A stretch of DNA of 64,000 bases from the NCBI GenBank assembly GCA_031213475.1, contig JARUPZ010000003.1:16734869-16798868 (forward strand), in the 5' to 3' direction. The position numbers and the translations under genes are program-made. Within the stretch, counting starts at the first letter, position 1. The number at the start of each line of letters is the position of its first letter. Positions 1-64,000 of the stretch are shown here, piece by piece. This DNA comes from Nereocystis luetkeana (lineage: Eukaryota; Sar; Phaeophyceae; Laminariales; Laminariaceae). Under the pieces are notes generated by a model. It worked only from the letters and a program-made list of their open reading frames with translations. It ran no database searches and was not told the origin of the DNA.

Positions 1-69
1 GACATAGGGACCAAGCATTTTGCCAAGCCGCGTTTCCAGCAGCTACTGGACATCATCCGCAACTTCTGA
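1..69 (+). CDS. Ty1/copia polyprotein, C-terminal end (partial)
   Basis: The window opens inside a reading frame that runs to a TGA at 67-69. Its last residues, HFAKPRFQQLLDIIRNF, have the look of the end of a Ty1/copia RNase H domain, where a T-K-x-x-x-x-x-x-F-x-x-L pattern precedes the stop. It is followed, as expected for such an element, by a short untranslated stretch, a purine tract and a long terminal repeat (528-977). The rest of the polyprotein (gag, protease, integrase, reverse transcriptase) lies off the left edge. The family call rests on a short tail plus the LTR context, so the element class is likely but not certain. Confidence 0.6.
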   Translation, partial: DIGTKHFAKPRFQQLLDIIRNF

Positions 70-527
70 TGTAAAAGTCGTTGTCAACATCGTGTGTTAT
101 ATGTTTGTGTCGTCAACATCTGTGTTTTGTGTTTGTGTGGTTGTTTTGTGAAACTGTTATTTGTGTGAATCAGTTTGCTATTTCAATAGTCAACATTCGG
201 CCTCGCACCATCACTGGTTGAACGAGCCATGTAGGATTGAAGGCTATGGTAAATTTGGTTTGTGCAAGATACAATAGCAGTACTTTTGCAAGCACATAAA
301 TGTATGCACATAGGGCACGAAACATCGTTACAATTTCTACTGGTTAAAGCATCGAATGAACTGCTTAATTGCATCGAATGGAGTGGTCTCTTGAACTACT
401 TCTATTATCACCGACTTGATTGTTTTCTGGACTTTATTGTTTCAACATCGAATTGGATTCGTTTTCTAGGTTTGTTTGTCAAAATTATAGTTTGATACAA
501 TTCAGGGCAATTTTCATTGAAGGGGAG
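70..527 (+). other. copia 3' untranslated region with polypurine tract
   Basis: No gene is seen here. The stretch is T/G-rich and ends in a purine run (GAAGGGGAG, about 519-527) directly before the LTR start TGTTAT. That is the position of the polypurine tract that primes plus-strand synthesis in LTR retrotransposons. Confidence 0.55.
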
Positions 528-977
528 TGTTATGGAAATGTTAGCACATGACCATGTATGAGTCAATGTTCAGTAGCACTGCACTGTATCGTAGATCGTA
601 GTCTATGTACCGTTTCGGCATGTAACGTATATTATGCGGAGGAATAGCATTCGTATTATATCTGCTGGTAGGACCGAGCTGGTAGGACCGAGTACCTCAC
701 TCTCTCGTGTTGATCTCGACGAATCGTGATGGTAACCTAGCTGCCTGTTCATCTCTGGAAGCTGCCGTCATCTGGACTCCTGCATTCTCTGTGGAATTCA
801 TCTGTGTGTGTTGGCCAACTAAGCGCCAGTGTTTACGTGTTATCACGTCTTTTTCTCACTACCACACCGGAGTATCGCACTCCTGGTCACTGCGTGACCG
901 GTGTCATCCCTCGGCTTACGCTGAGGACACAGCCTTCGCCTACATTGCCAGGGTATAGCCACACAATACCAATAACA
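528..977 (+). mobile_element. Ty1/copia 3' LTR
   Basis: A 450-bp block begins TGTTAT directly after the polypurine tract and ends ATAACA, a perfect 6-bp inverted repeat of the TG...CA type. The bases that follow, AGCCC (978-982), are the probable target-site duplication; the left partner is outside the window. The related DNA at about 49755 reads GTGAGCCCC without any LTR, so it preserves the empty site. The 5' LTR is not in the window, so LTR divergence (insertion age) cannot be judged. Confidence 0.7.
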
Positions 978-2578
978 AGCCCCTTCCGACCCTTCAACGA
1001 AGAGATCATAGCATATTTTCAGGGTGGAATTTGGGATCCCTTACTTATTGGTGGTCAAAATATCAAATAAAAAACCCAAATGTCTGACGGGATTAAATAA
1101 TAACGACAGGTCGAGACTGGGGCTCACAGAACACACACGTGTAAATCGTATGCGACGTTCCAGGATACATATATCTCCTAATAACCAGCGTGGGCTTCGA
1201 ACGTGTTTCGGCCGTTTAAAACATGTTCTGGGATCAGCTTTTGGTACAGCCGTACTACAATAATTGGCATTTATTTCGCAATTTCTCGGAAATATGTCTC
1301 AATGTGGCACGGAGCACGGGCGGTCGATGTGATCGGACGAAGCTCCTGTCGGGATGGTTTATGTTATTATTGTTGTACGAAAGTACCATTCGTTGTTGTC
1401 ACCGCTGTATTTAGAAACAAACGTGGTTCGGCGTGATACTCCTACAATTAATACTACTGCTGTTGTATGATGGTGTGTGATCTTCCCTGCTATCTGTGAC
1501 TATGCGTATGACCTGCAGTGATACGTATCCAGTGACATCACCGCAAAGTCGGCAGTGGGGCCTTGAAAATTAATATGCCCATCAAAATAGCATGCCTGTT
1601 GACGTCTTACTATAATATCAGTATATGTCCGTTGAAAATAATATACCTAGTACCTGTTAATATCATATTTTTATCGTGTCTATTGATAATAATAATAATA
1701 TGTCCGTTACTTAAGTATCATACAAATTTCATATTTATGTCAGTATGTCTGTCGTATGTTGTGGACACGATCATAAAGGCGGGTATATAAAGCTTCCGGC
1801 GTGGTGTTGTTGTTTCCGTGTGACCGGCAACCCCACGTGGTGATTGTTTGCTACTACGTGCACAGACATTTGAGGCACAGCAGTAAGTACGATGCGTTAA
1901 CGGGTGGTGCTCGCTGGGTTTTGACACGAAATGACTCAATTTCGTGGGGCCCAATGAGCTGTGTCCGTCTCCCCGTGTGCGGGTTATTGCAAAGAGAAGA
2001 CGTTCGGGTTCGGGCCCTCCCCGTCACAGATTCAGCTACCACAGCAGCGCAGGATCCGCGCCGTGAGTTGACGCGATGTGCCGAAAGAGTTGCAAGGTTG
2101 GCGCTGATGAAGTGGTCAAGGGGGCTACGACCCTTTTGGTCCTACCCATAGGCAGCGTATTGTCCTGGACACTGCAACGAACGGAGTTTTGTGGAGACGT
2201 CTCCGTTCCATCTGTACTTGGTTTAGAGGCTTGAGGAAAAATTGAACTGAGCGTCAGCGCGGGGATTTATCCTAGAAAGTTCCTGCTAGGTGGATGCACG
2301 GACGTTAAATTGTATTCGATCCATTGCCCCGTTCCATCTTTGTGTTCCCGGTAATATTTGTTTTCTACAGTCCACATGAACAGATACTCGTACGACATAT
2401 ATATGTCTATTGCTGTACTGTAGATGGTCTACTTTAGGTATGTATGATGCTCCGCAGACGAATACAGCTATACTTGTATGCCTGGAACAGCACTCCAACT
2501 ACTGTTGTTGTCGCTAAACATTGCTGCCTACGACCTCACACTTTACATCCCCAGATCGATTGGTGCGTCTCGTCCGAC

Positions 2579-3646
2579 ATGCAGAGTCTCCGCCGCATTC
2601 ACCTCCAACCGCCTCCGCTCTTCGGGGTACACGCTACTCTACTACCTGTACTCCTGTTACATGTTCTACTTCAAAGCTTGGCTCAGACATCGGCGCAGTC
2701 GGTTTGTGGCGTAGTGCAAACCTCGCCTATTCGAGTAGATACCGAAGCTGGAGCGGATGTACTTAGAGCGGCTGTGAACTGCACTGGCGGTGGTCAAGTA
2801 GAGGCCTACTGGGCTGGCGTTGTTACGCTAGACGTTCCTATTTCAGTCGCGGAGGGCACTTTCTTGTCCGTGACAGGAGAAGATGATCTGGCAGAGGCGC
2901 ACGCCGGCGGCTCCCCGACCCGCCTGTTCGAAGTTTCTACGGGTGGTGGTCTGACGCTGACTCGGCTTAGGCTGTGGGGAGGATCTGCAGGGACCGGAGG
3001 CGCGATATTCTCTCGGTCTGCAAATTTGACACTGGACGGGTGCACATTTGAAAATAACGTAGCGACCCATGGGAACGGGGGCGCGGTACGGGCCGAGGGT
3101 GGGGATGTCATGATAGTCGGGGGGGAGTTCTTGGGCAACCGCGCCTCACGATACGGCGGCGCCGTGCATGCCATCGACGGTAAGTTGGTCGTTCAAGGGG
3201 GATCGAGTTTCAAGGACAACGAGGCCATCGGGGGCGGTGGGTTATTCTGTGGGTTAGGCGAGGTGGGATCGAAAAATCAGCAGCGCGCTGTATGTTCCCT
3301 CACAGAAGCGGAATTCGTGTCCAACAGTGCTGCCCGCGCGGTTCAAGATGAAATTTATAAGTTGGACATACTTGAGAGTGTTGGTTTTACGTATCTCGAT
3401 GGGGGCGGAGCCGCCATGTTCTTGTTTGCCGACGTGGACATCACCGATTCGGTGTTCAGCGGCAACCACGCGCTACTTTCGGGAGGGGCTTTACACGGAG
3501 GCCTTCATACCAGCATGTCGGTCAATGGGTGCACGTTTGGAAACAACACCGCGGGCAAGTACGCTGGCGCGATTTCCGCTTTTTCGATGACGTTGGGAGG
3601 AGGCACGCAGCTCGCAAACAACTGGGCATTGGACGATGGCGGCGCG
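2579..3646 (+). CDS. Exon 1: signal peptide and beta-helix repeats
   Basis: Encodes residues 1-356. The exon ends in DDGGA at a GTGAGT donor (3647). Repeats such as CTFENNVATHGNGGAV and EFLGNRASRYGGAV are visible. An in-frame extension to 3922 exists, but it leaves the repeat pattern and diverges from the paralogue, so the donor is preferred. Confidence 0.85.
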
Positions 3647-6600
3647 GTGAGTGCAACAAAGAGTGCCTGTTTTGTGAACGCTGACTTTCAGTACAGCAGG
3701 AGACTGCCAGATAGCCAGATACACAGTGCACGCCCGAGAATAAGAAACGCCACTGTCGTCTCCAGGCTCCATGTCGTGTTAATGTTTCCAACGTTGACCT
3801 ACTCTTGGCTCTACTACAAACCTATTATTGGTAGTACCAGGATTCAGGCCCTTTCTATAGGAGAGTTTTTCATAAATAATTCCAATTTTCCCAAGTTCAG
3901 AAATAATTGGACGTATGTTTAAAGATGCGGAGGTGTTTTGTCTCAATTTGTGAAATTCTTCAATGAATAAAAATCAAGAAATGTTTTTTTCAATTTTTTG
4001 GAAAAAAACGATATCAGGAATTTCGACTGGGTTCACTGTTGAGCTCTGTCTTTCTTAACATTGTTTCCTGCTATTTGTTTGCGCCAACCCCAGTCTTTTC
4101 ACAAGGTTTCCTGACGGCGGGCGCCCACTGTATAACACTGCAATCAGCCAGCCAAGTAGTATATAATATTTATAGCGCAAAACCAACATTGATGCATGCA
4201 CGGGGAATACATGTCGCATAAAGTGTAGTGATGCATACCGACCGCCTCGGTGAGCTTTCTCTTAATAGAATGCCACTATACTAATAATTTATTATGAAAC
4301 AGGATAATAACAAACAAATCTGAAAAATGGGAACGAAGCCTAAAATGAGAACCAAGCCGTATCTCCAGAACCATGTGGTGTATCAGAGAACCAAAATGAT
4401 CCTGCGAAACCCCTTGGCCAGCCCTGTGAGAGGAGCTCGTCAGAACGGTCATGCTCCATCTCGTGCCTTCGGGTGGGCGCAAAAAGCGATATACGCTGGC
4501 TCTATTGTGATTTCTCTAGATGCTGGCTACCGCGGCGATGCCGAGGACTTCCAGCCTGAGCGACAGCTCATTCGAAGGCTGCTGTACAGCCCCACAGGAC
4601 TGTCAACTTTTTTTCTTGGAGTTGTACACAATTGGTTTGCTTTCTAAAAAAAACCGTCCGTTCCCATTTTTTGTTTCGTTCCCATTTTTCCGTTTTGTCT
4701 GTTTAATCTAGAATAATACCAAAAACAAAAGCACGAAAAAAACATGGAAATGATGGGAAAAAACTCGCCGCTAAAAATGACCCATACTAGCGTTGGTGTC
4801 ACCGATTCGCTTCTCCGTTTGTTTGCGTGTAATTACGTTTCTCAAAAGACCATCAACTGCCGAGGGCGCCTATTATTACTATAATACGAGTAGTAGCAGT
4901 TTCGACACGAGTTTCGACACGACGAGGGAAAGAAGTGCAGAATTATTATCGCAATAGACATTCAAAGCGTGTGCCGCACAGAGTGGGAAAACGCTAAAAC
5001 CCGCATCTCAGATGAGACTATTGATAGAGAGTATAGAGCTACACTCCGCCGGATACACGCCTCCAACGGATACCCCCCAAAAATCAGGCCTATTACCCGA
5101 CCCGGGTAACGGGTGCCCGGCGGGTAATGCGGGCTGTCAGCGGGTACTCGCGGCGAATTAGCGGTGCCTCTCGTGTAAGTAATGCATTGAAACAAGTCAA
5201 TCAATGGGATAAATAACCTCCAATAACGTAACTGGCTGCACTACCTCTTCGATGTACAACGCTGCTCAGTTCAGGAAATTGTTCAGATCCTGTCATCTAC
5301 CTGTTATACTCGAAATAAAATATATAAGCAGTAAGTAGTATTCTGGTTCATACAAACAAGTAAGTGTATAAAACAAGATTCATATAGGGAATACCGGGTA
5401 GTAACATACCGTATTCCGACAGCTATATATTTTTGCAGTGCCCACCGGTGGGAAACAGTACGCACGAGTATGATGTTCTGCCTTGTAGAGAACGTAATAC
5501 AAGGCATAGACAACAACGTTATGTTGTTAATATTACCGTAATAACAGCGTATGTATCCTGGTGTATATAGCAAGTCGTATAGAACATGGTTCAAGCTAGA
5601 AACGAGTATACTTTTCTGGTTTATGCGGCATTCCGTGCATCATGTTTTCTCGTTTTTTTTGTTTTGTTTTTTTTGCCCATCCCATTTATTATTATCGCAC
5701 ATGCATCTACTTCTCTCTCTCCTTCCAACTCGTAACTCAGATCCGGGGTCACATAGCAGGCTCTCCTACCCCCTCCCCGCCACGGTACGTGCCTTTATTT
5801 TTATCGCGACAAGATTTCAGCCTTTTCTTCCCTCGTCGACTAGCATCGAATTGTGCCTACCCACGCTGCAAGGCGCTCTCAACAATTTAATCATTTTGAT
5901 TTGTTTTTTTGCCAATAATAAAGTCAGATGTCCGACACACCTGGGGCTCGAACTCAGGACTAAAACACAAGTAGAAGTCGAGGCTAACCACTTCAACCAC
6001 CGGGGCGATCGGCTCAGAAACATTGTATTCCGGCTGTTTACTATCACATTTATTTACCGGTTAATAACGTGATTGGTACTGATATAGGAAATAGTACAGC
6101 ACATGTACGTATTACAGGTCAATATGGGAGTAGTATTCAAGTTCACATAGTTTTAGTAAGGGCCCACCAAAACGAGAAACTGTTTTTATGACACTCCGCG
6201 CATACTTTTTTTGTTCGAATTGGTTTGCATCTGATTGGTCGAAGTATCAATTGAAAAAAATGAATCACCAAGTGGGCATGTTGACATTTGATTCGAATAA
6301 TAAAAAGAAAAAAACGATTTGTTATGGCTAAGAATTTTGGGCTAACATTTCACATAATATAGACCTCTATCGTGCAGATTTAATATCTCCGAAACTATTA
6401 TACGAACGACGACTCCGTCCTATGTCCCGTACGTATTCCCCCTTTTACCTCTTATTATGGAAAACCCTCCTACGTTTAATGAATCAAGTTAACCTGAACT
6501 CCAATGACCCCGCTGCAATCTCCGTCAGGCTATCTACCACTCACACCATAAAGCAGCCTGATCACTTAAACGTCTTTTTTCATGCTGCCACGAATATTAT

Positions 6601-9600
6601 TCTACATTTTTGCGAGAGCAGCAGAAACGGAGCCTACCCCTTCTCCTGCCTCCTTCACGTAGGTCGTGAACACCCGTGACTTCCACCGTCCTGCGCGCTG
6701 GATTTGCAACCCCGAAATTCCTTGGGACGCTAGCTGGGTGGCCCCCCCGATTCTTCCAGAGTGCAACGCGACTGCATGGGCTCTCTACCGATGCCATCTA
6801 CCATAAACCTCAACACCGCGACCGCTTCAGTTCTAGTAGACACTTTCCACCCAAGCGGGGTGCTCCAGACCGTCAAGAGCGCTTCCGCTGGTTGCAGTGG
6901 GTATACATCCAGCAGTCCCGACATAGCTTCGAACGCTCCCATTGACGGCCCCCCCGTCTCCTTCTCCTGGGCGAGGCGCGTTCGCGTGATGGTGCAACCT
7001 GCCCGTTTTGGGCCACAGTTCGACGCCAAACCGTTTACCCGAACAGCTGTGGCGATCGCTCTGCTCTCAAACGCTACCTGCACTCCTTCGTGAATGAAAG
7101 AGATGCATTTCCGTGTCAGACAAAACTCGGGATGTACCTGCTCATTGGCGTACGCCCACAACCCCGACCCTCGGCACAAGCGAAAATATGACACGGCGAG
7201 TCCTAACTACATGACGTACCCCCCCGTCTTCAATACTCACGACTGCCTGTCGCCTTTGAGCCATCCCACAGTAGGGGTGCACCCGAAGCACCTGAGCCCC
7301 AAACGTTATGAGCTCAATATCTCCCCCGGTAAAATACTTGTAGTAAATTCTTCGTGCCACCCGACCGGCACTGGTATGCGCAATAGTCCTAAAACGAATA
7401 TATTAGGAGTACATTTTCATCGTCACTGGTAGTTTTTTCATTTAAGGAACTCAATTGGTCAGAATCTTTTTGTCCCACCAGGTGCAACCCCTACCGTAGG
7501 GTGACTCCCTTCCGCAAGCATTGCCCACGTCAAGGGCAATCTAATATGTTTTTTTATTGGTAGGTAGACCGTGCGCCCTGTCTACATCCTTTCCCACTGC
7601 GACGATCATGCAATGTGACAAAGGTAGAACCCATCCTGCGAACATCTTGTGAAAACGTGAATCACTGCTAACTACCCTCTGACGGCCGATTTCTGGTTAT
7701 TGTGCAAAAAACAGCGAGACGTGGTGAATTCGAGCAGTTCAGTCGGCGCTTCATTGATTGGGATCGTCGACAGTATGCAACCACTGCACTTTACCCTGCG
7801 CATTTTACTTTTTCACCCAGGTGTTCCATTTTTTTAGCTTGTTTTTCTGAGTACTCTTCCCTACCGAGCGAAGCGCAAGCGTTTCGACCAATCTTACCAC
7901 TTCTTCCTTGTTTGCTCCTCTGTTGTCCCTGCTCCTGTGATAACATGCGTGTACAGTATTCATGCCATGAGTTGAGCGAGGCATGCCTCATAACGAGCCC
8001 GTGAGTCAAGCGAGTTCTTGTGCTTCGTTCATCATGAGCATCCATAGAATGTCGTCGTGTTTTGTGAGGACGCTTTTTGTCTGGAGTACAAAATAAAAAA
8101 TCCCCGACCCCCGCGGGCCAATGGATTGTTCACGCTAGTCGCTGGAGTGGGTTTGCTCCCTGACCTTGTCCTTCAACATCTAGATTCTCCCTAGGCCACC
8201 GTATGTATATCGCCTCGCATCAGAATCAGGTCGCCTGCCACGCCTGGCCTGTTTCCTACCAATTCGAGCATCACCCACGCGGACACAACCATTTACAGTA
8301 GCTCTAGAAGGTTGAATGTGATGGTACAGGTCTCTTGAAGCTCGGCTTTCCTTTTTAGTTCTGCAGTCAGCTCAGTCGGCGAGTCGTATCTCCAAAATAC
8401 CATATACTCAACACAACCTCCTCCCACCGCCTCACAACTGGCGTCAGACAGATAGTGCCTTTTGGCGGGTCGTTTTATCGCCGTGTAGCAGGGCGCGCTA
8501 AGCGCCTCTCCTTCTAGGAGCAGCTCTTGATCTATCGCCCACTTCTAGACGAGGAGGTCCGGATGAAACTCTCTGCCAACGTCTATCATGCGGTTCTGGT
8601 TTTGTTTAGCGCTTGCGTAGTGTAATCCGGTCAGTCGCAACAGCCTCCATACGAAATACCTGCCCGCTCGGACTACGTACGTAAGGTTCCACAACTTCCC
8701 GGCCACGGTGAGAACGTCCCTCGCCGACGCTCGCCTTCTGCCCACGGGCCACTGGTCAAGCAGCAGCCTTTAAATATCGTTGAACTTTTCAGGCGGAAAC
8801 GAGATTCTCATTGTGTGCGAATAGATGGTGGACCCTAACGCGTCAATCGTAGAGTCCCAGTTCGTACTCTTCTTCTGGGCTAAAATGGGCGACACCGCTC
8901 CTTCCCCCGGTCCGAATAAGCGCACGTGATCCGAACCGAGGAAGGCCGATGTAATTAAGGCCGTCTGATCGTCGTCTGAATGATGTACTCTGATTAGGAG
9001 GCCGTCGTCTACGTACACGGTTGCGAAAAATGGGTCGGAAATAATTCCCCGCTATGCGCTCTGACGTTTGCGTAAGACGGAATCGGCGTGGGTGTACGCT
9101 CTTCCCATCGATCTGCCACCTTAACGTGGGCCATCATTTATTTTCCTTCGTCTAACAGCTGAGTCGAATTCAGAGTGGTGTTGCAGTGCGCGTGTTCGGC
9201 CCCGGCAGACATGCCGTCCCAGAAACCCGGCGATCGCGACCATCCGAAGGTTAATCGAAATCGATCACGACCCGATCTGCTACTGTGTAACAAACGTTGT
9301 GAGCTTGGTCGGGTTCCACCCGCAAGTTCCTGGAGGCGTCCGCCATATCGGCCTTACTCATCAGTATCCTCTCTGCTGTGAACTTCTTTCTCAGTGCCAC
9401 GAGTTCGTCAAGAAACTTGGGCAGCGCGTGGGCGTACAGGCATTGGGTAACAGTATCAGGGTCAGTATCTCCGTTGAGCCCACCTTTCGTCCCTCGACGC
9501 TGCTCATCAAACCACTAATCATTGATGATCCTGACCTTGTGGGTGACTACGGCCGCCAACGGCGATATTCTTAGATTGAGGATTTAGTGCGCAGCTGATT

Positions 9601-12600
9601 TTTGTATGACTAAGCATTTGTCTCCTCTTACCTCTTCGCCGATGTTTTCCAGACCGCCGGCAAATGCTCGTTGACACTGACTGGGGTGGTTTCCATACGG
9701 TATTGCGCATTCTAGATCTGCGCCCGTCGCTTCTGCGTGTACAGGTACCCCTCCTGTGACTATCCTGACTAGCTCGTCCACGGCCCCGAACCATTTCATG
9801 TCTCCGAAGTACCGTCGTATGTGTACGGGGTCTATTGCTGGTGCAACCAGAGATCCTCCTATTTATTGCTCGATCTGCGTCTCCCACGACGCCTCGCTTA
9901 TCACGCATCTCGGTTACAAGTGCAAATATTGGCGAGCGTATAAAGCAATTCTTCTCTTTCTCGGGCGTCAAGATCGTTATTTCCGAGTTTTTCTTTTTCT
10001 GCGTGCCATTGCTGCACCATACTGTCTGATAGGTTTCCGGCTGCGTGACTCTCCATTAGAAAGCCATGAACGTGCTGACCCGATACCCTCTCGCGCGTCG
10101 GCCGAAACGAGCGTGGGTTCATCTGACTGCCGCAACGGTGGCTGGTCGTGTCCTTGTTCTCTCTTCCAAACTATGTGCGATGTCTGTGCTGCTGTGGGGA
10201 TTTCTGTGTACTGAATGGGTGGACGGCCCTTCTGATTTGAGCCTTCTGCGGTATCGACACTGTATCGATTCGCGTGAAAGTGGGGTATTTTGGCCCTTTG
10301 CTCAAGCGGAGCTTGTGCTGTGGAATGAGCCTTCCGCGTCGCCGATACTGTCTCGGTTTCGGTCGGAAGGGGGTAATATTTCCCTCTGCTCACACCAAGC
10401 CTGCTGTACTGAACCTTCCTCAACCTCGGTACTGTCACGATTCGCAAAGAAGTGGGGTAATCTGGCCCTCTGTTCAGGCTGAAAGCCCCTTTTATCAACT
10501 ACTCCCTTCTTCTGGGTTGTCGCTGGTGTATGAAGGTCGCGTCTGCAAGCTTCTTAAAATTCCAAAATGCCTCCATAAACTCCACCTCCCTACGGGAAGT
10601 CACATGCTCGACAAGAAATATTTTGGGGCTTGTTTTGCTATTCGTGTTATTCAATTTTGGGAGTTCGTCCAACTCGATGTGGCGTGTTCCTGATATAAAA
10701 GCAAGCCAGACAAACTTGAGATGCGTCGTCGACTGCTTGACAGCTTGACAGATGAGATCCACCATTCCCGAGAGACAGGGCTACCGGAGCAGCCGCAGCG
10801 CGAGGTCTGATTGTCCCGAGCACCGAGTACGCCATCCGCGGCGCCTCAAAAATCACAAGGCCGTCGCAAATCTGGTGTTTCATCTCTCGTCGCCTCGCAA
10901 ACCACATGATCGCCGACCACAGGTCGCGATCGCTCAGAAGTTCGATCGCTGCATCCCTGTCGCTGCTGCCTGCTTGGGGCTTCGGGGCTGCGCCAGCCAC
11001 CCAAGACGGTCCAAGAGCGATAGCCTCTTCGGCCGTGTCGGCAGAAACAATACGCCGCTGACCACGAGGCCCCGGGCCGTCACCCGCCTCGTTAGTTGCC
11101 ATCGGATGTTCGTTGACCCTTGCGCACTATTTGGCATTTGTTTTAATCGGCTCTTCCTCGAAAGGGCCCGAAGACATGAGGCGTTCTACGATAGGGGTTC
11201 ACCTTGAATTTTCTGGGGCTCTTCACTTAAGGAGCTCCATACCGTACCCGAAAACTGACTTCAGCAAAAATGAAAGGCATCGCGGTGAACAATCCCGTGG
11301 CCCAAGTCTACAGAAATAAATAGAAATCAAGATTGACATCCCGACGATTTCGGGTCTAGGAACCCCGTATTTCAGACACAATATAGCAGAAATGTGCTAC
11401 CTCTATCATAAAACGGGTCGCACATCTTTCACGATATTCCATTGAGATCAAATCAATTTTTCCTTTGGAAGTTGGTTGATTTAGTTGGATCTATCGTTTT
11501 TTAATCAAGTGCCTGGTAGCTGAAAGTAAATGCATTATTTTGGAAGATTGTTTATCACCCGCCCCCCCTCCCCATCATGCAGGTTTTAGGCTGATGATGC
11601 TGTAGTCAAGGTCACTGCTTTGAGTACGGTCACGTACGTAGATAGGTACCACAGGTAAAAAATATTAGTACTTCTGTCCATGCGCATGCATTTTTTATTG
11701 CTAGGTTGATTGTGTTAGTGGTATGCGAAGGGTGTTTTTAGTGATTTCCGTTCATTATATGAAAGACCTAGCTAGCTTTGACAATCTGTACTGCTCAATG
11801 ATCTAACCTCGATAGATTCGGGTGGTCTCATACTGGCTCGGAAGATGATGTACTCTTGGATGACACGAGACCTGATTTTAAGCTGATTTCGGATTTTCCG
11901 GCACTGATTTGCTGGTGTCAATTGATGTTCGGTTTTGCCGGCTTTGACGCTTTGGCACTGATATTGGTTTCGATTGTTTTTTTGTTATTCGGGTTTACAT
12001 ATTCGGGAACGGTTGTCGGCCGTTTTTGGTGCTAAGGGTGATATGTTACCTATTATTGTTGCTTGGTGTTGGCTGATACTGACGCTGATATGTTGAGTAG
12101 CACTAAGGGAGGTACAGCAACGTATGGTGCTTGATTTTTTAGATTATATCTACTTTTATAGAGTATTTCAATTTTTGAAAGGTATATTGGAAAGACATCG
12201 GTTTTAAAGGCAGTACAGCTTCGAACATTGCATTCATGGATGAGTTTACTGAGGGTCTCGCAGGAGGGATTCAAGCTATTATTTCCATGATATTAGCATG
12301 GGATGAAGGTTACCAGGGGACTGTCAAACGAGCTCGGAGAATGAGTGTGGAACTTGCTCGTACCATGAGTCCGGTTGAGCTGGTTGATGTGCATTTATGT
12401 AACGCCAAGTTCACCTACAAAAACATGCGGTCGGTTTTGTGTTCCCCGGAATGGGTTGCATCAAATTTCCAAGGTTACGGGGGAAAGAGACGAGAGGTCC
12501 CTCGACCCCGCAAAAATATAAATGGGTAGTTCGTACACGTTTTGTTTTTGCTTCTGCTCCCGCGCCTCATGGCAAGGTGCTATAATATGAAGGAAAAACC

Positions 12601-15157
12601 AGGCGCTGATTAGGGGCTTGATCAACCCCGGAGGGCGTTATCGGCGGGAGGCAGAATTGAGCCCAAAGGCACCTCTACTCTGTTATTCTATCAACCACTG
12701 AGAAGCTCACTCAGCGGGGTGTTATACCATCGAGCTACTCAGTCAGGGGCCTGCCGACTGAGTAGTTCAGTGCTTATTTTTTATACTTTAGGTTAGATAG
12801 ATAGATGCAACCTTTGCGGCCACGAAACTCCTACACAGGGGCACCTCGCACAGTAGCGCATTGCAGTTCGGTAAGGATTTTAGGCAACTCAATCTAAGTT
12901 TATCTCGAAGGCCATATACCAGCATTTACTATGAGCGCCGTTGTCAAGGCTTCGAGTCCCTGTCCTACCCAGGCGGCGGATCAAAGACCGCGCCCGCGCT
13001 CGAGCCGTTTGAGTCAAGCCCTCGCAGCGCGAGCATGGTTTATAACCCCGGGCAAGGAAGCTTGTGATGACTTCATGCACTCGGAAGCTTATTCATTTGT
13101 TTGAATCCACTGTACTGCTGGAAGTCGTGCTTTCAACATAGTAGAACAGTCAATTTTCCTACGATGTATGTGCAGTTGGAACTCAGAATCGCCTTTTCGG
13201 TGATGGCTACTGTATAATCGATGTTTTATCTATTTTTAGGAATTATTGTCTTTCGCTCACTGTTAAACCTTGTCCTGAAGAAAATGTGTCGTACTGATGC
13301 CCAATGTCGCTGCCTCTGAGTAAACCTATAAACAGCCTAGAAATGGTCGTAAAGGAGGCGACACAATGCACAAAATATTAATTTCTGGGTAGGTCTGTCA
13401 ATTATAATGCTGATGACAATTACTGCTGTAGTATTTATGTGATCCAAAGCGGTTACAATCGGCCATATATGTCACAGCAGTGGAAGAATTGCCTGTACCC
13501 TTGGCATTGGCATCGCCTCCATGCCTTCACGTTCAAATCATCTCCGATATTAACTCTCGACGTCTTCTCTCCATTCTGGAGCACGCGCGCCGGAGAATGC
13601 CGACACACATGCGGGGCCCTATGTGTTGCGTTGTTCGTGCTAGAGCGAGCTGAGGTTCGCATCACGGCACGAAACTGCCTCATCGTGATCCCCGACCCCG
13701 ACTGTGTCGGGGGCGGCCTCTCGAGTGCTTGGGCCGTGGCCTGGCTGCCGGCTGGCTAGATGTGAGTACGTCTGCTGTGTGTTGGACAAGTGGAGTGGTC
13801 GATACTTGATTTAAAACAGTCTCGTGGCCCAACAATTTGTTTGACGACGACCTACATTTGCCCCGTCAGGTCTATGTTTGGCCCTTCTGAAGTATAATAG
13901 TCATCACCATTGGGATGTCCTTGATAGCTGTGGCCGGATGTGCCGTGCTCGTTTCTTACAGAAAGTTTTTTTTGATGAAAACGTCAGCTGTGAGTTGCAC
14001 GAGTTGAGTGCGCCATACTTGACATGTATCATAGTCTCCTGGCCAAATATTTCGTTTGACGGCCTACCTTTGCCCCGTCAGGCCTACCTTTGGCTCGCCA
14101 AGCCTTCTTTTCGGAAATATAATAGTTTTTTTAGCACTGGGATGTCTTCGACGGGTGTCCGTCAAGGGGGACCTGTGCCGTCAACAACCGACATCTATGT
14201 TGGCTCGTGAGGTTAAACATATATTGTTTTCGATTCCAGCGCCCAGATTAGACCTCTTCTCCTTTCATTTGGCCGAAACGGGAGAGGCCACATCCTCCGC
14301 GGCTTTTGACAGCTCATGGCGGCAAGAGTTTGGGTAATATGGGCTGGGGTGGCGGGTGCCATGCTCCGCCGTTGCCTAGGCGTTGAGGGTTGGGCGTTCC
14401 GGAAAAGAGTGTCGAAATTCCCATTCGGGCTATTTTACGTGTGAAAACACGAGTTTTGCGCAGAACTGTATGTTGAGATTCGTAGGCTATAGCATATGGT
14501 CGGGAAGCGACCGCCGCGAGCCTCTTCAACTGTTGTGCACGCGGGGGACCAGACGCCGTAAGGCAGAGGGGACGGGGTCATCGAGGCCGACCGAATCGGA
14601 TGAACCTACGCTTCGGCAGGAGCAGTACGCTGATGGATCTACAAAACGTGTCTACGAAAACTATGTTTTACACACAGCACCGGCAGAAAATAGAATCGCA
14701 TGCATCGTGTAGTTTTGGTTGTGTTGTGAAAGCTTTTCGTATTATTATGTAACTGCCAAGATAAAAAAAAGGAAGTTATGGACGAGTAAATGTTTGCATG
14801 TAAGTGCGCGTTATGTTCATCCTGCAACGTTTTTTAGTTTCTGACCCTCAAGGATATGATTGTGTCTTTTCTCTTTGTGCCTACTGCTGTAGAGATAAAT
14901 GGAGTACGCACTCGGTGGGACCCGAACCCACGACTTGACTTTAGTAGGGACGATAATCACCAAGTACAGAGTATCCCCCTCCGGGACGCCATTTCACCTC
15001 CCCTAGTCGTGCCCCACGGTGCTTCCCTGCCTCGACTGCATTGTTGAGGGCCTTGGGCGTGCGTGATGTGCTATGCTGGTGCTGTTGTTACTGCCGCCGC
15101 TCTGCTGCTTTTGTTGTTGTTCTGCCGCTGCTTCGTGCGGCTGCTGTGTTGTTCTGC

Positions 15158-15205
<48 letters not shown>

Positions 15206-18200
15206 CCACACAGCCCGCGTCACGGAGTGGGTCGGCTCGGGATATACGTAGTATTCTGCCTTTCCTTCTCGTACGCCACCGGACTCCCCTTCCTCGACTG
15301 ATGTCCCTGGGGCAGTCTCGGGATTGCGGATATACGTAGTATTCTGCCTTTCCTTCTCGTGCGCCACCGGACTCCCCTTCCTCGACTGATGGGCCTGGGG
15401 CAGTCTAGGGCGTGCATGATGTGCTACTGCTGCTGCTCTTGCCGCTGCTCTGCTGCTGCTTAGCACGTGCTACTAGTGTGCTGTTCTGCTGTTGCTCTTG
15501 CTGTTTCCGCAGTAATATGTGTTACCTGCTAACCCCTGTGAGAATGTTTTTTGTTATCTTTATTTCAAGTCACCCCTTCTCGGGGATGTGTCTCGGCATC
15601 TTGAAGTTGGATGACGGATACATCGTCTTCGGAAGCTGTACGAGTACCGTCTCGTAATTGATATGTGTTTGGCGTCTGGGCGGAGGTCTCGTGCCAGCGT
15701 AGTTGTCGTACGATACGTACCTGTACACTACGCTGCTGCTTGCTTCTTGTGAGTTTGCTGCACCAACGCAATCGCCGGCGCTTCGCACTGTTGATTTGCA
15801 CGATCGACTGCTGCTCAACTAACCGTTTTGTGGCTATCTGCACGCGAAGTATACAGTACGAACACCGATCGCCTCGTACGTGACTTGTTTGTAAAACATG
15901 TGCCACTTGCTGCTGTACGAACGAGTAAGGTGTTGTTGTGTCGGATGGCGGAGAACAACGGTCGTCATTCCTGCGTTTCCAGCACTTCCTTCATTTCACT
16001 CGGACTTTTTTTATATGCGCCCTTTGGCATTACTGTCACACTAACAGCCTCGAGTTGCCTGCCGGTACGCGTTCAGAACCTACAGGCATGCGCGGAGCCA
16101 CCGGGGGGCGTCAGCCCGCCGCGGCGAACCCCCCCTTGTATATCTATGCTGGCCCCCCGCGGGGTAAACTCTATATTATTAGGTATATAAAGCGATGTCC
16201 TTAGGAAGAAGAAAGACTTACAAATAAAGACCCCCCCTGGGGAGAAACGTCCCTGGGGGGTTCTTTCGACACGCCCGCTCCCTGCCATAGACTCGTGCGT
16301 ACGTATCAGGGAACACTCAGGTTACTAGCGTGCCTCCAGCGCAACGACACATCATATCGGCCTTCAACATCATGTATCGTGAAAGAAAACATGTACCGGG
16401 TAACAATATGAGGGCGGACGTCCCCTGCAGCCCGATGTTGGTTCGCCCCCCCGAGGTGGCATTCATTGTTTCGTGTTGTCCTCTTGGAGACAGCGATTGA
16501 GCTTGAGTCGAATGTTGTGCCCAGGGACAACAAAGGGTTAAAGGGGATTCAATTTGAAGAAAAAAGGACGAAGCTTACCCCATGGAGAGAACGCAATGTT
16601 TTGACCACTTTCTCGTGCATCAAGGGGGGGGGGGGGTGATATGGTACGGGAACAACACAGACGATAGTTCGGTAATGTCAGCCCAACCCGACGTAACGAA
16701 GCGGCAAAAATACTATACCATGTACCAGTATCTGTTAAAATATTGCTCCAATATAAAATTATGTCTGCGTACGAGCAACCAAGTGTCCATCCCCGTAACG
16801 TATTGTTTTCAATGCCGTTTTTGTAGGGGGTGGCTGGTGTGACTCCCCGGGGTCTTCAAACGATCGCCCTCGGATCTTCGCTTTAGATCTCGGCTTCAAA
16901 TCTCCGGTGCAAATGCGTACGCTGTGTTGGTTTGAGACAATAATTCCAGAAAGAAACAGATTGATAGTTGATAAGTATCTTACATTAAGGAACCGCTGTA
17001 ACTTGGGGGAAAATGCAGATGCCGAAACCCCTATGCGTGTATACCCAATACCTCCGCTCCATTGTGCTCACTCGATTGTACAGGTTTTGGGGTGGGATGC
17101 AGACGGCACGATCATCTTCAACGACATGAGTTGCTCAAATAACTGGGCGACAGATAACGGCGGTTGCCTCTACAGTGTGGGCAAGGCCATCTTCAACGAT
17201 GGGGCGGCCGTGTTGGACAACGAGGCGTTCAACGGAGGCTGCATATGTAAGCGCAACGCTGTATGTGTCATCTGGTGACCACTGGTGGGGGCACCGCTGT
17301 TTACCATCAGCATGATAGTGCTACATTCATCCGTTCTGGGCGTTGAAACGCAGCGCGAAACAAACGTGTCTACAAATCGATAGCCGTGTCGGTGTCAATT
17401 ACTACTGCACAGAACGACACGTGCTATGTACTATAGAGCATAGATGTAGGGGGGGGGGTATGGAGCTCCACACATGAGGAGCCTCTGCAGCTATGGGTAG
17501 TAGAATATAGGAGGTGCACGCCTGTTGTAGTGCGAAAAATCGTTTATGAAAAACGCGGGGCGAATAAGCCCATGTGCAGCCATTCCGAAGAAGCGCGCCG
17601 CTGCCGACGTCATCATCGGCGGCGATCAATTGTTGATGCTGTAACATTCCCGTAGTTCGTGCAGCATCGATATCGCGTTGGTCAACAACCGATGAAGAGG
17701 TGCTTGCATGCTGCAGTACCAGAAGCAGTTGCAATTTTCCTGTGCAGTACCAATCATAGAAGCACCTATAAAGCCCAACCCTACGTCCCGCGTGGTATAC
17801 CTCGTGAATCGTATTGTTGACGACTGATTGCTTGACTTGAAAAACTGTGTTGCGAACGAACTATCTCTATGTGGCCCCCACGTGTGATAATCAGATGCGG
17901 GCGAGGGCGGTGATATCAGTGTGAGCGGTGGAATCTTCACTTGCCGATCGGGCTCAAGCGGCGGGTTCCTTTACGCCGGAGAAAACACCCGTGTGACCAT
18001 AGCAGGAGCTGCCTTGGTGGAAGGCAACGTTGCCGGAAAGAGAGGCGGCGCGGTGGGTTTGACAGCAGCAGTAACATGGCCGCACCTACACCATGAAGGG
18101 GCTTCTCCGTCTTCAACTGTAGACATCAACATATGCGGTTTCCTCGTTTCCCGGGCGACCCTTTCCTCTTTTTACCTTGAAATATCTTCTCTATGTGTGT

Positions 18201-21200
18201 ATGTATGTTCTTTCGAGGTTTTATAGGTGCAGCAAACGCAACTGTTTGCCTGGTATAGTCTTGGAGCCAACCAGGTACCGGGTACAATCGGATACCGGTG
18301 TTCCGCAACAAGGCGTATCGAAGCGAGAGCTGCCTCCCTGGGCGATGCATGATGTGCGCTGGACGTCTTAGCCATAATTTATGCATACCCTTCTAAAAAG
18401 TGCCACAAGCATGCCTCGGCATGCGATGGTTCGTCACATCTGAACTTGTCGAAGGTTTGACATCATCAAACCTTTCTTTGCAGCAGGAACGTTTGTTGGC
18501 GAAGCATGTTTTTCCGACACGTATTCCCGTGGGAATCTGTCGTCACGAAGGTCTCTCTTCCTGTGCAACCTTTCGCCTGGCTCAGGTAGCATCCAACAGA
18601 CTAGGGTACGGGTTGAAATAACATATTGAAGTGGTAGCTATAGACCGTTGAAGCGCCATCCCCGGCTTCCTCTTTCTGTGCTGCCGCAAAAGGTGTATTG
18701 TGTTGGCGAGGGGGTATCAACAGTATCGATTGAAGGGGGGACGTTCAGGGACAACACGGCGCTGGAATCAGGAGGCGTGATCGCATTTGGGGGAGCTTCT
18801 ACGCTGGTGACAATTACTGGAGGGGCGTTTTTAAACAACAACGCAACGTGAGCCCGACTTTTGGACGTATTGGTGGATCTGTTCCGTACCAGGGTGTGAA
18901 GTTTGGTTGGGCTTGAAACATGCAATTTGAAGCAGGCCGATCTGTATCCAGTACCTGGTAGGGGTTCATCGGCGCGCGATTAACGTCGATGTTTTATTCC
19001 ACTGTTCCGACTGTGTCATGCCGCCGTAATGTGTTGTCCATGCCTACCCCATTGAGGGGTATCGCTGGGCGAGCTCGTGAAGACTTCATGTAGAAGAGAT
19101 ACGCATCGAGAAGGGCCATATGTCGTGTGCACTGCATTGCCGCAGAATTGAAGTTGCTCGCTGTAGCGAGAAGGCAGTTGTCGCGAGCCCTATGTTGGTG
19201 GGAGCAAAGTCGCAGTTTTGTTTAGGTTCTCTTTGTCGAGGAGACGTTTTTCGAGAGTCGCGTGTTGGTGTCGGAGTTAAGTGACGGTGTTTTCGTTTGT
19301 GGGAGGCGGTTATCGGGAGTCGCGTGTTGATGGGAGCGAACGCGCAGCAGTTCGATCGCTCGCTTTGGCATTTAATAGAAGGAAGAAGTACGAACTTTGA
19401 GGGAGGGGAGTGCGTTGTGCGTGATACCCCTAACTCTAAGTATGCCACCACAATGGTTTGGTGGCTGACGTAGCGAGGCTGGTCTGTGAAGAGGTGAATG
19501 CTGATGGGGGCTGCTACTGTATATACGAAGCATTGCCCTACTACGGGTGCCAGCAACAATAGTGGTAGAGTGCCTCGCTTCACAGAAGAGAAGGGTGAAC
19601 ACAATCAATATATCTACAATACGTACTTTCAAAACAGCAGTCTGCTCGCTTTGGGACGGTGGGGACTAAGGCAATTTGAACTCTCTTTGTAGGTGGCCCA
19701 GGCATGGCATGCGGGTTGTGAGGGCGGACTAAGGCTTGAACGGCCTAGCGACAACGGCATGTCAATCGAGAGACGGTAGAGCGGCAGCAGGGTAGGTATG
19801 AGTAGGAGCAGCAGCAGCAAGCAGCAGCAGCTTAAAGAAAGAGAGTAACGCGGTAAAGGGGGTAGCAGCGACCATGAACGGCAACAGCGGACTAAGGCTT
19901 GAACGGCCCAGCGACAACGGCATGTCAATCGAGAGACGGTAGAGCGGCAGCAGGGTAGGTATGAGTAGGAGCCGCAGCAGCAAGCAGCAGTAGCTGAAAG
20001 AAAGAGAGTAACGCGGTAAAGGAGGTAGCAGCGACCATGAACGGCAACAGCAGGAAGAGCCACAGCGACAGCAGCACCGGCGGCAGCAGCGGCAACAGCA
20101 GCAAGTAGGGGCGACGGCAAAAGCAGAAGCACCGACACCCGCGGGATCAGAAGGAGTTGGGTATTCAGCATCACCCGCTGGCCTATTTTGTCATCTGACT
20201 TCGTCGGCTAGAGGATTCAACCATCCAAAGAAGGGTCGCGAGTGCGATTCTCGTCAAGTTCATACATATTTGTTACTCGCCTACCAAGTATTGCTAAGCG
20301 TGCGTGCTGTAGACAATATGAATGGTGCATTAATATTCAGTAAGTGTGCTCCTCGATACTGCTGTGGCCCTTGGCATAGGGAGGGCCCGGGGAATTGACG
20401 TTGTGAAGTCTGCGAGAATCGATGAACTCGAAGCGGACATGCATACATTATATATATATATATCATTGGCTATACAACACTACAGTAGTACCCACTTGCC
20501 TATTTATAGTGGTCGCGTGACTTAAGTAAGCCGGCGAGTAGTGCTGCATAGCCAACTATCAGTGGGTAGTGTTTGTTGTATAGTGAACGTTGTGCGTGGT
20601 ATCTGATCTCGAGATAGTCGGAGCTCACGTACTTGTTAACACTGACTTCGGAGCACACTTGAACCAGGCATAACATTTGATACTTCCCTATTAATAGCTC
20701 ACACGCTCGAAAATATCAATTCTGAAGTCCGTGAGAATCGAAAATCGTGACCGGATATTTAGCACTACCTACTAACCCTACTAAGTATATGAACATAAAC
20801 TATATACTCACGTGACTAATTAGGCCAGTGGGTAACGTGCTGTATACCTGGTACGCAACGAATGGGGTGTCGTGAAATCGAAACTCGCACACGCCATGCG
20901 CTGTTATGTCCAAGCCTGCGCGCTGGAGACATTGCAAAAGGCTTTAATACTGTGCTCCTGGATACTACTAACATGCTAATATTAAGTGACGGAGATCACT
21001 TTTAGAAGTCTGCGAGATTCGACGAACTCGAAAGCATATATACGTTGCTGGTTATACAGCACTCATGACTGCATACCTGACTTCATCGCAGTTTTCAGTA
21101 CAGTGCCCTCGACAAGTGCGTTTATTGTGCTGTGATAAGTGTATAACTTAATTAGGTAGAGGTGCCTAGCCAACAGAAGCAAACCACATCGCTTTGATGA

Positions 21201-24200
21201 GAAAGCTTGAAACTGTGAAAAAAAGATAGCATCATCATACGTACTCAAACCAATTGGTGATAGAGACAAAATAGTCCCCGTGCGTATGGCCTATGTAGAA
21301 GCCCCTTCGTTCACACCCATACACACAGCAGCACAGACGTAAGAAACAGCAGCACAGCAATACAGCAGTACAGCAACCCAACTGCAGCCCGCCAACTTAT
21401 CTCTAGGGCAGCACACGTAACCGCTCAGAAACCCAGCACAGCAGTACAGCAGGACTCACTCCACCCATCCAGTTACTCACCCATCCTCCCGTGTTTGCCA
21501 CAACCCCAGCTTAATCAAACCAAACACGCCAACCATAACCGCACTCCACCTAACCCAGCGAAATTGCTTTGCGGCCATCCGTCATTCGTACAAATGTGTT
21601 CGCCCCATATAGGGGTTGTACCCGGACGTGTCTGGTATGGTGGGAAATGCTTGCCGCGTTGAGACTTGGCTATAATACAGTCGTCGCGAATGCCCACCCC
21701 GCGCTTCCACAGGTTCTATGGCGGCTTCGCATTCCTAGAGGCTCAAGCAAATATCACGTGCGAGGGAGTCGCCATCAAGGGGCACTATGCTGGAGAACAG
21801 GGCGGGGGGATTTATGCCCGGGAAGCCACACTAGTGAAGTCTAGCTGCGACTTGGTTGAAAACGAGTCTCCGCAGGGGGCCGCTCTGTACCTGACAAACG
21901 TGAGGAACGCCACGTTCGATAACCACAGGGTCAACTACAACCTAGCCTCGGGCGGCAGCGTAGTATACGCGACCGCCAGCGTCGCCGTTGTCAGAGGAGT
22001 GACCTTCGCGTCGGGCCTCGGCCATGAGGATGATCGGTTAAATCGCGCAATACAGCTCGACGGCGACGCAACACTAATCGCGGAAGGTTGCGTGTTCAAT
22101 GGATGGCTCGGCGACACTGTCATCTACCACAAAAGCTCGGTTGCAGGCTCGCTTGTCCTCGACAGCTGTGACTTCAGCGGGAGCTCTGCGGCCATGGCGG
22201 TCATCTCGCCCCACTCGGACGCCAAAATCCGCAACGCTGTTGTCGGTGATCAGATGTTTGCAAATGTCAGCACCCTCAGCAGCTCGATGAAGCTTGTGGA
22301 CCGGGTTTCGGACTGCAGCTTTCCGAACATATGTGGGGCCGGGATATGCGTGAACAGCACGCTCGGGGTGCTGTGTGAGTGCCTCCTGAGCGGCGAATGT
22401 CTAAACGATGGCGGCGAGCTATCCCTCAGGGTCATAACGCCTCCAGCTTCGAAGACCTACAGCCCCGACGTGGTGTCGTATGAGCTAGTAGTCTCTTCAG
22501 CGGGAGACGGGACGACCTACATCATCTGGAACCTGAGCGCCGAGGGTGGAGACCTTCACTTGAAGGTAGTTCCGTCCAACGGGGTCTTGTCTCCTAACGG
22601 TACCGTGATTGTTAAGGTTGTTGGTACTCCGATGGAGCAGGACATGGGGGGGAACCTCACCAGTAGTTTCGAACTGACGTCGGTACCCAGCGCCAGCACG
22701 AACTCGACCGGAGGCGTCAGGCTGGACGTTGTCTCAACATTTTATCTTTGCCCAGCGTTCGAATACGCCAAGCCACCGGCCATGGAAGGTGAACGCGTCT
22801 TGTGCGAACAGTGTGCGACCATCGCGGGGGAGAAGGGCGTGTACTGCGATAGCCCGGGAGCGACATTGGCCTCGTTGCCTATCCAACCTGGCTACTGGCG
22901 ATCAACCCTTACGTCGCAAGTGATCCACGAATGCCTCAACTCTGAGGCGTGCAAAGGCAATACAAGGGTATCGGGTTCGGACGATTACTGCAAGGATGGA
23001 TACACGGGGCCATGTGAGTCCAGATTTCACCAAACAGCACGATAAGCATTTGACGAATATATGTGGCCGAGAGTTACATTACGATGGGGTCGTGTCGATT
23101 AAGGGAGAGCAGTTGTGGCCAGAACTCTACTTGTTTTACGTAGACGCTAGACTATACCTGGTGCCAGGCACGGCTTTACTTCTTAGCCGTCTGGATACTG
23201 GACGACGTATATATATTATATATATATATGTATATTAACTCCCAAGAAATCATGGTGGTTCGAGCTACCTCTGCGGTTCCCATCACCTCATTTCCATGTA
23301 CCAATCGCCTGCGGAGGTGATAGCTGCCTCACGCCACCCACTAATCCTGCTCAACTTTCACCGCTGACGCTCCCACGATTATCTGTCTTCTGCCAGATTG
23401 TTCTGTATGCACCAAAGGATACGCAAGAAGCCTCAGCAACACATGTCATTCCTGTAACGGCGTCACGGCCGGGCTGCTCATTGCGGCGTGTGCATTCTTC
23501 GCCATTATGGTGTTGCTGATGCTTGTCTTCTCCGCTGTCTTCCTCATTGGCGGGCTTGACGCCATCCGAATCGCCCGGCAGTCCGTGATTAGCAACTTCT
23601 ACAACATGACCGAGAGTGCCATTTTTTGGCGCCGTAAGCCGGAGACCGGTTCAAACGAACGAAACACTTCTGGGCTCGGCGCTAGAGTGGACGCTCGGGG
23701 TGGCGTCCTTGTTCCTGAAATGGGCGTTAAAATAGGCGTTAAACACGGCAGTGTTAGGACTCGTACCAGTTCCATCAGAGGGCAGCTGTCCAAACATCCG
23801 GATCAAACCGAGCCCGAATTGACGTATCCCCGACCTCCTGGCATTGTTGTGGTGGCCAAAACTAGTGTCAGGCTGCCGCGCGTGAGGGTCAAACGCGCGC
23901 CAAGTGACGAGACAATGTCGGATGGTAGTCGTCATGCTCAACGGTTTTCCAGCGCTGGTGGAGGCGTAACCGGGGCAGTAGCGGGTACGGGTGTAGAGAT
24001 GGCGGCCGGCGGGAAGTTCAAGGACTGGGCGATCGCGAAAAAAGTGAAACACTGGTCACAAAAGCTGCCACTGAACAAGATCAAGATCCTGGTAGGGGTA
24101 TGGCAGATCCTCGCCGTTTTTTCGAGTATCACAGGGGTGGAGTTCCCGGCTTCCTACGCCTTATTTTTATCGTGGATCAACGTGCTGAACTTTGATCTGG

Positions 24201-27065
24201 GGTACATCATCTCGGCCTCGTGCGTTCTACCATCCGTGAACTTCTACCACAGTCTACTGGCTACGACGCTCGGGCCGTTTGTGGCGGCCGCTGGGCTGGT
24301 GTTAACGTACCGGGTAGCATACCGTAGGGCGACCATTGGGTCGGTCGGGATGATTGCCAGGAGGGATGCATGGTCAAGGCATGTTACGGCGGGGTTACTT
24401 CTAACGTTCGCGGTGAGAGTTCATGGTTCAGTTAGTAGCTTTTGGAAGCCTACGAGTCAGGCGAGAAGTCGTACACCATGTTCAAACCTTTTGAGATTAG
24501 AGCTAACCGTTGTAAAATGGGGTTCACCCGCGAGTACCGTCTCTCGTCGCGTAGTGTGTCTATAATAGTTTGGGAGGAATAGGCTGGGACCAGCCGGAGG
24601 CGAGCCTCGAGACTGTAGTAGCCACACAATATAAAAAAAGAAAGCAAATGACGTACCTGGTATATATTTATTCGTTAGTGTTGGGGAGACAATATCAATG
24701 GCCGCTTTTCAGCCGCCACATATGCAAAGCGAGATACGTGGAGGGCATGCTTGCACCTGACATATATAATCCTACTGGGTACTTTCGTGCAAGCACGCTG
24801 TTCTCGTCGGCTGGCGGCCGCCATCTACTACAGTACGTATGAGTCAGAAGGAAGATGTTTCCAAACTTTGCGATAACCGCCCCGTATCAAAATACTGGTG
24901 TGCCAACTGCAGGTCTTCACTTCTGCCTCTTCTACAGTGTTCAAGACGTTTGCTTGCGACGGTGGGGTTGTGGATGGCCACAGCTACCTCAGGGCAGACT
25001 ACAGTCTCTCGTGCAATTCAAGAACGCATCGGATATTCAAAATATACGCTGGGCTCATGATCGTGGTCAGTAGAACGTTTTGCTTACTGTGTCACCGTGA
25101 GCATAGTAAGCTGTGTTGCTACTGAATGGATAAAAGTGTCAATCCTTGCACCACGGGGGGGGTGTATGTTTGCACGAAACTGGATGCGTTTAGGTAACGC
25201 AGCATGGCCCGCCTTCACTTGTGTCAGAAGGGCTGAACTATCCCAACACGTTTGCTGCCGCTGTAAAGGTGTACCCGATCGGCATCCCCGTCCTGTACTC
25301 CTTCCTTTTGTGGAAATACCGAGAGTTGCTCAACCCTCGCGTCTACTGTGCCGGCACATCCAAGAGCGCTGGCGCCGATGCAGACGACACGGGAGCTGGC
25401 TTTGTTGGGACAGCCGATGCCCCCTCTGCGATACTGCTGACCGCGTCAAATGGCCAGACCAAGGCCTATTGGTCCCCTCAGGAGTTGAAAGAGCTGGATG
25501 AACGAGTGCAGGCACGGGCGGAGCATCCGGACCTGGTCCCTTTCATGTTTCTATGGAAAGATTTCGGTGAGGGTATAGGGCTATGAAGGTCAACCTGTGC
25601 CTGGTACCTGATGTGTGCTTGGGAAACAAACAATTGCTTTGCCATACCTTCAAAAGCAATATTGGGCAAGTCCGGCGTGGCTCGATTTGTCTCACAAGCA
25701 CTGGCTGTTGAAAGCGGGAGCATATTCGCACTCCGTAAAATTGCTGATATCACACCGGCTGTTGGTAACGGAAATGAGAGTGAATAGATAATCGGTCCTC
25801 CTATATGATGTTTCATCAACCCTGCGTGTGCAGCCTCTTCTGCCGGGTTGGCATGAATGCCTTGAAATTAAACAATTACATTGTCACGGCCTATGCGTCC
25901 CCCAGGGCCCGACTTGTACTACTACGAGGTGGTCGAGTGTGGCCGGAGGATACTGCTGACGGAAGTGCTTATTTTTATCGCGCCGCAGACCTCAATACAA
26001 GCGGCAATAGCTTGTATCTTCGCATTCGTGAGTCTGCTGGGGTTCGAACTTATGCGACCCCACGCGGACCCTGCCGATTCGTGGCTCTACCGCCTGGTGA
26101 GTTGTCGTAATGAGTGTACCCACCTACAGGGTGCCGGATTTCGGGGTGTGCGTCCATTGTTCCCCCGGAACGTTTCGTTGGATGCTGGGTCATTGGCGTC
26201 TTGCAGCGTAAGCATCCGTGTGACAAGAAAAAAAGGAAGTTGGGGTTCCGGCTCATTTTGAGGGCATGGTGCAGGGGGTCAAGGCTTGGGAAGTCACCAA
26301 GAAATACCGAAACGGAACAGTGGCAGAAGAACACATTGCCCCGCGTCCTTCATGCAAGGCCCCAACGTACCATACAAGTATGATATCTGGTTTAGATCAA
26401 AGTCATGAATTTGAAGGAGTGCTGAGAAGGGTAGAAGGTTTGCGCCAGCGGGGCACAAATACAGCACAAGATGCAGAGATACCGAGGTGGTAGGATGGTT
26501 TGGGTGCAACTAGCATGATCTCGAGAAGTGTCCGTTCGTGCAGAGGTTTTTCACCAGTTGCAGATTATGCGCGTTGACAAGGTCAGGGTGCAATTAAACA
26601 ATGTCACAAGGGCTAAATAACCTGACGTTGCCCGGACGGTTGATATTTGGGGCATTAAGAAGGTACCCCCAACGTACAGTATAGCGCTCCACGATGTGAA
26701 AAGGGCGGAGGAAGTGCGTTCGGTCACCCTAGAAGACGTTTATACGCAGCTCGTCAGCGGCCGTGGGGCACCGCTGACATGATGCGAAGAAGGAACACAA
26801 ACTGCTCATTCAACCCCCCCCCTTCCTGTACCACATGAATGGTTTATCCAACCATGCGCAGGGGTGCGTGATGATATTTCTGAGCTATTTCCTGGCGCTG
26901 CTCATCAAGACGGACGCCACGGGAGCGGACAGCAGATCCGCTCTTGGGGGCGCTTTGGTTGTCGTAAACGTGTTGCTGATTCTCGCCGTCCTGTGGACCG
27001 CGTTGTGCGCCATTGGACAGATGGTTGACGACTCACACGACAAAGACATCACCCCTGCCCACTGA
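2579..27065 (+). CDS. Pmp-like beta-helix membrane protein, 10 exons
   Basis: Predicted large surface protein. I joined exons 2579-3646, 17084-17246, 17895-18052, 18693-18847, 21713-23013, 23397-24412, 24913-25065, 25269-25566, 25906-26096 and 26862-27065. Every intron is GT-AG and every junction keeps the phase, giving 4707 nt, exactly 1569 codons with the stop. Residues 1-39 look like a signal peptide (core LLPVLLLHVLL). Residues ~120-650 carry repeated GGA/GGAV and F-x-x-N-x-A motifs of chlamydial-type polymorphic membrane protein repeats (a beta-helix). Cys-rich modules follow (~690-720 and ~870-970), then a membrane domain with several hydrophobic spans and a short acidic tail. The start is the Met conserved in the paralogue at 56061; a Met 45 codons upstream lacks that support. 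Role unknown; adhesion or sensing is a guess. The link across the 13.4-kb first intron is phase-compatible but is the weakest join; exons could be missing there. Confidence 0.75.
4311..4701 (+). mobile_element. MITE-like element, copy A (391 bp, no 7-bp insert)
   Basis: One of four copies of a short element with ~27-bp terminal inverted repeats (CAGACAAAWCGGAAAAATGG at one end, its complement at the other). The left end is slightly mutated here. Copies are almost identical, so movement was recent. An open frame at 4327-4647 (106 codons) crosses most of the element and is also open in copy B. No transposase is visible, and I could not identify a clear target-site duplication. Confidence 0.8.
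5678..6012 (-). mobile_element. tRNA-derived SINE, copy 1
   Basis: Read on the minus strand it has a tRNA-like head with an A box (TGGTTGAAGTGGTTA) and a B box close to GGTTCGAGCCC (one base changed), a body shared with four other copies, and an A-rich tail (the T-rich run at 5650-5674). It lies at the right end of the left duplication block, matching SINE copy 3. Confidence 0.85.
6041..6601. other. No gene seen
   Basis: AT-rich intron sequence with only short unrelated open frames. Confidence 0.5.
6602..7460 (-). pseudogene. Tyrosine recombinase remnant
   Basis: Pieces in three minus-strand frames line up with a tyrosine recombinase. A segment LGLAVSYFRLCRGSGLW corresponds to the helix before the first catalytic Arg. 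ALITVRWSTPLGW-type residues and VLRFMVDGIGREPMQSR lead to the place of the H-x-x-R box, which here reads C-T-L-E. After a frameshift the end reads GRWKSRVFTTYVKEA, with the Tyr expected to attack DNA, then a stop at 6602. Loss of the His and Arg of the box and two frameshifts show it is dead. The domain call is from motif recognition and could be tested by a profile search. Confidence 0.6.
7461..8050 (-). other. Interior of DIRS-like relic, not resolved
   Basis: The stretch lies between the RNase H-like and recombinase remnants. I see only short broken frames. It probably carried the linker region of the element. Confidence 0.35.
8050..8770 (-). pseudogene. RNase H-like region of DIRS-like relic
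   Basis: A frame at 8545-8745 encodes LWNLTYVVRAGRYFVWRLL. It continues past a stop into KRPAKRHYLSDASCEAVGGG, whose DAS fits the first catalytic Asp of an RNase H fold, and on to NLLELL...MVVSAWVMLELVG. At least three in-frame stops interrupt it. Confidence 0.6.
8770..9830 (-). pseudogene. Reverse transcriptase remnant (YVDD)
   Basis: The minus-strand frame 8770-9018 starts in the polymerase active-site motif YVDDGLLIRVHHSDDD. It is preceded, in shifted frames, by DRWEERTPTPIPSYANVRAH, by KADMADASRNLRVEPDQAHN (the finger/palm region) and by IRRYFGDMKWFGAVDELVRI near 9790. At least three frameshifts and two stops separate these pieces. The YxDD pair itself is intact. Confidence 0.7.
9900..10500 (-). 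pseudogene. Gag-like region with coding minisatellite
   Basis: Overlapping minus-strand frames (9901-10122 and 9977-10498) encode a charged, probably helical stretch (MVQQWHAEKEKLGNNDLDAR) and a low-complexity region built on three ~84-bp repeats (10245-10490). No known domain was recognised. Position upstream of the reverse transcriptase suggests part of a gag protein. Confidence 0.4.
10245..10490. repeat. ~84-bp tandem repeat, three units
   Basis: Three diverged units each contain a GGTATCGACAC-like start (or CGCCGATACTG, CTCGGTACTG), then a TGGGGTA/GGGGGTAAT core and a GCCCTTTGCTC/TCCCTCTGCTC end. The length is a multiple of three, so the surrounding frame is kept. Confidence 0.6.
10647..11102 (-). 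pseudogene. Gag-like ORF 1 of DIRS-like relic
   Basis: A 151-codon minus-strand frame begins MATNEAGDGPGPRGQRRIV, with a charged middle (SDRDAAIELLSDRDLWSAIM). A second frame (10499-10765, 88 codons) overlaps its end and probably continues it after a frameshift. No domain is recognised. Placing it in the element rests on strand, spacing and order only. Confidence 0.4.
11103..12235. other. No gene seen
   Basis: Intron 1 sequence, AT-rich beyond 11300. Only short open frames, no recognised repeat or RNA. Confidence 0.45.
12236..12529 (+). other. Unassigned 97-codon open frame
   Basis: The frame starts MDEFTEGLAGGIQAIISMIL and ends in a basic stretch. The composition looks protein-like (alternating hydrophobic and charged residues), but I do not recognise it and no splice or start context supports it. 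It lies in the sense direction inside intron 1 and is more likely an element remnant than an exon. Confidence 0.2.
12530..13749. other. No gene; tRNA-like fragment near 12690-12755
   Basis: On the minus strand, 12755 to 12690 starts like a tRNA (TAGCTCGATGGTATAAC, an A-box-like sequence) and has a weak B-box-like GGGCTCAATTC downstream. No cloverleaf could be folded by eye. The rest shows only unremarkable open frames. Confidence 0.25.
13750..14190. repeat. ~213-bp diverged tandem repeat, two units
   Basis: About 13750-13965 and 13966-14190 share the order: a TACTTGA... start, TGGCC(C)AA...TTTGTTTGACG, CCTAC.TTTGCCCCGTCAGG, an ATAATAGT...GGGATGTC segment and GCCG end. Identity is moderate, so this is an old duplication. 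Confidence 0.6.
14191..14870. other. No gene seen
   Basis: Intron 1 sequence; open frames on both strands are short and unrecognised. Confidence 0.4.
14880..14975 (-). other. tRNA-like fragment (B box, T arm)
   Basis: On the minus strand the sequence GTGGGTTCGGGTCCCAC (14915-14931) forms a perfect 5-bp T arm with a 7-base loop and matches a Pol III B box. No convincing acceptor stem or anticodon arm was found. It is probably a tRNA pseudogene or a SINE head rather than a working tRNA. Confidence 0.35.
15070..15520. repeat. CTG-rich tract with ~88-bp tandem duplication
   Basis: A (CTG)n run with interruptions lies at about 15150-15205 and another CTG-rich stretch at 15415-15510. Between them an 88-bp unit starting GATATACGTAGTATTCTGCC is repeated at 15241 and 15329. 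The poly-Leu, poly-Cys and poly-Ser frames here are products of the repeat, not genes. Confidence 0.75.
15521..17083. other. No gene; one GC hairpin
   Basis: The end of intron 1. A short hairpin built on CCCCCCTGGGGA and TCCCTGGGGGG lies at 16231-16262, and a G13 run at about 16625. Nothing else stands out. Confidence 0.4.
17084..17246 (+). CDS. Exon 2: beta-helix repeats
   Basis: Acceptor TTGTACAG, donor GTAAGC. Encodes repeat units with NNWATDNGGCLYS and LDNEAFNGGC. It leaves one base of a split Tyr codon that is completed by exon 3. Confidence 0.75.
17895..18052 (+). CDS. Exon 3: beta-helix repeats
   Basis: Acceptor ATAATCAG, donor GTGGGT. Encodes GGIFTCRSGSSGGFLYAG and EGNVAGKRGGA, two further repeat units. 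It ends on a codon boundary right after GGA, as exon 1 does. Confidence 0.75.
18693..18847 (+). CDS. Exon 4: beta-helix repeats
   Basis: A pyrimidine-rich tract precedes the acceptor GCAAAAG; the donor is GTGAGC. Encodes GGTFRDNTALESGGVIAFG and GGAFLNNNAT. Two leftover bases are completed by the G that opens exon 5. Confidence 0.75.
19165..19350. repeat. Short degenerate tandem repeat in intron 4
   Basis: Three units of about 60-70 bp share TCG(A/G)GAGTCGCGTGTTGRTG followed by a GGAGCRAA-like segment (positions about 19181, 19252 and 19313). Confidence 0.5.
19724..20050. repeat. 163-bp tandem duplication in intron 4
   Basis: Two nearly identical units start GCGGACTAAGGCTTGAACGG at 19724 and 19887. 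Each contains a CAGCAGCAG run. The high identity indicates a recent event. Confidence 0.85.
20270..21070. repeat. Diverged ~0.35-kb repeat in intron 4
   Basis: Blocks at about 20285-20560 and 20905-21065 share CTGCGCGCTG/GTGCGTGCTG, TGTGCTCCTSGATACT, AAGTCTGCGAGA and GATGAACTCGAA in the same order, with a partial third copy near 20715. Confidence 0.5.
21713..23013 (+). CDS. Exon 5: end of beta-helix and Cys-rich region
   Basis: Acceptor TTCCACAG, donor GTGAGT. It begins in more repeat units (EGVAIKGHYAGEQGGGIYA), then a degenerating helix. A small EGF-like Cys cluster (CSFPNICGAGICVNS...CEC) and a second Cys-rich stretch (CPAFEY...CEQC...YCDSPG...GYWRS...CKDGYTGPY) follow. Confidence 0.85.
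23397..24412 (+). CDS. Exon 6: Cys motif and first membrane spans
   Basis: Acceptor TCTGCCAG, donor GTGAGA. Starts with CSVCTKGYARSLSNTCHSCNG. A long hydrophobic helix follows (GLLIAACAFFAIMVLLMLVF), then a basic, disordered cytoplasmic-type segment. The conserved-looking block KIKILVGVWQILAVFSSITG and further hydrophobic segments close the exon. Confidence 0.85.
24913..25065 (+). CDS. Exon 7: membrane domain
   Basis: Acceptor CAACTGCAG, donor GTCAGT. Encodes SSTVFKTFACDGG through ADYSLSC to a hydrophobic AGLMIV, joining in frame to VYPIGIPVLYSFLL of exon 8. Confidence 0.75.
25269..25566 (+). CDS. Exon 8: membrane domain and acidic loop
   Basis: Acceptor CTGTAAAG, donor GTGAGG. Begins with the span VYPIGIPVLYSFLLWKYREL, followed by an Ala/Asp-rich loop and FMFLWKDF. 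The last base is completed by GG from exon 9 to give Gly. Confidence 0.8.
25906..26096 (+). CDS. Exon 9: membrane domain
   Basis: Acceptor TCCCCCAG, donor GTGAGT. Encodes DLYYYEVVECGRRILLTEVL and a long hydrophobic stretch ending at SWLYRL. Confidence 0.8.
26862..27065 (+). CDS. Exon 10: last membrane spans and stop
   Basis: Acceptor CATGCGCAG. Encodes GCVMIFLSYFLALLIK, another span (VVNVLLILAVLWTALCAIG) and the tail MVDDSHDKDITPAH before TGA. No good donor is needed, so this is taken as the terminal exon. Confidence 0.75.
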   Translation, partial: GCVMIFLSYFLALLIKTDATGADSRSALGGALVVVNVLLILAVLWTALCAIGQMVDDSHDKDITPAH

Positions 27066-30000
27066 GACCCGTCTAACTATGTTACATGGTTCTACCAGCA
27101 GCACCTGGCCTCTCGTCGAAGGGAGAGGCACGATCTCGTCGGCATCCGTGAATTTCAGGCCCACGTATTTTCGGTTTTGTCGTACTGCCATTGGGCGCGA
27201 TGCAGCCTCGACCCCCGGAACGTTAAAGTTGTAAATGGTACGGCGACATGTGTGGGTGCTGTATCCAGGTTAGTGCACTTGCGAGTGTCGGGGCTGTCCC
27301 AAATAGTAAAAACGTTGGCACCCGAATCATGGTGATCCCTATTGATAACGCCCGTGAGTGTCCGCATTCCACACGGAACCTCGCTTCAATACCATCACGC
27401 TTTGAGGGGCAAAGTCAGGATAAGAATCAGCGCGAGCCTCCTGCTGCAGATAGCTGGACAGCACCAGTACGCAGGGTGTGTTACGCTCATTTAGATGTGA
27501 CCGCCCCATGTGAGCAACATGCTTACGTTCGATATCGGTATCATTCTTCTTTGTGCGGTCATATAGATAGCAGCGGTCCTTTTGTCAGAGCGAAGGACAA
27601 GCGACTTTAGCAGACCCCAGGATATCGTTTTCACGCTGGCTGTACTCCATAGAATGTGCTGAGATAATTACAATGCCCGTGACGGGAACAGTAATCGCTG
27701 ACATGCGGTTGTGCTCTGCAGGTCTCCGAACTTCAGTCCCGAGCGTCCAAGCGGTCCTCTGTGACTGTTTTGAGGTACACACCGTACCGCTGAATATGTT
27801 TGCACTAGTGACGCCATCTGCACAACACAGGGCGACAATGTAGAAGTATTGTTGAGTGTCTCAAGGTGTGTCGGCGAAATGCTTGGTCTGCATAGCCGAC
27901 GGAGAGGACTCGGGACTGAATATGCCACAACATATCTTGAAGTGGTGCATAGTTAAAGGGGAGAGCCTGCTCCAAGTGCTTCATCTATCAAACGCTCCGT
28001 GCTCGTAATCGAGGGCTGTCCTGTGAAGAACAACGGTCCAGCAGACGTGGCACCTGGTCAAGACCTTCTAGCTCGATATCAGACACACTTTATTCAAGGC
28101 GTAAGAGGTGCCCTATGGTCCACGGCGCGCAACGAAAATAATGGTTTGGAGTAGCGGCAATGGGAGAGGGGAACAATAGCAAAATAGCAACAGTGACACT
28201 GCTGTCGGCATGAGGGAAGGGTGACACGCCTTGCGGCATGACAAATGATTACTTTACATCAATATCGGTAGGGTGGAACAGATGGCGCGGATGTCATCTG
28301 TGTATGGGTATGTCTCTTGTATACTCAGCCTGTTGGTGTGTCTCTTCCCGTGTTTTTGTGTTTTATTTAGCTATATTTCTAGCCCTTGACCCCTTCCGAG
28401 CTGCACCCATCTTGATGGAGACCAGCCACTTGGAATTAGATTGGGGCTTTACGTAGATGGCAAGTTTACGGTGTCCATACGAAAAGGTGGGCGAAATGTT
28501 CGTTATTTTGTTTAGGAGATGACACCATGGATACCTGCTTCTCGGTTTATATGTTCCAGGTGCCTGGTAGGTCTCGAAGTCGTCTTTACGTCACCCAGTA
28601 GTAGAGGTTGAGGTTCTGAGTTGTGGGCGTATATTGCTCCGGTTGTCAACTAGATAGATAGGCAGTCAGGCAGGCAAGCATTAAAAAATATAGCTGGGAC
28701 CCCGACCGCTACCTAATAAAATATGTTGACTGTGATCCTGCGTTGGAAGATTCTGATCTACGGAGGTTCGGGTTTCATGGTTTGTGGCGAGGGGATATCG
28801 ACCTGGGTGATATGCCCCCGAATGGAGCATCGACTGGTTGTCTCACCTCCCGGGGCCAACTCGTGATCAAATGATGCTAGGCTCATGTGTATTGTGGGGT
28901 CCGTGGAATCACGATGCAAGACTGTTGTGTGAGTGTTCTGGGGTATGTGGCGGAATGGTGCGACCCTTGTATGTGTGTCAGGAGCAGCTATGACAACGAT
29001 AAAGCTTGGGTTTGTGCTTGTTGTGTATGACCAGTGGCCGTGATGAGAACGATGCGGCTCGCGCTTGTAGGTATGGAGTACGAATGAGTGTGAGGAGTAC
29101 GACTAGGTTTATGGAGAGTGATAGGTTGTAGGTCCGATATACAATGCTCCTGCCTCAGTGTTTCTTCTTCTCTTCACGGAACGGCCGCAGGCCACGCAGC
29201 AGACCCGAACGAGATGACTCCTACGGCAAGGCATACAACCTAGACGATTAATCAACTTTCTCGAGGGCCGGGGGTTACTGGAGACCTGTTGCATTGCCTG
29301 GAGACAACGGATTGTGATGATATGAGGTGGAGCGTGCGGTTTGGATTTGGGCAGAGAGCGAAGAGACCTACCTAGGTGCGGGGGGGCAGAAACCCGGAGG
29401 GGGGTTCGGTGAGAGCGTGCGCAGATATGGTCCGGACCCCTCCGCCTGAACGTCACGGGTATCGCGTACACGGAAAGGCGACGAGAGAGGCGATATCTCT
29501 GAGGAAGAGCAAGCCAGGGAGAAAAACAGGCGAAGATCGAGGGGACGTCGGCAAGAGCGATGCCCGAAATCACGTATGGTTTAGATTGGTTGCTGACGAG
29601 TTATATTTCAAGATTTAGACTGCGCTTTCCGATGACTTTACGATCGCTGGTTGTGTGTACCTGATCAGCGATTGGAGCGGATTGGGGCTTGGAGAAAACA
29701 TCGCTGGCAGACTGACTATAGCTTCTGGAAGTGATGGTGTCATGTTGTCGTGTAGGCTTACTGCGGCAGCCTGTTTCGATGTTGCTTGGTCGAGCGTTAT
29801 GCGTTATGGGCGGTCGTCGATCAAGACATAGTAGAGTGGGAGCAGTGAAAGGAAACATCTTGGGTGAATCAGTAGTATATTCGTGCAGCAAGAGTGTGTG
29901 TTCCATCAGTACTGCCGGACCGTGCCGGTGCCTGATGTTACCTTGATGCCTGTGTACCGTAGTACCAGGACGTTGTTCCGCGAAACCAATGGCAACAAAA

Positions 30001-30359
30001 GGAGGCACCAGGGCTGTTTTCTCGTGAAAATCAAAAGCCCAACTATTGAACAGAGACGCTTTGCCGGTGTGCCCCAGGTGCAGCTTATCACGCATGTGGT
30101 ACAGGGTTGACCAACCCCGGTTGTTGGATATGGTGGTGCTGCGCTGGTGTGGAGTGTATGTGGTACAAGGCAAGTCCTAGTAACATGATCAAAAACAGAA
30201 ACCGAGGTAACGAGAAGTTACGATATGAACGTTCAAGCCATTTTTCGTGTGCAACTCAACAGCAATATATACCCCTGAAATATGTTCCCGGTGTTTCTGT
30301 GCTTCTTGAGCCACTTGTGATATTTATACATGAAGCGCGACAAACCACTAAGTTGTGGC
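27066..30359. other. No gene recognised downstream of the beta-helix gene
   Basis: Several open frames of 60-190 codons occur on both strands, including a 190-codon minus frame at 29601-30173 and a 154-codon one at 29109-29573. None has a recognisable motif, start context or splice pattern. Polyadenylation of the upstream gene should occur here, but no signal is decisive. Confidence 0.4.
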
Positions 30360-30780
30360 TTATATTGTGCGTTGAAATAGCAGTAGAGTGGTGCATAGTG
30401 TCTTGAACCTTCGTGTCACAGTACGTGTATTCAGTTCGTATACGATATGCAAAGTACCTGCTTGCAAGTAGAATAATGTGGTTCTTGGTTTCTGTGTTGA
30501 ATGATAAGTGCCGCGTAGAGCAAGACAAGTGTGAAGGTTTTGGACCGTTTCAGGAGTTACGACGACTTGGATTTTTGTATCAGCAGGGGCCGCGTCATTT
30601 ATGGTCCCACCCCAATTAGTGGATTGCCGCTCCTTCTCGGCGATCCTACGAGTTTCCTTGGTCACCGCTCTCGACCTGGCGCACAAAGCAATCAGTTTAC
30701 CATCATCGACATACCTGGGAGGCCTTCTCTCTAGCGTCAGAAGCACCCTCCACCCCTCTGGGACACGTGCGAGCGCACGT
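30360..30780 (-). pseudogene. Possible reverse transcriptase fragment (YVDD)
   Basis: A minus-strand frame (30360-30746) contains RYVDDGKLIALCARS and, 25 residues on, QSTNWGGTIND. Both echo YVDDGLLI and KKSTNWDSTID in the DIRS-like relic at 8.8-9.0 kb. The spacing between them is shorter and nothing else matches well, so this is either a diverged fragment of the same kind of element or chance. Confidence 0.3.
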
Positions 30781-31225
30781 CTCGAGTCGGTTGGATCGTG
30801 GCCAGACTTGAGGTTGGTCTTGTGTTCTCTATTATTTGAAGATTGAAGGCAAGTGTTGCAATCTATCTATTGACTGTGCTCAAGAGACACGACGGAGATG
30901 TTCCATTTATTATTAGGGAGTTCCATATATTGATGTGGGAATATAAGAACGGGAGATTTAGGCGGAAAAGCGGGAGATTTATTGTGCCTGCAGTTTGATG
31001 GATACTCACGTGGATGCGCCGCCACCTGCTGTCACTCGACAGCACGGATATATAATATATACAAGAGGAGTTCCGTGTTATTGTCTGGACTCAACCACGC
31101 GTTCCCGTGCCAGCTGCGTCTATACCTTTAGAGATCAATCAACACAATCCTACTCTATCTGATGCGGACTGTAAACGGCGATCCTTCAAACAGGCTTATG
31201 TCTGAGCTGATTGCTTCATCCTGGC
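30781..31225. other. No gene seen
   Basis: AT-rich spacer with short open frames only. Confidence 0.4.
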
Positions 31226-31540
31226 CCTAGACCTCATGACCTGTATGCTCCCGATCCATAATATGGTGTCCAATCCCACAATCGAACCTGGGTTGTGTTG
31301 TGTGGCAAATGTTTATGATACTGCTTTGAATGAGGCTTAAAAACCGCTGATTGCCTGGGTTCAAGTATTGTGATTGAATTTGTAATACGTGGGAGGCGTA
31401 TCTTAAAAAGAAAGCCACGGTTTGTCTTGTTCTCGGCCTCCATCGTGCACGAAGGGAATAACCCTGCTCTTCGGATATATCTAAGCAAACATCGGACGTG
31501 TTTCCCAACGAGTACCAGCTCAATGGGTACGCCTAACAAG
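31226..31540 (-). mobile_element. Repeated coding element, copy 1
   Basis: The minus frame 31234-31539 carries GVPIELVLVGKHVRCLLRYI and FKIRLPRITNSITILEP. Copies 2 (31745-31985, + strand) and 3 (33620-33960, minus) encode the same peptide patterns: P-(V/I)-E-x-V-L-V-G-x-H and IRLPxxTNxIPIxEP. The protein is not recognised. Conservation of peptide between diverged copies suggests an old protein-coding transposon. Confidence 0.5.
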
Positions 31541-31744
31541 GATACAAAGTGTCCTTGTCAGTGACCTTAACAAGTGACGTCTTCGGCCTAGATCTTTCTG
31601 CATTTTTACGCTGGTACGCGTTGTGTTCACTCATTTTCGGGCGTCTGCATTTATGGAGTGTGTTCCCTTCGGAAACCCGTCGTGACTTAACGCGCAAGTT
31701 CGAGTCCTTCTATCGACGCCACCGCGCAAGTCAAGGTTGGGACA

Positions 31745-31985
31745 CTTCGTATCCCTTGTCGTGTTCGCCTGTTGAGCGGGTACTCGTTGGGACTCACGAA
31801 TGATGTTTGCTCAGCTCTATTCCTTTCGTGCACGATGAAGACTGAGAGCATGGGTCACGCCTCGCTGGGAAAACTCCCGGTTTTCATTCTGAGATACGCC
31901 TCCCAAGTACCTCAAATGCGATCCCAATAGCTGAACCCAGGTATTTACCGGCCTTACAGGCTCATTCAAAGCAGGTCCATAATCC
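31745..31985 (+). mobile_element. Repeated coding element, copy 2 (inverted)
   Basis: Encodes SPVERVLVGTHECLLS and, after a frameshift, EIRLPSTSNAIPIAEP. It is opposite in orientation to copies 1 and 3. The upstream sense frame (31549-31745, FESFYRRHRASQGWDTSYPL) may be more of the same protein. Confidence 0.5.
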
Positions 31986-31989
31986 GGCC

Positions 31990-32285
31990 CTTGTTTGTTG
32001 AACGACGAGTCTTTTCGCACTTATGTGTCGCTTCTTATGCGCCCCTGGGTCATGCAGACTTGCTATTCCACAGCTTCGTGCCGCCTGGGAACCGCGCGCA
32101 CCCGACGTATGCTCGAACTTTCCTATTGCTGGATCAGCATGGAAACCTGCACCCGGTGGTGGTTCGCTACATATTTGAGACCGAGTTGTTTGGACGCCCG
32201 GATAACTTCGACGGTGTGCTTAGTCGCGGCGACTACAGCGGCGGAGTCGAATGCCGATTCTCGAGCGTGAGCAATGTTAGACGAC
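31990..32285 (+). pseudogene. Ty3-type integrase zinc-binding region remnant
   Basis: The frame 31995-32270 reads RLGTARTRRMLELSYCWISM followed by ETCTRWWFATYLRPSCLDAR. It follows the integrase H2C2 pattern G-H-x-G-x-x-(K/R)-T-x-x-x-(I/L)-x-x-x-Y-x-W-x-x-M...C-x-x-C. The His ligands and one Cys are replaced, and the frame stops after 92 codons, so it is a relic. The core DDE domain is not visible downstream. Confidence 0.5.
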
Positions 32286-33170
32286 TCGGGCATGGCGCGA
32301 TCATCGGGCATGGTCAGGCGGCCAAGACGGTCGGCTGAAGAAGCAACATCAGTCAGCGCGGGAACCGCTTGCCTCTTGCTGGTCACGCCCGTGATCTCAG
32401 GGACGGGGGCTCTTCTGCTGCCGTCCGTGGAGAAGCTGGAGGAGCTAGCTCCATAAGCGGCTCCCCGTGAACGGTTCCCGTGCCTGTTGCACCCGTCGCT
32501 CGAGTTCTGGCCCCCCTTCCCTCGTCTCCCCCTACGCCCAGCCCCGTTGCGTCGAGTGGTGTCACAGCCTATCGCGTCACCTGTGTCGCGGCGGGACCCA
32601 TCGTCATGGCCGGCGGAACCCCCTGCAACTCCTGGGTACCGCTGGTTCCGGTCACTGGCGCAGCGGGGGGAGCTGTCGTCCTGGGCCGCAGAGCCAACAA
32701 CAACTCTTGGGTGCCGGTGGACGCGGTTGCCACGGGGGCGGTGGGAGCTGTCGTGGTCCACCCCAGCGCCCCTTCCCACTCCTGGGATCTGGTGGGCCTG
32801 GTTGACGAACAGCGTCCGAGCGTCCTACGTTTCCGGGGGGAGATGTAGGATTTTGGGGTCGGGCCAGCAGATGGCGGCAGGGGAAGCGTCGTACGCTTTC
32901 CGAAGGCTGACCGCCAGGTCCACAATGAGCGCCCGGTGCTGCTGCTCCTCAGTCATCTAAATCCAGGCCATGTTCACAGAGAGGCCGTTCTCGGGCACCT
33001 CTTCTCGGAGTCTTCGAGCGCTGGAGACCACTGCCTTCGCCGCCTCAGGCGGGAGGCACTAGTTGGGCCCTGCCTTGATTTTGGTTTTCTTCAGCCGGGT
33101 TGGGGGTGGGTTTTGCGAGATGTGTCCTGCCGAACCCCCTCCGCTCAGTGTCGGGGCTGGTCTGGTCCAT
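32123..33170 (-). pseudogene. Gag-like retroelement ORF remnant
   Basis: One minus-strand frame can be read from about 33170 to 32123 with only three interruptions, all TAG. It includes PEAAKAVVSSARRLREEVPE, MTEEQQHRALIVDLAVSLRK and SPAAICWPDPKILHLPPET. An Arg/Gly-rich repeat region and a C-terminal part ending in HHRVQVSMLIQQ follow. The charged helical N-part and basic repeats suggest a gag-type protein, but no zinc knuckle was found. Plus-strand frames here are shadows, except that the last ~160 bp overlap the integrase relic. Confidence 0.4.
32590..32815. repeat. 75-bp coding tandem repeat
   Basis: Units start near 32627 (AACTCCTGGGTACCGCTGGT), 32702 (AACTCTTGGGTGCCGGTGGA) and 32776 (CACTCCTGGGATCTGGTGGG). 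The 75-bp period keeps the frame of the gag-like remnant. Confidence 0.7.
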
Positions 33171-33619
33171 CGGATCACTCCATGGCGGCAAAGGACACGT
33201 TTCAGGAGTTGAGGTTAGGTGGGTTTCAGCGCATTTCGTGTTATTTTCCTTCCCGTCTTGCCGATCCCTCCCCCGCCCGGAAGCTCGAGGTGATCAAGAT
33301 AAAGATAACAACACAGCACAGGACCGCCTCGCTTTTTTGTTGTTTTTTTGCTTTTCCATAGACACTTTCTCGCCCTACCCCCTTGGGGGATAGCATGGCG
33401 ATGGCTTACGTTGACGATGTATTCCTGTCCCTTACGTCTAAGCCTTACGGTGTTTCTATATGTTTGGCGCACCTTGCCGACTTCGTGACCTTGTCGTTCA
33501 GACGTGTGTGTGTGGGTTCTGAGGAGTCACACCTTCGACTCATGTTCTAGCTCGTGGGGTCGGGGTTCCTGTGAACTTCCAATTAATATGCATGTAAGGC
33601 TCATCAGAGTGGGCTAGTG
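33171..33619. other. No gene seen
   Basis: Short open frames only. Confidence 0.4.
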
Positions 33620-33960
33620 TCATGGTACTACTTTGAATGAAGGTGAAAGACCGGGTTCAGGTACTGGGATCGCATTTGTAGTACTAGGAAGGCGTATCTT
33701 AGATGGAAAACCAGTGGTCACTCCCAGCGAGACAGGCGCCTTGCTATCGGTCTTTATCGTGCACGAATGGAACAAAGCTACTCTTCTTCTATCTCTAAGC
33801 AAAGATCGCACATGAATCCCAAGTATCACCCGCTCAATAGGCAAACCTAACAAGGAGTAAAGAGTATCCCGATCAGTGGACTTTACCAAACGATGATACG
33901 GCCGTACAAGGTGCCCCTCCTGGACGTGCGTAGAGGAACGGCGCAACAACGAATTAAAAA
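33620..33960 (-). mobile_element. Repeated coding element, copy 3
   Basis: The minus frame (114 codons) encodes LGLPIERVILGIHVRSLLRD and SKIRLPSTTNAIPVPEPG. It is in direct orientation with copy 1 and is the longest open copy of the three. Confidence 0.5.
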
Positions 33961-35550
33961 CCATGCAGCATGCATAATACCTTTGTTGTGGCGCTCAAAT
34001 CGCGAAGAAGGACTCTCCCGCACAAATATCGAGAACTGCCGGCGACAAAAAGGTTTGAAAGCACCCCACACGTGACACACGGCACACACCGCATGTATAC
34101 GCGTGACACACTGAGCACAGCAGTGCAGTGGTGGGGTAATACTCACACAATAAAAAAAGATGCACCGAAGAAGGGGCTGGAACTCTTGATCACACTCGGC
34201 TGATCCACGGAAACATCACTACAGCAGCAGCGTTGTGCCTATGGCAACATGCTAGTACCACACAACCGCAGTAACCCCGAGCTCTACGGATCGCAGGGCC
34301 CGATTAAAAAACATCTACAACAAAGTAGGAATCCACAGCTATACAGCGCGGGCAAACTACCTCACGCGCGTGATGTTGCTTCCTGCTCTTCTGGCGGGCG
34401 ACAGGCGTGCAGAGCATTTTTGCCAGCTGGTTGTAGCGCGCATCCTGCACTGCTCGTTTGCTGTTGGTGGTCGATGGTGTCTGGGCTACTCCCACAATAC
34501 GTCGAAGAAACAACGCATCTCCAGGGGACCTTATGGGGGGGAGATATGAAATCGGCTTTCTTCATCTGTTTCAAGTGTCACATTTCGAGCACACGTTCAA
34601 CAGCATCGAACGTATATTTAGTACCTGGTAGGTGCGCATTTATGTTCGGATCAATGAGGTCGGTTCGAGTCCGGCCAGGCCCTTCTTTGTCAGGGTAGTC
34701 CTCGGTATTGTCACGTGAGTCGGTGAGAGAGACAACGAGGTCAGGGTTTCACGAACTTCGAATTGTTAAAGGGCATTGAGAAATTATTATGTGTGTTGAA
34801 GGGTAACGGATGGCCATGCCTCCGAAGGGGCTCCGACTGATTATTCCTTAAAAGGTTAGCCGCTGATTCTGTAACAGACGGGCGACGTTTTGTTTTTCGG
34901 GGTTAGCAGCGAAAATTCTGCCTTACGTCGGTGGCTTTACCTAGGTGCCTGGTAAATATGTACTATGTAAAGCGCACCAGTCACGGTAACGTTTTGAAGG
35001 TACAGGTATATCATATTGCCGGTTCGAGTCCGCCAGGGAAATATTAAAACAGGGTACTCATCGGAAACGGATTTTCAGAAGGTAAGGTAGACCACGAGGC
35101 CTACTTGTGGCGAGCTGTCGTTTTGCCTTGGAAGGGCAGCGGTAAATTACACTAGGCCCGTAAGCATTATTGGTACGACTAAAACATGAGCTGTATCAGC
35201 TGAATAGATATATTCTTACACAATTCAGAAAACGGCTGCAGCTAACCAAGAGTCTGAAGCTTTCTAGACATTTTTTCCCAATTTGGGGTGCACTAACACA
35301 TAATCACACACTATCTCGCACGGGAACGTCATTTAATTTCCATGCCCGTCCTTTCTGTTTCAGTGCGTTCGCTTGCTAGTGACAAATGACCACCACGAAA
35401 CCAGTAAACGTTTGGTTGGAGCCGTTTTTTTATAGGCAATATAACCGAGGTGCTATTAATACAGCCCCCGGCGCGTGAAATAAACAAACTCCCGAGTTTG
35501 CAATTGTTTATGCTTTGGGCTGGCAACTTGTAGTTCTCGAACGCAGCTCG
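33961..35550. other. No gene; two B-box-like sequences
   Basis: GGTCGGTTCGAGTCCGGCC at 34658-34676 forms a 6-bp T arm, and a related CCGGTTCGAGTCCGCC lies near 35012. Neither is part of a complete cloverleaf. They may be SINE or tRNA fragments. Confidence 0.35.
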
Positions 35551-35926
35551 TGGGTCGTTTCTGGTTGCGTACGGTGACTGCTTGCGGGCGCACCCGACAC
35601 CGTCACACAAACCCCAAAAGGGGCGTTCCTTAACTTTTCGGGCTGCGGTAGCTTGTGATAGCTTGTGAAGACCTGAGCTGTCCTCACGTCAAATGCAAAC
35701 ATTCACTCGGGGGGTTTCTTGTTGCTTTGCCTTATTTGTGGGTCGTTTCTGGTTGCGTACGGTGACTGCTTGCGGGCGCACGCGACACCGTCACACAAAC
35801 CCCAAAAGGGGCGTTCCTTAACTTTTCGGGTTGCGGTAGCTTGTGATAGCTTGTGAAGACCTGAGCTGTCCTCACGTCAAATGCAAACATTCACTCGGGG
35901 GGTTTCTTGTTGCTTTGCTTTATTTT
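35551..35926. repeat. 188-bp tandem duplication
   Basis: Two almost identical units begin TGGGTCGTTTCTGGTTGCGT at 35551 and 35739. Each includes a CCCCAAAAGGGG palindrome. The near identity means a recent event or homogenisation. Confidence 0.9.
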
Positions 35927-37361
35927 TTTGTGTGTCTCGCGCATTTCGACCCATTCCAACCACTGCAGCACCCCAAACAGTCGAGGTGTAGGCTTCTGTT
36001 GATAAATGGCTGATAGGTTTTCAGGAGATACCCCTAAGCTGCCGTGGATGAAACAGTATGCTCACACACCCGCTGTCTGCTAGGGCACGGTCAAGCCTAA
36101 GGTCCAAACGCGACGTGGAAACACTGCAGTGGTGCGAAATATCGACGGCTGATAGATGCCATCCCCGAATTGGTGGTCAGTATCGTCTGGTTCTCGCTCT
36201 GTGTTACAGGCAGATAAGGTATTCCAGGGTGACAGCGTTTAGGATCAATGTCGTCATCACCCTGCAGGCAAGTCTTGTAAACATAGAATAGATCGCGGAC
36301 GACAAGGGGACACAAACTGTTTCCTAGGGGTACAAGCACGGAACTCGGCGCGTCTCCGTATATATATATATAATATATACCTGGTACAAGTTGTTCCTTC
36401 GGAGTGGCATGAGCGTAGCGTGTAAGAAGACTCTTCTTGCCGAAATACGTATTTGGTGGGTTGGTTTGAACTATTCCACCAATTGCAGTTGTATGTGCTG
36501 CAGTTGGGGCAATAGCTCAAATGTACCTGTAACAACCAAATATGTATTAGTATAAGGAAAATAGTAGTGGAACATGCAGATGAAGGTGACGCAAGAGAGC
36601 AGTTCTAATGACCGAAAAAGCAGGTAGTCATTATATATCACAGCTGTTATGATATATGAAGGCGACAGGAGCGTGATACCTGGTATGCAACTTCGACAGT
36701 AAGCACTTGCTCGACGAATCGTAGCGCCAGTAGACACATGTCCTGCGACACCTAACGGCTCGATAACGAACGAAACCTTTGGCGGACGCCCAAACCAACT
36801 ACGACAGACATTCCTCAAGGAAAAGCGTCTTCAACGAAGCGTAGCAGTGGGCCCGGGGCCGGCGTGAAACGCAAAGAAGTAGAAGCGACGGGAGTAAGTA
36901 GTAGCAAAAAATCCCTCGCAAACGCGAATGTCGTTAATATCAACGCAATCAACACCCTGGCAAACACCCAAGCAAGGTAGATTGAAATATACATGATATT
37001 TCGTGGTCCACAGCCCCCAAAGGGGATGCAAAAAAGGCAGCTAGACCTTGGCCCTCGCCTAGGCACTGGCGTGATGAAGGCGATGCAAAACCTGACACTC
37101 TTCGTGGGTGAAGAAACCACCACTGAAACAAAATGAACCAGTCCGCTCCCCACGCTTGAACTCAAAGTACCCGCTGGCAGACTTGCAAGTACACGCACAA
37201 CGGATGTTTGCTGAAAGTATTGAAATATTATAGACGCAGGCGCACGCTGCAACGAGACGCCCGCGAACACCTCTATATTCAGACCCCAGTCGCAGACCAA
37301 AGGCAGATCAACGGTGTATGATGCTCTACCGGAAGATCATGATAGACACGAGAAGAGACTC
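35927..37361. other. No recognised gene; one 161-codon open frame
   Basis: A minus frame at 36815-37300 encodes a hydrophobic protein (for example IYLAWVFARVLIALILTTFA). No start, splice or homology evidence supports it. The rest is AT-rich with a TATATA run at 36360-36378. Confidence 0.3.
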
Positions 37362-37630
37362 TTAAATGTACGAAGATCTATTCCGAGCCCGAACCGAGGA
37401 CATCGACCGACACAGCCTTCCCGCTTGGCGGCGCTTTTCTCCAGTTCCACCCGAGCCTATTCGCCGAACTTCGCGTGGCGTTCGCCCTGAACTCGCTCGT
37501 CGTGGGTGATGAAGAGCCTCCTGGAGCGCTTGGAGCCCGAGAAGTGCAAGGGGGGGCTTGCACAGGCCGATCAAGATGCCGTTGTCCTTGATAATTCCTT
37601 TGCAGTAGACACAATCCTTACGGACCTGCA
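37362..37630 (-). other. Possible isolated exon
   Basis: On the minus strand a pyrimidine-rich tract and TTTGCAG (about 37628-37634) precede open frames of 80-90 codons, one starting VRKDCVYCKGIIKDNGILIG. The acceptor-like context is suggestive. The protein is not recognised and no partner exon was found. Confidence 0.2.
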
Positions 37631-37869
37631 AACAGAGATTATAGACAACAAACCGACAGCACAAAAGAGACATGGAAGACGTGCTTGAAGGAAGGCTCAT
37701 AACCTCGAGGGTCATGACCTGAAGGAATAATGCATGTTGAGGCTCTGTCTTCTATGAGAAGAGATGCAGAGGCGGCACCGAAGTGTCTGTGAAGATCACT
37801 TGTGATGAAGAAAGAAGATGGTTTGAAATTGGCGCTTAATTGGCCATTATAGAAGGAATCTTGATCTAA

Positions 37870-38260
37870 CAGACAAAACGGAAAAATGGGAACGAAACAA
37901 AAAATGAGAACGGACGGTTGTTTTTAGAAAGAAAACCAATTGTGTACAACTCCAAGAAAAAAAGTTGACAGTCCTGTGGGGCTGTACAGCAGCCTTCGAA
38001 TGAGCTGTCGCTCAGGCTGGAAGTCCTCGGCATCGCCGCGGTAGCCAGCACCTAGAGAAAGCACAATAGAGCCAGCGTATATCGCTTTTTGCGCCCACCC
38101 GAAGGCACGAGATGGAGCATGACCGTTCTGACGAGCTCCTTTCACAGGGCTGGCCAAGGGGTTTCGCAGGATCATTTTGGTTCTCTGATACACCACATGG
38201 TTCTGGAGATACGGCTTGGTTCTCATTTTAGGCTTCGTTCCCATTTTTCCGATTTGTCTG
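37870..38260 (-). mobile_element. MITE-like element, copy B (391 bp, no 7-bp insert)
   Basis: Same element as copy A in the opposite orientation, with both terminal inverted repeats well preserved. The ~106-codon frame (37924-38244) is open, as in copy A. The TA at 38189-38190 is the empty form of the site filled in copies C and D. Confidence 0.85.
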
Positions 38261-38774
38261 AGATTCTCAGAGATCAAGAGGAGAAGAGGAAAGGAGAAGA
38301 ATGGAAAGGAAATGGAAGAGAGGAAATGGAAGAAGAGAGTGGAATAAGAGGAGTGAGCAAGGTGGGGCATGCCATCACCTGATCACGAGACAATGCCCAT
38401 GCTACGGGCAGGTTTATTCTACAGCAGCCCGTCAAGGTTCCGTGAACCGTTCTTAGGAATGTCCCTGCAACGTTCTATGTAGCGTACTCGTAACGTTCTA
38501 TGGAACGTTACCTGCTACCTATTGTGGTAGACTAGCTACCCTGCGTTACGATCAGTATGATAGGGATAAGTGGAATACAGTGCGTCGGCAAGAAAGAACA
38601 AACTCAAGTCTCGCCGCATATCGTATTTCTCCGCATCTATCATAAGATACTCTTAGTAAGCTCGTGTGAAGTGACTGCACATCACAATAGATATGGATGT
38701 CAACGTCCATATGCTGACAGTGCTGAATACAAATATTTGAGGTGGTATGAGTTTAGTTGACGAAGCCTTTAAAA
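38261..38774. other. No gene; purine-rich tract
   Basis: A GA-rich run (about 38268-38345) follows the MITE-like element. A small group of AACGTTCTATG motifs lies at 38460-38505. Confidence 0.4.
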
Positions 38775-39665
38775 AGTGCAAATGATCAAATCAGTTATAC
38801 CTGATCCGTTTGCGCCAAAATCAGGTGTATACTAAAACCGAGTAAAAAACGCTGGCCACGAGCGGTGTCCTGTCAACCAAAGTCTGGTAGAAAAAGAAGC
38901 GTGCCATACATGGCCTCCAAAATCGAAGTCGTTTAGTTTTCTTTACGGTGTAGATACCACGGGCTTCACTTGGACCTGCAGAGGGTCACTCTCAATAGGC
39001 TTCGTTTGTTCTGCGACGGCGGGGGCGCCAAGCAGTGTATTTTGTCTGGAGCCCCCCCACCGTTGACAGCTTAAATATTCTTGACCGTCCTCGCGGAACT
39101 GCTAGCTCGGCACAAAAATTTCTTGCCGTACCACACCTGAGACAAGCTCGACGCGGGCTGGTGCAGAAAAAGACCATGGTGATGTATGGGCCGATGTGAG
39201 CATAGAAAACAACACAGCAACGGCAGTAGGACACAACAACTATTCAATAGCAGAAGCACGTCGCACACCCCAAAGAAGAAAAAAAGTGAAACCATCGTAC
39301 TCATGTATGCATGTTTATGTGAATGCGTACTTTGACGTACAACGTGTACGTGCGAGTACAGACTTTATACGTTGCGTAATGCAGAATAATCTCAACCAAG
39401 GGAGGGCAGACGCATACGGAGAGAAACAACAGTGTACGTATGTGGCCCCTCTGATTGGTTCAAAGTTGGCCAAAATTCGTTGAAAGCTATTAATAGAGAG
39501 AGTAGAAAAAAACAGGTATAAGTTGGCCTTTTCGAGCCAAAATCAGTTACGATGTCAGCCTGGACAATAGCAGGGCTCCTGGGGTGTGTTTTGTACTTGT
39601 TTTTATAGTGTACCTGGTAACTGATTTTGGCCGAAAAAGGCCAGGTATACCTGATTTTGTCAAAA
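38775..39665 (+). mobile_element. ~0.9-kb inverted-repeat element, copy 1
   Basis: Matches 54025-55275 in reverse complement. Both ends carry a ~20-bp inverted repeat close to TGCCAAAATCAGGTATACCT. The subterminal region has further copies of GCCAAAATCAGTTA-like motifs, typical of non-autonomous DNA transposons. No transposase frame was recognised. The site 39611-39619 holds a TACCTGGTA insert that the other copy lacks. Confidence 0.7.
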
Positions 39666-40309
39666 ACACCTTTAGAAACAGTTTAGAAAATACGCGTTGG
39701 CGCGAGCTGTAGAGGCAGAAAGCACGAAAGGTAAATAGGAATGGGATGCGATGAATTATGTTGGCAAACCCTCACGTCTTTTTTCGCGGCAGAGACGGCG
39801 ACGGCAGAGTCGGCAGCAGCATAAAACATGGAAACGTGTTAGTGTGCTCAACTCCCTGTCTGTTATCGTGTCGGAACAACAACAGCAGCAGCGGGGGTAG
39901 ACAACTGTCTCGGGTGTGGAAAGAAACGCAGACTGTAAACAACAACGGCAACTGTTCGGAAAAAAGTTGGTTGTAGTGTGCAAAACAACAACAACGGCAG
40001 CAGCAGCGCATATACAAATGGCAGTACGCGTACTATTCCCCTGTCTCGGTGTGAGCTCGTATAAACACAAAAGCCATATACCTGGCACCTGGTGTGTATT
40101 TGTGTCTTCTATTTAGTGCTGAAGGTCGACAACATGCGGGAACAGCAACAACCACGCGAACAACAACATAGACAACGGCTGCAGCAGCGGCGGCGGCAGA
40201 CACTGACTCAAAGCTGCGTACAACAGCAACAACGCGAACGACGCCTGCGTACACAACAAAATCAGCATCAGGGACGATAGGCGCGCGCAGTTACAGCAGC
40301 AGGAAAAAA

Positions 40310-40707
40310 CAGACAAAACGGAAAAATGAGAACGAAACAAAAAATGGGAACGGACGGTTTTTTTTAGAAAGCAAACCAATTGTGTACAACTCCAAGAAAA
40401 AAAGTTGACAGTCCTGTGGGGCTGTACAGCAGCCTTCGAATGAGCTGTCGATCAGGCTGGAAGTCCTCGGCATCGCCGCGGTAGCCAGCATCTAGAAAAA
40501 TCACAATAGAGCCAGCGTATATCGCTTTTTGCGCCCACCCGAAGGCACGAGATGGAGCATGACCGTTCTGACGAGCTCCTCTCACAAGGCTGGCCAAGGG
40601 GTTTCGCAGGATCATTTTGGTTCTCTGATACCAGGTACACCACATGGTTCTGGAGATACGGCTTGGTTCTCATTTTGGGCTTCGTTCCCATTTTTCCGAT
40701 TTGTCTG
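40310..40707 (-). mobile_element. MITE-like element, copy C (398 bp, with 7-bp insert)
   Basis: Same element as copy B but 7 bp longer, because TA has become TACCAGGTA at 40629-40637. The insert shifts the reading frame that is open in copies A and B. Confidence 0.9.
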
Positions 40708-40795
40708 TTAAAAGGAGAAGCAGCAGTAGCAGCATCAACAATGGGCTGCGCCACCAAGTCGTGTTCTCGCGTGCGGGAACACAGCAACGACGACC

Positions 40796-40797
<2 letters not shown>

Positions 40798-40863
<66 letters not shown>
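40798..40863. repeat. (AAC)22 microsatellite
   Basis: An uninterrupted AAC run of about 66 bp inside the CAA/CAG-rich array. Confidence 0.95.
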
Positions 40864-40864
<1 letters not shown>

Positions 40865-41639
40865 GCATAATCAACAACAGCAGCAGCGGCGGTTGACACT
40901 GTTGGGGAAACGAACGCAGGCTGTAAACAACAACGGCAGTAACAGCGGCAGCAGCAGCACAAAAGCAAATGGCAGTAGGCGCGGTAGTGCATAAACAAAT
41001 GGCATTATCAGTACGTTTTTTGTCTTGGGTTTAGTGCTAAAGGTCGACTACTTGCGGGAACAGCAACAGCAACACCACCAACAGCATACCGGGTAAACAA
41101 CAGCAGCAACATCGAAGGTAGACATCTGCCTCGGTGTGGAAAGGAGCGCAGGCAGTACAGAACAACGGCAGCAGCAGCGGCAACAGCAGCGCATACGCGT
41201 ACTCTAAAAAAACACAAGGGCAAAAACATCTTGGTTGTAGATTCAGTCCTGGAGGTCGACAACATAATACGGGAACAGCAACGTCAATAACAATAGCAGC
41301 AGCAGCAGCGGCAGTAGATACTGACTCAAAGGCCCCTACAACAGCAACAACGCGAACGACGACTACATAAACCAACCTGAAACGAGAAAAGCAGCATCAA
41401 GGGCGGTGGGCGCGCAGGGTAACAGCATCAGGAAAAGGTACACCACCAAGTCGTGTTCTCGTATTAATAATACAACCAAAAATTGTAAGTAGTAGTGTGG
41501 AAACACTCAACAACAGCAGCCGCGGCGGTAGACACAGGCGACAAACAACAACAACAGCAGCAGCCGCGGCGGTATAAATAGGTAGCACACGAAAACACCA
41601 ACAACAACAGCAACAGAGAAGCACAGAACACAACTCACC

Positions 41640-41960
41640 GCCACCTCCTGTCTCGAGCGTGAAGGACACGGTGCGGACGTCGATAGGCCTGGCGCATAAT
41701 TCACAGTCTTTGGGCCACTTCAATAATTTCCCGCTGCCAGGGCAGATGTCGCGGGCGCAGGTCGCAAAATCTACCTTGCCTCCAAAGTTATGTCTCCATC
41801 ATACGAGTATAGCTGGGAGATGCAGCGGTTGCACTTTACAGTGGGATTGAGCACTGACTTGGACAGGGGGGTTCTGTTCGAAATGGGCTTCCAAGATCCG
41901 CCAGAAGAGGGCGAGGCAGAGGAGTATTGAAGGCAGCACCTTTAATATCGGCAGCAGGAA
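41640..41960 (-). other. Possible Cys-rich exon
   Basis: Two overlapping minus-strand frames encode NPTVKCNRCISQLYSYDGDI and CARDICPGSGKLLKWPKDCE followed by LCARPIDVRTVSFTLETGG. A GTGAGT donor sits right after the last Gly (41640). The CxxC pairs suggest a zinc-binding peptide, but the frame changes at about 41790 and no acceptor or partner exon is certain. Confidence 0.3.
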
Positions 41961-41989
41961 AAAGTGCAGTCCACTCTGTGTAAGCAGCA

Positions 41990-42180
41990 CCACCAGGAGC
42001 AGGCGATGCCATTTACCAGGCAGGTGCAGCACAAACAGGAGGAGCACCCGGTACCAACAGAAGCAGCGAAAGCAAAACCAGCACCAGCAGGAGCGGCACC
42101 AGAAGGAGCGGCACCAGCACGAGCGGAACGAACTGGAGCGGCACGAGCAGGAGCAACGCCAGCAGGAGGCCAACTGGCCA
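41990..42180. repeat. 15-bp minisatellite
   Basis: Degenerate units of the form GGAGCGGCACCAGCA are repeated about ten times. Confidence 0.7.
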
Positions 42181-42260
42181 AGCGGTATACGAAGAGGCAG
42201 CACCAGCGTGACGCACGTCGTATGCTATCTACATGTGTCCACGCGCGCAAATAACTCAAT

Positions 42261-42719
42261 GACCCGCGTCGTAGTCCTGTTGAAACTACCAGGTATTCCG
42301 GAACAAAATAGAAAAAAAATATGTCTACTATCGTATGTATGCCGTCTTATAGCCGGTCTCTTCGGGCCAAAGCAGCTGAGATCAACGGCAGTCCTGTTGA
42401 ATCTGTTCCCGAAAAGTCCCTCCACTCGCGAATAGTACAAAGCTCTCGCGAGCCAGGGTTGACAATCTTGCGAAAGGCCACAAAAACGCCCCCACGGCGA
42501 CCGACCAGAGAAAACAAATTTATAGTTTTGTTTATATATATATATATGTACCAGGTATATATATATCTTACTAGGCTTCGCAAAGCAAAGGTTGTAGATA
42601 GTGATTTGTGTTGAATGTATGACATCTTCATGAACAATTATACACCTATTAGACCGGTGTTCAAAATTTCGCTGAGCGCTCTTGCCCCCATTGGTGGGGC
42701 CCCTAACTTTCCCAACCTC
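42261..42719. other. No gene seen
   Basis: AT-rich with a TATATA tract around 42530-42570, interrupted by one TACCAGGTA. Confidence 0.4.
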
Positions 42720-43365
42720 AGCCCGCATAATATGGCGTGCGGAGGTGGGGTTTCTGCACCGTGCTGGGAGTATCGAACCGGGGGTCCAACGTTGAAATCA
42801 CGGGTTTGTTGGAGTTGGAAATGTGTGGAAGGAACCATGATCCGGAGGGATGGGCCCCTATCCTCCCCGCTGCCCACGGCACCACGAACCCCAAACAATC
42901 GGCGACAGCCAATGACACTGACGAGGCTTCCATACCGTACGGAGCGGTGTCGATCTGGAGCACTACCGTCTTCGTCCGCGACGCGTTGTATCTGTGGGTG
43001 TGTGGAAGGATTTATTATTCGGGGATGGGGGAACATCCTTCAAGGGCTCACCGAAACTCTAAGAATTCCAGCCAATCTGCGATCGGTCATTGGGGTTGGG
43101 GCTTCGACTCCGTGCGGGGCGGTACGATCCGAGGTACCATCGCTTTCGCCCCCGATCACTCGGAGTTGTAGAGGTATTATGGAAGGGTTTTTTGTCTGGG
43201 GGTGGGGTCGTATCCTCCCCAGGGAGCGCTGGCTCCACGATCTTCATCCAATCAGCAACCGGCCACTTTAGTTGAGGTTTCCACACCGAGCGGCCCTGTA
43301 TCGAATCGGGGGGTCGCTATATTCGTCCCCGTTCCATTGGAGTTGTAGAGGTATGGAAGCATATA
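42720..43365. repeat. ~177-bp satellite-like tandem repeat
   Basis: About three and a half diverged units. The marker TGTGGAAGGA or TATGGAAGS recurs near 42822, 43000, 43174 and 43351. Shared segments include CATCCTCCCC, CCAATC(A/T)GC.A and CTCCRT.CGGAGCGG. The long open frames across it follow from the repeat. Confidence 0.65.
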
Positions 43366-44679
43366 ATATGCTACGATTATATAGGTTTATTCTCCCCGGG
43401 TGCGGTGAAAGTGAGCCGTATGTCGTAGGCCGTAGGTTACGACGTTTTTGTTAGTGCCATTGTTGTATATCGTATGACTTAGATTAATGTGAAATCACGG
43501 GCGAGCCGCCGTGCGGCACGCCGGCCACGGATTTCGACAAGGGTGAGGTGGATGGGGTTTACACGGGGATAATCAGGCCCTCTAGATTACACGTCGGCCC
43601 GCCTAAGGTGCAGCGTGGGTGCGGAAAGTTGTTGCAACGGACCGGCGGGTTATGGTTCACTTAAAATTATTTTGGCTGACTGCGGATGGGGTGCGCAGAG
43701 AGAGTCCGTCCGCCCTCGAGCCGTCAGCGAAGGCGGTTTCTGTCGGGTAGAGGGGGGGTCGGGAGGACGGGGGTGGTCGCTTGCGTGCATAGGCGTTATG
43801 TGGTCATAGAGGCATTCCAAGGCCAGGAATGAGGATCTCCCTGGCCTCCTGGTATGTGGCACGTGCGTTGTGTCTGCACCACTCAGGGCCGTTTAGTATT
43901 GCAACATATTATTTCAATGGCACTTATATTCGTACACCCCGCGGATTTCGAACGAGTGAGGATCGCAGCTCGGAAGACCCGCACACTTGAGACGGCGAAC
44001 CAGTTCCACGGGGCACCGCACGTCTCACGAACGGCGGACGACGGGGCCCTCTGGGACAGAGAGGGAGGGAAGCTCCGCACGGGTCGAATCAGTTCTGGCT
44101 GTAGTGCGGGAAAAGCGTGACGGGGGCAGTGACGGTGGTGGTGCCGTCGTTGTCTATCATTGTCTGGAATTAATTGGAGTTCGTGTCGTTTGCTTGTGGG
44201 GCACCTCCCCGGTTTTGTTTGCTCTCTTCACGGCATATTTTTCGCTTGTCTTTCCGGTCGTCGTATGTCGTTTTTCTCGACCGTGTCGCTTACTGTAGAT
44301 TTGGCTGCGTTTCGTATGTGGTTCGGGTTCCGAAAATTGGGTTTTCGATTTCAAATTGAATCTGTGTTCCTCCTGCTGTGGGAGCGGCTGCCTCGATTAA
44401 TTTTGACTGTGTTTCGATGATTTTAATCCGTAGCCCGCTCACTCACTCGGTCGCTTGCTTGGTTTCTTCCTTTACTGGCCCACCACTGTTCTTGCACCTG
44501 CTGCAGTTGCACTGGTTGAGCAGCTGTACCGATGTCTGTGTGTACCGCTTGTTGTGCTGCTGTACTGTCGTGTGCAACGCGCAACGTAGAGTATACCTGA
44601 TGTACAACACAAGGGTTTGGCGGGGTTTACGCTTTTTTTCGTCGGTTTTAACGGTTTAGTAGGTCATAGTGCCGCCTTC
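43366..44679. other. No gene recognised
   Basis: Unremarkable open frames on both strands. Nothing matches a family I know. Confidence 0.4.
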
Positions 44680-45150
44680 GTCGATCGCACTCCACCCCTC
44701 GTTCCCTCGCTCGGCCGCGCACTAGGTCGATCACGCCGTCACTCAGCCGTGAGCTCGATCGATCGCCGCTACTGGTGCCGTCGCTCGACCGTCGATCGTC
44801 CGTTCGCTCGTCACAGCTAGCCGCCGTCGTTCGCTCGCTCACCACCGCTCGTTGTCTCTCGATCCTTCGCTCGATCGCTTCCTGACTCGCTTGGTCGTCG
44901 CCCGTCGGTTCGTTTGCCTCCGCTTATCGCTCAACCGTTCATTCCATCGCCACCACTCCCGCAAGCACTCGACCGTCAATCGTCCGTTCTCTCGCCGCCA
45001 TCGACCATGGATCATCAGTTCGCTCGCCACCGCTCGCCGTCGCTCGACCGTTCGTTCGATCGCTCACCGCTGCTACCGCCGTCGATCGACCCTCGATCGT
45101 CTCTTCGCTAGCCGCCGCTAGCCGTCGTTCGACCGTTCGTTCGATTACTC
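44680..45150. repeat. CGATCG/GCTCG-rich low-complexity tract
   Basis: Dense repetition of short words such as CGCTCGACCG, TCGATCG and CCGTTCGCTCG. No fixed period could be seen by eye. Confidence 0.6.
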
Positions 45151-46165
45151 CTTCTGACCATGGAACTTGAAGCAGCCGAACGGTTCGTGGCGAGGTGGCA
45201 CGAATATGAGGCACACTGAGTAGGCGGCGCCGTGCATCTGCCGCGGGTGGTGCCCAAGGGAATGGGGGGAGGGGGGGCAACAGGAAGAGGCAAAGGGAGA
45301 ATCGCGATGGACGAAAGTAGGAAGGAGACGGCAGAATGGATGGTAGTAGCAAGGCACCAGGCCGACTGGTAAGACCATGCATTGTTATGCTATTTCTGCT
45401 GCCAACTGGTGCAGCTGGCTCGAACGCGGTCATTTCTTTGTCTTACATTTCTTTTCGCGCTTTGTCCTCCGCGATTTTCTTGGTATGTCTTCATTATTAT
45501 TTCGTCTTTTGCCAATGAAAATAGTCTTGTGGCGTGGGTGCATGAAGAGCCTGCTTTGCTTGTTTCGTATTGTCTGGCGCATCCTTTCGGGGGGTGGGCA
45601 TACTGCAGTTGACGATCGCAGGGCGGGGACGGCAGACAGGGTAGCAAGGTACCAGACTGATCAGTACAGGGAACCTAGCTGTCTTGATGTTAATTGTGCC
45701 CCAAACAGCTGCCGCGATCTGAATGATGCTTCGTGCTTCGGTTCGCCCGATATTTCTCTCTGTTCTTAGACTTCTATTCCGTTTATTACATGTAGTGGTG
45801 GCGTTTTTAAGCTTGTTTTTTTCAAGTGCCTATCACATTCCCTGCGGGGCGATACGACTGTTGTAATTTCCTTTCCATATTTCGATGTTTTTGTCTGTTT
45901 CTGCTTTGTCTGGTTGTTGTTTTGTTCTTTCTTTGGTTTTCTCTATGTAATATAATGTGTATGTCTTGTCTGTCGTGGTATACATGGCATTGCATTGTCT
46001 ACTCCGCTTACTGCATAACAATGTAGTATCTCTGTGGCGTAGTTTTGTGACCACAAAACGTGTTTTATCTCTGTAGGACTAAATAATCGCCACGGGCACT
46101 GGTTGTTTGTGCTGGATGGATGTCGACGGGTAGAAAGAAAGGCTTATTGTGCAGGACACACGCGC
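45150..46165 (+). mobile_element. 5'-truncated LINE copy L1
   Basis: Begins in the end of the LINE protein (MELEAAERFVARWHEYEAH, compare ILEAAERFMVTWHEAEAEM in copy L6). The long 3' untranslated region shared by all copies follows, up to GTCGACGGGTAGAAAG near 46130. It is more diverged than the other copies. Confidence 0.65.
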
Positions 46166-46819
46166 ACGACGTGAGGCGTGTGTTTTTTACTTATCTTTGG
46201 GTTTTTCCTGGCCTTGGTCCGTTCTTCACAGGGTAAACTTGTTTTTTTCTGGAATTCTTGACCAATGTGCAATGAGAAGGAAGAAACAGCAGTAATACAA
46301 GGAAAAAATCATGTACCAGGTAGGTGCGTAGTAATTCAAGAAGGGCGAACTGAGCAAACGGAATACTCCGAAAATACTAAATGAACTGCTGTACCCGGCA
46401 CGACCAATAAAAGTATAAAGGAATACCAGATAGCAACACAAATCCGAACCAACAGGGGTACAAAAATACCCCGAACCTGCGACAAAATGGATACTCGTGT
46501 GTACATACAGGCCAAACCAAAAATGTCTGCCAAAACAAACCAACTAAACCAACCAGCCGAAGCAAACAGAGGCAAACGACGACAGGAATCGACGCAGAAG
46601 GCAGAAGCCGACAGGGGCTATGAATGCAGCTGGAAAGTGGAAACCATCCTCCTCCGTCTGTCCCCTCACTTTTCATCCATTTTTCGGGGAATAGCAGCGA
46701 CCACATCACAACTACTGACTGCAACCCTACGACCCTACCCCCAGGGAAACTATGAAACCACTGAAGAAAAATGGACGCCGACAAAGGAAAACGAGGTCGT
46801 CACGAAAACACGACCAACC
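46166..46819. other. No gene seen
   Basis: Spacer between LINE copies L1 and L2; open frames of about 100 codons with no recognisable motif. Confidence 0.4.
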
Positions 46820-47628
46820 GTGTGTGTGTGTGTTCTTCACATTAAACAGTTCTTTCTACCCGTCGACATCCAGCACAACCAGTGTCCGTGCCGATTCTTC
46901 AATCCTAGAAGAGATACAAGTTCTGTGGTCACAAAGCTACGCCACAGAGATACTACGTTGCCACGTGTGCAGTGTGTACTGCAGTGGGCAATGCAAAGCC
47001 ATGTCATCATACTAGATACGACAGGCACGACATACGCAATCTATGAAATAGTGAAACGAAAAGAAACAATCAAAGAGAAAACAAAAACAAGGTAGACAAA
47101 TCGAAAGAGAAAAAAAAGAAAAATGAAAGCAAAAGCTAAGAGAAACAATCTGTCGTGCCCCCCCCCCGCAGGCGAGGTGGCCAACACTTGAAAAAGAACG
47201 AGCTGGAGAAAAGAAAGAAAAAAATAAAATAAAATAAAATAAAATAAGAAAAAAACACCACTGCTTGTAAACAGAGTAAGACAAAGAACCAAGGAAAAAA
47301 GTAACAAGGAAAAATAACAAAGGGGAAATAACAGGCAGACCAAAGCCCAAAGCACCTTCCAGGTGGCGGCAGCAGCTTGTGGTACGAGTAGTATAGCCAG
47401 GTTCTCCTTGCTAATCCGCCTGGTACCTTGCTACCCAGACTGCCGTCTCCGCCCTGCGTTCGTCAACTATGCCCAGCCCCTTGGCGACAGACAATACGAA
47501 ACGAGCAGAGCAGGTTCGTCTTCCAACCACGCCACACGGCTCCTTCAGTACGGCTTATCAATCAGAAAAGGAAGAGGAAGAGAAAAAAATAACATGAAAA
47601 TCACGGAGAGTCAGCGCAAGAAAGAAAA

Positions 47629-47663
<35 letters not shown>

Positions 47664-48530
47664 CATACAAAAACTACTGTAAACACGAAAGCTAAGCTAC
47701 GGGGAACAGACGATGTGTGTGGAGAAGATGCTGCACGAGGAAAACAAACCGCCGTGAGAGAACATCCTCAAAGTAGAAGTGTTGTCTACCAGTATGTTAC
47801 ACTTCGTCGAGAGCGAAAGGTAATATTGTATTATCGGCTGTCGTGAACGCCCCCCGGGGAGGAGGTGGTGACAGACAATGTAAAACCAACAAATAAATGA
47901 AAACGAAAAACTTCTGTACAATCGAAAAAAAAAAACAGAAAGCCACCAGCAACAGGCTCGACACCTCGTCACCCACCGAGACAAGACAAAATTAAACCAA
48001 CCGTAATTATTTCGCAAGAGCAAGGGGGGAACATAAAGAACGACAAGAACAATAACACAAAACCATAACAAATCACAATTATTCGAAACAGCCGCGGCGG
48101 CTTCTGGTACGAGTAGCAGGGTGACACTTTCACCTACTACTACTGTACATACATTGAGTAGTACCGGTAACTTCTACCTATATACTACGAGAGGTTGGCC
48201 TGGTACCTCACTACCCTGACTGTCGTCACCGTCCTGCTTTGCTTCGTCCTCCGCGGTTTCCCTACGACCGTTACAGACACCGTTACCACCCCCCCCTCCC
48301 CCCCTTGAGCGGGTTCGCGGCGCCTCCTGTTTAACTACGCCTCCTTTTCGTACCACCTGACGATGAACCGTTCGGTTGCTTCGACGACACCCAGCATCCC
48401 TTGCTCGCCTCCTCTGCTGCAAAGGGCCACATCGCCGTCTCAACCCGAAACAACCAACCGGCGGGTGTCGTTCCGCGGTCCTCCCAAGTGGCTTGAAACA
48501 CCAGGAGGCCGTTACCTAGTGTAGGCATTG
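46820..48530 (-). mobile_element. 5'-truncated LINE copy L2
   Basis: Minus-sense copy. The 3' end lies at the CA-rich tail near 46820-46840 and the shared 3' region spans 46840-47620. A 48100-48530 stretch encodes RVETAMWPFAAEEASKGCW, which matches VETALWPTAAKKAGKWY in copy L6. About 47630-48090 (with a TA microsatellite) has no match in L6 and is probably an insert. Confidence 0.6.
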
Positions 48531-48544
48531 CATTGGCCCAGGTC

Positions 48545-48862
48545 TTCCATTGATTGTGGGTTAGAGTTCTTTTTCTCTTTCGATTTGTCTACCTTGTTTT
48601 TGTTTCCTCTTTGATTGTTTCTTTCCGTTTCACTATATCATAGATTACGTATGTCGTGTCTGTCGTATCTAGTACTGGTATGATTACATGGCTTTGCATT
48701 GCCCACTGCAGTGCACACTGCACACGTGGCAACGTAGTATCTCTGTGGCGTAGCTTTGTGACCACAGAACTTGTATCTCTTCTAGGATTGAAGAATCGGC
48801 ACGGACACTGGTTGTGCTGGATGTCGACGGGTAGAAAGAACGGTTTAATGTGAAGAACACAC
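48545..48862 (+). mobile_element. 5'-truncated LINE copy L3 (3' end only)
   Basis: Only the last ~300 bp of the LINE, ending GGTTTAATGTGAAGAACACA. It is head to head with copy L2. Confidence 0.75.
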
Positions 48863-48999
48863 AGAGTAAAACGAAATAGCCTTTACATACGAGATAGTTC
48901 AAGCTCGACGCCACACAATACATTAGCCACAAAAAAAAAGATCGCTTGCGATATCTGTTGGTCGAATGTCACATATATATACAGATTGTTTCTCTTAGA

Positions 49000-49312
49000 T
49001 TTGCTTTCATTTTTCTTCTTTTTCTTTTTCGATTTGTCTACCTTGTTTTTGTTTTCTCTTTGATTGTTTCTTTTCGTTTCACTACTTCATAGATTGCGTA
49101 TGTCGTGCCTGTCGTATCTAGTATAATGACATGGCTTTGCATTGCCCACTGCAGTTCACACTGCACACGTGGCAACGTAGTATCTCTGTGGCGTAGCTTT
49201 GTGACCACAGAACTTGTGTCTCTTCTAGGATTGAAGAATCGGCACGGACACTGGTTGTGCTGGATGTCGACGGGTAGAAAGAACGGTTTAATGTGAAGAA
49301 CACACACACACA
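49000..49312 (+). mobile_element. 5'-truncated LINE copy L4 (3' end only)
   Basis: Almost identical to L3 over ~290 bp and ends in GAAGAACACACACACACA. Differing truncation points with a shared 3' end indicate target-primed reverse transcription. Confidence 0.8.
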
Positions 49313-49754
49313 TATAATATATATATGGGGGTTAGGGTGAATATATTGTCAGACTGGCCGCCGTAAACGGCGGAGAAAAAAATGGCGGCCTTTTATTTGA
49401 CGTTCTAAAACTAGCGTTCGATAGGGGCGAGAAAAAGGTGTCCGGACCAAACCACGGGCCTTGAAAAGGATAGAAGGCGTGTGAGTGTATGTATGTTCCC
49501 ATGTGTCATATTATTATATAAAAGCGTTCAGGCAAATATATGTTGAAAAAAACGGCTCCGTAGGATCAAGATCGGGTTCTCTATTGAACGCCGAAAAAAA
49601 TATTAATACTCAAACAGAAAAATTCATTTCAGATATGACCTTTAGAACGGCGTACAGCAGTGCGCACTTTAACCGCATAAAAGTCGAAAGTCCACGTCAA
49701 TCGTTAGACACAAATAAATCCTGAAATTCGGCGCTCACTACCTGGTATTCTGTG
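49313..49754. other. No gene seen
   Basis: A TA/CA-rich start, then a small hairpin (GGCCGCCGTAAACGGCGG, about 49358). A TACCTGGTA lies at the right edge (49739). Confidence 0.4.
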
Positions 49755-50345
49755 AGCCCCTTTCAATCCGTTAACGAGGCGATAATATTTTATAGGTTCT
49801 TATGGTTCGCCAAAATATCGAAAAACACACGCCAAATATCTGTCGGAAAATATTAATAATGGCAGGCCGACAGGGGCTCACAGAACACGTAGTATGCCAC
49901 ATTCCAGGATATACGCACGTCTATCTCTAAAAAACCGGCGTGGACTGCCAACCACCTGTACTGTTCCGGCTGTTCCGAAGGTTTTCCGGAATCCGCTTGA
50001 TTGAGCCGTCTACCCTTGTCGGCATTTCGCCATTTCTCCGAAATGTGTCTCAATGTGGCACGGTGCACGGGCGGTCGGTGTGATCGGATGAAGCTGCTGT
50101 CGGGATTTATGTTCTTGTTGTTTTTGTTGTGGTGTACCGTTCGTTGTAGTCACCGCTGTGTCCAAAAACGTGGTTCGGTGTGGTACTCCTACTGCTGTTG
50201 TCTCCTTGAGGACGTGTGTGGTCTCCGTGCTGTCTGTGACTTCGCGTATGACCTGCCGTGATAGGTATCGAGTGGCATCAGAGTGTCGGCAGTGGGGGCA
50301 TAATATTAATATGCTCATCAGAGGCGTGTCCGTCGAAAAGAGAAG

Positions 50346-51300
50346 ACGACACACCACATCCTGAGAGGTCGGAATTATTGGAAAAGCGTTGCAAAATAAA
50401 TGTGAAGGTGTTACCTACTGAGCTATAATAGGGGTAAAAGATCGATCGATTACCCAGCCCGAGGTAATCCTCATACCAAAAACCGTTGCGATCACATGAT
50501 ACTACTAATACCAGGTATGTATAATGACAAAAAGGAGGGGAAGAAATATCATTATTTTCATTTTTTTACTTGGTTCTTGTAACCCCCTCCCCCCTCTGTT
50601 CTAACCAAAAACTAACATGTCACGGTTCACATATTTGTTTTCGCGGTGCAGTGATGGTACACGTAATTTCCCGTAATCAGATTGAGCCGTCCGTGTTTTG
50701 TGTTTGTGTGAGCCCGATCCACGTGTCCCCCCCTGGTATAGGGGAAGCCCCAACACGCAGCACAAACAGAGCTAACCTGAAGATGCAAACTCAAGACTTC
50801 ACCAAGCGGTTGTTTATCGCCTGGGACCAGGATTGAGTAGAGTCGGATGGATACTTGGTGGGGAGCGGGGATGAGGGTAGCGATGGGGGCCTCTCTGATG
50901 ATGATGAGGGCTTATTTTTTTCTTTTTTTTCTTGTTGTGTTCTTGTGCCCTCGGACGCAAAACAAGCAACAAGTCGGCCACGTGCTTCGTACCTGGTATA
51001 TCTTATCAACAAAGTAGCACACTTATTAACACTCCAAGTACTCAAATTTTGAGCATGCAAACGTGAAAATAGAGAAAACAGCAGTACACTTACTTGTGAG
51101 ACCAAACAAAGTGTTCAAACAGAGTACAACAGAGAACGAAGAGCAACGTTCAATCGAGTCAACTCGAAATTCAAATTCTGCGACGACACGCAGACTTGGT
51201 GCACAGAGTATATATATGTCCACAATGAGTACACGGCTCTCTCGTTTCTTGACTTTTTTTTTGTGTGAAAACTTGTTAGGCGCTTCCAAAAGCCTTTTAA
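50346..51300. other. No gene seen
   Basis: Insert within the right duplication block without recognised coding content. Two TACCWGGTA sites are present (50509 and 50990). Confidence 0.4.
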
Positions 51301-51698
51301 CAGACAAATCGGAAAAATGGGAACGAAGCCTAAAATGAGAACCAAGCCGTATCTCCAGAACCATGTGGTGTACCTGGTATCAGAGAACCAAAATGATCCT
51401 GCGAAACCCCTTGGCCAGCCCTGTGAGAGGAGCTCGTCAGAACGGTCATGCTCCATCTCGTGCCTTCGGGTGGGCGCAAAAAGCGATATACGCTGGCTAT
51501 ATTGTGATTTCTCTAGATGCTGGCTACCGCGGCGATGCCGAGGACTTCCAGCCTGAGCGACAGCTCATTCGAAGGCTGCTGTACAGCCCCACAGGACTGT
51601 CAACTTTTTTTCTTGGACTTGTACACAATTGGTTTGCTTTCTAAAAAAAACCGTCCGTTCCCATTTTTTGTTTCGTTCCCATTTTTCCGTTTTGTCTG
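51301..51698 (+). mobile_element. MITE-like element, copy D (398 bp, with 7-bp insert)
   Basis: Both ends are intact. TACCTGGTA at 51371-51379 replaces the TA seen at 4381-4382 in copy A, adding exactly 7 bp and breaking the frame. Copy C has the insert at the same spot, so C and D share one insertion event. Confidence 0.9.
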
Positions 51699-53039
51699 TT
51701 TTTTCCATACATGCTGTGGAACCCGGGGAAGCTTACGTTTGGTCCCCGGCTGTTTGCCGTAATCGCCGTCCAGAATTAAAATTGCTGATTTGCCGCAATT
51801 CACGTCCGTATTTGTTTCAGTCTCCCGTAACTGCGACATTCACTTTTTTTTGGGGGGGTGCCCTTGTGTCCATTGATAACAACAATATGTATGTCTGTGA
51901 AAAGGCCATATTTTTATGAGTATAAAGACCTATTATTTTATGCCAATGGTACAGCGAAGTTCAAAAGTTTTTTCTTTCAAATACATGGCTTTAAAAAACA
52001 GCCGAAAAAATTCTCGTACCGGCGCTGTGGGGAAAAAGAGAAGAAAGTTTTTTTGTTTTGTTTTTTCCCCCCCAACGGCTGCAGGCGGCGCAATGTGTTT
52101 TTTCTGCTACGCGCGAACGGCCTATCATAAAATTTGGAAATTCAGTAAAAACGGGATATATACGAGACATATTATTACGCAACTTGCAAAGTTAGTTGAG
52201 TATCAACTATGTAATCAGTCGAATTGTAAAAATTATAAGTAGAGATCCCGATACCTCCGTTTTCACATTTCGTTTTTTTAAAGTCCAAATGGGTGCCAAA
52301 TAAACGAAATATGGCATACCCAGGGTCGTAGAGGAACATAGGAGGAGCTCGACGCGTTGGGATGAATTTCCGATAAAGTTTCTACGACCGGTTGGCAAGC
52401 GCACGATGGCCGAGGTAGTGCATGTGGCTGCCACGCGGCTTGTCTGCTGACGGCGCGAGCACCTATGGGTAGGGAATCACCATGGGGTGCGCTCGTAGGT
52501 AACCAGGGGATCAGGAAGTGGCTGTGGCGGTATATTTTTGGACATGAACCCCACTCATCATTCAAACGTCTGCCATCGAACAGCGATGGCCGATACACAA
52601 GTTCTAGAGCACTCCGTAGGGAGCGGGTTGGACCACGAGAACTGCCTGCTGTGGAGGGTGCCTTACGTGAGCGAGTTGTTTCTATCGACCGTCGCTGTCG
52701 AGCGCTATCGCCGGAAACCATGTGCTGTGGCGGTTGAGTTATTCCGAAAAATTGCACCGCGTAAATATTCGACTCGGCTTCTTATTTTTGTTTCTTTTTT
52801 TTTCGTTTTTTTTGCCCTCGGTAGGACTCAACCTGCTTTTTTTTGCGAAAAACGAAAGTATGTTCGTTTTATTTTGTTTTTTTCTGTTTATTTTGCCCTT
52901 GACAAGACCGGCCCTTAGGAACTTTTCTTTTTTTTTACGTGGCCCATAGGAAGAAGCGTGTTCTGAATAACTTTGGCGGGTATCTTTGAAATTCAAACTT
53001 TTTATTGAAACTTCGATGTACCATTGGCATAGATAGGTC
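51699..53039. other. No recognised gene
   Basis: Open frames at 52465-52737 and 52538-52918 look protein-like in part (for example SGLDHENCLLWRVPYVSELF), but no family is recognised. T-rich runs follow at 52790-52930. Confidence 0.3.
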
Positions 53040-53832
53040 TAAAATATGTGTCCTTTTCTTTTTCTTTTTCTTTTCTTGCGCTGACTCTCCGTGATTTTCG
53101 TTTTATTTTTTTGTCTTCCTATTTCTGATTGATAAGCCGTACTGAAGGAGCCGTGTGGCGTGGTTGGATAACAAAGCTGCTCTGCTCGTTTCGTATTGCC
53201 TGACGCCAAGGGGCTGGGCATAGTTGATGAACCCAGGGCGGAGACGGCAGTCCGGGTAGCAAGGTACCAGGCGGATTAGCAGGGGAGAACCTGGCTATAC
53301 TACTTATACCACAAACTAACTGCTGACGCCAGCAGGCGCGTGCTTTGGGCTTTGTTATTTTGTTATTTTCCTTTCTTTTTTCTTGGTTCGTTGTCTCTCT
53401 CTGTTCACAAGCAGTGGTGTTTCTGTCTTTTTTTTTCTTTTTCTCCAGCTCGTTATTTTTCGAGTGTTGGCCACCTCGCCTGCGGGGGGTGGGCACGACA
53501 TGTTGTTGCTCCTAGTTTTTGTTTTAATTTTTTTTGTTTTTCTCTTTCGATTTGTCCACTTTTTGTCTGTTTTTTCTTTGATTGTTTCTTTTCGTTTCCC
53601 TATTTCATAGATTGTGTATGTCGTGCCTGTCGTATCTAGTATGATGACGTGGCATTGCATCGCCCACTGCTGTGCTTTTAATATCTGCATACGTGGCTAC
53701 GTAGAAGCTCTGTGGCGTAGCTTTGTGACCACAGAACTTGTATCTCTTCTAGGACTGAAGAATCGGCACGGACACTGGTTGTGCTGGATGTCGACGGGTA
53801 GAAAGAACGGTTTAATGTGACGAACACACACA
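53040..53832 (+). mobile_element. 5'-truncated LINE copy L5 (3' region)
   Basis: A plus-sense copy of the complete ~790-bp 3' region, ending GGTTTAATGTGACGAACACA. At 53690-53691 it has the bare TA that is TACCAGGTA in copy L6. Confidence 0.8.
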
Positions 53833-54024
53833 CATTGAAAATGATATAATATACCTGGTACCAGGTATCTGTTAATATCAGATGTTCTGGACGCGACGAT
53901 GACGGTGGGTTATGGCGTCGTGTCCGTGTGACGAATAGTTTCAGGTGCGTGCGTGGAAATTCTTGGTTGCTGTACAAAGCTTTGTGGTACGGCAGCAAGT
54001 GGGATACGTCAACATTTTAATATG

Positions 54025-55275
54025 AGTTTTTGCCAAAATAAGGTATACCTGGCCACTTTTCGGCCAAAATAAGTTACAGTATAAAAACAAGTACCAAACA
54101 CACGCCAGGGGGCCTGCTATTGGCCAAGATGGCATTGCAACTGATTTTGGCACGAAAATGCCAAGTTATACCTGGTTTTTTCTACTCTTTCTAGCTTTCA
54201 ACTGATTTTGGCCATGTTTGAACCAATCAAAGAGGCCATACGTCCACTGTTTTTTCTCTGCGTATATATATTATGCGTCTGCCCTCCCTCGGTTGAAATT
54301 CTTCAGTATCAACGTATAAATACGTGGTACGTAAAAGTACGTATTTACACAACATGCATGCATGCGTGCGCTGGTTTCACTTTTTCTTTTTTGGGGTGTG
54401 CGTTTCAGTTATTTAACAGCAGTTGTCGTGATGTGAAATCGGCACGGATACTGGTTGTGCTGGATGTAGACGGCAAAAAAGAGCCGGCCGCCCCGATGGT
54501 TCAAGTGGTTAACCTCGAAATCTACTTGTTTGAGTCCTGGGTTCGAGCCCCAGGTGGGTCGTACGTTTGACTTTATTTGCAAAAAATAAAAATAAAAAAA
54601 AGGATTCAATTGTTGAGAGCGCCTTGCAGCGGGGGTAGGCACAAATCGATGCGAGTCGACGAGGGAAGGAAAGGGTGAAATCTTCTCGCGATAAAAATGA
54701 AGGCACGTACCGTAGAGGGAAGGGGGCAGAAGAGCGTGCTATGTGACCCCGGATCTGAGTTACGAGTGGGAAGGAGAGATAGAAGAAGAGGGGCGAAGAT
54801 AATGAATGGGATGAGCAAATATATATATATATGTGAAGAACACACATATTTGGTGTATTGTTTTCTTTGGCCACAGCAGTCGATACAGCACCATGGTCTT
54901 TCTCTGCACCACCCCGCGTCGAGGTGGTCTCAGGTTTGGTATGATGACAAGATAATTTCTTGCCGAGCAGGCGGTTCCGCAAAGAAAGACGGTCTAGAAG
55001 ATTTAAAGCTGACAACGGGGGGGGGGCGGCAGATACTCTTGGCGCCCCCGCCGTGGCGAAACGAACGAAGCCTATTAATAGTGTACTCCCTTAACCAAAC
55101 AAAACAATGCAGATTTTGGAGGCCATGTGGCACGCTTTATGCTTTACGCATCATTTTTTCCCGGACTTTTTCATGGGCACAACACCGCCCGAGGCGGGCA
55201 TTTTTACTTGATTTTCGTATGTAACTGAGTTTGGCACAAACGGATCAGGTATACCTGATTTTGGCATTTGCCCTC
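54025..55275 (-). mobile_element. ~0.9-kb inverted-repeat element, copy 2 (interrupted)
   Basis: Reverse complement of 38775-39665, split by a SINE (54486-54816) and a short LINE scrap (about 54438-54472). The outer ends show GCCAAAATCAGGTATACC. At 54075-54076 there is a bare TA where copy 1 has TACCTGGTA. Confidence 0.7.
54486..54816 (+). mobile_element. tRNA-derived SINE, copy 2
   Basis: The head has A box TGGTTCAAGTGGTTA and B box GGTTCGAGCCC about 55 bp apart. A body shared with the other copies follows, to GAATGGGATGAG. It is inserted in the ~0.9-kb element. Confidence 0.9.
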
Positions 55276-56060
55276 TCAATATCCCATATATATATAGTTA
55301 ATCGTTTGCGGGCGGTGCTCGCGATGTATCGATGACACGAAGTTACTCAATTCGTGGGAGACGTTTTAATATCTGCCCGCCTCCCTGTGTGCACCTCGTT
55401 GCAAAGAGAAGATATTCGGGTTCGGGCCCTCCCTGCCGAGAAATCAGCCACCACAACAGCACAGGAGCCGCGCGGTACGTGATGGACGCCATGGGCCTAA
55501 AGAGTTGCAAGGTTGGCGCTGATGAGGTGTTTAGGATGGCTACGATCCCTTTGGCCATAGCCGCATAGGCCAGTGTATTGTCCCGGACACTGCAACGAAC
55601 ATAGGTTTGTGATGACGTCTCCGTTCCATCGGTTCTTCGTGTAGGAGCTTGAGACAAAATCGAACTGAGCGTCAGCGCGGGGATTGGTGTTCCCGCTACT
55701 AGGTGGATGCACGGGCGTATGTTTTAGACCCATTGTCTGCCCTGTTCCCTGTTTGTATTCCCGCTAATATTTGTGCACTACGCACTACCCTGGTACGCAC
55801 TACCAGGTACACACTACACGTGGCAGATACGTTCTATGTGTCTACTGCTGCTGTAGATGGATAAAATGAAAAATTGGGGAAAAAACTTTCCGATAAGAAT
55901 GACCCTCTTGTATTTGTATGATACTTGCAGAAGAATTCGTACAGCTACCCGCATGCTTGTATGCCAGGTACAGCACTACAACCACTGTTGTTGTTGAAAA
56001 CAATGCTGCCTACGACCTCGCACTTCCCATCTCCAGACCGATTGGTGCGTCTCGTCCGAC

Positions 56061-57128
56061 ATGCGGAGTCTCCGCCGCAATTACCTTCACCCGCCTCCGC
56101 TCTTCGGGGTATACGCTACACTACTACCTGTACTACTGTTACATGTCCTACTTCAAAGCTTGGCACAGACATCGGCGCAATCGGTTTGTGGCGTAGTGCA
56201 AACCTCGCCAATTCGAGTAGATACCGCAGCTGGAGCGGATGTACTTAGAGCGGCTGTGAACTGCACAGGCGGTGGTCAAGTAGAGGCCTACTGGGCTGGC
56301 GTTGTTACGCTAGACGTTGCTATTTCAGTCGCGGAGGGCACTTTCTTGTCCGTGACAGGAGAAGATGATCTGGCAGAGGCGCACGCCGGCGGCTCCCCGA
56401 CCCGCCTGTTCGAAGTTGCTTCAGGTGGTGGTCTGACGCTGACTCGGCTTAGGCTGTGGGGAGGATCTGCAGCGACCGGCGGCGCAGTATTCTCTGGGTC
56501 TGCAAATTTGACACTGGACGGCTGCACCTTTGAAAGTAACGTGGCGACCGATGGGAACGGGGGCGCGGTACGGGCCGAGGGTGGGAATGTCATGATAGTC
56601 GGGGGAGAGTTCTTGGGCAACCGCGCCTCACGATACGGCGGCGCCGTGCATGCCATCGGCGGTAAGTTGGTCGTTCAAGGGGGATCGAGGTTCAAGGACA
56701 ACGAGGCCATCGGGGGCGGTGCGTTATTCTGCGGGTTAGGCGAGGTGGGATCGAAAAATCAGCAGCGCGCTGTATGTTCCCTCACAGAAGCGGAATTTGT
56801 GTCCAACAGTGCTGCCCGCGCGATTCAAGATGAAAATTACAAGTTGGAGGAGCTTCTGATTGTTGGTTTTACGTATCTCGATGGGGGCGGAGCCGCCATG
56901 TTCTTGTTTGCCGACGTGGACATCACCGATTCGGTGTTCAGCGGCAACCACGCGCTACTTTCGGGAGGGGCTTTACACGGAGGCCTTGATACCAGCATGT
57001 CGGTCAATGGGTGCACGTTTGGAAACAACACCGCGGGCAAGTACGCTGGCGCGATTTCCGCTTTTTCGATGACGTTGGGAGGAGGCACGCAGCTCGCAAA
57101 CAACTGGGCATTGGACGATGGCGGCGCG
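56061..57128 (+). CDS. Paralogue of beta-helix gene, exon 1
   Basis: A 356-codon exon of the same length as exon 1 at 2579, with the same signal peptide core, the same repeat pattern and the same GTGAGT donor (57129). I count 25 differences in 356 residues (93% identity). Five fall in the first 18 residues and five cluster in QDEIYKLDILESV against QDENYKLEELLIV. The last ~80 residues are identical. No downstream exon is seen up to 64000, so the gene is either a partial duplicate or continues outside the window. The upstream 55310-56060 matches the other gene's upstream DNA, so promoter sequences may have been copied too. Confidence 0.8.
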
Positions 57129-57945
57129 GTGAGTGCAACAAAGAGTGCCTGTTTTGTGAACGCTGACTTTCAGTACAGCAGGAGATTCATATTAGAGTAC
57201 GGCCGAAGACTGCCGGCTACACTAAGCTGATAAACGCCACTGCGGTGTCCAGGCTCCATGCCGTATTCTTGTTTCCGACGTTGACCTATTATTGTTGACG
57301 TCCGGATTTAGGCCCTTTCTATAGGGGAGTTTTTTCTCCCAGAATCCCTTGACCCTTTTAGGACTGCAGTCCCGTTCTGGGGGCAAACTACGTACAATAG
57401 GACTGGTTTGTCCCCAAAACGGGACTGCAGTTCTAAAAACGTTAAGTTTGAAAATAATCAGACGTATGTATCAGGATATATATGGAGGTGTTCTGTCACA
57501 ACTTGTGAAAAGATCAGGAGCAAAATGAACCGGGAAAGTTACGTATATATATATGTCACATATTTGGAAAAGAATATCAGGAAAACCTAGAAATTTAAGT
57601 GGATTTCACTTCTGTTGGCCTGTTTTTCTCAACAACAACTGCTGTTTCTTGCTTCATTATTTGTTTGTGCCAACCCGAGCCTATTCACAATGTTTCTAAG
57701 CTGCGGTCGCCCACTGCTCTACAACAATGCAATCAGCCACAGCAGTACTACTGATGGGTATCAATGGCGATATGACCAACCTTGGTGCATGCACGGGGTA
57801 TACATGCCATAGTAAATGCAGTCATGAATACCGACCGCCCGTGGGTGATCTTTCTATTAATAATATTAATAGAATGCTGACGCTGTTTTACTATTATACC
57901 AAGTACCAGTACGTACTGAAAAAAAACTACCAGGGTATAGAGTAA
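57129..57945. other. Intron-side sequence of the paralogue
   Basis: The first ~55 bp after the donor stay nearly identical to the left copy. Similarity then drops to patches (57440-57880 matches 3900-4260). A foldback element sits at 57353-57440. Confidence 0.5.
57353..57440. mobile_element. ~90-bp foldback element, copy 1
   Basis: Two arms of ~35 bp (CTTTTAGGACTGCAGTCCCG and its near complement CGGGACTGCAGTTCTAAAAA) around a short loop. The left duplication block lacks it. Copies 2 and 3 lie near 61.8 and 61.0 kb. Confidence 0.75.
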
Positions 57946-58894
57946 GTCGGAATACGGTAGATTACTACCCGGTATTCCCTTTATTAAACATGTTTTACAC
58001 AAATTGTTGTATAAACCAGAATACTAATCTATTTCGAGTATTATAGATGACAGGATCTGAACAATTTCCTGAACCGGGCAGCGTTGTGCGTCGATGTGGT
58101 AGCGCAGCCAGTTACTACCTTGTACCTGGTAGGTTATTCCTCCCATTGATTGGCTTGTTTCGATACATTACTCACGCGAGAGTCACTCGCTAATTCGCCG
58201 CGGGTAACCGCTATCAGCCCACGGTCCCCGCCGGCCACCTTCTTACCCGCGTCGGGTAATAAGTCCGATTTTTAGGGGGTACCCTTTGGTGGCGTGTATC
58301 CGGCGGAGTGCAGCTCTATACTCTCCATCAATAATCTTATATGAGATCCGGGTTTTGGCCTTGTCCCACTGCGTACGGCACACGCGTAGCATGTTTGTTG
58401 CGAGAATAACTCAGCACTTATTTCCCTCGTGTCGAAACTCGTGACGAAACTGCTGTGCTTTACCCACGCTATAGTACCCGTAGGCCCTCTCGGCTGTTAG
58501 TTGATAGTCTTTCGAGAAACAAAATTACACGCATAGATAGGGAGAAGCAAAATCGGTGACATCAACGGTAAAAAGTGCCAATTATTAGTACGTGCCAGGT
58601 ATGGCGTTCTGCCCTGTATAGAATACCAGGTACGCGCGTAGGCGACAAGTTAATAACGGTGATAGTACCGTAAGAACAGCAGTGTATCCGGGTATTTTAA
58701 AAGTTTAATCAGTATATATAGAGCATGGCTCAGCTGAGAAGCTGAGAAAAAGTACGTACCTGGTATAGTATTCTTGTTAGTTGTAGCATGTAGTACGTCA
58801 TGTTAATATAGATAAATGTTATTATGGCTGTTTATTTCTCGCCTCTAGTACGGAGTATCGTGGTTGATATTGTTTTTTTTTTTTTTTTTTTTTT

Positions 58895-59202
58895 CATCCC
58901 ATTCATTATCTTCGCACATCTTCTTCTCTCTCTCCTTCCAACTCGTAACTCAGATCCGGGGTCACATAGCAGGCTCTTCTCCCCCCTTCCCGCTACGGTA
59001 CGTACCTTCATTTTTATCGCGAGAAGATTTCAGCCTTTTCTTCCCTCGTCGACTCGCATCGAATTGTGCCTACCCACGCTGCAAGGCGCTCTCAACAATT
59101 GAGTCCCTTTTTTTATTTTGCAAATAAAGTCAAAGTCCGACCCTCCTGGGGCTCGAACCCAGGACTCAAACAAGTAGAATTCGAGGTTAATCACTTGAAC
59201 CA
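58895..59202 (-). mobile_element. tRNA-derived SINE, copy 3
   Basis: Minus-sense copy with a long A tail (the T run at 58871-58894). The first ~10 bp of the head are missing. It faces copy 4 head to head across 37 bp. Confidence 0.9.
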
Positions 59203-59239
59203 GGAAACAGTAAAGCAGCGGTGTTATGGTAGACATACC

Positions 59240-59565
59240 GGTCGCCCCGGTGGTTCAAGAATTCTACTTGTTGTTTGGGTCCTGGGTTCGAGCCCCAGGT
59301 GGGTCGGACTTTTGACTTTATTTGCAAAAAAACAATAGAAAAAAAAGGATTCAATTGTTGAGAGCGCTTTGCAGGGTGGGTAGGCACAAATCGATGCGAG
59401 TCGACGAGGGAAGAAAAGGCTGAAATCTTCTCGCGATAAAAATAAAGGCACGTCACGTACCGTAGCGGGAAGGGGGGAGAAGAGCCTGCTATGTGACCCC
59501 GGATCTGAGTTACGAGTTGGAAGGAGAGAGAGAAGAAGATGTGCGAAGATAATGAATGGGATGAG
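59240..59565 (+). mobile_element. tRNA-derived SINE, copy 4
   Basis: Plus-sense copy. Part of the A-box region is deleted (GGTTCAAGAATTC), the B box is intact, and the tail starts GATGAGAAAAAC. Confidence 0.9.
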
Positions 59566-60999
59566 AAAAACAAATACTGGAGTAAAAAATAATAATCTCC
59601 TAGGATAGCGATCATCTATTCGCTGCTATCTATCTAGTGTACTACCTGGTACTACACTCCTCCATGTCACCCTCGTCTATTTATCTCGTCAACTCCTTCA
59701 ACACATCCTGTTCCTCCTTGCACATTTCACTTTCTCCTACTATTTGAGTGCTACTACTGCATCTATTGTGCATCTATTTCCTCCTCCTCCCGGCTACTAT
59801 TAAGATATTTCTTCTTTCTAACAGGTCGAGGTCACGTACGTACACAAAATCGCAGTTTATTTCAGCTTTTTCGCGAAGCCCATTGGGCCGTGCAAATACG
59901 ATTAATCATTTCATTCCTATCCCTTCGCTCTATCCCCCGTATATCTCGAAGTTTTTCTCCGATTTCACCTTGGTTCTTAGCGCTATGATTCTAATTCTGC
60001 CTTGTATGCCCCAAACTTCTTTGTGGACATCATCCCTTATTGGTTTCCCCTACTATATGTCCTTCCATACTTCCTCAACTACTATATCCCACCTTATTCC
60101 TACTAGCGCTTTTGTTACTTTCTCCCATACAACTCCATTAATTGGGGGGGGGGGCGTACACAATTTAGTTACGATACTACGTGACAAAAAAAAAATAAAA
60201 ACATGGGTTAAGCGCTTACCAGGTACGTATGTATACACGGGCATCACCCCCCCCCCCCCCCCGCCTTGTCCGAGACCGTCGTTCTCCTATCCGATACCCA
60301 TCCGCGGCTACGGTCATCCTGTCCGCCTGGCTGGGTGATAACAATGTCGCTCCCAGAGGATTGAACCGGACAAACGCATATAGGACTGGGCCGTAGGAAA
60401 GCAGAAGTGATAGCACCATACACTCGTTTTTGCTGGTCTCCAGTGTAACAATCGCGAGACATCTGCTAGTTTTCGAGTACATCAGAGTACACTCTACGGT
60501 AGTATGTAAAGAAATACTACTATTAATAGTAGCCCATCCTGTCCTTCCTCCCTACTCGAGTCAAGCGTGCAAGCTCTTGCCTACCTGGTGCAGTTCAGTT
60601 CATACCCACTCCCAAAGCAGTGTCAAAATCAAGAGAAAAAATACGTACGTACGCAAGACGTACGAGTTGTCCAGAATCTCCGCCGGAAAAGCCAAGCGCT
60701 TGTCATCAAGAAATCGCGCGTATAGTACGTATTTTTACATACATAATACCTGGTACCAGATACCGGGTACCTGGTACGTTCGATCCGTAAAAACAAATAC
60801 TCCGCACCAAGAAAAAAAAGAAAAATGAAAATATCGAAATTAGCTGAAATTGCACACTCACCTTCTACGTATTATGTTAATGTTACGCGAAGAGAGATGC
60901 TGCAATTCACAACTCGTCGTCTATTATTCGCCGTTCACCAATATCAACTTCAAAGTAATACCCAAATAGATGAAACTATTCACACCTCGGATGACCCTC
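59566..60999. other. No recognised gene
   Basis: A 196-codon plus frame (59748-60338) crosses a C17 run and is not supported. Four or more TACCWGGTA sites occur, including the stacked set at 60747-60776. Confidence 0.35.
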
Positions 61000-61085
61000 T
61001 TAGTACGCCAGTCCCGTTTGGGTACGAACTACTTAGAATTAGAGTGAATTGTCCCCACATATGGGAGTGCGGTATTAAAGGGGAT
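61000..61085. mobile_element. Foldback element, copy 3 (diverged)
   Basis: Shares CCAGTCCCGTTTGGGTACGAAC, then TTGTCCCCACATATGGGAGTGC with copy 2. The inverted arms are partly mutated. Confidence 0.6.
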
Positions 61086-61099
61086 AAAGTAACTCTCGG

Positions 61100-61570
61100 G
61101 TAACACTTATCTACGTTATGGGGCCTAACACAGGGACGTGGTAACGTACTATTAATACCATAGTGTTAGCCCTGGAGGAGCAATCACGGTAACGCGGTAA
61201 CACAGTGTTAGCTGGAAACCCACGAACGTGCACACGCCTTCACGTTATGTTTCTGCTCGATCTCGTCCAGCTCTGATACAGCAGTAACATTATGTTTTGC
61301 CGTGATTCATCCTTGAACTAACACAGTAACACAGTGTTAGGCTTTGACTAAGAACGTACGTTATCACTCTAACAACATGCCCAGATCGATATCCGCATAT
61401 TTACCAACACGTATGTTACCGTCGACGCAGCGTTAGGCGTTACACGCTAACATAGTGTTACCCCTAGGAGGAGTGTTACACATAACTCCCTAACCCTAAC
61501 GTTACCATGTTCGCCAGCACTAACACACATAACATTGTGTTCCAAATAACACACTAACATAACATAACGC
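61100..61570. repeat. Cluster of TAACAC...GTGTTA palindromes
   Basis: At least six near-palindromes of the type TAACAYAGTGTTA (for example 61200, 61330, 61448), with many half-sites GTAAC and GTTAC. No gene is seen. Confidence 0.6.
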
Positions 61571-61786
61571 AGTGGCCAGCAGTACTATTATTAATATTTC
61601 TCTTGCCATCCGACAATGTGCAGCATGATCTTCAACATGACTTTCCCGAAAGAACAAAACCTCGGAAACAAAAGGAAACCCATGCACCAAGCCTACCTCC
61701 CTTCCGTGCCAACTTTCAGCTACTATTTATTATCAACACTACGTTGTCTGGACCCCCCATCTGATTGCCTTGTGTGTGTGTTCTTC

Positions 61787-61873
61787 AAGAACCGCAGTCC
61801 CGTTTGGGGACAAAACTACTTGAATTTTGACTGGTTTGTCCCCACATATGGGACTGCGGTTCTAAAAGGGTTA
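61787..61873. mobile_element. Foldback element, copy 2, inside LINE tail
   Basis: Arms AGAACCGCAGTCCCGTTTGG and CCCACATATGGGACTGCGGT around a ~20-bp loop. The LINE tail is interrupted between GTTCTTCA and TTAAACCG, which are three bases apart in the other copies. Confidence 0.8.
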
Positions 61874-62794
61874 AACCGTTCTTTCTACCCGTCGACATCC
61901 AGCACAACCAGTGTCCGTGCCGATTCTTCAATCCTAGAAGAGATACAAGTTCTGTGGTCACAACGCTACGCGACAGAGATACTACGTAGCCACGTACCAG
62001 GTATGTACGCAGTAAGCACTGCAGTGGGCAATGTAATGCCATGTCATCATACTAGATACGACAGGCACGACATACACAATCTATGAAATAAGGAAACGAA
62101 AAAAATCAATCAAAGAGAAAACAAAAACAATTTAGACAAATCGAAAGTGAAACAGAAAAAAAAAAAAAAAAACTAGGAGAAACGATCTGTCGTGCCCCCC
62201 CCCTCGCAGGCGAGGTGGCCAACACTTGAAAAAGAACGAGCTGGAAAAAAGGAAAAAAATACCAAACACACCACTGCATGTAAACAGAGTAAGATGAAGA
62301 ACCCAAGGACAAAAAAATATGAAAGGGAAAATAACAAAATAACAGAGGGAAATAACAGGCAGACCAAAGCCCAAAGCACCCTCCAGGTGGCGGCAGCAGT
62401 TTGTGGTACTATATAGTAGTATAGCCAGGTTCCCCCTGCTAATCCTTCTGGTACCTTGCTACCCAGACTGCCGTCTCCGCCCTGGGTTCATCAAGTATGT
62501 CCAGCCCCTTGGCGTCAGACAATACGAAACGAGCAGAGAGGGTTGGTCATCCAACCACGCCACACGGCTCCTTCAGTACGGCTTGTTAATCAGAAAAGGA
62601 AGAGAAAAAAAATATAATGAATATCACGGAGAGTCAGCGCAAGAAAGACACAAACAAAACAAAAAGAGAAGACAAGGGAAGACCACGTTCGAACCAGCTG
62701 CACCAGTTGGTGGCACTAGTAGTATGGTCATGGTCTACGGCTTAGTCGGCCTGGTGCCTTGCTACCCTGTCTGCCATCTCCTTCCTACTTGCGT

Positions 62795-63830
62795 CTACCG
62801 CAGTTTCCCTTCTACCCCTCCTGTTCCCCCCCTCTCCGCATTCCCTTGGTCGGGCTTTCTGCCACTTCTCCTGTTGCCCCCTCCTCCCCCATTCCCTTGG
62901 ATACCATCCACGGCGGATGCGTGGCGCTGCCCACTCATCTCAGCCTCAGCCTCGTGCCACGTCACCATGAACCGCTCGGCTGCTTCAAGGATCCCCCGGT
63001 ACCACTTCCCCGCCTTTTTGGCTGCAGTGGGCCACAACGCGGTCTCAACTCCAAACACCAAGGGGGCAACTTCCGTTGACCCTTCGGTGGCTCGGAACTC
63101 CCTAAGGTCTTCGACTATAAATCTATGTTAAGTCTTTACACTGTCCGCCTAGTCTCGGGTTCTCCCCACCAGCTATCGTCCCGAACATTACCCGACTGGG
63201 TAATCGCTCTTTGCTTTGCCGTGCCACGCCCCCCGCAAAGAAGAGCCGCCGTTTACGAATGGTCGTTTCGATGCTCTCGGAACGTGTCATCTTGAGGGCC
63301 TTCGCGTACGAGAGGGTGGCATGGTCAGTACGTAGTCAGCGCTGGAAGCCAATGACTCGCAACAGGACTTGGTGGTGAGCCATTTTTAAGCTTGGCAAAG
63401 TGTTCCGCTCTGAGGGTCCACGTCACACACCCGTACAGCAGGGTCTCAATCACCTCGGCCTTCAGCATTCGGACTTGAAGGCTAAGGGGGGCGGTCGTCC
63501 TATCATACAACTCCTGGCCGAACCGTTTGAGGCATGCTCGCAAGAGGCGGATCCGTCGGTCGATTTCGAGCGAGAGGGCAGCGTTTACGTGAATAACGCC
63601 GCCTAGGTATAAGAACCGGGTCGTCTGCTAATAATACTTTTGGCCTGCCGCTTTGATGACGAGCGGTGGTGCGAGGGTTGTCTGGTCTGGTGCTTGTAGA
63701 ACCATTCTCTCTGTCTTCTTTTCCGACACCGTGAGGCCTGCTGCTTCGAAGACAGTCACGATGATTGTCATCATTTTCGCGAGCCCTTCAGCCGACTTCG
63801 GGACAATTCCTGCATCATCGGCGTACAACA
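62795..63830 (-). pseudogene. LINE reverse transcriptase C-terminal half
   Basis: The frame starts LLYADDAGIVPKSAEGLAKM, the polymerase active-site box of LINE-type reverse transcriptases. After one in-frame stop come RFLYLGGVIHVNAALSLEID and MLKAEVIETLLYGCVTWTL, and in a shifted frame ESIETTIRKRRLFFAGGVAR. The ORF ends with ILEAAERFMVTWHEAEAEM and a Gly-rich tail. Stops and frameshifts show decay. Upstream domains (endonuclease, most of the polymerase) are missing because the SINE and the window edge follow. Confidence 0.75.
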
Positions 63831-64000
63831 GTCGCCCCGGTGGTTCAAGTGGTTAAGCTCGAATTCTACTTGTTTGAGTCCTGGGTTCGAGCCCCAGGTG
63901 GGTCGGACTTTGCCTTTATTTGCAAAAAAAAAATAAAAAAAAGGATTCAATTGTTTAGAGCGCCTTGCAGCGTGGGTAAGCACAATTCGATGCAAGTCGA
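63831..64000 (+). mobile_element. tRNA-derived SINE, copy 5 (cut by window end)
   Basis: Head with A box TGGTTCAAGTGGTTA and B box GGTTCGAGCCC, then the shared body up to the edge of the window. It interrupts the LINE just before the codons for YADD. Confidence 0.9.

Follow-up and report, generated by a model that had tools for sequence, protein, structure and literature searches.

A 7-bp palindromic insertion at TA sites in a brown alga genome, probably a transposon excision footprint

The TACCWGGTA motif and its copies

The analysed stretch of 64 kb, hereafter the window, comes from a brown alga and contains 26 exact copies of the palindromic motif TACCWGGTA, against a mean of 0.35 in shuffled sequences (largest shuffle count 3). 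This agrees with a first-pass annotation of the same DNA, which reported at least 26 copies versus about 0.5 expected. The sites are unevenly distributed, with 0, 3, 8 and 15 in the 16-kb quarters. By exact motif count, the form TACCTGGTA is located at 18952..18960, 20845..20853, 24654..24662, 34622..34630, 36378..36386, 49739..49747, 50990..50998, 58757..58765 and 59643..59651, and the form TACCAGGTA at 42287..42295, 42549..42557, 46314..46322, 50509..50517, 55801..55809, 58624..58632 and 60217..60225.

The genome-wide frequency, whose count the annotation had proposed, is not near expectation: the 465-Mb genome presented 182,395 copies, versus 1,744 for a reversed-pattern control. TACCSGGTA was found 10,882 times (1,899 for its own reversed control), and the centre base is W in about 94% of the sites. 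The forms with an S centre fit later substitution, since one-mismatch forms of the motif are in excess overall (116 versus 55.5 expected).

Some units are arranged in tandem. At 53852..53867 two units have a TA in common (TACCTGGTACCAGGTA), and at 60747..60776 there are four 7-bp units with the centres CCTGG, CCAGA, CCGGG and CCTGG, two of the four being exact TACCWGGTA. Tandem pairs number 9 (two are repeat copies of others) versus about 1.4 predicted from TA occupancy, an excess that needs target re-use. Longer arrays, with three to five units of 7 bp and at most one mismatch per unit, occur 8 times in the sample (two are copies of one repeat), and the centre base varies between units within one array.

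Empty and filled repeat copies

The comparison of repeat copies revealed sites with and without the insertion. MITE copies A (4303..4712, + strand) and B (37859..38268, − strand) are empty, with TA at 4381-4382 and 38189-38190, whereas copies C (40302..40715, − strand) and D (51293..51706, + strand) are filled by TACCAGGTA at 40629..40637 and TACCTGGTA at 51371..51379, respectively. As the annotation had described, the gain of C and D over A and B is exactly 7 bp at TA. C and D also have extra terminal bases in common; their insertions may represent a single event and were scored as one.

Empty and filled copies were also observed for two further sites: TACCTGGTA at 39611..39619, which is missing from a relative at 54220-54026 and from the opposite arm at 38863-38788 (71% identity), and TACCTGGTA at 36677..36685, for which the sampled genome holds a repeat copy without the 7 bp. 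Two other sites differ from their relatives by the insert and by further bases. The relative (5393-5071) of TACCTGGTA at 58123..58131 shows the 7-bp gap with GA at the expected TA, and the LINE copy carrying TACCAGGTA at 61995..62003 is 11 bp longer (7 plus another 4) than its four relatives, from all of which the insert is absent; one of them (53815-53539) has TA at the equivalent point and three have GTGT. The 6-bp variant insertion TACTGGTA (a 4-nt junction) at 48673..48680 in a LINE copy contradicts the statement that the gain is always 7 bp. Across the window and loci L022-L048, TACCWGGTA lies in or beside 12 of the 25 7-bp gaps between repeat copies, a count in which C and D each figure and the place in L025 is an array unit.

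In the proposed duplication, the two units at 53852-53867 correspond to one decayed unit (TACCTAGTA) around 1644-1652. BLAST at E 1e-3 gave no similarity between the two regions, but they align locally over some 50 bp with a score of 23, which none of 300 shuffles reached (largest 13), and this alignment contains one gap of 7 bp and one of 5 bp.

Target preference and variant junctions

The sites present a dyad-symmetric target preference, with A rather than T at −1, Y at −2, A at both −3 and −6, and A/T at −7 (p 2.5e-16), as determined from 105 distinct contexts in which identical contexts were taken once and sites flanked by another unit were excluded. Cross-validation recovered the flank preference both when the window served as the test set (p 8e-12 from 47 flanks) and when the loci did (p 1e-33 from 239 flanks). 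The Tc1 target site AYATATRT given in PMC9635669 agrees with positions −3 to +3, and the preference here reaches −6/−7.

Four rarer junctions, CCAG, CCGG, CCAGGG and CCATGG, have this preference in common. Among 20 motifs tried, with p values uncorrected, flank scores were raised for TACCAGTA/TACTGGTA (25 versus 12 expected, p 1.9e-8), TACCGGTA (13 versus 5.6, p 0.001), TACCAGGGTA (8 versus 1, p 0.012) and TACCATGGTA (2 versus 0.33, p 0.005), and not for TACCTGTA/TACAGGTA (19 versus 17, p 0.44). The four junctions fit 4- or 6-nt overhangs starting CCAG, according to an annealing table that for these lengths was drawn up after the junction results. Two products allowed by the table were absent, TACCCGGGTA (0 seen versus 0.44 expected) and TACTAGTA (0 in the window versus 0.55 expected). 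Genome-wide, on both strands, TACCAGTA occurs 46,688 times versus 29,541 for its reversed control, and TACCTGTA 20,551 versus 8,021; the reversed-pattern controls for 8-mers do not separate CCAG from CCTG. Since TACCTGTA is also above its control, CCAGG is preferred to CCTGG on the flank test alone.

The specificity of this test is imperfect, which slightly reduces the confidence in the excision reading developed below. Against a background score of −0.86, values were also raised for TACATA/TATGTA (−0.49, p 5e-7) and TATAATA/TATTATA (−0.41, p 3e-4), both below the +0.48 of the CCAG junction. Further footprint-like classes, each with an empty and filled pair, are TACGAGTA, TATTAATA, TATAATA and TACATA (two pairs).

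Origin of the insertions

We propose that TACCWGGTA probably marks the excision of a cut-and-paste transposon that targets TA and leaves 5-nt 3′ overhangs CCAGG. Such a DNA transposon would insert at TA and duplicate it, and its excision would leave a 5-nt 3′ overhang, 5′-CCAGG, on each flank. The two overhangs would base-pair at four G:C positions flanking a single A·A mismatch, and mismatch repair would yield TACCAGGTA or TACCTGGTA, with a net gain of 7 bp. In the annealing table, an A·A (or T·T) mismatched overlap gives a W centre only, and a CCAGG overhang gives exactly TACC[A/T]GGTA. The annotation had named excision of a TA-targeting transposon as the nearest known process; the 7-bp gain at TA, the W centre and the dyad-symmetric preference, directly observed as are the rarer junctions with the same preference, point in that direction. 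From these we infer the transposon itself, its terminal CCAGG, the polarity of the overhangs and end joining as the route of repair. With scars far outnumbering donors, the element would be one of low copy number that excises often and whose scars long outlast its insertions. Three features are unusual: the scale of the phenomenon, a stagger of 5 nt and the absence of a recognised donor.

Sleeping Beauty offers a close comparison. Its canonical footprint TAC[A/T]GTA derives from two partly self-complementary overhangs (PMC3432063, PMC4378557), and it resembles the present case in the TA target, the TA duplication and a palindromic insert whose A/T centre stems from the joining of mismatched overhangs; unlike its 3-nt overhang CAG and 5-bp gain, the values here would be 5-nt CCAGG and 7 bp. 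The rule that only the mismatched centre varies, between A and T, is followed here (W 182,395 versus S 10,882). The annotation had doubted excision on the ground that footprints are normally more variable. This ground is weakened by the canonical footprint of Sleeping Beauty and by the minor variants found here, with the limit that the primers described in PMC3432063 and PMC4378557 matched the canonical footprint, so that variability was not measured there; heterogeneity is mentioned in PMC8151067.

With Tc1/mariner elements (Tc1, Mos1, ISY100) the sites share the TA target, the AYATATRT fit at −3 to +3 and, presumably, 3′ overhangs on the flanks. TA is present on both sides of the scars, as in Tc1/mariner footprints, and the palindromic preference resembling AYATATRT was cross-validated. 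Unlike the 2-4 nt footprints given in PMC7913693, the main class here has 5 nt, the 4-nt variants being minor, and the scars are known without a transposase or element. Because of those reported 2-4 nt footprints, the lack of a convincing donor and the imperfect flank test, membership in this family is not claimed. Cutting of the 5′ strand by ISY100 is described as slightly imprecise, with the main site used in 13/16 (PMC2170065). According to PMC4561436, plant Stowaway/mariner MITEs leave behind terminal bases and a small duplication when they excise; unlike in those systems, the scars here are very numerous and donor copies were not recognised. For Ectocarpus, PMC12477816 gives 17 Mariner-Tc1 families with 11,912 copies, TA-targeting elements and MITEs thus being abundant in a brown alga; the words footprint and excision are absent from its main text. 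In an open-licence literature collection, the 9-mer occurs in 109 papers, and the 20 listed do not, judging from their titles and the opening of their abstracts, concern transposon footprints; a description of the motif was also absent from the further matches listed.

The search suggested by the annotation, for a TA-flanked transposon with CCW...WGG ends, yielded no convincing donor in 343 kb containing 162 sites. In the one assembly analysed, repeat copies displayed the empty and the scarred state, and the state with the element was not seen. TA-flanked inverted-repeat elements starting CCWGG were sought in the window, in the sample among any TA-flanked repeats, and with relaxed CCWGG ends, and none was convincing. 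Four candidates were not accepted: L039 4286-4585 (298 bp) starts CCAGA; in L043 8090-8796 the likeness of the ends hardly exceeds the scar itself; L046 5156-5489 has a scar in each arm of a longer inverted repeat; and L051 1194-1223 is a 30-base stretch with CCWGG within TA at both ends. The 139 TACCWGG ends in the 343 kb that have no second TA scored −0.82 on the flank test (background −0.86, p 0.39), whereas scars scored +0.90, a value obtained on the model's own training sites. Among transposase domains, DDE_3 (PF13358) matched none of 30 scored candidates, and DDE_1 (PF03184) gave 28 matches, none of them tied to CCWGG ends and eight of them examined as loci; a CCWGG-ended element was absent from two 8-kb stretches around pogo-type genes. 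One of the DDE_1 loci, L057 2167-4190, resembles a TA-flanked element of 2.0 kb; its CAGTGGGG ends would suit TAC[A/T]GTA, not CCWGG.

The failure to recognise a donor among 162 sites, the high uniformity of the product and the tandem units at one TA would also suit a donor-free process, in which a transposase-like enzyme or an aborted strand transfer writes CCWGG plus TA straight into TA sites. We regard this as unlikely, since the junction variants fit end joining of 4-6 nt overhangs and classes of other lengths coexist; we know of no enzyme that inserts such a piece. The same low probability is given to a self-propagating or enzyme-driven 7-bp micro-insertion that would have left more than 180,000 marks in the genome with no full-length element at the site. 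The still-spreading micro-insert imagined by the annotation is not needed to explain the sites, though it keeps a small probability because no donor was recognised in 343 kb.

Other processes carry far less weight. Minisatellite-like slippage of a 7-bp motif could account for the arrays of three to five units, but most sites are single units, bare-TA copies exist, array units differ in their centre base, and the first unit and the dyad target preference are beyond its reach; it is very improbable. We give as little credit to an ancestral TACCWGGTA lost from the repeats by 7-bp deletion between two TAs. The paired flanking TA would permit such a deletion, and the MITE family has no outgroup in this data set, but the outgroup copies in the 39611 and 61995 families lack the motif, which puts the empty form first there, and deletion is not expected to give a dyad preference beyond the motif. 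This speaks against the possibility, raised by the annotation itself, that the filled form came first. A selected motif, such as a protein-binding or CCWGG methylation site, is hardly tenable: the high frequency and the CCWGG core would suit it, but CCWGG without regard to flanks is only mildly enriched (162 versus 118 expected), and the enrichment requires TA flanks. The pair TA/TA was found 26 times versus 0.36 expected, TA/CA, possibly marking decayed scars, 9 times versus 0.93, and each remaining pair at most 5 times.

If the sites are excision scars, a brown alga would preserve traces of as many as about 180,000 earlier excisions of transposons, which could be read one site at a time, the number of events being lower than that of scars since scar-bearing repeats have multiplied. 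The 5-nt stagger would be outside the reported range and the donor rare or extinct; the rates at which cut-and-paste elements leave or stay would become measurable, and the reading of small palindromic indels in such genomes would change. If a donor never existed, the insertions would represent a new kind of mutation.

A viral contig collection queried with a 24-mer of the MITE and a beta-helix protein gave no related contig. With the doubled 9-mer as query, matches fell in 9 stretches from viral contigs and 12 from genome contigs; each stretch holds two TACCWGGTA (three in one case), so that beyond the match itself there is no more than one further copy. The double unit is carried by L012, a contig labelled Rickettsiales, whose longest ORF encodes 208 aa.

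Abundance and target preference of the putative scars

The first-pass annotation had claimed at least 26 copies of TACCWGGTA, a 7-bp gain at TA (hereafter the scar), in the window; 26 were counted, against a mean of 0.35 and a maximum of 3 in shuffles. Among window 9-mers with CCWGG between two dinucleotides, TA/TA flanks were the strongest (26 vs 0.36 expected), followed by TA/CA (9 vs 0.93), which are perhaps decayed scars; every remaining flank pair occurred at most five times. The genome-wide count that the annotation had proposed, made on the assembly containing the window (465,085,209 bp, 1,987 contigs), gave 182,395 TACCWGGTA against 1,744 for the reversed pattern, and 10,882 TACCSGGTA against 1,899. 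Twenty evenly spaced 10-kb stretches (L026–L045) had 72 scars per 200 kb, with 1.28 expected. Since part of our 343-kb sample was chosen scar-rich (L022–L025 and L046–L048 were picked as such or came with tandem matches), scar density is to be taken from these even stretches or from the whole-genome count. Window positions 1–16000 hold zero scars, at a TA frequency about as elsewhere, and the final 16 kb hold 15. Among the best 120 of 150 matches of one window protein, the top named relatives are two Laminaria digitata proteins (75% and 71% identity) and the next is from Choristocarpus tenellus (30%); judged by sequence similarity, the host is a brown alga.

Flanks were compared across 294 kb, which gave 105 distinct contexts, with identical contexts taken once and sites adjoining another unit excluded. 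They are dyad-symmetric, with A and not T at −1 (p 5e-9), Y at −2, A at −3, A at −6 (p 1e-8) and A/T at −7 (p 2.5e-16); in the window only (25 sites, five positions), significance was reached at −1 alone (p 0.014). In cross-validation, a logo derived from the other loci scored window flanks at 0.93 vs −0.81 for background (p 8e-12), and the window-derived logo scored the loci at 0.42 vs −1.31 (p 1e-33). The inner part of this preference agrees with the Tc1 target consensus AYATATRT, as given in PMC9635669. A dyad target preference is a transposase signature, and is not expected from slippage, deletion or selection.

Empty, filled and tandem sites

As had been stated for the MITE, copies A and B (~4303 and 37859) have TA where C and D (~40302 and 51293) have TACCTGGTA, with no other difference there. 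The filled state of C and D was scored as one event, because both share extra terminal bases; the family is without an outgroup here. At 39611 the copy is filled; neither its relative nor the other arm of the same element, which has diverged, carries the insert. The LINE copy at 61995 is also filled, the insert being absent in all four relatives compared, with four more extra bases besides the insert and TA at the spot in only one of the four. The empty state is older in both of these outgroup families, which argues against TACCWGGTA being ancestral and in the course of loss. At 58123 the relative is 7 bp shorter, with GA where TA is expected. The claim that the gain is always 7 bp stands for the MITE copies and fails at the LINE site 48673, where a 6-bp gain was seen directly. 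In the window and L022–L048, repeat copies differ by a 7-bp gap at 25 places, 12 of which have TACCWGGTA in or beside the gap (six in L046–L048, one at window 36679); a narrower comparison, leaving out L046–L048 and merging neighbouring places otherwise, gave 3 of 12, counted in strict TA..TA form.

The reported duplication, with one unit at 1644 and two at 53852–53867, was recovered by a local alignment of ~50 bp that beats 300 of 300 shuffles; BLAST gave no match for this short pair. Pairs with a common TA number 9 in 343 kb (~1.4 expected at 0.9% TA occupancy), two of them copies of other pairs within the same repeats, and by eye eight pairs lie 7 bp apart among ~100 genome places listed. 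Two complete 9-mers side by side, without a common TA, gave 282 matches in the assembly (control 0). Arrays reach four or five units; as their centres differ, tandem units are better accounted for by a preferred target being used more than once than by slippage. A fold-back element (L046, 5089–5559) carries a scar at mirror-image positions of both arms, which suggests that the arms are kept alike. A tandem double unit also occurs at 360–379 of L012, a contig of 3.7 kb that is catalogued under a Rickettsiales MAG and whose longest ORF has 208 aa; this contig is possibly eukaryotic contamination.

Proposed excision mechanism and putative donor

The Sleeping Beauty scar is described as TAC[A/T]GTA (PMC3432063, PMC4378557), and arises because a 3-nt overhang, CAG, is kept on both flanks (PMC7827188); in our tabulation, CAG overhangs anneal with a single mismatched central pair. 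By the same rule, an overhang CCAGG on both flanks would yield only TACCAGGTA and TACCTGGTA; the W centre found in 182,395 of 193,277 sites of any centre genome-wide agrees with this prediction. The scars share the TA target and the target consensus of Tc1/mariner elements, but not their footprint length, given as 2–4 nt in PMC7913693. By analogy, scar formation would work like Tc1/mariner excision, and we do not assign a superfamily.

A scan for minor junctions (342,726 bp, 20 motifs, p uncorrected) found raised flank scores for TACCAGTA/TACTGGTA (25 vs 12 expected, p 1.9e-8), TACCGGTA (13 vs 5.6, p 0.001), TACCAGGGTA (8 vs 1, p 0.012) and TACCATGGTA (2 vs 0.33, p 0.005). All are among the predicted products of overhangs CCAG or CCAGGG, in a product table drawn up after the junction counts. 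Two other predicted products, each with fewer than one expected by chance, were absent: TACCCGGGTA from the 342,726 bp and TACTAGTA from the window. Since TACCTGTA/TACAGGTA showed neither excess (19 vs 17) nor flank preference (p 0.44) in the scan, we take the end of the donor to be CCAGG and not CCTGG. One-base decay would yield the CCAG and CCTG kinds equally, and therefore fails to explain their difference. Genome-wide counts against the reversed control (46,688 vs 29,541 for TACCAGTA; 20,551 vs 8,021 for TACCTGTA) do not distinguish the two, the reversed pattern being a weak control for words so short.

An element with CCAGG as its end would be expected to survive in some copies. The 139 TACCWGG ends without a following TA in 343 kb had background-like flanks (−0.82 vs −0.86, p 0.39); the scar flanks scored +0.90, measured on the model's own training sites. 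The same sample holds 162 scars, and from mean flank scores we calculate that donors are at most about one-tenth as common as scars. A low-copy, often-excising element would yield such an excess, as scars last and insertions do not. One-mismatch scar forms (116 vs 55.5 expected) suggest, roughly, ~7% divergence per site since scar formation. In the sampled stretch L051, 30 bases (1194–1223) with TACCAGG at one end and TACCTGG (other strand) at the other directly adjoin an end of a pogo-type element, and may represent a relic or an unusual scar. The window also contains a TA-flanked element of 1.09 kb (51939–53031) with inverted ends TGCCAATGGTAC and a longest open frame of 167 aa.

Other scar-like classes at TA

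Comparison between copies in the sample gave 109 indel places of 3–14 bp, 17 of them in TA..TA form. Empty and filled pairs were found for TA to TACGAGTA at window 41804 (feature 41802–41809) and TA to TATTAATA at 39490, besides TA to TATAATA and, twice, TA to TACATA. For TATTAATA, 68 occurrences were counted in 343 kb, against 1.8 expected, and 13 in the window, against 0.69 (39488, 57855, 57864 and ten more places), with a flank preference of its own (C, A and T at −1, −2 and −3, respectively); it is a second palindromic micro-insertion, of 6 bp, probably derived from another element. TACGAGTA (65 vs 12.6) would fit a 4-nt footprint, and TAC[A/T]GTA was counted 121 times vs 58. The CCWGG flank preference was absent from these three classes in 343 kb. 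The flank score was mildly raised for TACATA/TATGTA (p 5e-7) and TATAATA/TATTATA (p 3e-4), so that in part it tracks A/T-rich flanks. Given these other TA..TA classes and the preference proper to TATTAATA, several TA elements appear to have left scars in the genome.

A TA-flanked MITE of ~107 bp has several copies in the sample (L029 3568, L035 4779, L042 2579 and similar), and its ends, TTACGGGGGACCATAGT, would fit the enriched TATWATA scars. A candidate TA-flanked pogo-type (DDE_1) element of 2.0 kb, with 8-bp ends CAGTGGGG, lies at 2167–4190 of the sampled stretch L057 and is a possible source of the TAC[A/T]GTA scars.
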